Positions 1 through 64,000 of a DNA stretch of 64,000 nt are shown here, in pieces. Where the stretch lies: positions 9,300,001 through 9,364,000 of the forward strand of contig OX637297.1 of NCBI GenBank assembly GCA_951799445.1, written 5' to 3'. A program made the translations under genes and the position numbers. The notes under the pieces were generated by a model that was not told the DNA's origin, ran no database searches, and saw only the letters and a program-made list of their open reading frames with translations. This DNA is from Pseudisothecium myosuroides. Its lineage: Eukaryota; Streptophyta; Bryopsida; Hypnales; Lembophyllaceae. Positions within the stretch are counted from its first letter, which is position 1; each line of letters starts with the position of its first letter.

Positions 1-600
1 CAATTCAAAATTTTAACAAGTTGTAATTACTCCTAGGCTTTAGAGTCCTCAAAAATATTATATTTGTTTCCATTTGAAATTGATCAACACATGAGTTAAA
101 ATAAATCAAAAATGTAATGAGCCTTGTACTTTCATGGCCTCAAATTAAAAAATGGCATGGACTTTCTAACATGAATGCCTACAATTTTTTTAAACAAGTT
201 GTAATTACTCTTAGGCTTTAGAGTCCACAAATATATTCAATTTTTTGCATCTGACATTTATCTTCAATCCCTTCAAAGGAAATTGGTATTCATTTTTTAT
301 CATTCTTCTTAGTACATTTTAAAAATTGAGGCCTATATTGAAATTGCCCATGCATTTTTAATGTTTAATTACAACATTTTCAACTTGTACATATTTATTT
401 TCAATCTTCCTTGTACAAATTTATGTCTTCAAAGCTTTTCGTACTCATAAATACAACAACGGTTTTTTGGGGGATTCCTGTAGTAAATTGTAAAAAATGA
501 GGACCACATTTGATTTGCCCATGCATTTAAAATATTAATGACATTCTGAACTTGTGCAAATTTATTTGCATATTGATTTCAAAAAAGATAGTTTTAAATG
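1..600. repeat. Diverged ~170-bp tandem repeats
   Basis: Blocks recur about 170 bp apart. AGTTGTAATTACTC followed by a TAGGCTTTAGAGTCC segment occurs near 19 and again near 188. A second block with TTGCCCATGCATTT occurs near 345 and near 518. The unit resembles the clean 182-bp satellite at 20.5-22.0 kb: both share a catggacttt segment, an ATGCAT core and a ttagattcca-like segment. This is probably an old edge of the same satellite family. No gene is visible. Confidence 0.6.
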
Positions 601-3480
601 TATATTGGTTTCTTTGGCCGCTTGTACTTTAGTGCCAATTGAAACCTGATCGTCATGTAATTTCTATTGCACATTATGGGAGAGGAACAATACATTTCAA
701 CCAAATTTAGTTTAGTGATGGGATGTATAATTACTTCAAAGTTCCATGTGGTCAAGTCCGTAATTCTTGTGATTAAAAATTGTCAATGTCTAGCGACTTC
801 TAGCTAGGCTAGTCTTAATATTGTATAACAATTATTGCTAACGCACTAAGACTTAAATGTATATCCCAAAAGTAGAACTTCAATTGTAGTTTTTCAAAGG
901 TCTTCTTCAACTAAGCTTTACTGTTCTCTTCAAACTTTCATTAGGTCAAAATCATTTTAGAAGAATTATTTAATTTTTCTTAATTTATCAAGAATTAATT
1001 ATTTTTTGCAAATAATAACTGTGCATGTATTGTTGTAATAAAGCTCCTTAGAAACTGGGTGATGAACATGAGTCATCTTTGGTGGCATTTTAGATACAAG
1101 ATATACTATTTTATTTAACTGTAACTAGCATTTAGGTAAACGTAGCGTATATATTGACCATGTTTTCAAGTTTGAGTTTTTGTGAACCCACTTAATTTAA
1201 AAGGAAAAAAAATTCACCTAGCATGTGACTCAGTATATTCATATATATTGAGGACAAATTAATATGGAACATGACTATGGTGACCTTGAAGTTATTTAAA
1301 GAAAACAATAATTGTAAGTGTGATGATTTTTTTCCATTATTTTTCCATTATGATTATTTGAAGAACAACCGTAAGAGTATTGCAATAAGACATACTTTTA
1401 AATTGTACAAATGAATTATCATTTTGTAGACTAATATGACCAATAATTTTAATCTACAATCTAAACGGTTCAGGATATATTGTGGAAGATTTTTGCTTCT
1501 GAAGCTCTTTACAAATTAAATAATTAAGAAATTTATTTTATTTTATAAAAAATTTAAAGTTATTTCAAAAATTGAAGTTCCATGGGCATTGTTGATACAA
1601 AAGACGAGTTAGGATCAACAATTGTCCTACATGGACGGACACACCGACAGTTTAGGCGGACATATTGGGCGGTGTGGGTAGACCAAACAATTAGTGTCAA
1701 TACTTCAAAGTAATCACACTAGAGGGATAAAGATCACTGAACGTCTTAAGTGGGCCGACAAATCCGATGGTCCACCTAATAAGACAAACAATATGGTTAT
1801 GGTTGCTCATGAATCTTTGAAATTCTAAATAATTCTATCTTGCAAGTTGTGCTATGGAAACATCAAACTGCATGTCTTACTACAAGAAAACTTATTTTGT
1901 ATTTTATTATTGGCTTCACTGTCACTTGAAAGACAAAGTATTTCATTATGTTGAGACAACCTAGGAATAATTCTATATGTGAATATTGTCATAGACACTT
2001 GCAAAACATATCAACTTCAATCATTTCCTTCCAAGAGCATCAAAACCTTCCTACAAGATTTTACAACACCTTAAATCTGATATCAAGGTTAGTAGTTACA
2101 AACTGTAAACAACAATAACACAAAAATAGATAATCTTCAAATTTGACATAGCAATTTGGTTAATAAAAATCGTACGGCCAAAGTCGTGACTTACAATGAA
2201 GCTAAAGACAAAGAAGGTTCAAGGCATCACCATTGTCATTGTCAAAAATGCGAGCTGCAAAAAAAAGTTGTTAACATGAGCATGAGCACATTCAAGTTTA
2301 CTTTGTCGGAAAAGACATACTTACAAGACGTTGTGGTTGACGAGGTTGTGGTTTCAACTTTTTCACGGACAATCCTTTGCAATATTATATATTCTGCAAG
2401 GAAGAGAATTAGGTGACGTAATCAAAAGTCTTAGAAGCGTTGACTTTACACTTCAAGCAAATTACCTATATATTGCTCGTGTTAGGTTCAAGTTGTTTAT
2501 CGAGTCATAGGTTTTTTGATTTATACCGTTGTCATTTGCATCTAGAGAAGTAACCGGAAGATGATTTTTTCAAGCCTCACGGATTCAACCGTTTTACAAC
2601 TTACTTGCCAGCTTTTTCACATATCTAAAACCTACTAACTAGAAAAGTATCTTTTCACGATGCTTGATAAAGATAGAGTTCAATAGCAATTACAAAGGTT
2701 GTGGGTGCAAGTTCCCACCTTGAAAACGAAGTATTTTGCAAGTGGGTAAATTAACGTTAGGTACAAAATTGTCACAAGTTCATGCGTTTTGAACGTTGTG
2801 TGCTGAACTGCGAATTCAAATCCGCAAAGTGGTTCGCGGTTGAAGGATTTAATCAATCAATAACAAGCAAACTCTATAGTGCTTTGGATAATCTTTTCTA
2901 TTAAAGCATCAATTTTTTCTAGCAGCAAATAATACCCTCTTGGTTTGTCTCAAAGTATAGAGATAACTTTGAAAAATATGCAATTAGAAATAATGTGGTG
3001 ATTGCAACTTTTAGGCTTTTTACCAATTTTTGTTTTTAATAAAAAAAGTTGTATTCATTTCTTTTTAATGTCCACTTAACATAGTGAAATTCAAATGATT
3101 GTCAATTCAAATAATTTAGAATACTTGAGAGCAATTCAAAGTTCAAAATGTAAAGTAACTTTCATTGGTTATAGACTTAGATGCGTTTCATTCTGTGCAA
3201 TTAATGATGAATTAAACTATAGATGATAGAAAAACATTGAGAGTCAGCAGAGAGAAAGAAGAGGATGGCAGTTGAGAGCCTTAAGAGTGGCGTCCCCAAT
3301 GTAATGGAAAATTTTACGTAGCAACATGATCCAAACTTGCAAGCAAAACTTAAAATTTAGGATGAAGGCGGGGAGTTCTCCAAGCATGAGAAAAAATTAG
3401 ACGATAAAAGCAAATTGAAGATGTGGAATAGCTTAGTGATGTGAGTTTGTGCGGAGCTTCAGAGTCTGCAATAAACCAAA
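601..3480. other. AT-rich DNA without recognisable gene
   Basis: This stretch is strongly AT-rich. Short open frames exist, such as 86 codons at 2156-2416 that begin with TTG, but none resembles a known family. ACTACAAGAAAA at about 1880 looks like a CACTA transposon end lacking its first C. Nothing else is supported. Confidence 0.5.
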
Positions 3481-3880
3481 ACTAAAATGAGCTCAAATTA
3501 AAATTTATTGTGCATTTCGAATTTTGTAGACATTTACAACTTCTACATTTTTTTGTGAGCCTTTCACTTACAAAGTGCATGTTTTTTGAAATACAAATTA
3601 AAAACTGTAGAAGTTCACCCTTAAAAATCATAAAATTCATAAAAAGTAGAAGTTAAAAATGTTGTAACATTTCAAATTCATGAGCTCAGAGAAATTAAAT
3701 CTAACTTTTTAAAGTGTACTATGAATTTTTGAGACTTCATCTCCCTATGAATTAAACAAAACTAGGAATTCACTGTACCCTATACTTTAATGGCCACAAA
3801 TATGAAATATTATGCATTTTTGTATGTGCATGCTTTAATTTCTTTTTGAGGAAGTTAGAAATTTTCTTTGGATTTTTATT
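3481..3880. repeat. Satellite-related repeat, paralogous to 39.4 kb
   Basis: About 110 bp ending at 3880 (ctatactttaatggcc through ttggattttt) match 39415-39510 closely. An upstream part, tttacaacttctacattttt, matches the reverse complement of the 176-bp satellite at 40-41 kb. The homology to 39.4 kb stops exactly where the CACTA end at 3881 begins, so the element interrupted this repeat. Confidence 0.6.
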
Positions 3881-4300
3881 CACTACAAGAAAATGAGTGT
3901 TTTATGACTGCAAAATATGACCGGGGATGACTGGCGACTACATGCAGTCATATTATTGGAGGCCAAGACCTTGGAAAAAATAATGACTGCAAATATGACT
4001 GCTAGTCATATTTTGCCATTGTACTTCACAAGCATATAGTGTACGCCCATTGGGAATGCCAAAGTACTTCGTAGAAAACGACAGGGAACATGTTTGGGGA
4101 ACGGCGAGTCATATTTGTCAGTCATATTTTTGGTTGAGTCATATTTTGTAGTCATATCTCCATGGTAGTGACATTTTTTTGAAGGGGGTAGCCAAAGGGA
4201 AATTTGGGCGGGCAGTTGTATTTTTGCCTCAGTCATATTTTGTAGTCATATTTTATTGTTAGTTGTATTTTGTAGGCATATACTTTTGGTAGTATTTTTT
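3881..4300. mobile_element. CACTA-type transposon end with subterminal repeats
   Basis: The segment starts with CACTACAAGAAAATGAG, the classical CACTA terminal sequence, preceded by ATT, a possible 3-bp target duplication. It is followed by many copies of AGTCATATTTTG and its reverse (ATGACTGC, CAAATATGAC), typical of the subterminal repeats bound by the element's accessory protein. No matching far end is clear. A region of similar ATGACTC repeats at 11.9-12.26 kb may be the other end of the same or a related non-autonomous copy. Confidence 0.65.
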
Positions 4301-7300
4301 TTTCTTTTTAGGCGGCACAAGCAAAAGGTGAGCAATCTAAGAAGGCACTCTTGTAATCCTTTGGGTGTAACTATGAGTTGATTAAATACGTGTTAATTTT
4401 TTGGATGTTGTATCGATTACACAATTGGCGTCAAATATCTTCGGGTGGCACATGTTTTTTCTATAATTAATTAATCAATTTTTTTGTAAGATTTACAAGG
4501 GAAGTAGTGAAAAATGAAGCAGATAACAATAGGAGACAATTGATGGGTCATTCTCAACCGTTGTATTGGAAAGGACGGGGGGATAGGTCTCAAAATGCAT
4601 ACATGTTAAAGATGTTTTTGTTTTTTGTTTTTTTATTTTTTTTGAAATTGACATATACATTTGGTGAAAAAGGCTTTCTTCAAATGTAGTGGTTTAAATA
4701 TACAAATTCTTGAATTTTTTAATTCACATAGAAGATTCACTATTTAACAAACACAAGACATGATCACCTGTTGAATTTGTGCATAAGTAGATTTAATGGT
4801 TGGTGTGTCGTGCAAGTACGATATTGAATAGAATTTGTCATTGCTGAATAGAATATTGAATAGAATATGATATGATATTGAATAGAATTTTTTATTGTTG
4901 ACAACTTTGAATAATTTCTACATCTAATTTTGATGAAATTGTTGAAGTCTTTGAGTAGAACATTCCATTATCATTTCAAAAAGGACTCCAAAAGGAACCT
5001 TTTCACCATTGCCATTGACTCTTATGAGTTCATTTATACCCTTATAGGCTAGAAGAAAATGTTGGATGAAATCTTGAAGAATAAATTAGAGACAAAACTT
5101 CATCCATCTATATTTTTTGCTAAAAATATTCCATTATAAAGATTTTTACTATTTTAGAAGAGGCTGCATGTAGCTTAGAGTTTCGGCCTCAATCAACCAA
5201 AAATCTAGGGAAATCACTCTTTATAAATTAAGGTATACATCTCGGTTAAGAGGGTATTTGATGTGGAGCTATTTACCTTAATTATTGCATTTAAGATGAT
5301 CATATTTTTATATAAAAATTTATGAGAGGCATATTTTTAATACCTTATGGTTTTTATAAATTCATTCCTATGGTTTTTTAAGTGGGACTATCTTACAAAT
5401 AAAATTTAAGTGCCCAATTTTTTCCCGCCTCCATCCTTCTTCACAAATTTTTCCTTCCCTCTATTACATATGTATACAGTGTATACACCATGAAACTAAC
5501 AACGATCGATTAAATTCAAGTGCTATTGACCAAGTGGCAGTTTTTAACCTCTAAAGGCCAATTGTCCATTGAACAAACAATTGAAAATTTGGATAGATTC
5601 CTATCTTCTGAAAAGAGACAAGCAACTGCGCCTTGGATCCCCCCCTCAAGTGAAATATCTGCAACCATGCAATTAGTTTAAAAAAGAAAAGACCACCCTT
5701 TGCTATCATGCGATGCAAATAAAAAAAATTGTCTATAAAGTAAAAAGTAGGAAGATTACTCTTCGCCCCAGAAATCCCCCCTCTGATAAATCAATAACCG
5801 TGAGATTTGAAAAGAAAACAATAACCCCCTTCCTTTAAAAAATCAATGGCCGTGCGATTCAAAAAAAAAACAATCCCGAAAACAATGCCCTTGGTGCCGT
5901 GCGATTGGACTTGAAGAAAAAACTATTAGTACAAATGGAATAACAGACATGCGCACATGTATATCCTTGCGCCTCATAGTGAATTGATGCAATTGCTTGA
6001 GTATCTCGGAGAATTTGGAAAGGTTCCATGTGAATATATAGGATGATGTGTATAGATAAGAAATTTTTGTGCTTGTGATTTGAGGAGATTGTGCAATAAG
6101 GTCACTAAGGAGATTTTTTGAATTTCATAAGTCTTAATAAAGTTCAGAAGCAACCAAAACAAAGAAATTTTCAAGAAACTTACGATTGGGGTCTCCAGTG
6201 ATATAATCTTGCAATCCTGCGGCCTAATCAGTGTATTCAATTCCATCATGTTGCTATCTGCTACTCCAAAATTTGATAATGATGGGCAGGAAAGGATTGT
6301 GACATTGATAGTAGCATTGTCATTGAAGATTGAAGGCATTGCAGATGGATACATCCAGGAGCACAAGCAAGTGCTTCCCATGAACGAGATTCATTGGCTT
6401 AATTTTTCCTTTCGAGGTTTCATCTTTCTTCTTCAATCTTTTTCAATTTGGATTTCTGTCAGTTCCAAGTTGCTACAACAAGGCTAAAACTTCCTTTTAT
6501 TGTGAATATTTTATTAAAAAAATTATACAACAATTAAATATAAAAAAATTGGATTGAAGCATGAATGACTTAGAGACATGGATGCATTATTTCTTTTGAT
6601 TCTTTATCTTTTAAGAGAATTTTGTTTAGCTATTTGTGCTTGTGATAAAAAATTAGGCACAGCTAGCTAGAGTTTGATTGTGACTTTGTGGAATTTTGGT
6701 TTCTAAATGTTGGGCCGACGGAGTCCACTGAACATAATTGTGGCAAATGTACTCTCCTTATTGTAATGAACTTGAACAAAGCAATGAAATTCAATTCCAA
6801 AATATTCAAGTTTTATATAAGGATTTGCCTCAACAACCAATAGACACATATGGATATTAACTACGATTTACTTTTTTAGTCAATTTTGAATTTGTTGCTT
6901 TATTAAAAGCTTTCCTTTTTTTTGAAGATGGGATTTGGCCTTCAGTTTGCAGAGAGGTTTTATGAATGACAATTCTGCGGACTTCTCCACAACCGGACTC
7001 AAGAAGACTTCAAAAGATTGGAGAGCACTAAATGCGATGAAGATTTGAGCATTAAATTTGAGTTGAGGTTCTTTCATTTGCAAGGAGCTGTCATTCTCGT
7101 TTAGGCTACAAGTTGCAATAGATTGCTCAATAGTCTTTTAATGTAATAATGACCATTGAAACACTTCTTGTGTTTTGTGTTATACGTGAGATGCAATATA
7201 AGGAAATGAAAATCATTTCCGAACAATTATGAATTTATGATGTGCCACATGTACAAAAATCATTCTTTGACTACCCTACTATTGCATTTGTGCATGGTTT

Positions 7301-8473
7301 TACACTATCACTATCACCTCAAAAGAGGTAGTAACTGCCTATACACACATTATCCTATAAAGTTAATTTTGGTCAGATGTTCACAAAATTTTGATACAAG
7401 ATGTAAAATTGTAACCCCATAGTAAGAATCTAATTTTATCTTGCCCTAAACTTTTTTGTCAACTTGGTGAATTTGGACATCTTTGGAGCATCTTTTGCAG
7501 AAACTCTCATCAACTATTGATCTTTGGCATTTATATAACTAATAAAATATGACATACAATTTTCAAAAAATAAATTTAGTTCTCACATCACATTCTAGGA
7601 AGAGTCAAATTTTGTTAGCTATGTTGGGGTGGTTTTGAGGAAAAAAAAGTTCTTCTAATCTCAAGCCCTATTATCTTGCAATATGTACAGACAAAGTTTT
7701 TGAAATTTTTCTCATATATTCCAAATGTTTATCTCTAATTTTTTACCATTTTTATTTTAAATTAAAAAATTCCCTCATTGCACAAGAAATCCTCAAAAAA
7801 ATGATTTGTATATTGCCAATGTACTTAACTTCCTTCCATTGTAGGTTGATTTAGAGTAAGCTAGGCTCCATGTTTGCTTTTGAATTTTTTTTTGAGTAAA
7901 CCTAACATCATATACTTATAAGTAGTCAAAATCTTCATTTTTGTATAGACTAAAAATTTCACTCCAAGAAGGCTCCAAGTCCCTTGACCCTAGTTTGTAG
8001 AATGAAAAAAAAAATTTACTTCAAACTTTATGATCTTTCAATCCACATGGTCAAATGGGATGAATTTTTTTCAATTCATTGCCTTAATTATTTATTACAA
8101 TTTTTGATGGTTGTAATTAAAAACAAAAATTACTTTTTTATTTTGGAAAATGCATAAAAAATTGGCAGTTTTGGATTTTTTCCTCTTGTAAATACCCTTT
8201 AGCCTTCAGGGGGTAATAACATTGACCACTTTAGAATCCCTAGTACTGAAATTACCCTATGAATATTTCATTCAATATGAGTGTGATTAACACATACAAC
8301 TTCAAATTTTAGAGTGAATTGGCTATAAATTTTATGCTTGTGTTGTATAATTTTCAGTTCGTTGAACCCACTAAGGTAAACCTCCCTATTTATGCAATGT
8401 GACAAGTTTTGCCACTTTTGATTAATGTCTTACATTTCAACTTAATTTTTTTGATATATCAATATACAAGTTC
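4301..8473. other. AT-rich DNA, no supported gene
   Basis: At 5630-5920 there are several short copies of a tcaatggccgtgcgatt-like segment with poly-purine tracts. The longest frames are a 92-codon plus-strand frame at 6209-6487, starting at TTG, and an overlapping minus-strand frame at 5974-6381. Neither has splice or family evidence. The rest is repeat-like AT-rich sequence. Confidence 0.4.
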
Positions 8474-9457
8474 TACTACCGTAACCATAGGGCAGGGTCG
8501 GCACATTGATGCCGAATATTAAATTAAAGTTCCCAAAGTAGATTCGGCACTTTAAAATTTAATTTTTATAAATTCAACGTCACATTCCAATCAATTTTTA
8601 ATATTCGGCACATTCCATCAAAAGTCTCCCAATTTGATGAGGTAATTGTAGAGAAGACAAACTGTTTTATACAATTGGGGTGGTAGGAGGTACAACAAAC
8701 AATGTGGGATATGTGAATTAGGATTACTAGGAGCTCAACCATTCATAGTTACGTCAAAAGCAGAAATTGTATTCAAAGTAGAATTTCAGACCTCATTTTG
8801 GCATAGTAGAATTACTTTTTTCAAAAAACTTTGAACTGAGTTAATGTAGGAAATCAAGCTAACTTTCAACTCCAAAAATCCGTTTTACATTTCAAGCCTC
8901 CAATCAAAAGTTATGGTCAAATTTCAAAGAGGGTTTGGAAGGGACATTTTCTTCAAACATCCCCTTTGAAATTTATTCATAACTTTTGATTGGAGGCTTG
9001 AAATCTAAAACGGATTTTTGGAGATGAAATTTAGCTTGATTTCCTACATTAATTCAGTTCAAAGTTTTTTGAAAAAAGTTATTCTACTATGCTAAAATAA
9101 GCTCTGAAATTCTACTTTGAACACAATTCCTGTGTTTTGACAATGAATGGTGAAGTTTTCATCTTCAAATTATCCCATACTCTTTGAGGGTTCATGATGG
9201 ACAATGGATTTTATTATAAAAACGACCTCTTCACCCTTCATCTTCATAATATGTTATTGAAAAGAATCTTTCATTTTGCCATCAATTTTTTTTGATGGTT
9301 GATGGTCTCTAGATTTTTGGACATTTTCTTTTTTTACAAGAACTTGGTCATTTAATTTTTGTTGAATTCGGCAATTTTGCATTTTCATTTTCATTTTTTT
9401 CCGGCATTCATAAAAATAATTAATTTCCGCCGATCCTGCCCTAAGGCTACGGTAGTA
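8474..9457. mobile_element. Foldback MITE, ~980 bp, TA target duplication
   Basis: The terminal inverted repeats start CTACCGTARCCWTAGGGCAG at 8476 and in reverse complement at 9455, about 27 bp in all, and are flanked by TA on both sides (8474-8475 and 9456-9457). Inside is a second, much larger inverted repeat, about 8770-8935 against 8958-9135, with arms near 165 bp and a loop of about 25 bp. The TA duplication fits Tc1/mariner-type mobilisation, but no transposase is encoded. The transcript would make a long double-stranded hairpin. Confidence 0.7.
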
Positions 9458-10487
9458 CCATGGTACAATTTTAGTCAAACCCCTTCATTGTTGATTTTCT
9501 TGACTATGTCCACTCATCATCCACATGAAATTATTTGTCTACGCCTATACTCATCGTAATGTGAAAAATTTGCATGGCCTCTATTTGTTAAGGCTAACTT
9601 GTTAATAAAAATTCCTGCTACATGATGTTTTTACATAGCCTAATTTATATATAATAGCATATCTAGCATTTCATAGACCCTATAGTAGCCCTATATATTA
9701 CATAAAAATTTTCCGCTTTGAGTTAAATGAACCCTATTTTTTAACTCATGTAGTTTTTTCAAAATCGATAGTGATCTTCCCAGGGCCAAAACCATCCAAA
9801 ACCTCTAACTTTAGCAATTTGTATCAATTTTAGTTAAGATGTGAACCACTTATACTTTATTATTAGAAAATACTTGTTCATTGCTTAGAATGCCAATTGA
9901 ACAATACTTAAATATCCAACTTAAGATTTGGAGCCCAACAACAAAGAACATGGATGTGCATGTTTTATCTCAAGGATATAGAAAAAACACTCACATATGT
10001 CATGTATTGAAGTTTGTTTCTTTCTTAGAAAGGCTCTCAACAATGTCATACAAGCCACATTAATGGAGGGTCTCTATAGGCCCTACAGAAGTCACAAAAT
10101 TTTTCATATGAAGATTGAAGCTTACTGTAAGCACGCGTGCTTATAATGCAATCAAAAGATGAACAAATGGTTGTTTGGATGTTCTTACAAGGATATAGAT
10201 TATAAAAGCATAAAACAATTATTTGCTTCAAAGATGCTTTTAAATAGTACCTCTATCAAATATTTTCACTATTGCACACTCTTTGTACATGGATGCAGAT
10301 ATTGTGACAGACGCATGGCATCTATATATATATCTTTTTTTTGCCATAATTGTAGAGTGCTTAAGACTTTGCAACTCCCCTTCATGCATTTTGTAGAGTT
10401 ATAGTATCAATATATTCACTGGATCAAATTTGATTGTTAAAATATCTTACTTGCTTAATATAGTCATATCTGGTCAATTGCATGATT
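9458..10487. other. AT-rich DNA, no supported gene
   Basis: Only short frames of 60-81 codons, overlapping on opposite strands, are present. I see no splice-supported exon, RNA gene or clear repeat here. Confidence 0.4.
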
Positions 10488-10680
10488 GAAGCAAATTCCT
10501 TGACTAGAGCCAATCATGTACATGACTAAAACAAGCCACATGACTAAAGCAAGTCATGTGCATGACTGGAACAAGTCACATGACTAGAGCTAGTCATGTG
10601 CATCATTGGAACAAGTCATATGACTAGGGTTTTAAAACCCTAGCTGCCACTAATTCAGGGTTTTGAAACCCTAGCCGCCA
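10488..10680. repeat. Short AGTCATG/CATGACT repeats ending in AAACCCTAGC boxes
   Basis: At 10490-10630 the segment ACATGACTARAGCAAGTCAT recurs about every 35-40 bp and is partly self-complementary. It is followed by two copies of aaaccctagc(t/c)gcca at about 10636 and 10667. AAACCCTA is the plant telo-box sequence. A further gaaaccctagccgccca copy lies at about 25158 inside element 1. Confidence 0.5.
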
Positions 10681-10700
10681 TTTGGCTATTTTTGCTTCTT

Positions 10701-11290
10701 TTAACTCTTGTTTGTTGTTGTTTCATAGTTCTTGTTTATTGTTGTTTCTTAGTTCTTGTTTGTTGTTGTTTCTTAGTTCTTGTTTGTTGTTGCCTCTTAG
10801 TTCTTGTTTGTTGTTGTTTCTTAGTTCTTATTTCTTGTTGCCTCTTAGGTTTTGCTTCTTGTTACCTTTTAGCTCTTGTTTCTTGTTGCTTCTTAGATTT
10901 TGCTTCTTAGATTTTGCTTCTTATTAATACCTTTTAGATCTTGTTTAATTTTGCTTCTTAATTCTTGCATCTTGTTGCTTACTAGCTTTTGCCTCTTATT
11001 GCTTCTAAGTTCTTGCTTTTTGCTTTTAGTGTCCTCTTGTTACCTCTTAGTTTTTGTTTTCTTGTTTCTTCTTGTTGCTTCTTTGTTGTTTGCTTTTAAT
11101 TTCTTGTTGTTGCATATTAATTCATGCTTCTCAATGCTTCTCAATGCTTCTTATTGCATCTTAGTTCTTGCTTCTTCTTGTTATTTGTTGCAATTTCTTG
11201 CATCTTAACTTGTGCTTCCTGTTGCTTCTTGTTGCATCTTCATTCTTGCTTTTTGTTGCATATTACCTCTTAGCACTTGCCGCCTATTGT
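10701..11290. repeat. 24-bp pyrimidine-rich minisatellite
   Basis: The tandem unit is close to TTCTTGTTTGTTGTTGTTTC plus TTAG. It is almost perfect over the first five units and then drifts (ttgcttcttgttaccttttag). Because 24 is a multiple of three, it leaves long open frames of Leu/Cys/Ser repeats in two frames. These are low-complexity artefacts, not a gene. Confidence 0.8.
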
Positions 11291-11889
11291 TTCCTGTTCT
11301 CTCTATAACCATTGTTATTCTTTCTTCCTATTTATTTGCGATTTCTAGAGATATAGTGGTTATGGCTCTTTCTTATCTTAAACTTGTACTTCATATTTTG
11401 TGTTGCCTTAAAACTTTGAAGGTTGAACTATATTGTTCATTCACTACAAATTAACCTCTTTGATTGGACATGTAGGCACCAAGCTGGAATGAAGTTATTG
11501 AAGGCTACTTGCAACTCCAAAGAGACAACATCTTCACATTTTTGTAAGGAATATAGGTCCTATAAGTGTGTGAAAAGATACATTTATAGAGTGTCATTGT
11601 GATATGTTTTGTGTTAGTGACAAATAAATGTCATTGAGAAAAGTCACATTGTTTCTTGTAGTTTATTTCTCTAATATAATTGCCTCTTGTGCATCTCAAA
11701 AATCATAATTACTCATTTTTAATTGGATGGAGTCTCTTATTTAGCTACTAACCCATATTGATGCATAATTGCAATGCATCATGTTCATTTAATTAGAATG
11801 TATGAAAAATGTGACTATGATTTATGATTGAAGCTATTATAAACCTCACGTATTCTAATTACAAACCACGCACACAAATCTAAGAAATG
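11291..11889. other. No supported gene
   Basis: AT-rich sequence. CACTACAAA occurs at 11442, and TTTCTTGTAG, a CACTA-like end in reverse without its final G, ends near 11661. The terminal bases do not fit well enough to call an element. Confidence 0.35.
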
Positions 11890-12261
11890 TGACTCTCTTT
11901 TATTTTAAATATATCATTTGCTTGAGTCATATTTCACAAAAAATCTTGGCCCAAATATGACTAGCTATAGTCACATAATGCTCAAAGTCATGCCAAAAAG
12001 TAACTCTACATTTGAAATTATGACTACATTTAATCATAATATTACTAGTAACATTCTATGTGAACTACTACATTAGCCAAAAATATGACTCATAGGAGTC
12101 ATAAATCAAATAAATAAAAAATATGAATAGTGAATATTACTCATGAGAGTCATTTTCTACATCAACAAAAAATATGACTTAGAAGAGTCATTTCCCACCT
12201 CAACAAAAATATGACTCACAAGAGTCACTTCTTATATCAACAAAAAATATGACTCACAAAA
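11890..12261. repeat. ATGACTC/GAGTCAT subterminal-like repeat cluster
   Basis: A unit of roughly 45 bp (atcaacaaaaaatatgactc, a short spacer, then gagtcattt) repeats four to five times after about 12060, with looser copies upstream. The ATGACTC/GAGTCAT pairs are inverted within each unit. The style matches the subterminal region of the CACTA end at 3881, so this may be the opposite end of such an element, cut off by the LTR fragment that begins at 12262. Confidence 0.5.
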
Positions 12262-12372
12262 GTTTTGGTTTTACACTCTCTTTGGGCTTTTTGTATATAA
12301 AACTATACTTGAACTCGTGAAAATAAATAAAAAGAAAACTGTGAGTCCCAAGTGACAAATTGGGGGCTCACA
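12262..12372 (-). mobile_element. Inverted 5' fragment of the long LTR
   Basis: Read on the minus strand from 12372, this starts TGTGAGCCCCCAATTTGTCA and follows the first ~110 bp of the LTR at 47930 almost base for base (cacgagtt, aagtatagttttatataca, gtgtaaaa). Homology then stops. It is a 5'-end piece of the same LTR family. Confidence 0.75.
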
Positions 12373-13993
12373 CGTGGAGATGATTGAAGTTCAAATATTT
12401 GTCGGAATTTTCTGAATTTCTGTGAGAAGATAAAGGAATTACATTAGCTTTCCGAAAATGTAATTTTTATTTCAATTGGTGCCCAGGGGTCATTGCAAGA
12501 AAGACTGGTACTGAAACATTGTCACAAAACAAATGCCATATTTAACTACTTTTGGACTTTCAATAGTCCAGAAGTAAAGAGGCGGTGAAATCCCCTGATG
12601 TTTTCCTATGGATCTGGAGATCTCCTGAAATAGGAACGCTTTGCATGCATCCAATTCAGGTACCACAAGTATGTCGGGGAGTGCTTCATGTGCTTGGAAA
12701 TGAAAGAAATCGTGTAGTTGTAACATAGCGGATCCGTGGTAGAGTTCACATGATTGTATTGGGAGATCTGTGGACCGGGTTTCCGTAGTTTAGGCATCCA
12801 ATTTACAGCACAACTGAAGTCTCAGAACCTATCGAGAGATCCCCCGATGACCACCACTCGTTGCAAACATGGCTCCCATCCCATATTAATCCCTCAGTGA
12901 GCGCTGATCTTCACATAATTCTATCGGGAGATCCCCTGACGGGGGGGTAGAATATGAGTCGGCTTCACTGACAATCTTAGTGTCGAAGTGGTACAATTTG
13001 ATTCTTGTGCTAAAGTGCAAGTGATATCCGAGTTCATCAAGAATGAATCACAATAAGGCACGAGGGGGCCGATTCTTTCAAAGATATATGGTATCCCAAG
13101 AGTTCAAAGGAAGTACACACAAGTAGATTTGAAATTCAAACATCAGTTGACAATTACCAAATGAGCAATTGCTCTTGGGAATAAGGAGTCCGGTTCTAGG
13201 ATTCACCGGGAGATCCCCCGACGGATTGCTAACATAGTGGAGCTAAGGTAGTCAGGATATGATGAAGTGACGGGGGCATATCACAGTACTCACAGTGACA
13301 TTTGAAGAACTGTAGACGACTGAGTTACAGGTGCTCAGACATTCAACATACATCTGAAGATGAATAACGGCTAAGTAAACATAATATTCCATCCGAAATA
13401 ATGACATTAGTTTGAGTTTGTGTAAAGAACATCAAGGTTCTTTCACTGCAAAAAATAGATTCGTACTTGGTTGTCCGCTATATAATTGTGAAGATGCAAA
13501 ACCTAGAAGACTAGAATTCCAACAGTGTAACTGTGAGAGAAAAGAAATGCATTATTCAGACTCATTTGAGTGTATGTATGACCCGAGCAATGTATTCTGT
13601 TCCGGACACAAACATAAACCACTTCCATTTCAGGAGACGAGAGGAAGAAAGACATCCCGCGCTTTTGCTATCAAGTCATTGCCCTCGTGCCGCACGCAAA
13701 GAATAGAAATCATAAACATATTAATATATTCATAAAGATTTATTTTACATATACAAGTCACAAAAAGCAGCTCTGAAAAATTAATCGAAGAACAGTCCTA
13801 CTGACTCAACGGACTGTACTTCGAAACCCTCACTTGCGGCTGTGCTTACTGGATGTAGAATGCATCGTGCGATATCACAATGGCAGTCGCACCCCGCAGA
13901 ATGCATCGTGACATCTCACGATTGCCGCGACGACCGACACAGTGCGTCGGGAGTTCCCACGATGGCAGTAGCGACCCCGGACTAGGCACTCAA
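12373..13993. other. Left flank of element 1, palindrome-bearing, no gene
   Basis: No exon is evident, and the 107-codon frame at 13412-13735 starts at TTG. The stretch carries the leftmost copies of the element-1 palindrome: core GGAGATCTCC at 12616, then 18-mers at 12831, 12923, 13205, 13864, 13905 and 13946. Variants here favour CGGGAGATC half-sites over the CGTGGGATC form seen in the centre. It is probably the 3' flank of the DUF7869-like gene and the subterminal zone of element 1. Confidence 0.5.
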
Positions 13994-15926
13994 TCATGGG
14001 TCCACCACGTTTGCCCGATTCAAATTCACTAAGGCAGCCTCCCTACTCTTTTGAGGAATCGTCCGTGATTTTTGATCCACTCTCCTGGACCAATTCGCAT
14101 ACACTACAGCACCCGCGTCCACCCAGGTGGGGGGACTTTTTTCAACGACCCATTTACCGTACCAGCAATTTCGATAAATCAATTCTAGCCTCGTTTCGGA
14201 GTTATCGGGTCGCTAGTACTGAAGCAAGAACTTCCCGTTATTCACATCTCCTTCCAATCTGCATACAGTAGACAATGCTCTTCCCTGCCAAACAGCACAT
14301 GATTCCGGGACTTCCGATCTGACAAGTACCCAACAGCCTGGTCGTATGTCTAGCCATGGATTAAAGCTTTCCCTTGGCGCTTCATTTGTAGGGCCGCAGT
14401 AAGGCTCCGGCTCCTCTTCTTCCTCCGGAATCACGTCCATGGGATTCACCGTCGATCCTGGGTGAGGGACTCCATTACGCGCCACCCTCCAATTGTGTTG
14501 TGGCCAGAAGCCTTCCACCAACTCCGGAGGACACTCGGGTAGTGGTTCCTTCAGCTCATCAAGAACACACTTCCAGTAATCCACGTATGGACCGAACGCA
14601 GTTGCAAATCCCTCGCATCTAGAAATACCGTATTGCCAGTACTGAATGTATTTCTCGAGTCCTACCAGCATGAAACCCTTGTTCAAGGTAGCTTTCCGCG
14701 CCGCTTCCCTTGCCTTCTCTTGATTTCCATTTGGTATCGGAACCTCACTGCCCACATGGGCTTAAACGGAACACGCTTTGGACAGCCGTGAGGGAGCATG
14801 GGCCGACCATTGCTGTCTGTCTTCCAAATGTGTTCAAAAGGTTTTTTCGACGGCAACCAGTTCGAATCAACTGCTGACCTTTTGAAGTTCATGACGGGGA
14901 CCCCATCAGTGTCCACGTAGAACTTGAACAGGTGCATCTCCCCCAATCCAATTAATTTTTCCCCGCGATCGCATTGGTAACCCTCCACGAACGACTTGAA
15001 ATCCCCCACCTCCTGTATGAACTCCGGCATAAATGACAGTTCTTGGGACTGCATGAAGGCTTTCATGAGGTCAGCGACGACAAAAGTGTTCTTGGTCTTT
15101 AGGGCCTTGGAAAGGTGGCTGAAATATGCATCGATGTCCTCGTGAGTGTGTCCGACTAGTAGAAACCCAACCTGAATTTCCATGAAGACACCTCGTGCAG
15201 TGAGCAAGGATAAGAACGCCATCAGATATTTTTTCTTGTTATCCTTGGCAGAGTTGTCAAGCTGAAGATATAAATTTTCAGGAAGAGGGGTACTTCGACC
15301 CGAGCTCCAGGTTCGGTGAGGGTTAGGCTGTCCATACATCTAGACTTTCCTCTAAGCAGTGCCTCAAACAATGAGTTAGCCGGCGGATATGGAAAGAGGT
15401 TGCTTGCCTCTCGAATAGGTGGACCCTCCAGTCGGCGCAACAACCTCGCCAAAGATGAAATGGTGAAGTTGGAGTCCGCCGGCCAGCAAGATGGAGCATA
15501 ATGGGCGTAAGCACCGTCACCATGGCCATGAGCTACCATTCCAGTAATGCTCATCGGAAGCTGCCCCAAATCGGCCGTGGCCTTCGTTGTCACCCGGAGT
15601 CTGGGTAGAGCCGTCTTGGATGTATCCATCTTGTCGTGAATTATACATAAAATTCTTCGAGGATCTCGTTTGGATTCCTCACGCCAAGACGCATACAAAC
15701 GACGGCAAGAAGCTTGGTGATTGAGATGATGAGTCCGCTGCTTCACGAACTCCACGTACTCGGGGCTTCCTTTCGGAGACTTCAGAATAAACTGCTGTAG
15801 GTCGTCGCACGTAGTACATTTTGCAAACGAACTTCCGACAGGTTTAATGGAGACGTTGAAGTGCTCTCGCTTGAGTCTACTAATAGTCGACTGGCTCACG
15901 GGCGGCAGACCGTAGTCGGCATTCAA
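13994..15926 (-). pseudogene. DUF7869-like transposase-type protein, C-terminal exon (degenerate)
   Basis: Three overlapping minus-strand frames (16001-15222, 15339-14683 and 14755-14213, continuing to 13994) are one coding sequence broken by two one-base frameshifts, near 15285 and between 14755 and 14683. An in-frame TAG lies at 14213-14215. Diagnostic motifs in order are: a CxxC pair (KCTTCDDL), IIHDKMDTSKTALPRL, GHGDGAYAHYAP, YLQLDNSAKDNKKKYLMAF and VGFLLVGHTHEDIDAYF. I recognise these as the DUF7869 pattern. The spaced acidic residues (HDKMD, QLDN, HEDID) look like a DDE/D RNase-H-type active site, so a transposase role is plausible but inferred. The exon start is set by acceptor TGTGCAG at 15929-15927. 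The gene ends at TGA 13994-13996. Confidence 0.75.
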
Positions 15927-16091
15927 CTGCACATCCAGAATTGGTACGCTTAAGCATCGATACAAGCGAAGGGGAAGGAATGCAAATGACAAGCAATGCA
16001 CTAGAACAGTGATCGTGATATCTCACGATCATTGATCTCGTCGGGAGATCTCACGATCAATAAAGCAGTGACAGGAGATAAGGGGCACTAC
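15927..16091 (-). repeat. 165-bp intron holding two element-1 palindromes
   Basis: On the minus strand the donor is CGAG|GTAGTG and the acceptor GATGTGCAG|TTGAATG. The phase agrees with the downstream exon once a small upstream frameshift (near 16150) is allowed. Palindromes ATCGTGATATCTCACGAT (16012-16029) and GTCGGGAGATCTCACGAT (16040-16057) fill a quarter of the intron. Confidence 0.65.
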
Positions 16092-17373
16092 CTCGTTGGC
16101 GTCTGCTCGGACTCGTTTCCAATTTCTTCCGGGAGGAAAGGAATTTTAGAGTGTCCGTTTGCCCGTTCCCAATGCCGCGCATTTGGTGGGGCATTTGATC
16201 AGCATTCTCGTCAATAATGGCTTTCATAGTCCCAACGACCTGAAGAGTCCGAGTCCGCGGGCGCTTAACCCCTTTGTTTCCGTGCGTCCCTGATACGACG
16301 CCGTCGTTGTACATCTCGATGTAACTGTGGTAAGTGGACTTTGGGATGCCATGAATTATGTACCACGCCTTGCCACAAACATCAACTCCCTGTAGCGTGA
16401 CGTATTTCCGCTTCCGCTCCCCGTACCTTTCGTGTAGTTGTCCTCCCACTCCAATCCCATATTCACGGTGCTCGTCAAATGACTTCAAGTAGTACTTTTG
16501 CCTTACTAACAGCGTGAACTCCTGGTTATAATGCTGACAACACAGACGTCTGCAGCACTTCTCCGAGCTGACTTTCCGAATCTCCTCGTCTGCCGTTTTG
16601 CGGGAGTACTGCGATTCCTTCAGTTCCAGATTGGGTTTGCGAACTGTAAACCGATATGGTGCTTTCATTCTACCTCTGAGGTAAGCAAGAGGGTCGTTGA
16701 TATTTGGAATGGCGGCAAAATGATCCACTGTCTCCTTCAACGAACGACTGTTGGGAAACCAGCACTCTGAAATTGGCCACCTGTCGTGAGACATTATAGC
16801 TTTGGTGTCACCCACAAAAACATCGAGGACTGTCACACCTATGAAACCTTCACCAAGTGTCTCCTCTTGGAAATGATCCTCCGGACTCCAACAAATGATA
16901 CGACCCGAGGAAACAAGGAGTCCTTCGGCGTCCTTCCGATGCACATCAAGTCCAAACCAGGCTCCTTGACGAATATACGGACATGGATCCATCGGGGGAT
17001 CCCCCGACGCTCTAACAACGTCGGCGGCTCTCCACAACACTACATTCTCTTGAACATCCTCTAATGTGTTCATACCCCTCTGACAAGGAAAGCATTTCAA
17101 ATCTTGGAATTTTAATTTGATAGAATGAGGTCGCACCAGAATGTAAATCCAAGGCTCAACAGGTATGGGCACACCCAGCCACTAGCCCTAGGGACGAACC
17201 TCTTTAACAATTCCTGATCCAAATTCACCGAATCCAGGCACAAACAGCTTAACCCAATCACCATTCACAAACGCTTCACATCCACCGGTGGAATCCTGTG
17301 ATTCACCCTCTACATGCGTTCCGTCCACATACGGAACTATCGCGTCAGCAGCAGACTCACAAAATGAATCCAT
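16092..17373 (-). pseudogene. DUF7869-like gene, N-terminal exon (degenerate)
   Basis: Two same-frame reading frames, 17373-17188 and 17172-16057, are separated only by two TAG codons (17188-17190 and 17182-17184). The likely start is ATG at 17373 (MDSFCESAADAIVPYVDG). The protein contains a Cys cluster, EKCCRRLCCQHYNQEF, that may bind metal, and then YGIGVGGQLHERYG, a region usual upstream of the DUF7869 core. The end is better read in the next frame (PPGRNWKRVRADANE) just before the donor, implying a frameshift near 16150. The palindrome at 16991-17008 lies in coding sequence and encodes Ser-Gly-Asp-Pro. Function is inferred only from association with the transposase-like exon. Confidence 0.6.
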
Positions 17374-18300
17374 TGTCAGAGTGAGCTCTATCGAATCCCT
17401 TGGACGAGATTAAAACGATCCATAAAACCTGTACATCATACATTCAAGGAGTTAGGCATGTCTACAGAAGAGCGCTGCATTCATGGCATTGTAACCTCAC
17501 GACATGAAGGACAGAAGCATCAACGTCTGTACAGTCGTGGGAACTCACGATCACATGGCAACGCAACATGAACAACTGAATCTAGTTACTGTCAACAAGA
17601 AGTTCGAAAGCCCGGACGCGATAGTGCGATCTCAAGAAGGCCGTCCCAGAACCACTGAGAAGAAGCCAAGGCATCCAGGAAAACGTCGCAGAAGTTTAGA
17701 AGACATTAACCAAAGAACGTTCAGTACATCGTGGGATCCCACAACACTCTTGGCGCTCAATCACTTAAACCAGAGATCGCGGTATTCCAAGATCCTCCTA
17801 AGGGATCACATAGACCGCTACAGAAATACAAATGAAGTAGTGGATCAAACTGAATCACTCTGACGAGTCCCCGACATATTGAGATCGACAATCAATCGTG
17901 GGATCCCACGAGTTCGGTATCATGTAAATTCCGGAAGAGTGTTTGTGAACCCCCCCGAGTAGGAGAACCTGGTGCCAACCGAAAATGTGATCGTGAGATC
18001 CCACGATGCTTATACAAGATCGACGAGGAGTATGACGGTCATCGAAAAGTAAGGCACCTAGACGTACACCAGGAAGGCCACAGCCAAGGTTCAATCGATC
18101 GTGGGATCCCACGACGAAATGATAGAACATCCCTCGACTACCAGACCGCGATATCTCTCTACTTGAAGACTGAGAGGTCTCGCCCACGCTCAATAAGCAG
18201 AGATCGTGGGATCCCATGATGCTTACGTATGTTGGATATATACACGTATTCTATTGTCGTAGATCGACGTATCTACAGAAGATCGTGAAATTAGGTTTCC
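17374..18300. repeat. Palindrome cluster upstream of the DUF7869-like gene
   Basis: Element-1 palindromes occur at 17534, 17728, 17895, 17990, 18098 and 18203, with degenerate copies near 17486 and 18281. The spacings are 194, 167, 95, 108 and 105 bp. Most carry the canonical CGTGGGATCCCACG core. The stretch is non-coding on both strands and is either the promoter region or a first intron of the minus-strand gene. Confidence 0.8.
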
Positions 18301-19552
18301 TGTCACTGGTTTCATGACATTCGACACTCTATAATTATTCTCAGTTACTGTACAAAAATTCTCTACTTTTAAAGTGGATTTTGCTGTGATTCAGATTCCT
18401 GAACCTCCATGGGTACAATAGGAAACGTTCTTAGAAGTAGTTGAATTTGATGGCTGGGTTTTCCTCATGTAAGTCCGCCTAATTCCTAACGCAACTTAAT
18501 TTCACTATTTTGTGAAGACGTTCTGATCGGTTGTCATCCACGTACAAGGTTCTCATATCAACTTGCCCTCAGGGCAGTGCCGTCCCGCGATTCAAAAAGA
18601 ACCTCGATGTCACCACAGCATGGTGATTCCTTAAGCACGTGAGTTTTTTGCAAAATGAGACCAATGCGCGAAGAAAGTTATCGCAGACTCCGTTTCACTC
18701 TCAATCTACGACATCCTCAGTTTGTGACAGAGTGCAGTGGCGTCAATTCGACTACAAAATCCTCGACATTCGGAATCGCATAACACTTGCAAGGGATGCA
18801 TTCTTACCTTGCAGCAACTGGCTCGGTCAGAACTTCGTGCGCCTCCACGCCCACTCTGTCGCCAACGCCGGCAGACACCCACTCGCCACTCCGCAGCCTG
18901 CTCCGCCTGTTCACGTGTGCAATCAAAAAGAGCAAGCTCCAGGTTCTTTTCGGGTTATGAACCAGGTGGCTGGTTGGAATTCTTCAACTCTGAATTCCCG
19001 CCGCGAATTTTGAAATCACCAAGCGATCCTTGATTTCGAATGTTGGATGCGTTCTTGAATGCCGTGCCACAATCAACAACGGCTGGGGGGTACGTGCGGT
19101 CCTTCACTTCGGAAGTTGATTGCATTCTCGAATTCCGCGCATCTCCGACTATAAGGAGGGAGGGCGTGGGGCTCTTGACTTTCTGACTGGAACTTCACAA
19201 ATCCAGGCTTCACTGAAATTCCGATTCTTCACTGACATTTTGAAATTCGCCGCATTCAAAGATGGTATCGTTGCACCGTTTTCTAGGAGTCAATGATGCT
19301 TTGACCAAAGCGGATCAAACTCTAAAGACTTTCACTCCACAGAATGTCACACGCTTCCCCGATCAATACTCGGAATTCTTCCCCTACACGACCTGATTAT
19401 ACGTATCCTACAGAAACGAACTGTACAAAATCTCGTGAACCCAAAAACTTGAGCACCTGAAACATGTGGAACACCTCACTTACAAAAAGAATCAACAAAA
19501 ATTTTGAACTCTAGAATGTTCATATTTGTTATTTTCTATTCCAATGAATGCA
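18301..19552. promoter_or_regulatory. GC-richer leader region, gene not resolved
   Basis: GC content rises at 18640-19300, similar to the DUF7869-like exons, and the stretch could hold the 5' UTR or a first exon of that minus-strand gene. The open frames at 18639-19033 are on the plus strand and look like shadows. I see no convincing TATA box. Element-1 palindromes stop at 18.3 kb. Confidence 0.3.
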
Positions 19553-19780
19553 ATCTTAGGGTCTAGGGTCCACAGTCATAGGGTCTACAGTCCACGGTCA
19601 TAGGATTTAGGGTACATGTTGTAGTATAGTGTTCACGGTTTCAAGGTCATGGTTCTTGGTTTCAGGGTTCAGGGTTTCAGGGTTTAATAGGGTTTAGGGT
19701 ATACAGTGGCAGCGCTTTACATTAACGTTTTCAGGGTCTACAGTTCATGGTTTACGGCTTTTAGGGTTTAGGGTATTATG
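19553..19780 (+). repeat. Interstitial telomere-like repeats (degenerate TTTAGGG)
   Basis: The stretch is built from tagggt and cagggt words with several true gggtttaggg units (for example near 19688 and 19760) mixed with gtctacagt and catggtt variants. It matches plant-type telomeric repeat in degenerate form. It may be a captured telomere patch or a derived minisatellite. Confidence 0.65.
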
Positions 19781-20032
19781 AAAAATGAAAATAACGCTGA
19801 TTATTTGTTTCCAATTTTTTCCTCAATTATGTTTACGTCATCTCAGACTGGGAACATATAAACTTAAAATTCAATCTAACTCAATATTGCTAATTAAAAA
19901 TGTCAATTAACAGATTGATTTCATATATAATTCTTGTTATGTAGTACAACATCCTATGGTTTAATATGGGACTTTACGGATTAAACAATGATTTACACAA
20001 TGTTTATTTCATCTACGAATTTTTAAATAAAA

Positions 20033-20193
20033 CACCAGGGGCTTTTTTGCGTTTCCCTCTCTCATTTTTTCCTGCGTAAACGGCAATCCATGACTTCTCC
20101 TTGTGTCACAATCCGTTGACACAATGAAAAGTCATAAGATTGTTGTTTACATAGGGGAAAGTGAGAGAGGGAAACGCAAAAAAGCCCCTTGTG
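20033..20193. mobile_element. 161-bp hairpin MITE
   Basis: The ends are CACCAGGGGCTTTTTTGCGT at 20033 and its near-perfect reverse complement ending GTG at 20193. The inverted match extends about 45 bp per side, through tttccctctctca and gtaaac. No open frame is present. A convincing target duplication is not visible. Confidence 0.7.
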
Positions 20194-20499
20194 AAGGACT
20201 TTGGATGTGCAATCATGATGGAACAAAGAACAAACTGAACCATATATTTATTTTGTATTTTAAATCTCAGTCTGAATGATTTAATGAGTTAAATGCTTTC
20301 AAATTTGTTAATGCACTTTGACGGGTGATGAATGCTTAAACCTGGAATCATGTCTATCATGAGAATATTGTAGGTCATGCAATCTTGATCTGGATTTTTG
20401 AAATTATTGAACGTGGTATACATCTACATCATTATTTGACAACGATGTACGTAATATTGTTATTTGTTATTGTTATTTGAAAAATCTCCACCGATGTGA

Positions 20500-22030
20500 A
20501 AAAAAAATCGGGAATGAAATGCGTGATGGCTTGAAACTGCTTAAATAATATTTAAAAAGTCATGAAATTTCATACATGCATGCATAAAATTTGATTTAGA
20601 AAAATGTAATTGCTCCAGCCTTAGATTCCACCACTATTTTCTAGTCTTGCCCGTTGAAAAATTCTAATTCACATGAAAATAAAAAAATTGGGAATGAAAT
20701 GGGCCCTGCCATTGAACTATGGCTTCATTTTAAAACTGTCATGGAATTTCACACGTGCATGCATAAAATTCTACTGTGGAAGTTGGAATTGCTCTCAGGA
20801 TTTAGATTCCACCACTATATTCACTTCTTGCCCATTGCAAAATTCTAATTCATGTGAAGTAAAAAAAATTGGGAATGAAACGGGCCCTGCCATGGAATGG
20901 CTTCATTTTAAAAATGTCATGGACTTTCATACATGCATGCATAAAATTCTATCGTGGAAGTTGGAATTGCTCTTATGATTTAGATTCCACCACTATAATT
21001 ATTCACTTGTTGCCCATTTCAAAATTCTAATTCACGTGAATTAAAAAAAATTGGGAATGAAACGGGCCCTGCCATGGAATGGCTTCATTTTAAAAACGTC
21101 ATGGATGGTTCATACATGCATGCATAAAATTCTATCGTGGAAGTTGTAATTGCTCTTATGATTTAGATTCCACCACTATATTCACTTCTTGCCCATTGCA
21201 AAATTCTAATTCACGTGAAGTAAAAAAAATTGGGAATGAAACGGGCCCTGCCGTGGAATGGCTTCATTTAAAAATGTCATGGATGGTTTATACATGCATG
21301 CATAAAATTCTATCGTGGAAGTTGGAATTGCTCTTACGATTTAGATTCCACCACTATAATTATTCACTTGTTGCCCATTGCAAAATTCTAATTCACGTGA
21401 AGTAAAAAAAATTGGGAATGAAACGGGCCCTGCCATGGAATGGCTTCATTTTAAAAATGTCATGGATGGTTCATACATGCATGCATAAAATTCTATTGTG
21501 GAAGTTGGAATTGCTCTCAGGATTTAGATTCCACCACTATTTTTTACTTCTTGCCCGTTGGAAAATCCATCTTAACGTGAATTTAAAAAATGGGGAATAA
21601 AAATATTGGGCCCTGCCATGAAATGGCTTCATTTTAAAAATGTCATGGATGGTTTATACATGCATGCATAAAATTCTATCGTGGAAGTTGGAATTGCTCT
21701 CAGGATTTAGATTCCACCACTATTTTTACTTCTTGCCCATTGAAAAATCCGTCTTAACGTGAATTAAAAAAAATGGGGAATAAAAATATTGGGCCCTGCC
21801 ATGAAATGGCTTCATTTTAAAAATGTCATGGATGGTTCATACATGCATGCATAAAATTCTATCGTGGAAGTTGGAATTGCTCTTAGGATTTAGATTCCAC
21901 CACTATAATTATTCACTTCTTATCCATTGCAAAATTCTAATTCACGTGAAGTAAAAAAAATTGGGAATGAAATGGGCCCTGCCATGGAATGGTTTCATTT
22001 AAAAAATGTCTGGCAATTTCATGCACAAGA
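20500..22030 (+). repeat. 182-bp satellite array, about 8 units
   Basis: GGGCCCTGCC marks each unit at about 20701, 20882, 21064, 21244, 21426, 21608, 21791 and 21974, with spacings of 180-184 bp. Each unit also carries ACATGCATGCAT, gattccaccact, and cacgtgaa next to a poly-A tract. The open frames across it are repeats of one conceptual peptide and are not genes. A weaker first unit precedes 20701. Confidence 0.9.
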
Positions 22031-23215
22031 CAGTTTATGTCGATATGGAAAAAAAGGTACAAGTTCAAAATACTCCGCTCATGAAGTGAAGAGGCATGAG
22101 CGGGAGAAGTCCATGCTACGTTTTTCCGAACTTACCACGTAACGTAAAAAGGTCCTCCTCCGCCTGCGGTTCATTCAAAGAACTCTCATTCCATAAATCA
22201 TACATAAAACAGTACATGTCGGTATCAAAAAAAGAATGTATAAGTTCTTAATCTTCCGCTCATGAAGTCATGAGCAAGAAAAGTCCATGGTACGTTTTCC
22301 AAAATTGCGATACATATTACATGTCGATTTAAAAACAAAAAATTGAAGTTGTAACTTAATATTAATTTTTTTTTCATAAATTGAAGATCATTTCTGAACG
22401 TCCTTTGTTTGACATTTTTTTTTAATTTCCATTTTTTGCAAGTAATTCCAAGATCATGGGCGGCTGGGCTTGGTCACGTACTTCGGAGAACTGTCTCTAG
22501 ATATGCTCCAAAATACAAGTAAATTAAATAGATTAACACCTAGTATGCCCCTAAAACCGCGGACAATCACGCTCTTGTCCACATCTATTCAATGATCATT
22601 GCAAGACAATTAATATAGAAGACAATAAGATAATTTAGATATTATTTCTTCATTACACATTTGCCAATCATGTTGATTGTATACATGAAAATGATTGCCT
22701 AGGAGATGAATGAGAAAGAATTATATAGGATAATCATCAACAATGTTCCCTGTACTTATGTAATCTTTACAGTCATCTCTATTTAATTAAATAATTTAGA
22801 CTAATCATTTTCTAGAGAAATGACACAAGTGCAAACTAGAAATCAATGTTCATTATGTTAAAGGCATATTTAGCGGCTTGTAAAAAAATAATAATCATTG
22901 AAACCAAAGGTTAAACCTAGAAATCAATGTAGCAATCTATGAAATTAAACCGCTCATGATTCGTAACTAATGTTTGCATGGGCAGAGTATTTAAAATAGT
23001 AAAACTACATTTTTTTTGTTAAAATTAACTCGTACAACATCATGCATGATTTATGGAATGAAGGGTCTTTGAATCGCAAGACTGAGGGTTTTTTTTTAGG
23101 TTACGTGGTAAGTTTGGGAAAACGTAGCATGGACTTTTTCCGCTCATGACTCTTCACTTCATGAGCGGGTATTTACAACTTGTACATTTTTTTTCCATAC
23201 CAACATTTAAAATAG
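22022..23215. mobile_element. ~1.2-kb element with ~180-bp terminal inverted repeats
   Basis: The segment 22022-22210 reappears in reverse complement at about 23035-23215. Shared blocks are ttacgtggtaagttnggnaa, gtagcatggactt, ccgctcatg and cttcatgagcgg, plus a poly-T stretch and ccata. A partial third copy of the arm lies at 22210-22300, 180 bp after the first. The interior is AT-rich without a gene. The arms share sequence with the 176-182-bp satellites, so it may be a rearranged satellite rather than a transposon. Confidence 0.55.
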
Positions 23216-23783
23216 TAAAACTAGGTTGCCTTATTTCAACAAAGTTACTTTATAAGCCATCAAAGTAAATAAACGTTTCTACAATTATTTTTATTTGTAG
23301 ACATGGAGTTTCGAGAGTTCCAATAGCAACAATGTGCATAAAAACAAATAACGAATAAATAACGAATAGTGCATTCTTATAGAGAAACAAAAAAAATGTT
23401 TGTAGTAATTATCGAATGTCATGAAATTAGTGAGGTGCAAGTGTGCGACCTAATTTCAGCATTTTGTGTAATGAGTGATTATTTAGCTTAAGACTTCTAG
23501 TCAAGCCCTCCTCATGATGTCAGTAATCATGAGGAGGGTGGGCAGTCATGACCTGCGCCGTCTTGCACCTGACAACGCCACGTCAGCAGACTCCCCCGCC
23601 GGTTTCCTCTCCTCTTGGTCTCCTTTCCTCCCCACGACGTCTGCTTGCCACCCTTTTCTCCTGATGTCGTGTGCTTCTCCGTCTTCCTGATTTCGTGCGC
23701 TTCTCCGCTTTCCTTCCTCGCACGTTCATTCGGGTTGCTGCAGTCCGTGAGTTTCGTTGTCTCTAGCTTTACATTTGGAGTGA
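23216..23783. other. AT-rich, then GC-rich 5' region of the ParB-like gene
   Basis: AT-rich up to about 23500. A small perfect-arm hairpin, ctcctcatgatgtcagtaat, pairs with catgaggag near 23508-23536. GC content then rises sharply. The start site and leader of the downstream plus-strand gene probably lie in 23540-23790, but no TATA box or initiator ATG is certain. Confidence 0.3.
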
Positions 23784-24038
23784 GTTGGGTTGTGTGGAGT
23801 TTCTTTGGTTGGCGGGGCGTTGAACTTCTGTTTGCGGAGTCGAGCGCGGCGAGGGACATTAGAGGAGCGTATTCAAATTTTGCTGGCGGAGTGTGTGTGC
23901 GCGGAGAACGACAGTGAATTTTTGTGGCGGAGTGCGGTAGTGCGTGAAGCATTTCCTGGCGAAGGCGGTGCGCAAGCGTCCGGACCTGTGCGCGAAAAAA
24001 AAAACACGGTGCGGGACTTCACCCACCTCATTGAACAG
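23784..24038 (+). pseudogene. Possible first coding exon of the ParB-like gene
   Basis: An open frame runs from after a TGA at 23781 to the donor ATTGAACAG|GTTAGT at 24038. Phase 0 matches the next exon at 24708. It contains no ATG, so either translation begins elsewhere or the start is lost. The predicted end is TVRDFTHLIEQ. The call rests on the good donor, the matching phase and exon-like GC content. No domain is recognised. Confidence 0.4.
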
Positions 24039-24707
24039 GTTAGTTCATCGTAGTCCAACCTCAAAACCTGCATTTTGATTTTGTAGTTCTCTGGCGGTGA
24101 GGTTCATTATTTGACTTCTTCGTTGTAGAATTGTAATCGCATGGAGGTGTGCGTTTGCTCTGGAGTTTAGCTTCTAGGCTTGGAAAGAATTGATCCCATT
24201 CAAGCTTGTCAAATGAATCTAGTACATGGATACAATGGCTGTATGGCACTCGCCCTCCTTGCAGGTGTAGGCTCTCTTCACGCATCATAGTTCACGGTTC
24301 ATCACTGTAGACCCTAGAATGGTAACCTTGATGTAGTTCACGAACTAGAGTTCAATCATGTGTATGATTAGACTGCTGTGAGTGTTTGAATTGAAGCAAA
24401 GTGAAGTAAGGAACGGGAATGTTGCTCCCAAAGAGGAATGGAGCGAAGAGTTCATTGTATATTATTTAGTTAGACAATACTCGTTTGTGAATGATATTAG
24501 GAACATGGTTTGTGCAGGGATTTTATGACTATGATCAAACACGCTTGTTTTCTATGCGATAGGCTACTTAGTCCGTCACTTTAGATTTAAGTTTACCTTC
24601 TCTTCAATTAAATTCACTTGGCTAGTCATGAAGAAACAAGTTAGGAGTTTGTGATTCTCAGTGGATGATTGAAGTTACAATTTCTACTGCATTTGAATTT
24701 CATGCAG

Positions 24708-24835
24708 CAGTCTTTCGAAGAGCGGAAGGGCATTTTTGTAGTAGCTGAAAACAAGGTCGGACCCGTGCAAGCGGAAGCTACGATGGTAGCAGGTCCATCC
24801 CAGCGTACAGCAAACCTCCCAGTTTGGAAAGACCC
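24708..24835 (+). pseudogene. Small internal exon of the ParB-like gene
   Basis: Acceptor TTTCATGCAG|CAG, with an alternative NAGNAG site 3 bp on, and donor GACCC|GTAAGTT. The 128-bp exon is open in one frame (QSFEERKGIFVVAENK, ending NLPVWKDP). Its last two bases (CC) join the T of the next exon to make Pro, so the phase fits exactly. The exon sits in otherwise AT-rich DNA. Confidence 0.65.
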
Positions 24836-25863
24836 GTAAGTTACTTTGAACTATATTCTCTTTACATTCCGTTTCTTGCTTGCAATGTTTAGGTTACAAA
24901 CATTGCTAATAATTAGGGTATGGTTGTTTGCAATTGCATTGTACGCACTCCGCTGAAAATGAGGGTAACAGAGCCTCTGTCATAGTCGTTGTTATACACA
25001 TAGCTAAGAAATACGGTAGTACATATGCCGAGAAGAACACACGGTAATGAGTACGTGACCCTGTTATCGGGGATAGTGACCCTAAAACCGTGCATCGTGG
25101 GATCCCACGACAGGGCAATCCCTGTGTAGATTCGAGCATCGTAGGATCTCTGACTTGAAACCCTAGCCGCCCACCACTGCGCGGCCACACGAGTTTTAGG
25201 GTTTGTGGCCCATCGTGGGATCCCCCGATGATAAGATGTGAAGACGCAATCTAAACCGAGACCACATATTAGGCACAGACCAGGCAGCGGATTAGTAACC
25301 CATCGTGGGATCCCCCGATGGAGGATAGTAAAGACCGCGCCTGACCCAGACTTAACAATTAGAAGACCACCTACATAGAGCATTCAAGTACTAAACCGTC
25401 GTGGGAAATCACGACGAGAAAGTCTAGCGTGGGTAGAGAAATTGAGATGAAGGCGCGTTAATAAATAGCGCTGATTATGTGAACAATCAATCGTGGGATC
25501 CCACGACAGACAGTAGTTTCACAGATCATCACCGATCACCTTCTAAGATATTCCAATATCCATTCTATGTTATTTGGTGCCGTCGTCATATGCCGGGACG
25601 CCTTCAGTTAGTGAGTTGAGATGCAGTAACCTCCTGCCCACTACTGTCCGTGAATGTAACCGATCGTGATATCCCACGACAACGGTAATTTGTGAAACCA
25701 GGTCATCAAAATGATCACGAAACCATTCCTTCTCTTTCATAACATCCGTCGTGGGATCCCACGACTAAGGATAAAAATTAAAGTTAGAACGGGAATAATA
25801 TCGCACCACCATCTGCTCTATCGGACAATGTGGAAACTAACATCTTTTTCTACCATGCTGCAG
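24836..25863 (+). repeat. Intron carrying eight element-1 palindromes
   Basis: Palindromes occur at 25094, 25138, 25212, 25302, 25398, 25490, 25663 and 25748. The best (25094, 25490, 25748) are CGTGGGATCCCACG with extended arms. The two at 25212 and 25302 share the asymmetrical CGTGGGATCCCCCG form and flanking cc. All lie in the downstream 770 bp, none in the first 250 bp. The acceptor is accatgctgCAG|TGAAATG. Confidence 0.8.
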
Positions 25864-27187
25864 TGAAATGCAAGTCGTTGAAGGTCCAGAAGAACTGACA
25901 CCCAGGAAGCTTGGTACCTTCATCGACTGCTACATTACGTCTTTGGAGTACACAGGTCCACATCCACCACAAGCCTTTTTCCGATGCGACGAGCAGATTA
26001 CGCATTGGAGAATCGCCTGGAAAGCAGAGAGTGACGGCTCCGCCACTATTCTTCCCACGCTGGTGAATGGGACAATGGGGCACCCAACTGCCAGACTGAA
26101 GGTACTAGAAATGAAGGGGCTTGACGACGACACAGCGCTCCTAGTTGTAGAGGAGAAGGTTCCCCTTTTCGGGGAGATCATAACTTTTGGGCTGATCCTT
26201 GACTACGCGAAGTTCAGCCTCACTCTTTGCGAGTCTGTGACTGCAAGGTCACATCTGATGTGCAAAGACACGTCTAAGCCTCGGTGGAAGCCTAAGGAGC
26301 TGAAGAACCAGTGGGACATAATCCTGGAAGACTTACGAGATACGAACGCTCCCCCCCAAGCTGTGACAGCAGTTGCTCCCACGCCGTCCCCCAAAAAGAA
26401 GACCAGGAAGAGGAAGTCTGCAGTTGGTGCTCCCGGGGACGAAGTTGAAGCCGCAGTTGGGACATCCGGAAAGAAAAAAAAACCGGATACCCCACTCCCG
26501 CTTCACAGGGCTGTTGCTCTAGGGGAGGCAGACGTGAAGAAGATGACACCGGAAGAGATGAATGCGATGAGGACCCTGTACGAGAACTCTTTCGGTGGCC
26601 TGTACAAATGGGGTAGGAAACCAATCTGTGACAGCAAAGGAGAGCTCATCCGCGTGCACTATGACTATCTGCACCAGGCACCTGTAGCACTGCTCGTGTA
26701 CAGGGGAATTCAGGCAGAGCGGCTTGATTCGCTGACGAGGAAGGCACGAATCACACCTGATTATGACTCGGAGAACAGAGTCATAACAGTGCTTCCCCTT
26801 AAAGCGGGACCCTACGGCCCGGCGAAGGTAGTGTCGCACTATGAGAAGCAAGCGCCGAAGAAAGAGATCTTCGAAAACCCCAAGACGCACTACTACATAA
26901 TAGGGGGCCAACACACTGTCCAGGCATTCAAGGACTTGATTAGGCTTGGTGTGATTCCCGAGAAGGACAAGAAGCTCGCCTCCACCTTCAATATTTTACA
27001 TGTGTGGACGGACAAAGATCACCACAGAGACCTAGTGCACTTCTCGCGGGCGCTGAACTAGGATGTTGTTGGCGAACAGAAGGAGCAGAACTTCACGAAG
27101 CAGCTGCTGAACGCAAGAATCAAGTGGCGGAGTATGGGAAGTCCACAGCCAGCACTATTGGGCAGAGCACACTCAGTAGAGTACAAT
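25864..27187 (+). pseudogene. ParB/sulfiredoxin-like domain exon
   Basis: A single open stretch of 441 codons is interrupted by one TAG (27059-27061), after which the same frame continues 42 codons to the donor TACAAT|GTAAGA. In order: an unrecognised N-terminal domain (about 130 residues), a basic low-complexity linker (PSPKKKTRKRK), then a domain with ITVLPLKAGPYGPAKVV and HYYIIGGQHTVQAFKDLI followed by FNILHVWTD. The GGQHT-x2-A pattern on a helix after a beta strand resembles box II of the ParB/Srx fold (GQHR, GERR). ParB folds bind DNA or nucleotides or act as nucleases; which applies here is unknown. No bacterial partition genes are nearby. The family call is moderate, and the stop makes the copy non-functional unless read through. 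Confidence 0.55.
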
Positions 27188-27647
27188 GTAAGAATGCCGC
27201 TGGAGTTGACATATTTTTTTTTTGGGGGTCATCAGAGTGCGCTCTATCTAACCATCGTGGGATCTCCCGATGGTCCTGCACTACACCTCAGACCTTCATT
27301 ACGTTAGAACCTCCTCATCGTGGGATCCCACGACTAAGTCCTGGCTTTGAGATACGGGGTAGTTCTACGTTAGAATGAGGAGATCGTGATATCCCACGAC
27401 ATTAAGTTATGAAATACCAGATGTCGCTAGTTTAGTCTTTTGTGCTGGGGGTTCAGTGCGTGGTGTTTTCAAATTGTGCATGTAGAAGATAGTGGCTCAT
27501 CGTGATATCTCACGACTGCCTGTTGCCTAAACGACTTCCTCGTGGTAACTGACTGATCGTGGGATCACATGACTGTTTATTGGACTTCTTGTGTTCACGT
27601 GGTCTGTCTACGGATCGCGTACTGACTGTTACTCCTTTGTTGGGCAG
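27188..27647 (+). repeat. 460-bp intron with five element-1 palindromes
   Basis: Donor GTAAGA at 27188 and acceptor TTGTTGGGCAG at 27647, phase 0 on both sides. Palindromes lie at 27254, 27317, 27383, 27499 and 27556, including the GATATC-core variants (CGTGATATCCCACG, CGTGATATCTCACG). Five sites in about 320 bp is the densest cluster in the window. Confidence 0.8.
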
Positions 27648-29006
27648 GCGTTTCAGCCGTCGGTGGCATCAATATTTGCGGGAGCAAAGGCGAAAGACAT
27701 CGCCGAACTGAGAATCCCTCTACTCTTCCTAGAGAATGACGCTGATGTTCAGAGATGGATCAAGATAGAGGAGAGATTCATGGCAGGTCTCCTTCCCGAC
27801 GCGGCAGGGCTGGTCGATGTATCCGGGAGTACGGATCGCAAACCGTTGGCGGCAAACGACTTCAAGCCCCTTTACGGACTTAGACCGGAGGACATCAATT
27901 TCCTTGCGGATCAAGTCGAAGCCCAAGTTGTCAGCATGAAGACCTCCGTCGCAAAGTCGAAATCACAGAGAGGTAGAAAACGCATTATCTCTCTTGCTGA
28001 CGCCGGCGCCAAAATTCGGTTGGTCAGGGCGATGAAGAACGAACTCTTGTCACACTATAAGGGTCATCTGCTGCCGGCAAGGATGGTGGAGTACGAGCCT
28101 TACCCAGACTCTTTGTGGGTTGAGTTTGCAACGGAAAGGAACATTCAGCACGAGGATGTGGATATGTGGGTGAACAAGGCAATGGAAGCCCCTGCTGGAA
28201 AGAAGTGGTTGCAGGACCGGACGAGAAATCTCAACAGGACGTTCGACCCAGCTGACCTTCCGCAGTCAGTGATCCAAATGTGGGAGTCGTATTTCAAGCT
28301 GACGGCGGAGGAGGAATTGGTGCAGGCAAATGCACGTGGTTTTTCAGAGCACTATCTTTGTAAAACCATGGACAAAAGCAGCTGGGACATCAGCGCCACC
28401 TTGGCAGCAGGGGACGTCATAGCGTGGAGGGGAAAGAAGAAGCAGCACCTGTACATCTTGTTCATGTTCGAGTCAACGTCCTGCGGGTGTCGCGCCAAAA
28501 TTCTTGAAGAGCGGAAGTTGAAGAGACTCTTTGACGCTCTAGAGTACTATGATCCGCAGGACCAGACAATCGTAGCCCGCTCTGCCGCCGTTCTCCTCAC
28601 AGATGCCGAAGGGTTCCACATGATTGTGGCTCACATAGAGAAACGAAGGATGGAAGTCAAAGCTAGGTTGTGGGACTGGCACGTTTTGAACTACATGGCA
28701 GGGCCCAAAGACTTCTTCCCTCAAGCTCCGGCCAGAGACGGGTACAATGTCTTTGTTGTCTTCATTTTTGGGCACAGCAAAGAGCACGAGCGGCGGACTT
28801 GCTTCAAAAGCTTCTTCCCGGGATTGGACCGCCTGACTCAGGTGTACAAGGCGGAAGATATGCCGGACGACTACCCTTACTGGCGTCGGCAGCAGATGCC
28901 GTATCTGAAGATCAGCAGTGCGTTGATTCTATTCGAAGGACTAGCTTGTAGCGACTATGTCTTTGTCAATGTCAACGGGGGTCCGGAGTTCACATATCTG
29001 GGCTTG
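27648..29006 (+). pseudogene. Central/C-terminal exon, possible permuted methyltransferase-like domain
   Basis: This is a fully open 453-codon exon, phase 0 to 0, with acceptor ...GGGCAG|GCG and donor GGCTTG|GTATGC. The first 200 residues are helical and charged and contain a basic SKSQRGRKR segment. The last ~130 residues show alternating hydrophobic strands: DGYNVFVVFIFGHSKEH, YLKISSALILFEGL and then, across the next intron, YSEGGKVLEVVDSAEAKTL. This order parallels the gene at 62.2-62.8 kb (NVWMWIVTDNWD, EVPLLFLFKGRNEY, STGKNCVGIYAGSK), which I read as a DNA N6/N4 methyltransferase with the cofactor-binding motif at its C-terminus. If so, the DPP[YFW] and FxGxG residues are lost here. The ORF-level call is firm; the fold is an inference. 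Confidence 0.5.
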
Positions 29007-29106
29007 GTATGCACTACAACGATTGTCTTTTCTTTTGTTCTTCTGATAATCTCAATTTTGATTTCGGGGATGTGAATGTCACTAATATCCGGCTGTTGTA
29101 TTTCAG

Positions 29107-29340
29107 TATTCGGAAGGTGGTAAAGTGCTGGAAGTTGTCGATTCAGCGGAAGCTAAGACGTTAAGTCAGGTCTTCGCCAAGCAGATTTGGGACGACAAAC
29201 ATGCGCAGGCGGCACCCCTTCCTCTTCCGGAGGCCGAACACGAGGACGAGGAAGTTGAGAGTGATGATGAAGCTGCTGTAGTTGAAGACATCACCCAACA
29301 CAGACCGGGTTTAGGAACAAGGTCGGTTGAGCACCCTAAG
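29107..29340 (+). pseudogene. Acidic exon of the ParB-like gene
   Basis: A 78-codon phase-0 exon between TGTATTTCAG (29097-29106) and AAG|GTTAGT (29341). It begins YSEGGKVLEVVDSAEAKTLS, which would supply the cofactor-loop strand if the preceding exon is methyltransferase-like, and ends in a strongly acidic tail (EAEHEDEEVESDDEAAV). The 100-bp intron before it has no palindrome. The 125-bp intron after it (29341-29465) carries one at 29366. Confidence 0.6.
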
Positions 29341-29465
29341 GTTAGTGTGCACTATTTGCTGAACCATCGTGATATCTCCGGACGTTGGGCAACGTATATC
29401 TCTCGCATGCTAATCTGGGAGGGCAAACTGAGCTCAATTGTGGTGGGATATTGCCTTTCTCACAG

Positions 29466-31140
29466 GCGAAATCTCTGACTCCCTCCCCCCGGCGAGAGCA
29501 GCTGATTGATCCGCCAAGTGCAGCAGAGGATGCAGACAAAGTTCCCGAAGTTCATTCGGCGTAGGCGGAGCTGGCAGATTTGACAGAGGAGCATGAGAGT
29601 AGTCCAGAGCCGTTACCAACCGAAGAAATTGTAATTCCAATATCGAGCGGGTCGTCAGGCGAAGTGAATTTAGGGATCCAATTAATGGACCCAAGGATAT
29701 CCAAGAGGAAGCCGCGTGAGAAGCCGGTCAAGGAACCTGACACTGCAAAAGATACCGGGAGCACAAAGGTGGCCAAGCGAGCGCGGAAGACAGCAGCCGA
29801 AAATCGGAAGGGGGGGACCTCGAAGTGGATTCCAAGTAAGTCATTGGTGCAGCGCAAACAGTTGCCAGCGAAGCCGACTGGGAGTCCCAATCCCGAAGCA
29901 TCAGTCGTGGCAGAAGCGCTTCTGACTTGTGCCTTGGGACCGTTACCATCGAAGTCTGACAAGTCAACTCAGCCGCAACAGGAGGATGCGTAGGCATCTC
30001 GTGCTTCAGGAGCTGACAGACAGCTTCCGGACCTCGACTTATTAACCCTGGGGGACACTCACTGACTAGCATCGAGGGATCCCACGATGACGAACGAGTC
30101 ATTGGTGAGGAGCGGGGAGGATGCGGCCGACCTCAGCGAGGGGAGGAAAGAGTCGAAGGGGAATGATGACCACCTCGTATCGGGGGATCCCACGACGAGC
30201 CATGCATTACCTGTCGAGACTAAGTTAGCTGTCCCTCGACGTGGTGCAGGGAAGGATGACCAAGGCCGAACACCGGGACCTGAAGGATCGGGGGATCCCA
30301 CGATCGTTAAAGAGTCAGTGGTCTCAATTCAACATGGCGATCCGGCAGAGAGCGAGGGGTTTGAACACCAGGAAGGAGTGGTTGCATTGTCTTCGTCGGG
30401 GGATCCCACGACGGTGCCAGAGCGATTGCTCCCGCCGATGGGCATCACGGTTGCTGTACTGAATGACACCCTTGTTGACTTGGTCCCCCTGAGTCCCAAA
30501 CCTGTTCCTGGAAGGAAGAATAAACCTGTCATAGGGCGGGCGAGGATTGTCGACATTGCTTCACTGGCCTCCAGTGTTCCACTGGAGGTTGCAAGAGAGG
30601 TGGTTCCTGATGACGGTGAGTGCAATTATGACGAAGTGCTAGAGGCCTTACCTTACGAGGCCGATGAAATAATGAAGTTCTGTCTTGTCGATCGTATGAG
30701 AGCATTTGGTCATTTACCAAGTCTAAACCACTATGGGAAGAAGCGTCTCAATACCAACAAGGAAATTCATTTGGAATCCATAAGGCGAGCGAACCGTTTC
30801 CTTTACAAGCCCCTCTTTAAATGGATATTTCAGGATGGTCCGCGTGCAGTGTATGATGGAGGGGATCCACCTGATGCAGACGAAGAGTGGGAGGCAGTGG
30901 AACGCGGCGTTAGAGGGAGGAGGGTGGTGCCTTCGAGCGACGACGAGCTTGAGCCGGGATCTTTGAGTGGTGACCAGCGGGAAAGAGGACCAGTGAGCGC
31001 CGACGAGAGAGGAAAGGGGCAAATGCTCGTCGAGAGGAGGGGAAAAGGATCAATGAGCGGCGGCGAGAGGGAAAGAGGACGATTGGGCAACGAAAGGAGG
31101 GCGAAAAGGTCGCCAGCTTGTAGCGTCCGAGCTCGCGCAG
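29466..31140 (+). pseudogene. Long disordered C-terminal exon with S-G-D-P-T repeats
   Basis: Acceptor TTTCTCACAG|GCG and probable donor CGCGCAG|GTAACA. One reading frame spans 558 codons with three stops: TAG 29562, TAG 29991 and TGA 30063. The protein is rich in charged residues, Ser and Pro, with basic patches (ISKRKPREKP, KVAKRARK). Four element-1 palindromes at exactly 108-bp spacing are translated in the same frame, as SGDPT in three and SRDPT in the first. A more ordered island (REVVPDDGECNYDEVLEAL to FKWIFQDGP) lies at 30590-30840, followed by Arg/Glu/Gly repeats (RERGPVSADERGKG). It is probably a regulatory or DNA-associating tail. No known family is recognised. Confidence 0.55.
30071..30412 (+). 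repeat. Four coding palindromes at exact 108-bp period
   Basis: The copies start at 30071, 30179, 30287 and 30395. Three of the four read CGGGGGATCCCACG and the first CGAGGGATCCCACG. The sequence between them is only faintly similar, for example NESLV against KESVV just after two of the copies, so an ancient 36-codon tandem repeat may have kept only its palindrome. Confidence 0.8.
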
Positions 31141-31259
31141 GTAACATGCCTACATTATTGTCAATGTACATACGAGATAACGAATCTTGAATTGGCCGGT
31201 CACTGAATCTGTGCTTCACTTGTATTCTGCAATTTTTCGAGTGCTTGCTGAACCGGTGG

Positions 31260-31322
31260 CGAAGTCGTCGAATCAGGTAGATGCTGCCGGGGAAGTCGTC
31301 GAATCAGGTAAATGCTGTCGGG
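31260..31322 (+). repeat. Direct duplication of about 31 bp
   Basis: AAGTCGTCGAATCAGGTARA plus TGCTGYCGGGG occurs twice head to tail. Each copy contains an AATCAG|GTARAT that could act as splice donor or acceptor. The first FCP1-like frame begins right after the second copy, so the duplication may mark a deletion or rearrangement junction. Confidence 0.75.
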
Positions 31323-31638
31323 GACGTCTGTTAAGGCGAAGGACGTGCCTATTCTCACGCAGGAAGACTACACAAAGTCGTCCTACAGAGACCCCAAACA
31401 CCCGGATAGGCCCTACTTCCTGAAGGGTCTAAATCATTTCGCCACTAAGCTGGGTTTGAGGTCAACCGAGAATGTTCTCCTTGTTGATGACGATCCACTT
31501 AAAAACCTCTTGAACGATTGTCATAGCGCCATTTTCCCCCGCAAATTTGAAGGGGACTGGAAGGAGCAGTACCTTGTGGGGGTGCTCAGTCCTTGGCTCA
31601 CAGGTCTGTTTAAGTCACAGGAAGCTGTGCCGGCGTAG
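31312..31638 (+). pseudogene. FCP1/NIF phosphatase-like domain, C-terminal half
   Basis: A 108-codon frame from ATG 31312 to TAG 31638. The segment ENVLLVDDDPLKNLLNDCHS followed by AIFPRKF matches the C-terminal half of the FCP1 (NLI-interacting factor, HAD-like) phosphatase fold, where LLVDDSP-x-KN-x3-N and AIFP are hallmarks. The N-terminal half with the DxDGT nucleophile is absent upstream (there is a TAA directly before the ATG). A corresponding N-terminal half lies downstream at 32896. It is therefore a fragment or rearranged gene. In plants intact FCP1-like enzymes act on phospho-Ser in RNA polymerase II tails. Confidence 0.7.
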
Positions 31639-32895
31639 GTCAAGAAGCATCCGCTCCACAATGGTCTGCCACCGGCGGTCCCGTTGACCAGACCCGGGTC
31701 TGACATTTTGAGGGCAGTAGTTTGGTTTTGGTTTTTCTTCCTCGACGGACTTCATCATGATATCTCACGATCTCCTTATGGCGTACATATTATTGCTTGT
31801 AGCTTAAAACTCTTGAACATACTGTAAATATTGTAAATGCATTTTCGAAATATTGGACATTCTTTGTTTGTAGGAGGCATTGATTCAGCCTCGTAGTAAA
31901 TGTGAAAATAAAATTTTTTCCTAAATGCCTTTGATTAAGATAATTATGAGTTCGAAGGGATCACCTTGACCTTGACTATTAATCCGCGTGCATGCACATC
32001 TAGAGATCTAATGGTATACCGTGGAAGTGGATTCTATCGGTAGATCGGACTGTTCTGGGCATTTATCCTTGTCTTTTAAATCTAAAGTGAATGCATTTCC
32101 GGTGCATGACCCTCACTTAGAATTGTTTTTTTACTCCTCGTTCGCAGCTTTAATCTAAATTTGGTTCTGAAATTGTTTATCATATTACTCGGAAGAGTGG
32201 AATTTTTTGAACACTTCATTAGATTTTAACACTGGGCGTCATCATCTTGCGCGGCAAGCTTCATCAGGAGATCGCATGATACGACGTGACGTGTGAACAT
32301 TGAAATGTCGTTTCCGTCCTTGTATTGTCTCATGATATTGTTTTTGTACTTGTGGATGACAATGAAGTTGTAGTTGTGTTTCTACTGTTTGTTTGGGAGT
32401 TCTCCTGCAGTTCCGGTTTGCTGAAGTACGGATTTGAAATTGATAATTTTGTCCTCTGTCTTAGGCTTGATCGGAAGATCTCACGATCATTTTCCCTTGC
32501 ATCGAATTATTAGTCTTAGGCGGATTATGTAATGTCCATTTTTGTTGCTTCAATCAAATGCAATTGAATTTCTGCTGCGTAACTTCCTTTGCTCGAGTAT
32601 TTTCGGTCTTCTAGTATGTCACCCTAAACCTTTTTTTGTATTTGACACGAATTCTAAATCTGCATCCCTTGTTAGTGCTAAATTCTGGGCTGCAGTGACA
32701 CCGTAGAAATATTGCTAATTTCCTTGCACTATGCAGCAAATAAGACATTCAGTCGTTGTTCTTCAAATAACTACCCATGCGTATTTTCAATTAGTGGTTC
32801 TGTTGTATTGCATATTGGTCGAGGGATCTCACGATCAATTGACGTCGTTTTTGTATGTACATGTCTGCGTGCTGAGGCTTACTTGGTCTTTGCAG
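31639..32895. other. Palindrome-bearing non-coding stretch between FCP1 halves
   Basis: The palindromes here are mostly the GATATC and GAGATC variants: 31754, 32263, 32470 and 32818. Poly-T and AT-rich runs are common. No exon is evident; the frame at 32731-33072 extends into the next exon but starts before its acceptor. Confidence 0.5.
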
Positions 32896-33144
32896 AAGGC
32901 GATGCTCTTAGTACTAACAGGGGATCTCTGCGTGAAGGGCGGTGTGGCGGATCTCCCACAGAATATCGAAATTCGGCCCGGCTTCCGTGGTCTTCTCCAA
33001 CATTTCGTTCAAGAAACTCATTGTGGTTTGTGGTCCGCAATGCAACCTTCAACACTGGCCGCTCTTCTTTGACGTATTCTACCGCCGGAAATTCTATCAA
33101 GGTTTCTATTTTTTGCCGGGTCTGACAATCCACGGAAGAACCAG
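32896..33144 (+). pseudogene. FCP1/NIF phosphatase-like domain, N-terminal half
   Basis: Acceptor GGTCTTTGCAG (to 32895) and donor AACCAG|GTGTAT give an 83-codon phase-0 exon. It reads KAMLLVLTGDLCVKG, then IEIRPGFRGLLQHF, THCGLWSAMQPSTLAALL, a TGA at 33070-33072, and RILPPEILSRFLFF. RPG-x3-L and GLWSAMQ-x3-L match FCP1 helix/strand pairs. The nucleophile motif DLDGTL/DxNGVL is shortened to VLTGDLC, so the catalytic Asp pair is missing. Its matching C-terminal half sits 1.3 kb upstream on the same strand, an order opposite to that of a normal gene. Confidence 0.65.
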
Positions 33145-33800
33145 GTGTATCCCCATCGTCGTGCAATACTGAAGACTGTCTTGAACATTCCTCGGACGCG
33201 CAGGGTACTCTTGAATAACAGTGTTGTAATGCTTGTCCTAGATCCTCTTGATTGGGCACATCGCACTTGCTTCGACCGGCGTTGCATGTGAGGGATGATG
33301 TAGATACTGTAGAGTTAGATCGTCCGCACATTATAGCACCGCCTTTTGATTGGTCTTGGGCCCCAAAAAACATGTAGTTGGAAGTGGACTAGCTGGGTTA
33401 TTTATCACCTGTTTGTTGCATCCAAATGATTATATAAGTGGCGAATCCACCTTTTCTATCTGACTGTGATTACACCTTACCAAATGTCTGTAATTGCATT
33501 ATGTTGCTTCATCCATTCTTTTGTGTTATGACTGTGATACTTTGGGAAGTATCTTCTGAGCTCTCCCGATCTGTGATGTCGCATATTAATGCAACCCCGG
33601 ATACAAATGTACCGCTTACAGCAAATGTTGGAGTTGACATCATCTCAAATTCATTGATTTGTTCGAACACTCTATCCCGAAGGAGTATATTTTCTTTCAT
33701 CGGGAAATCTCCAGACCACTTAGCATCCCAAAGCGATTTAAATCTCCTTTGAACGGCATTATGGATTCATTGTACATACCATCGGGAAGATCTCCCGATG
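33145..33800. other. Right flank of element 1 with last palindromes
   Basis: The two final palindromes are ATCGGGAAATCTCCAGAC at 33699 and ATCGGGAAGATCTCCCGAT at 33781-33799, the latter a near-perfect 19-mer. Overlapping minus-strand frames (33373-32879 and 33287-33018) oppose the FCP1 exon and are treated as shadows. GC content falls to background after 33.8 kb, which I take as the right edge. Confidence 0.5.
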
Positions 33801-35274
33801 GACAGGACCTTCACAAAGTCCAGAATTCCCCGTAAATTCCAAAAGTAGTTAAATATGGCATACAAGTGCGGAAGCTTCCTTTTGCTATAACTTTTGCAGC
33901 ATGACTCGCATGAATTTGAAATTTTTATTGGAGATGCCTCTCTTGAGTTTAATCATATCTCATATTTTTCAAAAAAATTCAAAAGTCATTTAAACTAATA
34001 TGTCACGTTTTGAGTTTTAAGGGTTTTTAGTTCTATGGAGTCCCTAATTTAAAGATTTGGAACTGAAATTTCTATGGTCTATTCCGATAGTAGGAAGTCA
34101 TGATTCTACCAAGGGGCATTAATAAATATTATATTTTATGTCCTCTACATCCATGCAAAGAAGGCTCCCTTACACGCGCAATCCTGAATGTTGAAGATGG
34201 TTTCAAGATAATTTTATTGGTGAAATCTCTTCAAACTAAAGTCTTTCCAAATGGACAATTTTTTAGTTTCTTTGAAATTTTTTTTTCCTATTTTGTACAA
34301 ATTAAAACGTCAAACTATGTATTTTCTTCAAAATTTCAGCTCACACGTTTTTGTGAATAACTTTTTACCTTGATTTTTTTTTATGTCTGAAATTTTGGTG
34401 ATATGCTATTTCAAGTGTTATACTAATTATCCTTATTTTATTTTATTTAAAAAAATTTATATGCAAAAAGCTTATAGTACTAGGAGTACTAGCCAAAAAC
34501 AACCAAAGTGGAACAAAAACAGCAAGTCATTCTTGCAACAACCCCCGGGAGCAAAAGTTATGGCACAAAAACTCCAAATTTTAGTTCGGCGGGCAGAAAA
34601 AAAACCCTCACAAAAACTATAAAAAAAAAAATTTTAAAATTTGTTTCATATAGATTTTATTTATATCTACATGGAAAGCTTTGATACATTCCATTTGGAT
34701 TTGTTATACAAAAGTTATGGACAATCTTATTTTTTGGACAATTAGAGCATCTTCTTGAAAAAATAACTTATAGGATTCATTTTTCAACTGAATTTTGACA
34801 ATTTTTCAAAATAAAAAGTTTACACAAGGTTAAGATTTTTTACTAGAACAATCTCACCGTTGAGATTAGTATATTTCATCTCTATCTTAGAACTATTAAT
34901 GATTTAATTTTTCCTTCAATCTTGAATCTATTTCTACTTAACAATTTTTTAATGAGTGAAAACTAAGTGTTTCTTTTTTGAATTAATTTTATTCGATTCT
35001 CAACTCAATTTTTCATCATATAAAATTAGAAATTCAAAATCATTAGTTGAGCAAGGTGCAAAAAAACTTGATTCCTTTACTTTAAATGCAAATATCTTGC
35101 AATCTACATGGTCAAAGTTTTTTTAATTTCTTCCACACATTCTTACACTAATTTAGTACAAGTTCCTATAGTTAAATACGCAAAAAATACATTTTTAATT
35201 TTCTTTTTGCTCTCTGCTATAGAAATGGTAGTTTTGAGTGTTTTTTGATGGAAAAATGGCCTTGAGACTTTAGG
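33801..35274. other. AT-rich DNA, no supported gene
   Basis: No exon, RNA gene or clear repeat boundary is visible. The 79- and 86-codon frames at 34100-34622 are AT-driven. Confidence 0.4.
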
Positions 35275-36345
35275 GGTTAAAATGTGGAAATGTAGATAAA
35301 TAGTAGAATTAGGGCTAACCTAGCCGAAACAACCCAAACCTACAATACATGTGACATCTTGTGGCTAAAATTGGTTAGAGGGAACAGTGTTGAGGTCCAA
35401 AGTCCATTCCCAAAGATAGGTTTCACTTTCCTCATTGTATCAAAGAAATAGCGGAAATCCCAATTGTTGGCCTGCAAAAGTTATAAACTCAAGATGGACC
35501 CATAAGAGAAATCTATGAGTGGAGTATGGTATTCTAGGGTGGAAATCACATTTGGGACTCAATGGCAAAATTGGCTCGCCAAGATTTCCTTGTATGTGAA
35601 AGATTTCCTAGTTGCCGAAATTAGAAGGAGAAGATAGGATTTTGATCCTCTTCTGACCTTTGTGCAAAATAAAAATATGAGCTTGCACATCCCTTTTGAA
35701 ATTACATGAAAGGTTCCATAAAAAGTTTCGGAATTTTCTGACTTACAGAAGATGCCCTTCCGGGCGGTAAACCGCCAAAATCTACGATGGAAATTCCTAA
35801 AAATTACCCAGGTTGCGATAAAATCTCACTAAAAATTGTACTAGCTTATTTTATGCTAACAAGATGCTCCATCAAATTTCAAGACATTCCAATAGTCAAA
35901 AGTGCCCAAATCGGCAAGATTCCCCGACAATTAACAAATTTGAAGTTTACGGTGGAGTTGACTTGCATATCAGGAGCATACAAAATCGGAATGAGGTCAA
36001 AGCTAGGTCTTTTTTTACTCCCCTATATCTATTAAAGAACCTAGGCTAGTTACTTTTCTCAGAAAAGTCAAACTCCAACATTTGGGTTTTTATCCTGTTT
36101 TGGTGTTTAGTTAGCGAGAGGTTATGTTGAATTTTTTGGAGTTTGATTAAGGAGTGGGTAGTCCTTTAAGACTGAAAATGGCCTTACAAAGCCAACAGCG
36201 CAATTGATTTTCAATTTGGAATTCATCTCTAAAAGTTAAGAGTTTGGACCAGTATAGAAAGTCAAAATGGATTATTTAGGATGAAAATCTTAAATGATAA
36301 GATTACTACTAGGAAAAAGAGAGGGGGTGAGTGCCCTTGGAGATG

Positions 36346-36352
36346 TATATAA
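36346..36352 (+). promoter_or_regulatory. LTR TATA box
   Basis: TATATAA sits in the context gagatgtatataagagggtt, conserved in the second LTR copy. It is followed about 20-30 bp later by ctcacaaacaccccatg, a likely start region. It probably marks the U3/R boundary. Confidence 0.6.
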
Positions 36353-38002
36353 GAGGGTTCATTTCCCTCTCACAAACACCCCATGTGGCCATATTTTGGC
36401 TCATTTTACACATTTGGATCCATTTAATTGGATTTTGGTTGTTTTAGGCCACGTTGCCAAAATTGTTTGTTTTTGGAGCATTTTAGCTCCATTGTTGGTG
36501 TTTTTCTAGCTTTCTTTGAAGGACATTGAGGTCCCTTCAAAGTTATTCTTACTTGCCTTGTTGTAATTATTGTATGTTTTGTTGGTGGTTGTTGATATTT
36601 GTATTAATTCTAGAGTATATCCCTCACCATACCTTGGCAATGCCGCTTAGGGGGGCCTCTACTATTTGATTTTGGAATGTATTGTACTACCAACTTGTTC
36701 TTACAATTGATTGTTCATCTAGCTTGTACTAACTTTTACACTAACAAATGTTGTAGTTTGGTGTTTGTACGAACTCCCCTATTCTAACGTATTTGTATAG
36801 AGTGTTGTTGAAGGAAATTTTATTTAGAAGTAGATAGAGTGGTAGTAGTATTAGATAAGACGGCAAAACTTTGACTTTGAAAGATTTGAAAAAACCAAAA
36901 TTTTAGAGTATTTTAGAACCAACAGCGAAGCTTTGACTTTGAGAGATTTGGAAATGCTAGAATTTTAGAGAATTTTAGAAACAACGGCAAAGCTTTGACC
37001 TTAGAGTTCTAGGAAATTTCCACTAAAGTCAAGCACCTCAATTTCACCAAGTTTAGTTTTCAAAACATTTTTTTGGAAAAACCAAGTTTAGTGTTTAAAA
37101 TTTAGATAAGATCCCAATTAGTCCCATAGTTTTGGAATAAAATAGCTCTTGGAAGGTGAACCATCAAGCATTAAAAAATTAGAAATTAGATTCCCAAGAG
37201 TCTTTTCCTTCTTTCCAAGGCCCCAAAATTATTAGGCAAATTAGTTCGAAGGAAGTCTCAAAAGTTTTGACAAAAAAAATCCAAAAATCCAAAAATTGGG
37301 CAAGGCCTGGACTGCAAGGCTTGCAGCCATCGGACTGAGCTATCAGATTGAGCTTGTATACCGCTCCAAGTCCGAGCTTGGCCAATCTCAGTCCACCACG
37401 TCACCACAACAAGGGGAGCCCGTAGCCGTTGGAGAAAGGGAGTCTATCGCCATGGGGGAGAGAGAGCCGAACTAGTGTACCAAAAATTAAGCCTGCTGTA
37501 CCGAAAACCAAGCCTGGCTGTACCAAAATCAAGTTTGACCATGTTGGATTCAAGCCTCGCTGTGCCTGATCCAAACTTGGGCATATTGGATTTAAAATCG
37601 GGTATTTTTTTGATGTGATGATTGCTATAGAAAATCCTCAAAAGACTTTGACAAAGAAATATTAACATCTAGAAGTAAGATAGGATGTTAGAAAACTCTC
37701 ATGTAGTAACGTTTCCATTGGCAAAAAAATCCACCACATAGGAGTAAGATAGGATAAGCTTAGAACCTCTCATAGAACTCTCAAACCTTTCAAAACTCAA
37801 TAGAATGGAATGCAAATGAAGTAGAGAGAAGTGGTAGTTCAATTAGAAGTTCAAAGAGAATTTAGAAATCAAGATTAGGTGGAAATCCTCGGGAGCTATT
37901 TTGAACCATTAGAATTTAGATAAAATAATGATTGACTTGAAGAGTCGATAGAAGATCAATTATTGTTTTTGTAGGCCAAGTTAACCTTTGAGGTATAAAT
38001 AA

Positions 38003-38206
38003 TTGAATTTGAATAGTGTTAGAAGAGAAAGAAAGATTAGGAGAAAAAAAAAAAAAAAAAATCCAAGAAATTGGCAACTTTGTATTAAAACTCCTTTAAG
38101 CGGTAAGCACAATCCAACAACGGTTCCAAACATGATGAATGATGAGAAATTCAAAGAATTATATGACTACCTCAACAACGACACCAATTTCGAGGTAAGT
38201 TCCTAA
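38003..38206 (+). CDS. Short conserved reading frame in LTR, ending at splice donor
   Basis: The segment PRNWQLCIKTPLSGKHNPTT followed by VPNMMNDEKFKELYDYLNN is repeated in the second LTR copy (50760-50948). The two differ mainly by substitutions and a 3-bp indel, which preserves the frame. Both stop at GAG|GTAAGT (donor at 38195 here). It is likely a first exon of a spliced element transcript; a Gag start is one possibility. The true initiator codon is unknown, since the frame opens at TTG. Confidence 0.4.
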   Translation: MNLNSVRRERKIRRKKKKKNPRNWQLCIKTPLSGKHNPTTVPNMMNDEKFKELYDYLNNDTNFEVSS

Positions 38207-39409
38207 TTACAAACCTTCCGTTTCAAATGATCAAAATTGGACGTTTAAAAGTAAGGCCGAACTACAAAGCCAATTCAGAGTGTTTAAAGTAAGGTTATTT
38301 CAAGAATCAGATAGAAAATGTTATAGAACTTAGTTAGAGGTTTTCAAAACCGTATTACACTTAGAATTTGGAATTAAATTGAAGGAGATATTAGCGGATG
38401 AAGTTTAGGGGTCATATTGGATGCAAGTTAGTATATTTCGTCCAAGAGGAACAAGAATGGAAACTTAAGTAGAGACATAATTCTAGAAATCAAAAGTGAA
38501 ACAAAATCTCAATTTCAAGTTGTAGGTTAATAGGAAACCATGGATGAAGTTAGAAATACCAATTAGCGGTCAAACTTCATCCACTTGTAACTCTCACTAG
38601 GAAGTTTCAAACTTAGAGTTCTTTAGCAATTTGAAAAGTTAATTTTAGACACTACAAGAAACCAAATTTAAAAGTCTAAAAATAGTAAACTAATAGTAAA
38701 AGCCCCGTGCCTTAGGAATGAAGTAGGAAGTAAAATAGAATCTTTTGGACGACATCCAAATAGAAATTTAAACTTAGAAATAGGTAGACGAAACTTAGTG
38801 GAATCTAGAAGTAGTTTAACTTTAAGGAAAACCTTTATCATCTAGGAGCAAACGATGGATGAACTTTGGATTAGGATATGGATGAAGTAGAACAAAAATC
38901 ACTCATCTAAGCCCAAACTTAGAACTTAGGTAGAAGATGGTATTCTAAAGTCAGAGTCCAAAATTCAAAATAAAATAGAATAAGAAAAGGGTCTAAGTCC
39001 ATGGATGAAGTTTAAATAGGCTTATAGAAGCTAAATCTTCATCCATCCATAACTCTTGCTAGGAAGGTTGTATGATTTCGAATTTTATATTTTTAGAAAT
39101 GTCATGAAATCTTCTCTCACCTTATGTGGCTAAATTTAGACTATCTCAACTTTCCCACAACGGTCTAGTTAATATATCCCGATTAGAATAAATATTGTAA
39201 ATTGAATTAGTTTTTCTTGATTTCTTGCAAGTTGTGTATGTTTAAGAGTTAGAAAAGATCCGTTGCTTGGAAGGAACAATGGATTGACACTAGGCACCCA
39301 TAGGACAAAATTAAACCTCAAAAGCCTGGTTGTGCTCACTTATTTACCAAGGGTGGGTAGATAAGCGCTCACACTACGTGAATTAAGAAAAATTGGATAT
39401 GAGTTGTAT

Positions 39410-41520
39410 TTTATACTTTAATGGCCATGAATATGAAATGACAAAGATTATTGTATGTTAATGCTTTAATTTATTTTTGAGGAAGTTAGAAATTCCCTTT
39501 GGATTATTATTCCACATAAATTTTCAATTTGTACCCATTTGAATTTCATCTCTATGCGAATTATAAAAAAAAGGGAATGTAATTAATCAATACTCATGGA
39601 AGTTTTGTGACTAATATATAGTTGTTTGTAATTCTGTATGGTTGTAACTATCACTCTATTAATAATGTTATAAAGTTAACCTACAATAATTACCAAAAGC
39701 AATTAATTTCAGATCCAAAGAATGAAGATAAAATAAAATAAAATAGTCTGCAATCTTGAAGCTTGTCAATCATTGATGTTGAATGTCATACAAAGACTAC
39801 AAAACTTGAACAAAGTTATATACATAATCCTAACTACAAAGTACAGTTCATCAATATTATTAATTTTAGAATAAAATTGAAGCTAATTGTCTTTCTTCTA
39901 AACAATGGACCAGGCCTTATACTATCATGAAAGACAATCTCATAAGTCGTAGAAAAATACATGTTGAGGTGAATAAAAAAACTTAAAAGCTATAAATATC
40001 CTAAACATTATTTTCAAATCTACGACCACAATGCAATAATGTCATGCCACGTATTTTTTAAATTGCCTGCATAATCAAGAAATTGATGGGCCAGGCCCTG
40101 TGCTTTAAAAAACAACAATCTAAGATATCATAAAAAAAGTGCACATGGGTATGGGAAAAAAATGTAGAAGTTGTAAATATCAAAAACATTATTTGCAAAT
40201 CCATGGCCGCATCCAATTCAATTCCAGTTTTTTTTAATTCAAATTGTAACACAAAATCGATGGGGGCAGGCCCTGTATTTTGATGAACTATAAATTCATG
40301 ACTCATAAAAAAAGTGCATGTGGGTATGGGAAAAAAAATGTAGAAGTTGTAAATATCAAAAACATTATTTGCAAATCTATGGCCACATCTAATTCAATTC
40401 TGATTTTTTAAAATTCAAATTATAACGCAAAATCAATGGGGCAGGCCCTATATTTTGATGAACTACAAATTCATGACTCATAAAAAAAGTGCACGTGGGT
40501 ATGGAAAAAAAATGTAGAAGGTCTAAATATCCAAAACATTATTTGCAAATCCATGGCCGCATCCAATTCAATTCCAGCTTTTTTTAATTCAAACTGTAAC
40601 GCAAAATTGGTGGGGTAGGCCTTGTATTTTGATGAACTACAAACTCTTGACTCATAAAAAAAGTGCATGTGGGTATGGGAAAAAAAATGTAGAAGTTCTA
40701 AATATCCAAAACATTATTTGCAAATCAATGGTCGCAAACAATTCAATTCCAACTTTTTTTAATTCAAATTGTAACGCAAAATTGGTGGGGCAGGCCTTGT
40801 ATTTTGATAAACTACAAATTCATGACTCATAAAAAAAATGCACGTGGGTATGAAAAAAAAATGTTATAGTTGTAAATATCCAAAACATTCTTTGCGAATA
40901 CATGGCCGTATCCAATTCAATTCCATTTTCTTTTAATTCAAACTGTAACGTTAAATTGGTAGGGTAGGCCCTATATTTTGGTGAACTACAAATTCATGCT
41001 TATAAAAAAAGTTATTCAAGTTCATTTCATTCTTGTAGTAGTTTTATGGCAAAAGCCTTTGAATTCATTGTTTTTAATATGAATTTTAGAGGTCTAGGGT
41101 GTTTGCAACTTGTACAATTCTTTTTCCTTCTTCTACATACGAACTTCATGACTTTTTGGCTTTGACTTATTTAAAGTACAGGGTGTGACTTATTTATGTT
41201 TTATTCATTCTCATAATCATTTTATAATGAAAATAGCCCTCAAATTAAATGTGTTCATTGAATTCTAAATGTCTAGAGTATTTATAACTTGTACAATTTA
41301 TTTTCTCCTTTTACAAACAAATTTAGTGACTTTAATAGGGCTCTGAGTTTTTTATACTACTGATTATGTCTTATGCTAAACATTTTAGTTCACATAATAA
41401 ATTATCAAAAATGAGCACAACTCAATAACGCTCATGAATTCTAAATTTTGTAAATGTTTACAACTTCATTCCACATGTGGTTCATTTCTTGACTTACAAT
41501 ATTATTTATTTTTTAGTCTA
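39410..41520. repeat. 176-180-bp satellite array
   Basis: The clean core is 40060-41000. GGCAGGCCYT marks the units near 40263, 40440, 40615, 40789 and 40964, with spacings of 174-177 bp, and each unit has gcatgtgggtatggg, a poly-A tract and catggccgcatccaattcaa. Diverged units with ~180-bp spacing continue to about 41500 (cttgtacaattcttt near 41112 and 41290). The first part, 39415-39510, equals the repeat at 3780-3880. It is related in part to the inverted-repeat arms at 22-23 kb. Confidence 0.85.
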
Positions 41521-42934
41521 TATCTATAAAATCCATCCAAAACCTTGAGAAAATTTGTGTAGAATATAGTCTTCAAGCAATGTATACAACATTATTGTAA
41601 GACATTTTTTCAAGGTTCAAGATGGAATTACTTACATGGTAATCAAATTAGATAGTGAAAAATTCTTACCTCCCAATAAACGATTCTTGACTCCTAATGA
41701 AGAATCTTCGGACGATATCACTCAAATTTGGATAAATGTACATCATTTTGGATGAACAAATGAAATTTCATCCGTTGACATATTGAAAGTTCCATCCATT
41801 TCTAAGGATCTAAACAACTTCATCCTTCCAGAGAATATCGCATTTTGTAAGGTAGTCTGCTATAAAAACAAACGGCCTCTTCAAATGGACCCTATATTAA
41901 GGCTTTAAATGAACATGAGATGGTCCTTAAATAGACCTCTTTAGTCATTGAAAGAATTGAAAGAAAAGTTGCAAGAGCCAATCATTGGTCTTGATTTCTT
42001 GAAATGACTTTAGATATTGCAAGTGGAGAGATTTTAGGAGACCTAGGATTACAAATAGGTGCCTATAACAAAAATTTATGAAAATTCATAAGTAATTCAA
42101 AAATGCTTCAAAAATTATGAAACTAATTGTATTAGGTTCTGCATCCATTTTTTTTTCACTAAAAAATGATCCAAATTTGTTTTTGTTCGTGGAAAAGATG
42201 GACCATTGTTTACTGTTGAGGTTAACCCCTAAATGCCGGAGGCCTGATTTGAGCCTCTTGGAATTTTCTCTAAATTGAACAAAAAGCCAACATTTTGATA
42301 AGTTGAATAGTAACCGTACAAATTCAAAATTGACATGTTAGAGATCACATAAGCAAAGAAAACACAACAATATCATTTAAGGATTGAAAGATTATAATGT
42401 TTGATCATTAGGGTGTTAAATCTATGAAAATCTTTGAGCTCTCTTTTTGCATGTAAAATCTAAAAATTTCAAGCCCAAAAAAATATGAGGTTGAATGGTC
42501 TAACAAATATAACCCCAATCAATTTATGACTTCTCAAAATCTACTCTACAATTTTTTTAAATGAACTTCTAGTGTGATATTTTCTCCAAGATCTAGTGTA
42601 TTTGAGGCTCATTTCCAAGAGCCCTCAACACTACAAAAAGTCAAGATTGCAATGGGTACCTTTGCACAAAAGCTTAAATTGAAAAATCATAATCATTCAT
42701 TTTCAAAATCGGATTTCTGATGCTAGAACTAGACTTCAAAAAAGAATCTTTCAAAAATATAAACTACTAAAAACAACAATTTGATAAGGTTTTATTTAAC
42801 TTCAAAGTTTCTTCAACACCACATTTGGGTGCCTTGGGCATTTAGGGGTTAAGTTTATGGACGCTTTTAGAGCATACTGCCTTACAACCTTTAAAGCATA
42901 GTTACTACCTTATAAATGAAATGTTGTGTGGGCA
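41521..42934. other. AT-rich DNA, no supported gene
   Basis: No exon or RNA gene is visible. A few phrases on following lines (cttggaaatttt, atttaggggttaa at about 42840) echo sequence beside the LTR at 35270, suggesting an old retroelement background. Confidence 0.35.
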
Positions 42935-43177
42935 CTAGAAGAAGCTTGTGTTCTTTTGAATTTCTCTGTGTCAAAGTTGACGAATTTTGCTAGACATCCT
43001 ACATAACAGCTTGTGGTTTTATGTCAACAATGACATCTAAAGTAACATCTTGATGTTACTTTAGATGTCATTGTTGAAATAAAACCACGGGCTGTCACAT
43101 AGGATGTTTAGCAAAATCCATCAACTTTGACATAGGTCCTTTTTAGTTACACCAAAAAAAACACGGGCTTCTTCTAG
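42935..43177. mobile_element. 243-bp hairpin MITE
   Basis: The ends are CTAGAAGAAGC at 42935 and its reverse complement to 43177, flanked by CA on both sides. The arms pair along nearly their full ~120 bp. The centre is perfect: 25 bp (43025-43049) against 25 bp (43052-43076) with a 2-bp gap. No coding content. A transcript would form a miRNA-like or siRNA-producing foldback. Confidence 0.75.
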
Positions 43178-43434
43178 CAGAGACTGTGTGAGGTGTTGTG
43201 GCGGGATTGCGTGGGATTGGGGGAAGTTGGCGCAGTGGATTCTACTGCTTGCTATCATTGTTCTCTTTAGATTCATTTTTGATTGAAAACCAAGCTTCTC
43301 CGACAAACCAGCAATGTTGCATTGACAAAATCTTCAGGTAACGTCCTCGCATGACCTAATTCTTTCAAATTTGCGGTAACGTCCAAGGATAGCTGTAGTG
43401 TATGTCTTAATCATGTTCTTCATATAGTTGTGTT
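43178..43434. other. Unassigned GC-richer segment
   Basis: GC-richer sequence (gtggcgggattgcgtgggat) of less than 300 bp, with only a 61-codon minus-strand frame. It may be the host DNA that the CACTA element entered. No function is visible. Confidence 0.3.
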
Positions 43435-43996
43435 CACTATAAGAAAAAGAGCCCTTTTACAACCAACTGAACAATGCTTGAATGTCCAAAATGACTGCGT
43501 AGCGACTACAACACCGTAATAGCATAGGCAACGTCACGGGGACAGAAGGTTAGTCGTAGCGCAATTGTAGAAACGACTGAAGGATGAAGATTGCTTCTAG
43601 ACTGACCAAAGACTCTATTCATCTGTAGCTTTTTTGTGAGGTAAGCTGTTCAAAGCATTACGTGGACTTTACAGGGCCGAAGTTCTAGTGCACTTAGTCA
43701 TAGACCAGTTGCGCAGTGACAGCGTGTTGACCATATGCGATTTCGAGGATGACTGCGGTATGACTGGGAAACTCCTACTCAAATTATTGTAAACAAACAA
43801 GCGTCAGAGACTACATACATCCATGGCCTGTCACTGGAAGGTATCATGTGCTATTGAATCTGGCAATAGGCGCAATGAAAATATATGAATTAACACATGC
43901 ATGCATGATTGCAATACACTAGAGCTCTTCATCTTTGTTTTCAATTGCATTCTTCTTGACATAGCGTGGAATCGCTATATGTGCAAAGAAGTAAGC

Positions 43997-44758
43997 CTAA
44001 TACTCTGCATTTGTTAGTAAATTGTCCTTAGCAGACAATTCCATGGCCCCTATTAGAGAAGGTACTTGTGGTGGGTTCGGCACCACTTCCGGAGTAGTTA
44101 GACCGCAAGTCTCAACTGTGGTGGTTATGAACACATCTGCAATGTACAGTACCTTTCTTTTAGCACGAGCTTCCTTCTGCAAAACTACTTTCCACCCTGG
44201 TTTTTGAGGCACACTTGAGAAGAAAACTTGCGTTGCGTGGCTAGAGAAAATGAAAGGCTCAGACATGCGCGGTAACTTGTGGTGGAAATTCACCATCAAG
44301 AAGCCTGTGTCGTCCCGAACATAAGTTGCATTGCCTCTATTGTCTTCGGTCTTCATCCACTGACATCGGAAGAAAATGATGGGCGTATGCACTGGTCTGT
44401 AGTCTTGCTACAGTATGTCTTCGAGGACTCCAACATAATTGACCGACATGTCCCTGGCTTATGCAGTTGGTACTTCAAAAACTGAACTTATTATGCTATT
44501 GTATGTTTGGAAACGACTACTATCCCCGTCGTCCACTCGGTAGTGGCTACCATACGACTTCATCCTCATGTACCGTGTTGCCTTTTGTGACGGTTTCGTG
44601 GTGAGCAGCAGGCAATCCATCTCATCCGGGTTTGTCACATCCAGTGTTGCGTTCCGCACCGTATTTGGCACCAACTCTTCAAATGGTGGAAGGCTTGGAT
44701 CCTGATCACGTTCAATCTTCCAATTCTTGCATGTATTAATTAGTACGACAGCTTCCAC
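43997..44758 (-). pseudogene. CACTA transposase C-terminal region (DUF4216-like)
   Basis: Two minus-strand frames, 44758-44459 and 44392-43997. The second reads IIFFRCQWMKTEDNRGNATY, then VNFHHKLPRMSEPFIFSSHA and VFFSSVPQKPGWKVVLQKEA. This is the pattern of the DUF4216 region near the C-terminus of plant CACTA transposases (FxCxWxD, EPFILASQAxQVFY). Between the frames lie a frameshift and a TAG (EDIL-stop-QDYRPVH). Decayed. Confidence 0.7.
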
Positions 44759-45093
44759 TCAAAACCTTGAAACATGGACGCAGTTGCATGACATATCAAA
44801 TACACGGCTTCAATAGACTTCTTCCTGCTCCCCCACTAGGAAATGACTTTCTTTTCACTCATACAAGTCATTCGGCAGTTGCATTTCACTTCTATGGTGT
44901 TGGACGGCTTAAAAATTGACTGGAAGGCAACTCCTACACGACTGCCGCACCGCAACTGACCAGCTCCTCTATTATGGGTGCCTCGCTTTCAAGCTCAGAG
45001 TTTCGGACATTTGAAGTGCAGACCTAATATACTTAGGCATGCCTCCTCCTTGTATTTTCCCACTACTGAACAGAAGGAAGGTTCAAGAGGCAC

Positions 45094-45786
45094 TTACGCA
45101 TAGTATTGTTGTAGACATGATATGATTGACAAAATATATTGATGGGCTATGTCCCGTAGTGCTGGAGTCATCACATATGGTTTGCCTCTGCCCTGTAGCA
45201 CCTCCTTTGCATTGCCATACTCTTCATCCGCGTCCCATACATGCCTTTCTGTCACATCGAAGATTTGAAGGTACTCGGTCATGAATTCAATGCATTCATC
45301 CTTGAGGTATCCCTCAGCCATGCACGCCTCAAGCCTTGCCATATTCCTGACATGGCCCTTTAAGGTTTTCATGTACTATTCAATTGGATACATCCACCTT
45401 GCATTCATTGGTCCACAAAGATCCAACTCCTGCACTAAATGGTATGGGTGATGCATCAGGATGTCAAAGAATGAAGGGAGGAACTCCATCTCCAACAAAG
45501 CCGTGCTCTTCGCCACATCAGCTTCAAGTGATTGGAAATCAACGGGATTGTACACTTTTGTGCATATTCTACGAAAAACCTTGCTCATTTGCATGACAGC
45601 CATCCTTGGGCCTAATTGCATCAAATCCCGCAATGCTAGTGGCAATATCGGCTGCATTAAGATGTGGTAATCGTGTGACTTTAGTCCGCCAAAGTTTTTC
45701 TTCCATAAATGCTTCCCCAAGTCTGATGAGTAGCCTGTGGGTGTCTTTAGAGATTCTATGCAGCTGACAAAGGTTTGGAATTCCAC
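45094..45786 (-). pseudogene. CACTA transposase middle region (DUF4218-like)
   Basis: Frames 45786-45376 and 45372-45094 abut. The first has GGLKSHDYHILMQPILPLAL followed by LLEMEFLPSFFDILMHHPYHLVQEL and GPMNARWMYPIE, the well-known DUF4218 signature (KSHDCHVLMQ, FPPSFFDIMVHL, GPVxYRWMYPFE). The second continues with MKTLKGHVRNMARLEACMAEGYL (KxxVRNKARPEGSIAE). A stop separates them. Gene order tnp2-DUF4218-DUF4216 is as expected. Confidence 0.85.
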
Positions 45787-46493
45787 ATCAGATAGTACTT
45801 AAGGTGTTGCTGGTTTCACCATCTTCGTAGGGTTTCGTGGATGCGGAGTCAACCATAGGTGCGGACGCATATTCCGCCTCTGCAAGTCACGCCTCACTTT
45901 CACTATATCCTTCTTGCCGGCAATGGTCTTCAAGAAGTTCTTTGCCAAGTTCATTTTGCAGTGCATGACATCTAGTGTGTACCTAATGAGTAAATATTGT
46001 ACGCAAATCGTTTACAATGGCAAGGATTAATACAATGCACAATCCTTGTGCAACCTGCAACCACTACGACGCTGACATGGAAATGGGGACCAACTGAGTT
46101 GCAACTATAGAATGACTTTGGTGTGTGCTTGCATCAATCATATGGGAGTTGCCGTTACTTGCAGTGACTGACTTCTGACTTCAAAATGACTCATGGCTGG
46201 TTTACGATGGGACCTTCCTTTTGCATTTGCAAACATGAACGTGGGCCTGACCACCTATGCCAACAACAACCACAAAATCGGACAAACGAATTCAAGACTG
46301 TCAAGGAACCCCCCTCCTTCCGGAAGTCCTCCTTGCTTTTGGGCGTTCACATCCACAAGAGTTTCCTAATAGACGCGCTTGCTTCACAGTTAAGGCAGAT
46401 TTAGATAACTTATACCTTTCAATATGGCAATCTATATAGGATGCAAAGGCGCTTCAATCCATGCACTTTGGATGGGTCCTTTGCTACAGCTTC

Positions 46494-47665
46494 TCAACTT
46501 GCAGCTCGCTTCCAGGCCTCATATTTGGCCACATGCTGGAGTTGTTCTTCAAAGATCAATGTAGGTGGTTTTGCACAATTCTTCAATTGGCCATCAAAAT
46601 TATCTTTCATCTTCGTTGACCTGTATCTGTAGTCGGGTGGCAGCCATCGCCTAGTTCTAGCAAATGTGCATTTTCCAAGCTCCATCGAGAGTTTAGTGCC
46701 CAGATTGGATCCACACCACGGACAAGCAACAAATCCTTGATGATAATAGCCTCCAACCATGCCGTACCCTGAAAAATCATTTATACTCCACATCAACATT
46801 GCCCATATTTTGAATGCCCTGGCGCCAACATCCTTTGTCACATCATACGCTTCAATTCCTTCCCGCAACTGCAAGAGCTCCTCCACGAGAGACTCCATAT
46901 AGACATCAAAGGCTTCACAAGTGACGGACTGTCTCCCCTGAATTAATAAAGCCAGTTACACAAAAAAGTTCTTTGTATTCAACCACAGTGGCAAATTGTA
47001 ATTAAGTAGTAGCACGGGCCACGTAGACCAAGAAGACCGAATCTGCTTAAAAGGGTTCACCCCATTTGCGGCTAGGGCAAAGTGAGTATTACGTAGGTCA
47101 ATCCCAAAGTTAGATCAATGTTGTCGTGAAAATGCCGCCATGCTTTTGAGTCACATGGATGACAGACAAGTCCATCTCCAACGTCACGGTCACTCTTGTT
47201 CTCCGAATGCCACAACATGAGTTTCGAAATGCTAGAGCTTCGGAACATTCTCTGCAGTCGTGGTATGATTGGAAAATGTCTCAACACCTTCACCAAGAAC
47301 CTTTTGCGTGGTTTGTCTCTAAACCGTGGTCCATTACAGTGAGGACACCGCACAGCATCTGCATACTCGCCTTGAAACAACACGCATCCTTTGTCACAAG
47401 CATGTATGGAGTTGTAAGCAAGTCCAAGTTTTTGTGTCAGTGACCATACTACGTGGAAATTCTTAGGCAAAGAATTTATCTCGGGTAGAATGTAATTGTA
47501 CAAGATGGTGAACAACTCATTGGCAAAGCTATTGCTTATCCCATGCATTGTACACAAGTTCATGATCAAGATGGTGGCAGCCAATTTCGTACACCTCGTA
47601 TCGATGTATAGTTCCTGAATTGCCTCTTCAAGCTGGCTCGGGTCAAAGTTGGGGTCCTCTGGCAC
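46494..47665 (-). pseudogene. CACTA transposase core (tnp2/TNPD-like)
   Basis: Frames 47665-47072 and 46898-46494. Motifs: NSIHACDKGCVLFQGEYADA with a CPHC zinc knuckle, ISKLMLWHSENKSDRDVGDG, KAWRHFHD, then in a shifted frame FALAANGVNPFKQ and YNLPLW, followed by IWAMLMWSINDFSGYGMVGG and ACPWCGSN. This is the tnp2 family (PF02992). The usual S/T/A-D-G at the first catalytic Asp reads A-N-G here, which fits a GAT to AAT change, so activity is unlikely. A frameshift near 47110 and an intron-like gap (46899-47060) are present. Confidence 0.85.
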
Positions 47666-47929
47666 ATTGTTGACGCTAGCTGCTAGGGTGGGCTCATCGT
47701 CCCCGCCGTGATTACTAGGACTCTAGCGCCCATGGACCCTTTTTACATTCTTTGTACACGGAATTCGCGGCCATGAAGGTGTCTGCCACCTCCTGTGGCA
47801 CTCTCTCCTCCAAATGTTCAGTGTTAGCTTCTACCGTAAAGGCTTTGTCCAACATACCATGCATATCAACTTGGGCGTCCACTTCAACGCTGCGGTTTTG
47901 GTTTGGGCCCCAACTTCATGTTCGCACTT
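47666..47929 (-). pseudogene. CACTA transposase N-terminal linker
   Basis: Reading on the minus strand up to the LTR insertion gives SVEVDAQVDMHGMLDKAF, matching the D-MHG-x-(V/I)-DAF motif found between the transposase-associated domain and tnp2. It continues LEERVPQEVADTFMAANSVY. The reading frame is broken close to the LTR junction. Confidence 0.55.
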
Positions 47930-49193
47930 TGTGAGCCCCCAATTCGTCACTTGGACCTCACAGGGTTTTTTTTTTTCATTTTCACGAGTTTAAGTATAGT
48001 TTTATATACAAAAGGCCCAAAAAAGAGTGTAAAATCAAAATAGGTATGTCACGTAGCAATATAGCATATGGTCCCTTCTAGGTTGTTTTCTTCCGAATAA
48101 ATCCCATTTCCACTTGTACATAGGCCAAAACGTGGAAATGTAAGTAAATAGTAGAATTAGGGCTAACTTGGCCCAAATAGCCCAAACCTACCGTACGTGT
48201 GACATCCTATGGCTAAAATTGTTCTGAGGGAATACCGTTGAGGTCCTAAGTCCATTTCCAAAGATAGGTTTCACTTTCCCCATTGTATCAAAAAAATAGC
48301 GGAAACTCCAATTGTTGACCTGCAGGAGTTACAAATTCAAGATGGACCCATAAGAAAAATCTACAAGTGGAGTACAATGTTTTAGGATGAAAATCACATT
48401 TGGGACTCAATGGCGAAATCGATTTGCCAAAATTCCCTTGTATGTGAAAGATTCTGTAATTGCCGGAATTAAAAGGAGAAGACAGGATTTTGATTCTCTC
48501 TGACCTTTGTGCAAAGTAAGAATATGAGCTTGCACATCCTTTGTGAAATTCCATGAGAGGTTTCATAAAAAGTTTTGAAATTTTCTGATTTACAGAAGAT
48601 GCCCTTCCGGACGGTGAACCGCCAAAACCTACGATGGAAAATTCTTCAAAATTATCCAGGTTGCAATAAAATCTCACTAAAAATTAAACTAGCTTACTTT
48701 ATGCTAATAAGATGCTCCACCAAGTTTCAAGACATTCCAATAGCCAAAAGTGCCCAAACTGACAAGATTCCTTGACAGTTGGCAAATTTGAAGTTTATGG
48801 TGGAGTTGACTTGCGTATCGGGAGCATACGAAATCGGAATGAGGTTAAAGCTAGGTCTTTTCTTACTCCCCTATATCTATTAAAGAACCTAGGCTAGTTA
48901 CTTTTCTCAGAAAAGTCAAACTCCAACATTTGGGTTTTTATCCCATTTTGGTGTTTAGTTAGCGATAGGTTATGTTGAATTTTTTGGAGTTTGATTAAGG
49001 AGTGGGCAGTCCTTTAAGACTGAAAATGGCCTTTCAAAGCCAACAACGCAATTGATTTTCAATTTGGAGTTCATCTCTAAAAGTTAAGAGTTTGGACCAG
49101 TATAGAAAGTCAAAATGGATTATTTAGGATGAAAATCTTAAATGATAAGATTACTATTAGGAAAAAGAGAGGGGGTGAGTGCCCTTGGAGATG

Positions 49194-49200
49194 TATATAA
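49194..49200 (+). promoter_or_regulatory. LTR TATA box, second copy
   Basis: TATATAA in atgtatataagggggctcatt, at the same place as the box at 36346. Flanks are conserved for hundreds of bases on either side. Confidence 0.6.
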
Positions 49201-50087
49201 GGGGGCTCATTTCCCTCTCATAAACACCCCATGTAGCCATATTTTAGCTCACTTTACACATTTGAGTCCATTTAGTTGAATTTTGGCCATTTTAGGCCAC
49301 GTTGCCAAAATTGTGTGTTTTGGGAACATTTTGAGCTCCGTTGTCACCACTTTTCAAACTTTCTTTAAAGGACATTGGGGTCCCTTCAAAGTTTGCCTTA
49401 TTTTCTTGCATTGAGGTCCTTTGAGGTATTACTGTTGAAATTTGAAAGCTTTGAACTAATCTTAGAGCATACCCCCCACCGTACCTTGGCGATGCCACTT
49501 TAAGGGGACTCTAGTATTTGACATATAACCTTGAGGTGTTGTTCATGTGGCCAGGTTGTTAGTTGTGGTGGAATTCAGCACGTGGTGCAATTGCGGCAAA
49601 ATTATAGTCTTTTACGTTTAGAATTTTGGGTGTTAGAAAAAATATGGCAAAGCTATAGTCTTTTATGCAATTTTCTCCCAAAGTTTAGTTTCCAAAATAT
49701 TTGAAAATCCCTCAAAGTTTAGCCTCTAAAAACTAGATTGTGTCCTTAAAAGCGTTATTCTCGAAAAGCCTTGAAAGGTCAGGTCCAAGTTTGCATTTAG
49801 TACATGCATTTAGGAGTTTTTTTTATTAGAGTCAAAATTTTAAAAACCAAAATACAAGAAGATCTGAAAGGTAGGCAAGCATTGGTAAGGAGGTGGCAGT
49901 AACTAGCTGCCCCATCACTCACTCTCTCCCCTGGTCACCCAACCAGAGCACGCCACGTCACGGAACTCGCTCCATTAGCCACCGTAGGGGTCCGGCCAAC
50001 CAGCGGATGATACGTATACCAGGGAGAAAAAAACAGAGAACTCGGCCCCCCTACCGGCCGGTAGGCACAAGGCCCCTCACGGGATCG

Positions 50088-50222
50088 CCCAGTTTGGGCT
50101 CTGTTCAGTCTGGTTCTCCAATTCGGCTTTAATTCAGTCTGGTTCTTCCAGTTCGGCTCTGATTCAGTCTGGTTCGGCCCAATTCGGCTCTGTTAGTCTG
50201 ATCTGCCCAATTCAGGCTCTGA
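50088..50222 (+). repeat. ~30-bp minisatellite inside the solo LTR
   Basis: Four to five units of TCAGTCTGGTTCNNCCAATT plus CGGCTCTGAT. It is absent from the corresponding place in the 35-39 kb copy, where a different block (tgtaccaaaa(c)caagcctg) occurs. It may be a variable region of the LTR. Confidence 0.65.
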
Positions 50223-50759
50223 ATGTTTAAAACTAAATCACATTGCTTGAGCGGCCAGCCATCTTTCTCAAAAATTCTCTCAACCTTTGGCAACCATCTA
50301 AGTCCTTGAACACAAAGCATAGCAAGTAGGAAGAGAGTAGGAAAGGAAAAGAAAAGAAAGTAGAAAATCAATAGAATAGGAGAAGGTAGGATAGAAGAAG
50401 GAATTAGAATAATTGCAAAATTCTCATAGTTCAAAGCAACTCTTGGAATTGGAAAGACATTCAAACTTGTTAGACTAAAAATTGAGAATGATTCACAACT
50501 TCAAGAAGGGAGGAGGGAGTTGAGTAGACAAACATTGAATGAAGAATTAGAGTGGAAGGGTGAAGATTTAGAAGAAAAAAAAAGGATTAGGAGGAAATCC
50601 TAGGAAGTTGAATTAGCCATTAGAATGAAGATTGAATAATAATTGACTTAGATAGGGATAAGATATTCTCAAAGGTCAATTATTAATTGGGAATTTGGAG
50701 CCTTAAGGTTCTATTCCATCAAAAGTCTACTATTAGACTAAAATAATGGAGGAAGAATA

Positions 50760-50948
50760 GTGTTAGAAGAGAAAGAAAGATTAGGGGAAAATGAAAGAAG
50801 TCCAAGAAATTGGCAACTTTGTATTAAAACTTCTTCTTTAAGCGATAAGCACAATTCAACAACGGTTCCAAACATGGCAAATGATGGAGAATTTAAAAGA
50901 GTGTACAACTACCTCAACAACAACACCAATTCCGAGGTAAGTTCCTAA
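50760..50948 (+). CDS. Short conserved reading frame in LTR, second copy
   Basis: SPRNWQLCIKTSSLSDKHNS followed by VPNMANDGEFKRVYNYLNN is the counterpart of the frame at 38003-38206, longer by one codon within the KTSSLS segment. It ends at GAG|GTAAGT (donor 50937). The start codon is uncertain. Confidence 0.4.
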   Translation: MLEEKERLGENERSPRNWQLCIKTSSLSDKHNSTTVPNMANDGEFKRVYNYLNNNTNSEVSS

Positions 50949-52139
50949 TTACAACCCTCCCTTTTCAAATTATCAAAATTTGACGTTTAAAAGTAGGACC
51001 GAATTACAAAGCCAATTCAAAGTGTTTAGAATAGGATTATTCCAAGAATCAGATAGAAATTGTTATATAACTTAGTTAGAGGTTTCCAAAATTGTATTAC
51101 ACTTAGAATTTGAAATTAAATTGAAGGAGATATTAGCGGATGAAGTTTAGGGGTCATATTGGATGAAAATTAGTAAATTTCATCCAAGAGGAACAAGAAT
51201 GGAAACTTAAGTAGAGACATAAACCTAAAAGTCATAAGTGAAACAAAAACTAGAATTCAAGTTGTAGGTTAATAGAAAACCATGAATGAAGTTAGAAGTA
51301 CCGATTAGCGGTCAAACTTCATCCACTTGTAACTCTCACTAGGAAGGTCCAAACTTAGATTATTAGGTCTTTAGGTCTTTAGTAATTTGGAAAGGTGGTT
51401 TTAGACACTACAAGAAATCAAATTCTAAATTCTAAAAATAGTAAATTAATAGTAGAAGCCTCGTGCTTTAGGAATGAAGTAGGAAGTAAAATATAATCTT
51501 TTGAATGACATCCAAATAGAAAGTTAGGACTAGAACTAGAAAGATGGAACATGTAGGAATCCAGAACTCTTCCAAATTCTAAGAAATACCTCAAACTCCA
51601 ATAATTAGAGAGGGATGAAGTTTGGTACAAGGAATGGATGAGTACCTAAAAATCATCCATAGAAGTTTAGACTTGGCACTCAAATAGGATATTGTAGCCT
51701 AAAGCTAGGGCTAGAAATTTGTGGTCAATCGAAATAATTTAAGTACTAAAAGAGGTGGATGAAATTTGGATAGTTCTTTAGAGGCTTCAAACTTCATCCG
51801 ATCATAATTTCTTGTAGGAAGCTCCAAATCTTACGAGACTTAGGTTTTTAAAAATCGAATAAGCTAAAGTATAACTTAGGTAAGTTAAATTTAGATTGTA
51901 AATATTTTGATTAGAAAACCACAGCAGCTTGAGGATTCACTAATAAATTGAATTTATCTTTGCATTTAGGACATGTTGTTGTGATTTCTGAACCTTTAGT
52001 AACTTAAAAGAAGATCCATTGCTTAAAAGGTACAACAGACCGACGTTAGACACCCATAGCATGTAAAACTTTGATTCCCAGAATCTAGTTGTGCATGCGT
52101 ATTTATCAAGGGTGGATAAATAAACGCTCACACACTCCT

Positions 52140-52353
52140 TGTCAGAGGAGTCTCTACTTCCAGGGCCTCTCCACACCCTACATTCTGGATGCTCGCCATT
52201 TTTGAAAAGATGCTCCCGCACATTTTTTATTAGAATTTTCCTGCCATCCTGGCATTCCGTGCACGGACAATGTAGCTTCTTCAAGGCGAATTGCCGAGCC
52301 CTTTCCACCTCTCTTGCCCAGAGTCGGTCATCTCTCAGGCATTGTCTGCGCAC
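52140..52353 (-). pseudogene. CACTA transposase-associated N-terminal domain
   Basis: DDRLWAREVERARQFALKKL followed by CPCTECQDGRKILIKNVREH and GEHPECRVWRGPG. The CPCxxC, V-x2-HL and G-x3-(Y/C)-x-W-x2-G elements are those of the plant transposase-associated domain (PF13963). The frame then runs into the LTR, so the exon is split from tnp2 by 4.2 kb. Confidence 0.7.
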
Positions 52354-53277
52354 ATCTATTAAAGGCAGTCGTGTAGGCAGTATAGCGTGCGTGGAAGATT
52401 GAGATGTTGATTGCCTTTGAGATCTTCCACTGCAGGCGTTGAAGATCGCTGCTTACATCCTGCTTATGGCACCATACAGAGAACAACTTAGATAGAATCC
52501 AAGACTAACCAACAATTCGCAAGTCGCTTACGACTACCTTGCAACTAAGGAATGACTAGCAGGATGAGTGCTCAACTTGCTGCCCACTTATTTCAACTGT
52601 TGAATGACTAGTACGAGTGAAAAATCAATCATTCCCGAGGAGTGGACACTATTCTGTGTATTCGGCGATTGCGGAATCTCTTTGGGTGCATTTCTAGTCC
52701 TTCCTGAACCTCAGAAAATGCACCCTTGTTCTTGACATGGCAAATAGAGGACAACCTACCTTGGGGAAGGATCAAAGTGAACCTTCAACGGAGCTTACAT
52801 GTCCATCCCCCCCCAAAAAAAAAATCTAGAGAAAAAACAAACAAACCCGTAGGATGGTAAAGCATAATTAGCAAAGACATGGTAGATGTTGTCATGCAAA
52901 GAATGTCCTCAAAGATCATTTGAATACCTAATCCTCAAACGCCGCAACCCCGGTGACCATGGTGCCACTAACACTTCGTAAAGATTTGAAGCAATGTTGG
53001 TGGTCGAGTAATCTTGGGGCTCCAATTTCATGTCCTTAATGGAGATTGCAGATGAATCCCACCAATGCAAGACATGCAGGTTTTTATGAAGCAAAATGTC
53101 CAATCATTAGTGACTGCTCATTAATTACCGTATCAGGAGGGAGATTGCGGGCCGTCTGGTTGTCAAGTCGCCACTGACTACGACCGCCTCCTTCTCATGG
53201 ACGAACCTACAACTACTCCTCAATAGAAGCACTCCAAGACGCTGTTGTTGTCTCTCTTGTGTTGTTTGCGCTCTAGA
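52354..53277. other. Probable CACTA subterminal region, no gene
   Basis: Words such as AATGACTAG, TACGACTACC and GTGACTGCTC recur, echoing those inside the 43435 end. The run CCCCCCCCAAAAAAAAAA occurs near 52807. No exon is evident. Confidence 0.4.
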
Positions 53278-54211
53278 TTAGCATTGGCATGTCCGAGGTC
53301 CCCGTTCAAGACTCTTGCCTTCTACAATACCGGCGGTAGCACGTGGTGGCTTTGCCTTCCCCGCTCCTTGCTCAATTACTTGCAGTGACTCAACATTGCT
53401 TTGGATTGGACGATTTGTGGAAGGAATTGATCGGCAAGCACCCATCGGTGCGATGGAGGCATGGAAGACGGCGCGGCCCAAAACGGAGGCAAGGAAAAGT
53501 CGGCTTACGAGATTCTTCGCGATGAACGAGTAGCATTGTTGAAGCGTGCCGCAATGCCAATGGAAGTTGCTGCCGAAACTCTGTAAAGCCACTGTCCTCA
53601 TTGTGCTCGTAGAATAGGTTTTCCATTTTGGCGGCGGGTTAGTAGGTTGGCAGGCCAACAGCTGCATTAATTCTCTTTGAAATTGAGAGACAGTCATTTT
53701 TCAGTTGGCCCAGACATCCCCCGCAGTCAAATAGTGCAACGTAGTGGACGGCTGTAGTTGCGTAATGGTCATTCTATAGCCATAGAACGCGATTTTGGTG
53801 TCCTTGGTTTGCATTTCTCACCAAACGGTCTAGAATCGCCGCGTAGCTGCCGAAACCTCGAGTAATGATGGTGTACGGCTATCAGAACGTTGTTTTGAAT
53901 CCTAACTTAGTTTTTGCTTTTCACTTTGGGCATGGCATTGTCGTCTTTCCTCCGCCATTGTTGCTGCGGATTGCCCATGTAATTGCTTGTTTGTGTTTTC
54001 CATTCTATCGGTGACCCTAGAACCTTCTAAATCTTAGAAGCCGCATGTGGAGACGAAAGTCAATTCAATCGCAGAAGAAGTCCTTGGCGGAGGGACAAGA
54101 GAGAGCGGGGTGGGTGGGTTGCAAAAGAGCTCTAGGCTGCGCAGCCGAAATCTCTTGTAAGTTGGGATAAAGTTCGACGATGGGAAGCAGCGCGCTCGGT
54201 GCAGGGGCACG
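53278..54211. other. GC-richer segment with overlapping frames, gene uncertain
   Basis: A 139-codon minus-strand frame (53697-53278, MTVSQFQRELMQLL) overlaps a second minus frame (53626-53390, MENLFYEHNEDSGFTEFRQQ) and plus-strand frames. GC content suggests former coding sequence, perhaps an accessory gene of the CACTA element, but no family is recognised and the strand is not settled. Confidence 0.25.
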
Positions 54212-55388
54212 ATGAGTTCCGATGCAAAGTCATCCTCTGATGAGACCATGACGGACAACAAAGCTATGGCAACAAGTATGATGAATCTCGCAATTTTGTG
54301 TGCACATGTTCAAAAGAAGGCGGCCTCGGAGGTCCTGCCTGCAAGTAATTTGGCATCTTGCAGAGTTGGCCTCTTTGTAGCAAGGTTACTATAGATTTCA
54401 ATCGTTCTAGCGGCCATAGTTTTTGCATTCAATTGTTAGAAGTCGTCAAGGTTTAGCGTATAGTGCTAGGGGGGTAGAATGCTTTGTGCGCCGCGGTCAC
54501 AACCCTTTTGCACTTCAAAGGCAGTGACATGGAATGAAGTAGAGCAGACATTAGCCCAAATTGGGTTTTGCTAATGCCGCTCATTTGGAATGCAGGGAAC
54601 GCCTCGGCGAAGACGTCAGTCTTTGACCCCAAAGACAAAAATTTGGAGGCCAAGGAAACATCACTTGACACTCGGCAGAAGCGGAAGAAAGTACAAGTCT
54701 CGACGAGATCCCCTACCCCGTACGTGTTCTTCAAGCGCCTTTTCAACCCGCGGCAAGCAAAAGAAACAATTGGCAGTGGATGCCTCAGCCACCCATGCAG
54801 CTAGCGCAGTGGGGCATGGGGTCATAGCCACCATCGACTCTGTATACAGAGAAGTGGTCGGGAAATTCTCAGGGGCCCAATGGCAATCTTCCGAGGGAAG
54901 CGTCCATTCACAGCATGGGAAGGGCATCTCGTCGTCTGAAGCGCTCACTCTCTAAACAAGGAAGAAGCGATCGCGCCAAGTTGGGAAAGAAACCACACAA
55001 GATTATGGTGACGGAATTCGAAGAAATTGACGTAGGCTGTCCAGTGAAAAATGCGTGGGACAGATATGTGTGGACGTATGTGCCCAAAATCCTGGATATG
55101 GGCGTTGTTGATTGGGCCAAGCAGAAGCCCCAGGCCATCGAGAAACTAAGGGAGACCCTGGACAACTCCTTCAAGTATGTGGGCAATGAATTGAGCATGC
55201 TTGGCTTCTGGATTGCCATCAAGAGATATTTGAAGGAAGAGAGGTCAAGGCTGAAGATCCATTTTCAGAGCGGTGACAAGAATTGCCTAGTTCATGTGGA
55301 CCCCGATCAGTTTGAGGTGCTACAAGAGTACTGGACTATCGCCAAGCAACAAAAGAAAGCAGCGACAATGGCTCATGCCAGGAGATAA
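54212..55388 (+). pseudogene. Unidentified element-2 gene with conserved C-terminal block
   Basis: Exon-like pieces: 54212-54280 (MSSDAKSSSDETMTDNKAMA); then after acceptor TTTGGAATGCAG (54597) a basic stretch (RQKRKKVQVSTR) with one frameshift near 54750; then a clean frame 54915-55388. The last reads VTEFEEIDVGCPVKNAWDRY, VPKILDMGVVDWAKQKPQAI, NELSMLGFWIAIKRYLKEER, ending at TAA. It looks like a compact, mostly helical domain with many Trp and Lys. I do not recognise the family. It lies upstream of the FCP1-like gene on the same strand. Confidence 0.45.
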
Positions 55389-55802
55389 GTGAAAAATTAC
55401 TCCAGCATCGGGAGGAAAGGCAAAGCAGGGAAGGAAGTAGGGCTTGTAAGTTGGGTATAAGTATGCTAGACCCTGTACTTTTTCAGGTCACAAAGCCATT
55501 TTTCAAGACAAAATGACTTTGTGCTTATTATTATTTGAACCTAGAAGCTTTTTTCTCCAATTTTTTTTTGGTTTTCTAGACATTATACAAGTGAAGATCT
55601 TGTATGCATTATTAGTTTCTTGAATAACAAAGTTCATAGTGAGAAATTTGTACTTTTTGGATTGTTAGTAAAAATTCAGAGGTTACTAAATTAGATAAAA
55701 GTACAAATATCTTGATCATATGAGGTTGAAGTACTGGATTTCTTTTGGCGGAGAAGATAAGGAGAAGTAATGTCTTAGAATCTACTTTCAATTTAATGTT
55801 TA

Positions 55803-56246
55803 GGGTGGAAGCAAGCTAATAGGAGCCACTCGTAGACGTTATTCAGGTGCTTATGGAGGTCCTTAATGGAATATTCTACCAAAGAATTGTCGTTTATTGA
55901 TCTAAAATAGTCTTTACGTCATTTATAATGGATTCTTATTAAAATAATATACCAAAAATTGTTGTTTATACATCCAAATTAGTCTTTAAATCATCTATAA
56001 TGGGTCCTTATTGAATTAATTAAGCAGAATTAAGCAATGGTTACAGCTACATTTTGGCCCTTTTGATACTTAGAAACTTAACATAATTAATTTTGTTTTG
56101 CATTATGTCATGTAACCATAACTAAGAAACAATGCTCTACAATTTTATTTCATATATCAACTCATATTAAAGAGCTAGAATGAAGATTTTTTTTTTAAAA
56201 AGCAGTGGTTATGTCCAAGTTGGCTCCTATTAGCTTGCTTCCACCC
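55803..56246. mobile_element. 444-bp MITE with perfect 26-bp TIRs
   Basis: The TIR begins GGGTGGAAGCAAGCTAATAG and continues GAGCCA. The right end is the exact reverse complement. TTTA flanks both sides (55799-55802 and 56247-56250). The interior is AT-rich without coding potential. Perfect TIRs suggest a recent insertion compared with the decayed genes around it. Confidence 0.85.
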
Positions 56247-56250
56247 TTTA

Positions 56251-57246
56251 CAGCTCATATTTGGTAGAAATCTTAAAAATTAGTTTTGGTTGGCAATGGA
56301 TATCTGGCAGAAAAATCTAGCTTTTTGGAATCGGATCCAAGATTCTTGATGGCGGCAGCTAGTTCTAGAATGGCATTAGGTCAAATAAAGAAAAAAATTA
56401 TTTTTCCATTAAATACGTTTTTGTTTTTTTTGGTACAAAGAGTACTTTAAGTACATTTTTTATTTTTTATGTACAAATATTTCATAAATGCACGGCCTTG
56501 GATTTCACTGGCACTTTCTGTTAGCCTCTAATATACTTAGTGGCTCATCTGCAATACTTAATTCCTCCCTCACAATCACTCACTAGTGACAAACATCAAC
56601 CCTAAATTCAGGTACACAAAGTACAATTTAGTACTTTAAGTTCTCAAAAGTACAACAAAGTTTTGCTGAAATTGCATGGGTCTAGAGTATACTTACCTAG
56701 TTCTGGAATAGAGTTAGCCTGACTTTGCAATTAGTATCCCCAGTTGGTTTGTTTTTTTGCTATATTGTTTCCTTCTCCAAGGTAGTGGGTGAAACATGCT
56801 TTTTCTACTTCTCGGAAGAGTGTGTCTTCTAGAAGGAAGGATGGGGCAGCAGTCCAAGAATCACAGAGCTCGCAGATGGAATGCAAGCGTTTGGATTGCA
56901 TGGTACACATGCCTCGGTGAATTATTGATTGCCTTGCATTTTGTAGTGTGGGGTGTCTGATTGTAGGTGGTCATGTATATTGGAGTCATGTGCCTTTCTT
57001 TTAGTGCTGGGGACGCTTCACTTTTGGAAAATGTAAATGCCAGTTGCTGTAGAATTTTACGAGAATATGTAGAAACAGAAAGAGGTGAAACTTGGAATTG
57101 CAGTAGTTGTCGTGTAGTAGGGGGAGGCATTTTGGAGAAGTCTACGAGTTGTATAGGAGTCGCATAGCAGGTACACAGTCATTTTTTAGTTGTGTTGCAA
57201 TTGTTTCCTTGTCCAATAGTATGTACTTCTCCATTTTTGTTGGCAC
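56251..57246. other. AT-rich intergenic DNA, possible leader of the FCP1-like gene
   Basis: AT-rich up to about 56750. GC content then rises, and short frames at 56967-57167 may be leader exons, but no start or splice structure is clear. Confidence 0.3.
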
Positions 57247-58942
57247 ATGATCATCGTCTATCTTCTGAGACGTTGTCTGTATTGGCGGACGAGGACACTA
57301 GGGTCTCATGGTAGGGGATTCGGCAAGAATTTGTGCAATAGAGAAGTCCCAGACGGACCTGAAGGGGGAGTTTCCAAAGTTCTAGCAAGTGCATTGGCTG
57401 CCAACAACGCAGTGGAGGAGCTGAAGTCCATGTTTTCCACATACATAGGGAAGTCCAAGGATACTGAGCCTAGTAGTACGTCCATTACAAGGTCCGCTTT
57501 GAAAAACTAGACGTCTACTAGGGTGCCGGAGGTGGTCGAGGGTGCTGTGATTGAAGACCCTAACCGAAAAAACCTTGACGTGAAGGACGTGAAGGGCGTG
57601 AAGGACGTGGTCACGGAGACCGACCCACTGCCTTCTTCATCTAAGATTGAAATGGCTGGAGACACGGAAATGCGAGACAATGTTTCCCTTGCAGATGGAG
57701 AAGAAGACACCGCCGTGTTGGAGTCAAAGCTGCCTTCCCCGAATCAGCCAATTGCGGCACTTCTTGTCGCACCGATAGAGCTTACAATTCCAACGCAGAC
57801 AGCTGTGGAAGCGCAGGTCACCACAACAGACGACGTTTCACCCCCGCAGTGCACGGACGTGGTGCCCACTGAGGCAGGTTCGAGAAGTCAAGGAAGGAGA
57901 CCTAAATCCAACTGAAAATGCCACTGAGAAGGGTGAATTGGACGAAAAGACTGCACCCGCTGATGCAGCGAATCCGTACTATCTAGAAGGGGATGGGGCT
58001 TGCTTGGTAGAAGTGGCAGGGAAGCAAGCGGATGCAGTGGCTGCTGCACCAAACCCTTCCTCCAAGAAGTAGCAAAGGAGCACAAAATGGGCCGCAGAGG
58101 TAAATCTCGAGGCAGCACTCCCTGATTCTAAGTTGGGTCAGGTGAGAGCTGCTTTGAATTTGCGCATTGCACCTAGTACATGCGTACGGGAAAAATTAAT
58201 CATTTTCAATGTACATGGGACCTTGTTGGATTGCAGTCTCTACAACGACAAAAATTCAAACTCTAGAATTAGACTCACTTTGCGTAAAAAATCCAGGAGG
58301 GTAGTGTTGAGGCCTTGGTTGCAACCCTTTTTGTCAAAATGTTTCATTAATTTCTCAGTGGCATTTTGGAACAGTAAAAATGAGTCTTACATGGATGACA
58401 TTGTGCCTACAATGATGGGAAGGCACCAAGGTGGCTCAAAATTTTCTCCCTTATTTGTGTGGTCCAGAAAACAATGCAAGGCTGTCAAATTTGACGATGG
58501 GAAAGCAATTGCGTGGGGAAAACCTTTGTCCAAAGTTTACAATCAGTGGCCTCGATTTAACCCGTCAAACACAATGGTCATTGACAATAAGCGATGAAGA
58601 GTCTCTTGCAACCTTGATGCAAATGTGATCATTAGCAAACCATTTTATGTGGCCCATTTGACGAAATTGGAGGACGACAACAACTACTTGAAGTCGGCCT
58701 TGTGGCCGAAGTTAGAGGCTTTGTATGCCTTGGCAAATCTTGCCGACAGTCACTCACAAAGTTCCACAATTGTGCTAAATACTGGAACTGAAGGGCATGA
58801 ATTGGATCACTTTGATGACATCCGTGACAATGCAAGCACAAAGGAAGGTGAGGGGACTTGCAAACCCCAAGGTTGCGCCGCTTTCATGTCCCCTCACCTT
58901 CTTTTCATCTGCAATTCTAACTTGAAATGTGTGTGGTTGTAG
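57247..58942 (+). pseudogene. FCP1/NIF phosphatase-like protein (degenerate)
   Basis: A disordered N-terminal part (EGAVIEDPNRKNLDVKDVKG, acidic and Thr/Pro-rich) runs in one frame across a TAG at 57508 to about 57880. A frameshift then leads to VREVKEGDLNPTENATEKGE, a TAG at 58070-58072, and the FCP1 homology domain: EKLIIFNVHGTLLDCSLYND, RVVLRPWLQPFLSKCFINFS, VAFWNSKNESYMDDIV, TMVIDN, a TGA at 58595, and PFYVAHLTKLEDDNNYLKSA. The DxDGT nucleophile motif reads NxHGT, so both catalytic Asp residues are gone. A small intron (58848-58942) probably follows GGAAG|GTGAGG. It is the same class of gene as the two fragments in element 1. Confidence 0.7.
58844..58901 (+). other. 14-bp-stem hairpin enclosing an intron donor
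   Basis: GAAGGTGAGGGGAC (58844-58857) is exactly complementary to GTCCCCTCACCTTC (58888-58901). The probable splice donor G|GTGAGG lies inside the stem, so folding of the transcript could hide it. Confidence 0.6.
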
Positions 58943-59302
58943 AAGAAAGCGGGGACAAGGTCAAAGGCAATGGCGAGAGAGGACAGAAAACGTGATGGCA
59001 CTGCAGCGAAGGTGAATTTCATGAGCCCGAATCTTTACTAGTGCTGGTTTTTTGTTTGTACATCACTTTAGGGATGCTGTGGACGTGTGACTACTGGTAC
59101 CTGTACTGAAGGAGTTATGTGCTTCTTATGTTCTCCTGTATTAATTGGTTTGCATTGCAGATTATATAGATTAGGATTTAGAGCATTTTTGGTTTCTTAA
59201 AAATGCCGATGACAGGTACAATCTGGGCTTCTATTAAATGACCAGTGAAAACAATAGCATTGCATTCACAAGTAATTAGGGTTTAGTTTCATCATTGTAC
59301 GC

Positions 59303-59850
59303 ATCCTCGGGTTGAGGATAAGACTCCTACACGTCATCATACTACAAAACCTATCAAAAGTCTCCAATAGAAAGAAGTATCCTAGAAAAAAGAACGAAAG
59401 CTAAAAAAGCATCCAAAAAGTATCCTCCACTCAAAGATAATTGACCAAATTAGCCTTAACGGCCTAAAACTATATCCTCAAGTTAAGGATAACAACTAGA
59501 CCAGCACGTTCATTGAGTCAAAAACAACGCAGCATAACAAGTAAACAATTCTGTGAGCGTCCAACTGATCCTTGGGTCGAGGATAACAAATAAAGAAAAA
59601 AAATCTTTACTCAAGTCGAGGATACCCCGTTGACATGAAACAATATGAACAAGACAATTCCCCAGAAAATAGATTTAAAAGAACTAACAATACTAAAGGA
59701 TAGCAATCCTCAAGTCAAGGATCGAACTAGGACATCGAAGGTACTAACTACATAGATCGTAAACAATATTTCTAAACCAACTAATAAGAGCTAAACCTCC
59801 CAGAGAAAGGTTAATTGTCACAAAAGAAAGCATCCTTGTCTCAAAGATAA
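59303..59850. repeat. Element-2 palindrome cluster, seven copies
   Basis: Copies of consensus ATCCTCAAGTTGAGGATA begin at 59303, 59422, 59474, 59568, 59607 (degenerate), 59706 and 59832, some 50-125 bp apart. The stretch between the FCP1-like gene and the next gene has no exon. Confidence 0.8.
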
Positions 59851-59959
59851 ATTGACATCATGTTGGACTAGTGAAATTAATTCAAGAAATAAAACCAACA
59901 ATATAAAACTCAGATGACAAGTAATTGACATTTTGCTTGCTCTTTCAGGAACGGCACAA

Positions 59960-61300
59960 TGAGTACGTTATCCCCGACGGCCTATAACTACTCGGCCACA
60001 AAACTCTTCTTGCAGCCGTTTGTGAACCCCCTTGGAGGAAGACCATTCATCCACCAAGACCTTGCCTCAAACTATAGGGAACTCTGGTAGTTCAAAGACG
60101 TAGTAGAGTTCTAGAACTATGGTGTCAATTGTGCAAAGAACTATGTCTTCTTACACCATCAAATGCAGGGGAGTCCAATGTTCCTAAATTGGAACTTGAA
60201 CAAGAAGGTGTCATTTGTTGATATTCACCACGATCAATACATAGTAATTGTGCTCCAAGAGGTCAATAACAACAGCAATCAACTTTTGCATTTGCACTCT
60301 ATCGTAACCAAAGAAGGAGGGATATGCGGCCAGTTCAACATGCATTGGAGATGTTTCTCAAGTTTATTGCAAACACCCACCTTGGCTCAGTAGCACAAGA
60401 ATTTACGGATAAATTTTGGCCCAGGAACCTGGAGAATGCCTGCGTCAATGCTAGGAAAATTGCCTCTATCTTTGGTATGCTTAACCGTTACGCCGCGCTG
60501 CAGGTTGACAAGTCAAGAACCGGAGGATCACGTAGGGACAAAGACTGCAGCGAAACAGATAACACACCCCGCTTGGAATCAAACCCAATGCCGCACGTCA
60601 ATGGAGTGAGCAGGCAAGGGCAGGCGCCAACGACAGGCAAAAAAAGAAAACAAATCAAATCCGAATCAGGGGAAGCTAGCACAAAGTGGCAAAAGAATGC
60701 TAGGGCCACACGTCCAGGAGCTTCTAGCAACTTTGGCTTAGCCTTGACAACCGTCACAGCGGAAGAGGAAGGAAACCAGGAGGTGCCCGATTACGATAAG
60801 TTTGTAGAAGAATAGCGAGTTGCCAAGTTGTTTTGGAAAATTCACAAGTCGTGCTGCTTGTTTGAGTCAAGAACATTTGAAGTACATATCAACAAATGCG
60901 TCCACGCTAGGAATCAATACGTGATTCAAAATATCAAAAATAACGTCCTCACATCCACAAGGAAAAGGCTGCTCCACATGCCAAACATATCACAACGGCA
61001 AAAATTGTGTCTAACACCCATTGGCAAAGACAGCAATCCCCTTCCAGAGGCCCCCAAGCACTAGACAAATATCAAGAATGGAAAGTTCTTGATCATAAAC
61101 AGCCAGCACAACATTCTCATCTTGAAGAAGTTTCAACTTAGTGGCTGTGGTGCTCAAAGAAAGAAAGATGTCCAGAAGTGGGAGGCGAACATCGTGTGGT
61201 CACTAAACCCTACCAAATTGGCAAGGATCTCCAAATTCCTAAACATCACCAACCACTTTGAACACGCACAGCCAAAGTGGGGTAATCAAATCATTAGTTG
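59960..61300 (+). pseudogene. N-terminal part of element-2 methyltransferase-like gene
   Basis: It probably starts at ATG 59960 (MSTLSPTAYNYSATKLFLQP). TAG codons lie at 60088 and 60112, a frameshift near 60320, and further TAGs at 60813 and 61062; otherwise one frame continues to TGA at about 61301. Features are VNCAKNYVFLHHQMQ, a conserved-looking FNM-HALEMFLKFIANTHLG segment, and a long polar linker with a basic stretch (GKKRKQIKSE). The domain is not recognised. It could be the counterpart of the N-terminal part of the ParB-like gene in element 1, although the GQHT motif is absent. Confidence 0.5.
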
Positions 61301-61488
61301 AAGATAGACTTAAAATGCAATTGCAATGGTTCATTTACTTGTAAATGATACAAGACCTTAGATATTTCTTAATCATTAACTTCCCATTCACAATGAAAAA
61401 TCTGTGACATGTTTATCTTCGAGTTGAAGATGCGCAGATATGTTGAAATCTGTATTTTACATGAGCTAAATTAACTAGACTATGGCAC
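61301..61488 (+). repeat. Intron with one element-2 palindrome
   Basis: Acceptor-like GGCACTGCAG precedes the next open frame. ATCTTCGAGTTGAAGATG at 61415-61432 is a palindrome of the element-2 type with TTC/GAA in place of CTC/GAG. Confidence 0.55.
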
Positions 61489-62806
61489 TGCAGCAATTTC
61501 TAGGTTTGATTGTCAAGCAATTTTAGAACATCGACCCAAAGAAGGACGGGTCTCAGATCAAGGGATTGTCAGACCTCAAAAACAAAATCCGCATCGTCAC
61601 ATTGCCAGACGACATCTATATATAGGCTATGGGTGGAATTCCTGAACAAACACTCCACCAGAAAATTGATCGACCCAATGACTTGTAAGCCATTTCGAGA
61701 TGAAAAAAATTTCAATCCAAAGACGTATATGCTAAAGCAGGAATTCTTCAAGCACATGGGTCATTTTATGGATTTGGACTGCAAAGCGTTTGCAACTCAT
61801 TTGCTTGGCCAAACGCCAAGTTGAACCTTGGCCTATCCAAAGGTCTGAGTAAACAAAACAAAGAACCCGATTCCAAACAATACATTTGCCGCGGAGTGGG
61901 TAGAGCGCCCAAAACGCAAGAAGGTGGTCTTGGATGAGCTAATGGAAATAAAGCTCACATTCAGTTGGAAAGACGAATTCTTGAACATTATTGATGAGAC
62001 TTGGCGGGACTGGAAACACATGCATAGGTTCTCTTTGGCCACCTAGGATAAGCAAGATACCACAGTCGTTTCTAGCTAAGTGCCTGGCCAATGAAGGGAA
62101 GAACAAATTTGTAGAGGACTTCTTAGATAAATTCAAGGAACTCCTGTCCATGTTGCAGAGCTTCCTGGAGGCAAAGTACCACCTTCATCCATGCTTTGGG
62201 TCGATCTAGATACAAGATCACAACATGGTTTTGCATTTGCTAATATAAAGTACTGCCATAAAGTACGTGAAGTGGACGCTCAACTTTGGGATCATGGACC
62301 TTCGCGAGGCCCCAAAAGGAAAGTACAATCCTACAAAACCAGCACCCCTTCTACCATTTCTGAAGGCCATGAAGAAGAACGTAGAGCCTACGATGACAAC
62401 TCCAAATGTATGGATGTGGATAGTCACAGATAACTGGGACACCAAGACTGCAACAAACTTCATCATGGCCGAGTTTAAAGATTTTGAGTGCATGGTGTCA
62501 TCGTACGTCCCACTTATATCAAAGCAACTCAACAATATCACTACACAAGTCAATAATCTGGAAGTGCCACTCCTGTTTCTCTTCAAGGGAAGAAACGAAT
62601 ACGCAAAGTCGATGAAGAACAGGATGAAAACAGAGTATACAGCTCCAAAGAGACTCAAATACTACCAACCAAAGACAACTAAGAACAACGAGCACAAGTG
62701 CAGAAGCTTACCTAGTTCTATATTGAAATTCTGCAGACTTTTGCTTCGACTGGCAAGAACTGCGTGGGCATATACGCAGGATCAAAGTGTATGCTAGCGG
62801 CAAAGG
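61489..62806 (+). pseudogene. DNA methyltransferase-like domain (N6/N4 type), degenerate
   Basis: Frames 61489-61690, 61626-61980 and 61991-62800 belong together after two or three shifts. Stops in frame include TAG 61524, TAG 61623, TAG 62207 and TAA 62246. Towards the end the order is NFGIMDLREAPKGKYNPTKP (place of the catalytic DPPY/W motif), NVWMWIVTDNWDTKTATNF, LEVPLLFLFKGRNEY, YYQPKTTKNNEHKCRSL, and (shifted) FYIEILQTFASTGKNCVGIY followed by AGSKCMLAAK. An AdoMet-binding loop of type (F/Y)AGS at the C-terminus after the catalytic motif is the permuted order of beta-class adenine or N4-cytosine methyltransferases. The catalytic motif is altered, so I infer an inactive relative. It ends at donor GCAAAG|GTAACC (62806/62807). 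Confidence 0.5.
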
Positions 62807-63088
62807 TAACCTACCGCTTCACTAATTTTTTATCCTCAAGTTGAGGATAGCTATTACTTGTCTCAAAATCAAGTGGTAGTAATTGCTTGCATTGTGGTCT
62901 CCTTCCACCCTACCTGGTGTTCTTCTAAATATTCTTGACATCCTCGAGTCAAGGATAATTGAATGCTCCGCATGTCTTCAATCACAAGGCATAGATTCTA
63001 ACTACAATTTATGTACCCGCAAATGCATGGATTGCATTACTGGGGAATTGTGAACATTGTGTTTAGCCCACTCCACTGAGAGCTGGCA
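62807..63088 (+). repeat. Intron with two element-2 palindromes
   Basis: ATCCTCAAGTTGAGGATA at 62832-62849 is the best copy in the window, with arms perfectly complementary around a 2-base centre. ATCCTCGAGTCAAGGATA follows at 62940-62957. Otherwise there is no feature. Confidence 0.7.
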
Positions 63089-63801
63089 ATGTTGGCTCAC
63101 AAACTAATCATGAATGACTTCCTGCACGACAATTCCCCCGACAAACCCTTCTACATCAAGCCTCTAAATGTCAGGCTACCACCAAAAAAAGCCGTAGAAA
63201 TGTTGACGAGGGAAGAGGAAGAGGAAGAGAGCTATATTGACGACAGTGAGGGATCCAAGATGAAAGAGCCTCCCAGGTTTCCACAGGTGGTCCTGATCTT
63301 GGACTACCGGAAATTGACGAGTTCAGTTCTAACTAGGTTGAACGGGTGCGGATCTTGAGTCAAAATGATGATGAAGATTTAGACACTCTCGAAATCCTTG
63401 TCATTAAGGCTAAGCACAACTCCTATCTTGGGCGTGGGATTCATGCTCATACTCCGGGTCCCTCCAATGAACCTGATGATAGTTCAGCTTTAAATCCCAC
63501 CTCTGGACGGGTGATAGTTCTAGGTGTCGTGGTTGTTAGTGGTGACAAATCCAACTCAAACACAAACCTCGCAGTTGAAGTTATTGAAGAGGTTTCAAGT
63601 GCTCTTGTTCTCCCCATTGTGAAGGATGCATCCAATTCTCGAGAAAAACAAAAGCCAAGAAAGATGAAGGCAAAGGCCGACAAAGTCACCGCACGAGAGA
63701 GGCGAATGAAGTCCTATGAGGACTCAGAGAGCAAAGACATCGAGATGGACTTTCTGAGGAAGCAAGTGGCAGAATACCAGCGGATGCTCACCAAACAATA
63801 A
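63089..63801 (+). pseudogene. C-terminal exons of element-2 gene, acidic and coiled-coil-like
   Basis: Frames 63089-63358 (NDFLHDNSPDKPFYIKPLNV, then EEEEEESYIDDSEGSK) and 63346-63801 (Ser/Thr-rich, then KPRKMKAKADKVTARERR and IEMDFLRKQVAEYQRMLTKQ, ending at TAA). The end looks like a short amphipathic helix that might dimerise. The two frames differ, so a frameshift near 63350 is likely. No known family. The acidic tail resembles the exon at 29107-29340 of element 1. Confidence 0.45.
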
Positions 63802-64000
63802 GATCCTTGAGTTGAGGATGAGCACCCGGTCGATAGTACTACCGCCGGGGGTCAAATTCAACCAAAGACCCAGAATCCGACCCAAAGACTCACTGATTGT
63901 GCTTCCCAACCACATATCAAAGCTCCTAACCGTCCTTCTTCCCCTCTAGCTGAAAAGGGTGCTGTTGATCCTGTTGTGGACATTGCCTGCAAGTCTCCTA
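63802..64000. repeat. Element-2 palindrome and window end
   Basis: ATCCTTGAGTTGAGGATG at 63803-63820 lies directly after the stop codon. The remaining bases are GC-moderate without a resolved gene. Element 2 probably continues beyond the window. Confidence 0.6.

Follow-up and report, generated by a model that had tools for sequence, protein, structure and literature searches.

The 64-kb window examined here (the whole stretch of DNA that was analysed) contains a 21.3-kb DNA transposon with terminal inverted repeats, and 36 copies of a dispersed 18-bp palindrome are part of it. Judging from the sequence, we lean towards the reading that these 36 sites are bound by the transposon's own second, ParB-like protein, which would thereby cover the regions that control the element and maintain its activity.

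Palindromic sites of the window are confined to a DNA transposon

The window and copies of the element were searched with a half-site weight matrix carrying 12.8 bits per half, with reversed sequence as the control. This search yielded 36 sites, all between positions 12831 and 32818; the rest of the 64 kb had no site, and neither did the reversed sequence of the element copies. An earlier note on this DNA had described about 40 copies confined to 12.6-33.8 kb; the palindromes proved real and their confinement holds, while the count becomes 36. In addition, a weaker variant of 19 bp lies at 33781..33799, 62 bp from the right end of the element (score 11.7 with 1-bp spacing). Another weak site lies 80 bp from the left end. 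The exact 18-mer is absent from the window, 11 sites are one base away from it, and all 32 window sites found at ≤4 mismatches fall within 12831-32818.

All 36 palindromes are enclosed by 28-bp terminal inverted repeats, the left one at 12533..12560 (+ strand) and the right one at 33834..33861 (- strand), which are complementary to each other at 27/28 positions, have ATGCCAT termini and are flanked by the target-site duplication ACAA (12529..12532 and 33862..33865). On the basis of these ends, this 4-bp duplication and five long relatives with matching ends, the whole transposon copy spans 12533..33861 (21,329 bp). Two features by which cut-and-paste transposons are recognised, terminal inverted repeats and a target duplication of fixed length, are thus present. 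The five other long copies that were fetched measure 27-39 kb and carry 33-37 palindromes each. An exact 4-bp duplication flanks four of the six long copies (copy E5a has none and E5b one of 3 bp) and 26 of 31 rows of short MITEs. Genome-wide, the 24-bp core of the terminal repeat occurs 555 + 554 times at ≤3 mismatches, compared with 0 + 1 for the reversed control. The proposal that the palindromes mark one mobile unit is thus borne out by inverted repeats that bracket the cluster, by 4-bp duplications, by the five further long copies and by about 1,100 repeat ends.

Matches to the 18-mer at ≤2 mismatches number 2,389 in the genome, as against 4 for the reversed pattern. A check for an even genomic spread of the palindrome, or for unrelated genes beside it, revealed neither: 24/24 sampled exact palindromes reside inside the transposon family, 13 in long copies and 11 in MITEs. 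Among the MITE rows, 28/31 have sites (16/19 among rows not chosen by palindrome) and three have none; the positions of the sites are fixed, most of them at a distance of 50 or 73-74 bp from one end.

The central part of the element (18301..25000), within which a 183-bp tandem array spans 20551-22022, contains 0/36 sites, an outcome with a chance of about 1e-6 under even spread. This satellite/MITE block had been described as site-free and as a later insertion; the first part stands, and the second is ruled out because the block is common to all five other long copies.

Two divergent genes under purifying selection

One of the two genes of the element encodes a DUF7869 protein on the - strand. 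Its C-terminal exon stretch (13997..16001; Pfam PF25273), the frame of which is broken in the window copy, is separated from the N-terminal exon stretch (16057..17409), which has an in-frame stop in that copy and one palindrome (16991), by a putative intron (16002..16056) with two palindromes (16012 and 16040). In copies E9a and E9b the frame is open over 677 aa. The predicted fold of a relative is DDE-transposase-like, and the protein is likely a DDE transposase. DUF7869, a family without an assigned function, would thereby acquire a probable function, that of a DDE transposase domain. Pfam identified no domain besides PF25273 in the transposase open reading frames. A Physcomitrium relative shares 52% identity, the named members of the family come from mosses and a liverwort, viral contigs scanned once with the alignment of DUF7869 yielded no relatives, and the papers searched by word contain no mention of DUF7869.

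The second gene, which we call ParB-like, lies on the + strand and comprises exon 1 (25868..27194; in-frame stop at 27059-27061 in the window copy, open in relatives), a putative first intron with five palindromes (27195..27620) and exon 2 (27621..29072), in which no domain was recognised. This divergent gene pair is present in 57/66 scored DUF7869 copies. Both genes are under purifying selection, with pN/pS values of 0.44 for the DUF7869 exon, 0.36 for ParB-like exon 1 and 0.42 for exon 2 among six copies. In the window copy itself, both genes are broken.

The resemblance of the second protein to ParB is weak. The name draws support from a GGQHT block and from PHROG 1033 ('ParB-like partition protein'), which matches 2/17 relatives weakly (best E 0.011) on the block IIGGQHT; against it, Pfam ParB_N (PF02195) had no match in the genome, in a search whose controls matched in 10/14 cases. 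DUF6551 also matches 2/17 relatives weakly (best E 0.029). A structural route to a ParB identity was dropped, the model being too poor (mean pLDDT 44), and comparison with solved structures by sequence gave chance-level histone matches only. A search for phage relatives produced a single match at E 4, and a search for longer annotated relatives produced one 467-aa protein only, which was already known.

Placement and conservation of the sites

The sites cluster in the flanks and introns of both genes, as had been claimed. Six palindromes occupy the outer region on the left, beyond the 3' end of the DUF7869 gene (12831..13963), six form an array upstream of that gene (17534..18220), seven form an array upstream of the ParB-like gene (25094..25765), and four lie in the right outer region (31754..32835). 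Four others (30071, 30179, 30287 and 30395) sit in 108-bp repeats within an open frame on the + strand (30066..31187). Altogether, 13/36 sites are upstream of the two genes and 7/36 are in putative introns, while open frames contain at least five of the 36.

Some arrays are regular, among them these 108-bp units and, upstream of the exon of a related family (family C, below), repeats with a length of about 139 bp. Such regularity would fit sites that arose merely through local tandem duplication and have no binding function. We regard this explanation as highly improbable, given that site bases outside CpG diverge at 0.49 of the rate of their flanks (bootstrap 0.29-0.78) and that most MITE rows retain sites. 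CpG site bases decay at close to flank speed (ratio 0.86).

The two halves of the strong sites adjoin with zero spacing. The variants had been thought to stay mostly self-complementary; this did not hold, as only 1/36 sites is perfectly so and the left and right halves vary independently, with a mean of 1.89 of 9 half-site positions mismatched versus 2.07 under random pairing (p = 0.10). Since changes in one half remain uncompensated in the other, an RNA hairpin is disfavoured as the functional form. Independent variation of the halves fits a dimer on duplex DNA, and the suggested recognition at the DNA level by a dimeric protein thereby gains indirect support, to which zero spacing and the conserved non-CpG bases also contribute.

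Palindromes differ among families with diverged ParB-like proteins

The element in the window belongs to family A, and the same genome contains two further families, B and C, with diverged ParB-like proteins. In both, the region upstream of the ParB-like exon and the intron after it, which bear sites in family A too, carry a zero-loop palindrome that differs from that of A and is the family's own (one copy of each family read). In these stretches we counted 8 own-type sites in B, 13 in C and 12 in A, the B and C consensus palindromes having been derived from one copy per family and from the same stretches in which sites were counted; for 2/12 of the family A sites the A consensus is not the nearest. 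Two family C exons have an exact match to this 24-bp terminal repeat in their neighbourhood, at distances of 12.9 and 6.9 kb. Because the palindromes differ along with the diverged ParB-like proteins while the terminal repeat is unchanged near family C, the element's own ParB-like protein is the likely binder of the palindromes.

Two other binders were weighed. The DUF7869 transposase could itself bind the sites, which would then be cis-acting requirements of transposition, serving as subterminal and internal repeats that aid assembly of the cutting complex. Retention of sites at fixed places in 28/31 rows of gene-less MITEs agrees with such a role, as do the weak sites near both ends of the window's element, but the majority of the 36 strong sites lie in the interior of the element, the nearest beginning 298 bp inside the left end and 1 kb inside the right, and families A and C differ in palindrome despite an identical terminal repeat; we consider this reading doubtful. 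Binding by a host protein, exploited for expression or silencing the element, seems improbable. Host regulators could act upstream of both genes and in the introns, and CpG site bases that decay about like their flanks fit methylated, silenced copies; nevertheless, one genome holds three palindromes for three families and every sampled exact A-type site falls within the element family, so that no host gene is seen using the site.

Taking the ParB-like protein as the binder, it would probably activate the element that encodes it or protect that element from silencing. The DUF7869 protein would act as a DDE transposase on the 24-bp terminal repeat, and the palindrome would be bound by a dimer of the ParB-like protein. 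At the intron array and both upstream arrays, this binding may counter host silencing or drive transcription, and sites 50-75 bp from their ends may let MITEs benefit from the same protein. A broader and more tentative proposal, which we hold to be possible, is that giant plant transposons possess an identity system resembling ParB-parS, in which each family would have a diverging ParB-like protein matched to its own zero-loop palindrome (repeated dozens of times upstream, in introns and even in MITEs), and the protein would recognise and activate only kin while the terminal repeat stays constant. Because this genome holds three families that differ both in ParB-like protein and in candidate target, self-recognition is directly testable.

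Relation to known systems

The closest known systems are a giant Sola-1 element of Ectocarpus with a ParB-like gene and the VANDAL/VANC system of Arabidopsis. As in bacterial ParB/parS, palindromes of the window's element neighbour a gene whose product shows a ParB-reminiscent GGQHT block, although partition is not proposed for the element. In maize En/Spm, a second protein encoded by the element, TNPA, binds to short sites that recur within En/Spm itself; those sites are subterminal, and the element has CACTA ends and 3-bp duplications, whereas here the sites are mostly internal, the ends are ATGCCAT and the duplications are 4 bp. Mutator-like elements, to which VANDALs belong, generate target duplications of 8-9 bp, in contrast to the 4 bp and PF25273 of the window's element. 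Sola-1 target duplications are 4 bp, and in this the window's element matches Sola-1.

VANDAL21/VANC21 shares with the present element a second encoded protein, dense short motifs upstream and in introns, and motifs that differ between related families, as far as the available parts of the sources describe it (PMC5735166, PMC10398659). There, VANC is a precedent for an element-encoded protein acting on dense motifs in noncoding regions (PMC5735166), and self-recognition in the window's element, if true, would be a second example. The VANC21 motif, YAGTATTAY, is an oriented nine-base sequence, unlike the 18-bp palindrome, and VANC carries DUF1985 and DUF287 (PMC5735166), neither of which gave a Pfam match in the two ParB-like exons or in the relatives of exon 1.

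Sola1-1_Ec32, a giant Sola-1 transposon of the brown alga Ectocarpus, is about 21 kb long and likewise pairs a transposase gene with a ParB-like gene on the opposite strand; its authors suggest that the protein may bind the element's own DNA (PMC12477816). That ParB-like protein has a DNA methyltransferase domain (PMC12477816), whereas none was found by Pfam up to E 10 in exon 2 of the window's element. ParB-like accessory proteins of algal transposons have already been published, with neither a binding site nor a target named in the accessible portion of that description (PMC12477816); in the window's DNA a candidate target is visible. A 4-bp target duplication is also given for Sola2 (PMC3627910), and a Physcomitrella Sola1 is listed in a review table (PMC9033089), each in the part of the source available.

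The palindromes lie within a cut-and-paste DNA transposon

Two 28-bp terminal inverted repeats (12533-12560 and 33834-33861), complementary at 27 of 28 positions, bracket the palindrome cluster, and ACAA adjoins the element at both sides. This palindrome-bearing, 21,329-bp unit is a DNA transposon. Using a half-site matrix (approximately RTCGKGRGA, 12.8 bits), 36 of the 18-bp sites were identified within it, while none were found in the remaining 43 kb of the window or in the reversed sequence of element copies, which served as a control. The earlier note's proposal of one mobile unit to which the palindromes are confined is supported, as the inverted repeats and ACAA duplication bound all 36 sites.

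A search of the genome (388 Mb) with the 24-bp core of the inverted repeat gave 555 and 554 matches on the two strands (≤3 mismatches), compared to 0 and 1 when the pattern was reversed. Five further long copies (E9a, E9b, E6, E5a and E5b; 27,073 to 39,250 bp), picked from exact inverted-repeat pairs, share 91-98% identity with the window's element over long aligned stretches, excluding tandem arrays. Each contains 29-33 sites at ≤4 mismatches, or 33-37 by the matrix; the accompanying 5.4 kb of flank has none at ≤4 mismatches. Exact 4-bp duplications surround the window's copy, E9a, E9b and E6; E5b has a 3-bp duplication and E5a no target duplication at its ends. Additionally, one copy has a ParB-like exon (C11:4151701-4152918) whose protein sequence matches that of the window exactly and which is followed by the same stop. 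The copy's right end lies at the same inverted repeat beside unrelated flank, no left end was found in the sequence fetched around it, and it is possibly a recent transposition. Taken together, structure and copies show a cut-and-paste transposon.

The central block, including a 183-bp tandem array (20551-22022), had been read as a later insertion; this is wrong, because all five other long copies share it. A 24-bp word from the array has 1,703 genomic matches (≤2 mismatches; reversed control, 0). Nested in the central block of E9a is a MITE of 253 bp that shares the element's inverted repeats, has a 4-bp duplication and lacks a strong palindrome. Outside the element, a second tandem array (40128-41012) has a period of 174 bp and about five copies.

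Sampled exact palindromes lie in the element family

Short non-coding elements (MITEs) are members of the same family. The set comprised 31 rows (202-610 bp, including two composites); 12 came from loci picked for an exact palindrome and 19 were found by inverted repeat alone. Exact 4-bp duplications flank 26 of the 31, and at least one site occurs in 28 (reversed control, 0), including 16 of the 19 found by inverted repeat alone, although these rows are not independent because the MITEs are related to one another. Sites in these rows often lie 50 or 73-74 bp inward of an end. Across 30 inverted-repeat ends, the inner 1.5 kb held 47 sites and the outer 1.5 kb only 3.

At least 51 places in the genome carry the exact palindrome among the matches listed. 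The earlier note named even spread, or equal density beside unrelated genes, as outcomes that would refute its reading; instead, all 24 sampled (4 returned as loci and 20 others that we chose) fall within the element family, 13 in long copies and 11 in MITEs. A scored ParB-like exon (102 in total) is found within 25 kb of 28 of the 51 places, compared to 0.85% of random places (assuming the length of one chromosome).

Site placement and conservation are consistent with dimer binding

In the window's element, six sites lie upstream of the DUF7869 gene and seven upstream of the ParB-like gene, with two and five in inferred introns, six and four in the outer regions, one in the DUF7869 N-terminal exon, and five at 29366-30395, four of these within a repeated open frame. 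No site falls in the 6.7-kb central block or in three exon stretches totalling 4.8 kb. This placement is what would be expected of binding by a regulator.

Among 54 homologous site groups, non-CpG bases differed in 96 of 6,440 comparisons within sites versus 1,206 of 40,332 in flanks, a ratio of 0.49 (bootstrap 0.29-0.78) that may be biased by requiring a motif match in at least one copy, and some sites lie within open frames. CpG bases decay alike in sites and flanks (ratio 0.86, 0.59-1.23). Left and right halves vary independently, and across half-spacings from -3 to +7 strong sites number 211 at zero, 5 at +7 and 0 elsewhere, the pattern expected if two like subunits bind duplex DNA; the DNA-level dimer site proposed earlier gains indirect support.

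The palindrome probably changes with the ParB-like protein

Searching the genome with P0001, the ParB-like protein of a relative, revealed families B (63-67% identity to P0001) and C (54-56%) besides the window's family A (45-47%). Upstream of the ParB-like exon and in the next intron, one family C copy has 13 sites near ACCGTGATATCTCACGGT, one family B copy has 8 near ATCGGGAGATCTCCCGAT, and equivalent stretches of family A have 12 of its own palindrome. Nearest-consensus assignment placed 13/13, 8/8 and 10/12, respectively (the family A exceptions being one tie and one C), in a comparison of one copy per family with the B and C consensus words taken from the stretches scored. Near two family C exons, at distances of 12.9 and 6.9 kb, the 24-bp repeat recurs exactly and in the orientation expected; the end fetched close to the first of them shows repeated B-like words and no A site. 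These findings strongly suggest, short of proof, that the palindrome changes where the ParB-like protein changes and the terminal repeat does not. Two ends with the same 24-bp repeat (C1:29235300 and C3:4343820) carry another repeated word near ATCGGGAGATCTTCTGGT, its right half weaker.

The DUF7869 protein, whose named relatives are from Physcomitrium, Ceratodon and Riccia and make a bryophyte-like host likely, is probably the element's DDE transposase. From site placement and co-variation, the ParB-like protein is the likely dimeric binder of the palindrome. By analogy with VANC, the anti-silencing protein of Arabidopsis VANDAL elements, as portrayed in PMC5735166, binding would probably activate or anti-silence its own element and possibly help MITEs through sites near their ends. 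Certainty falls in that order from cut-and-paste transposition, through transposase and dimeric binder, to activation or anti-silencing.

The closest published description we found (PMC12477816) is of a Sola-1 element in Ectocarpus, 21.5 kb long, in which a gene for a ParB-like and methyltransferase protein lies on the opposite strand; the authors propose that this protein binds and modifies the transposon that encodes it. To that description, our analysis adds a candidate binding site that diverges more slowly, is present in MITEs and differs between families. Separately, 31312-31635 within the element resembles NLI-interacting-factor phosphatase (PF03031; E 0.01), its E9a counterpart being a longer open frame, and 58133-58597, outside the element, resembles the same family (E 5e-10).
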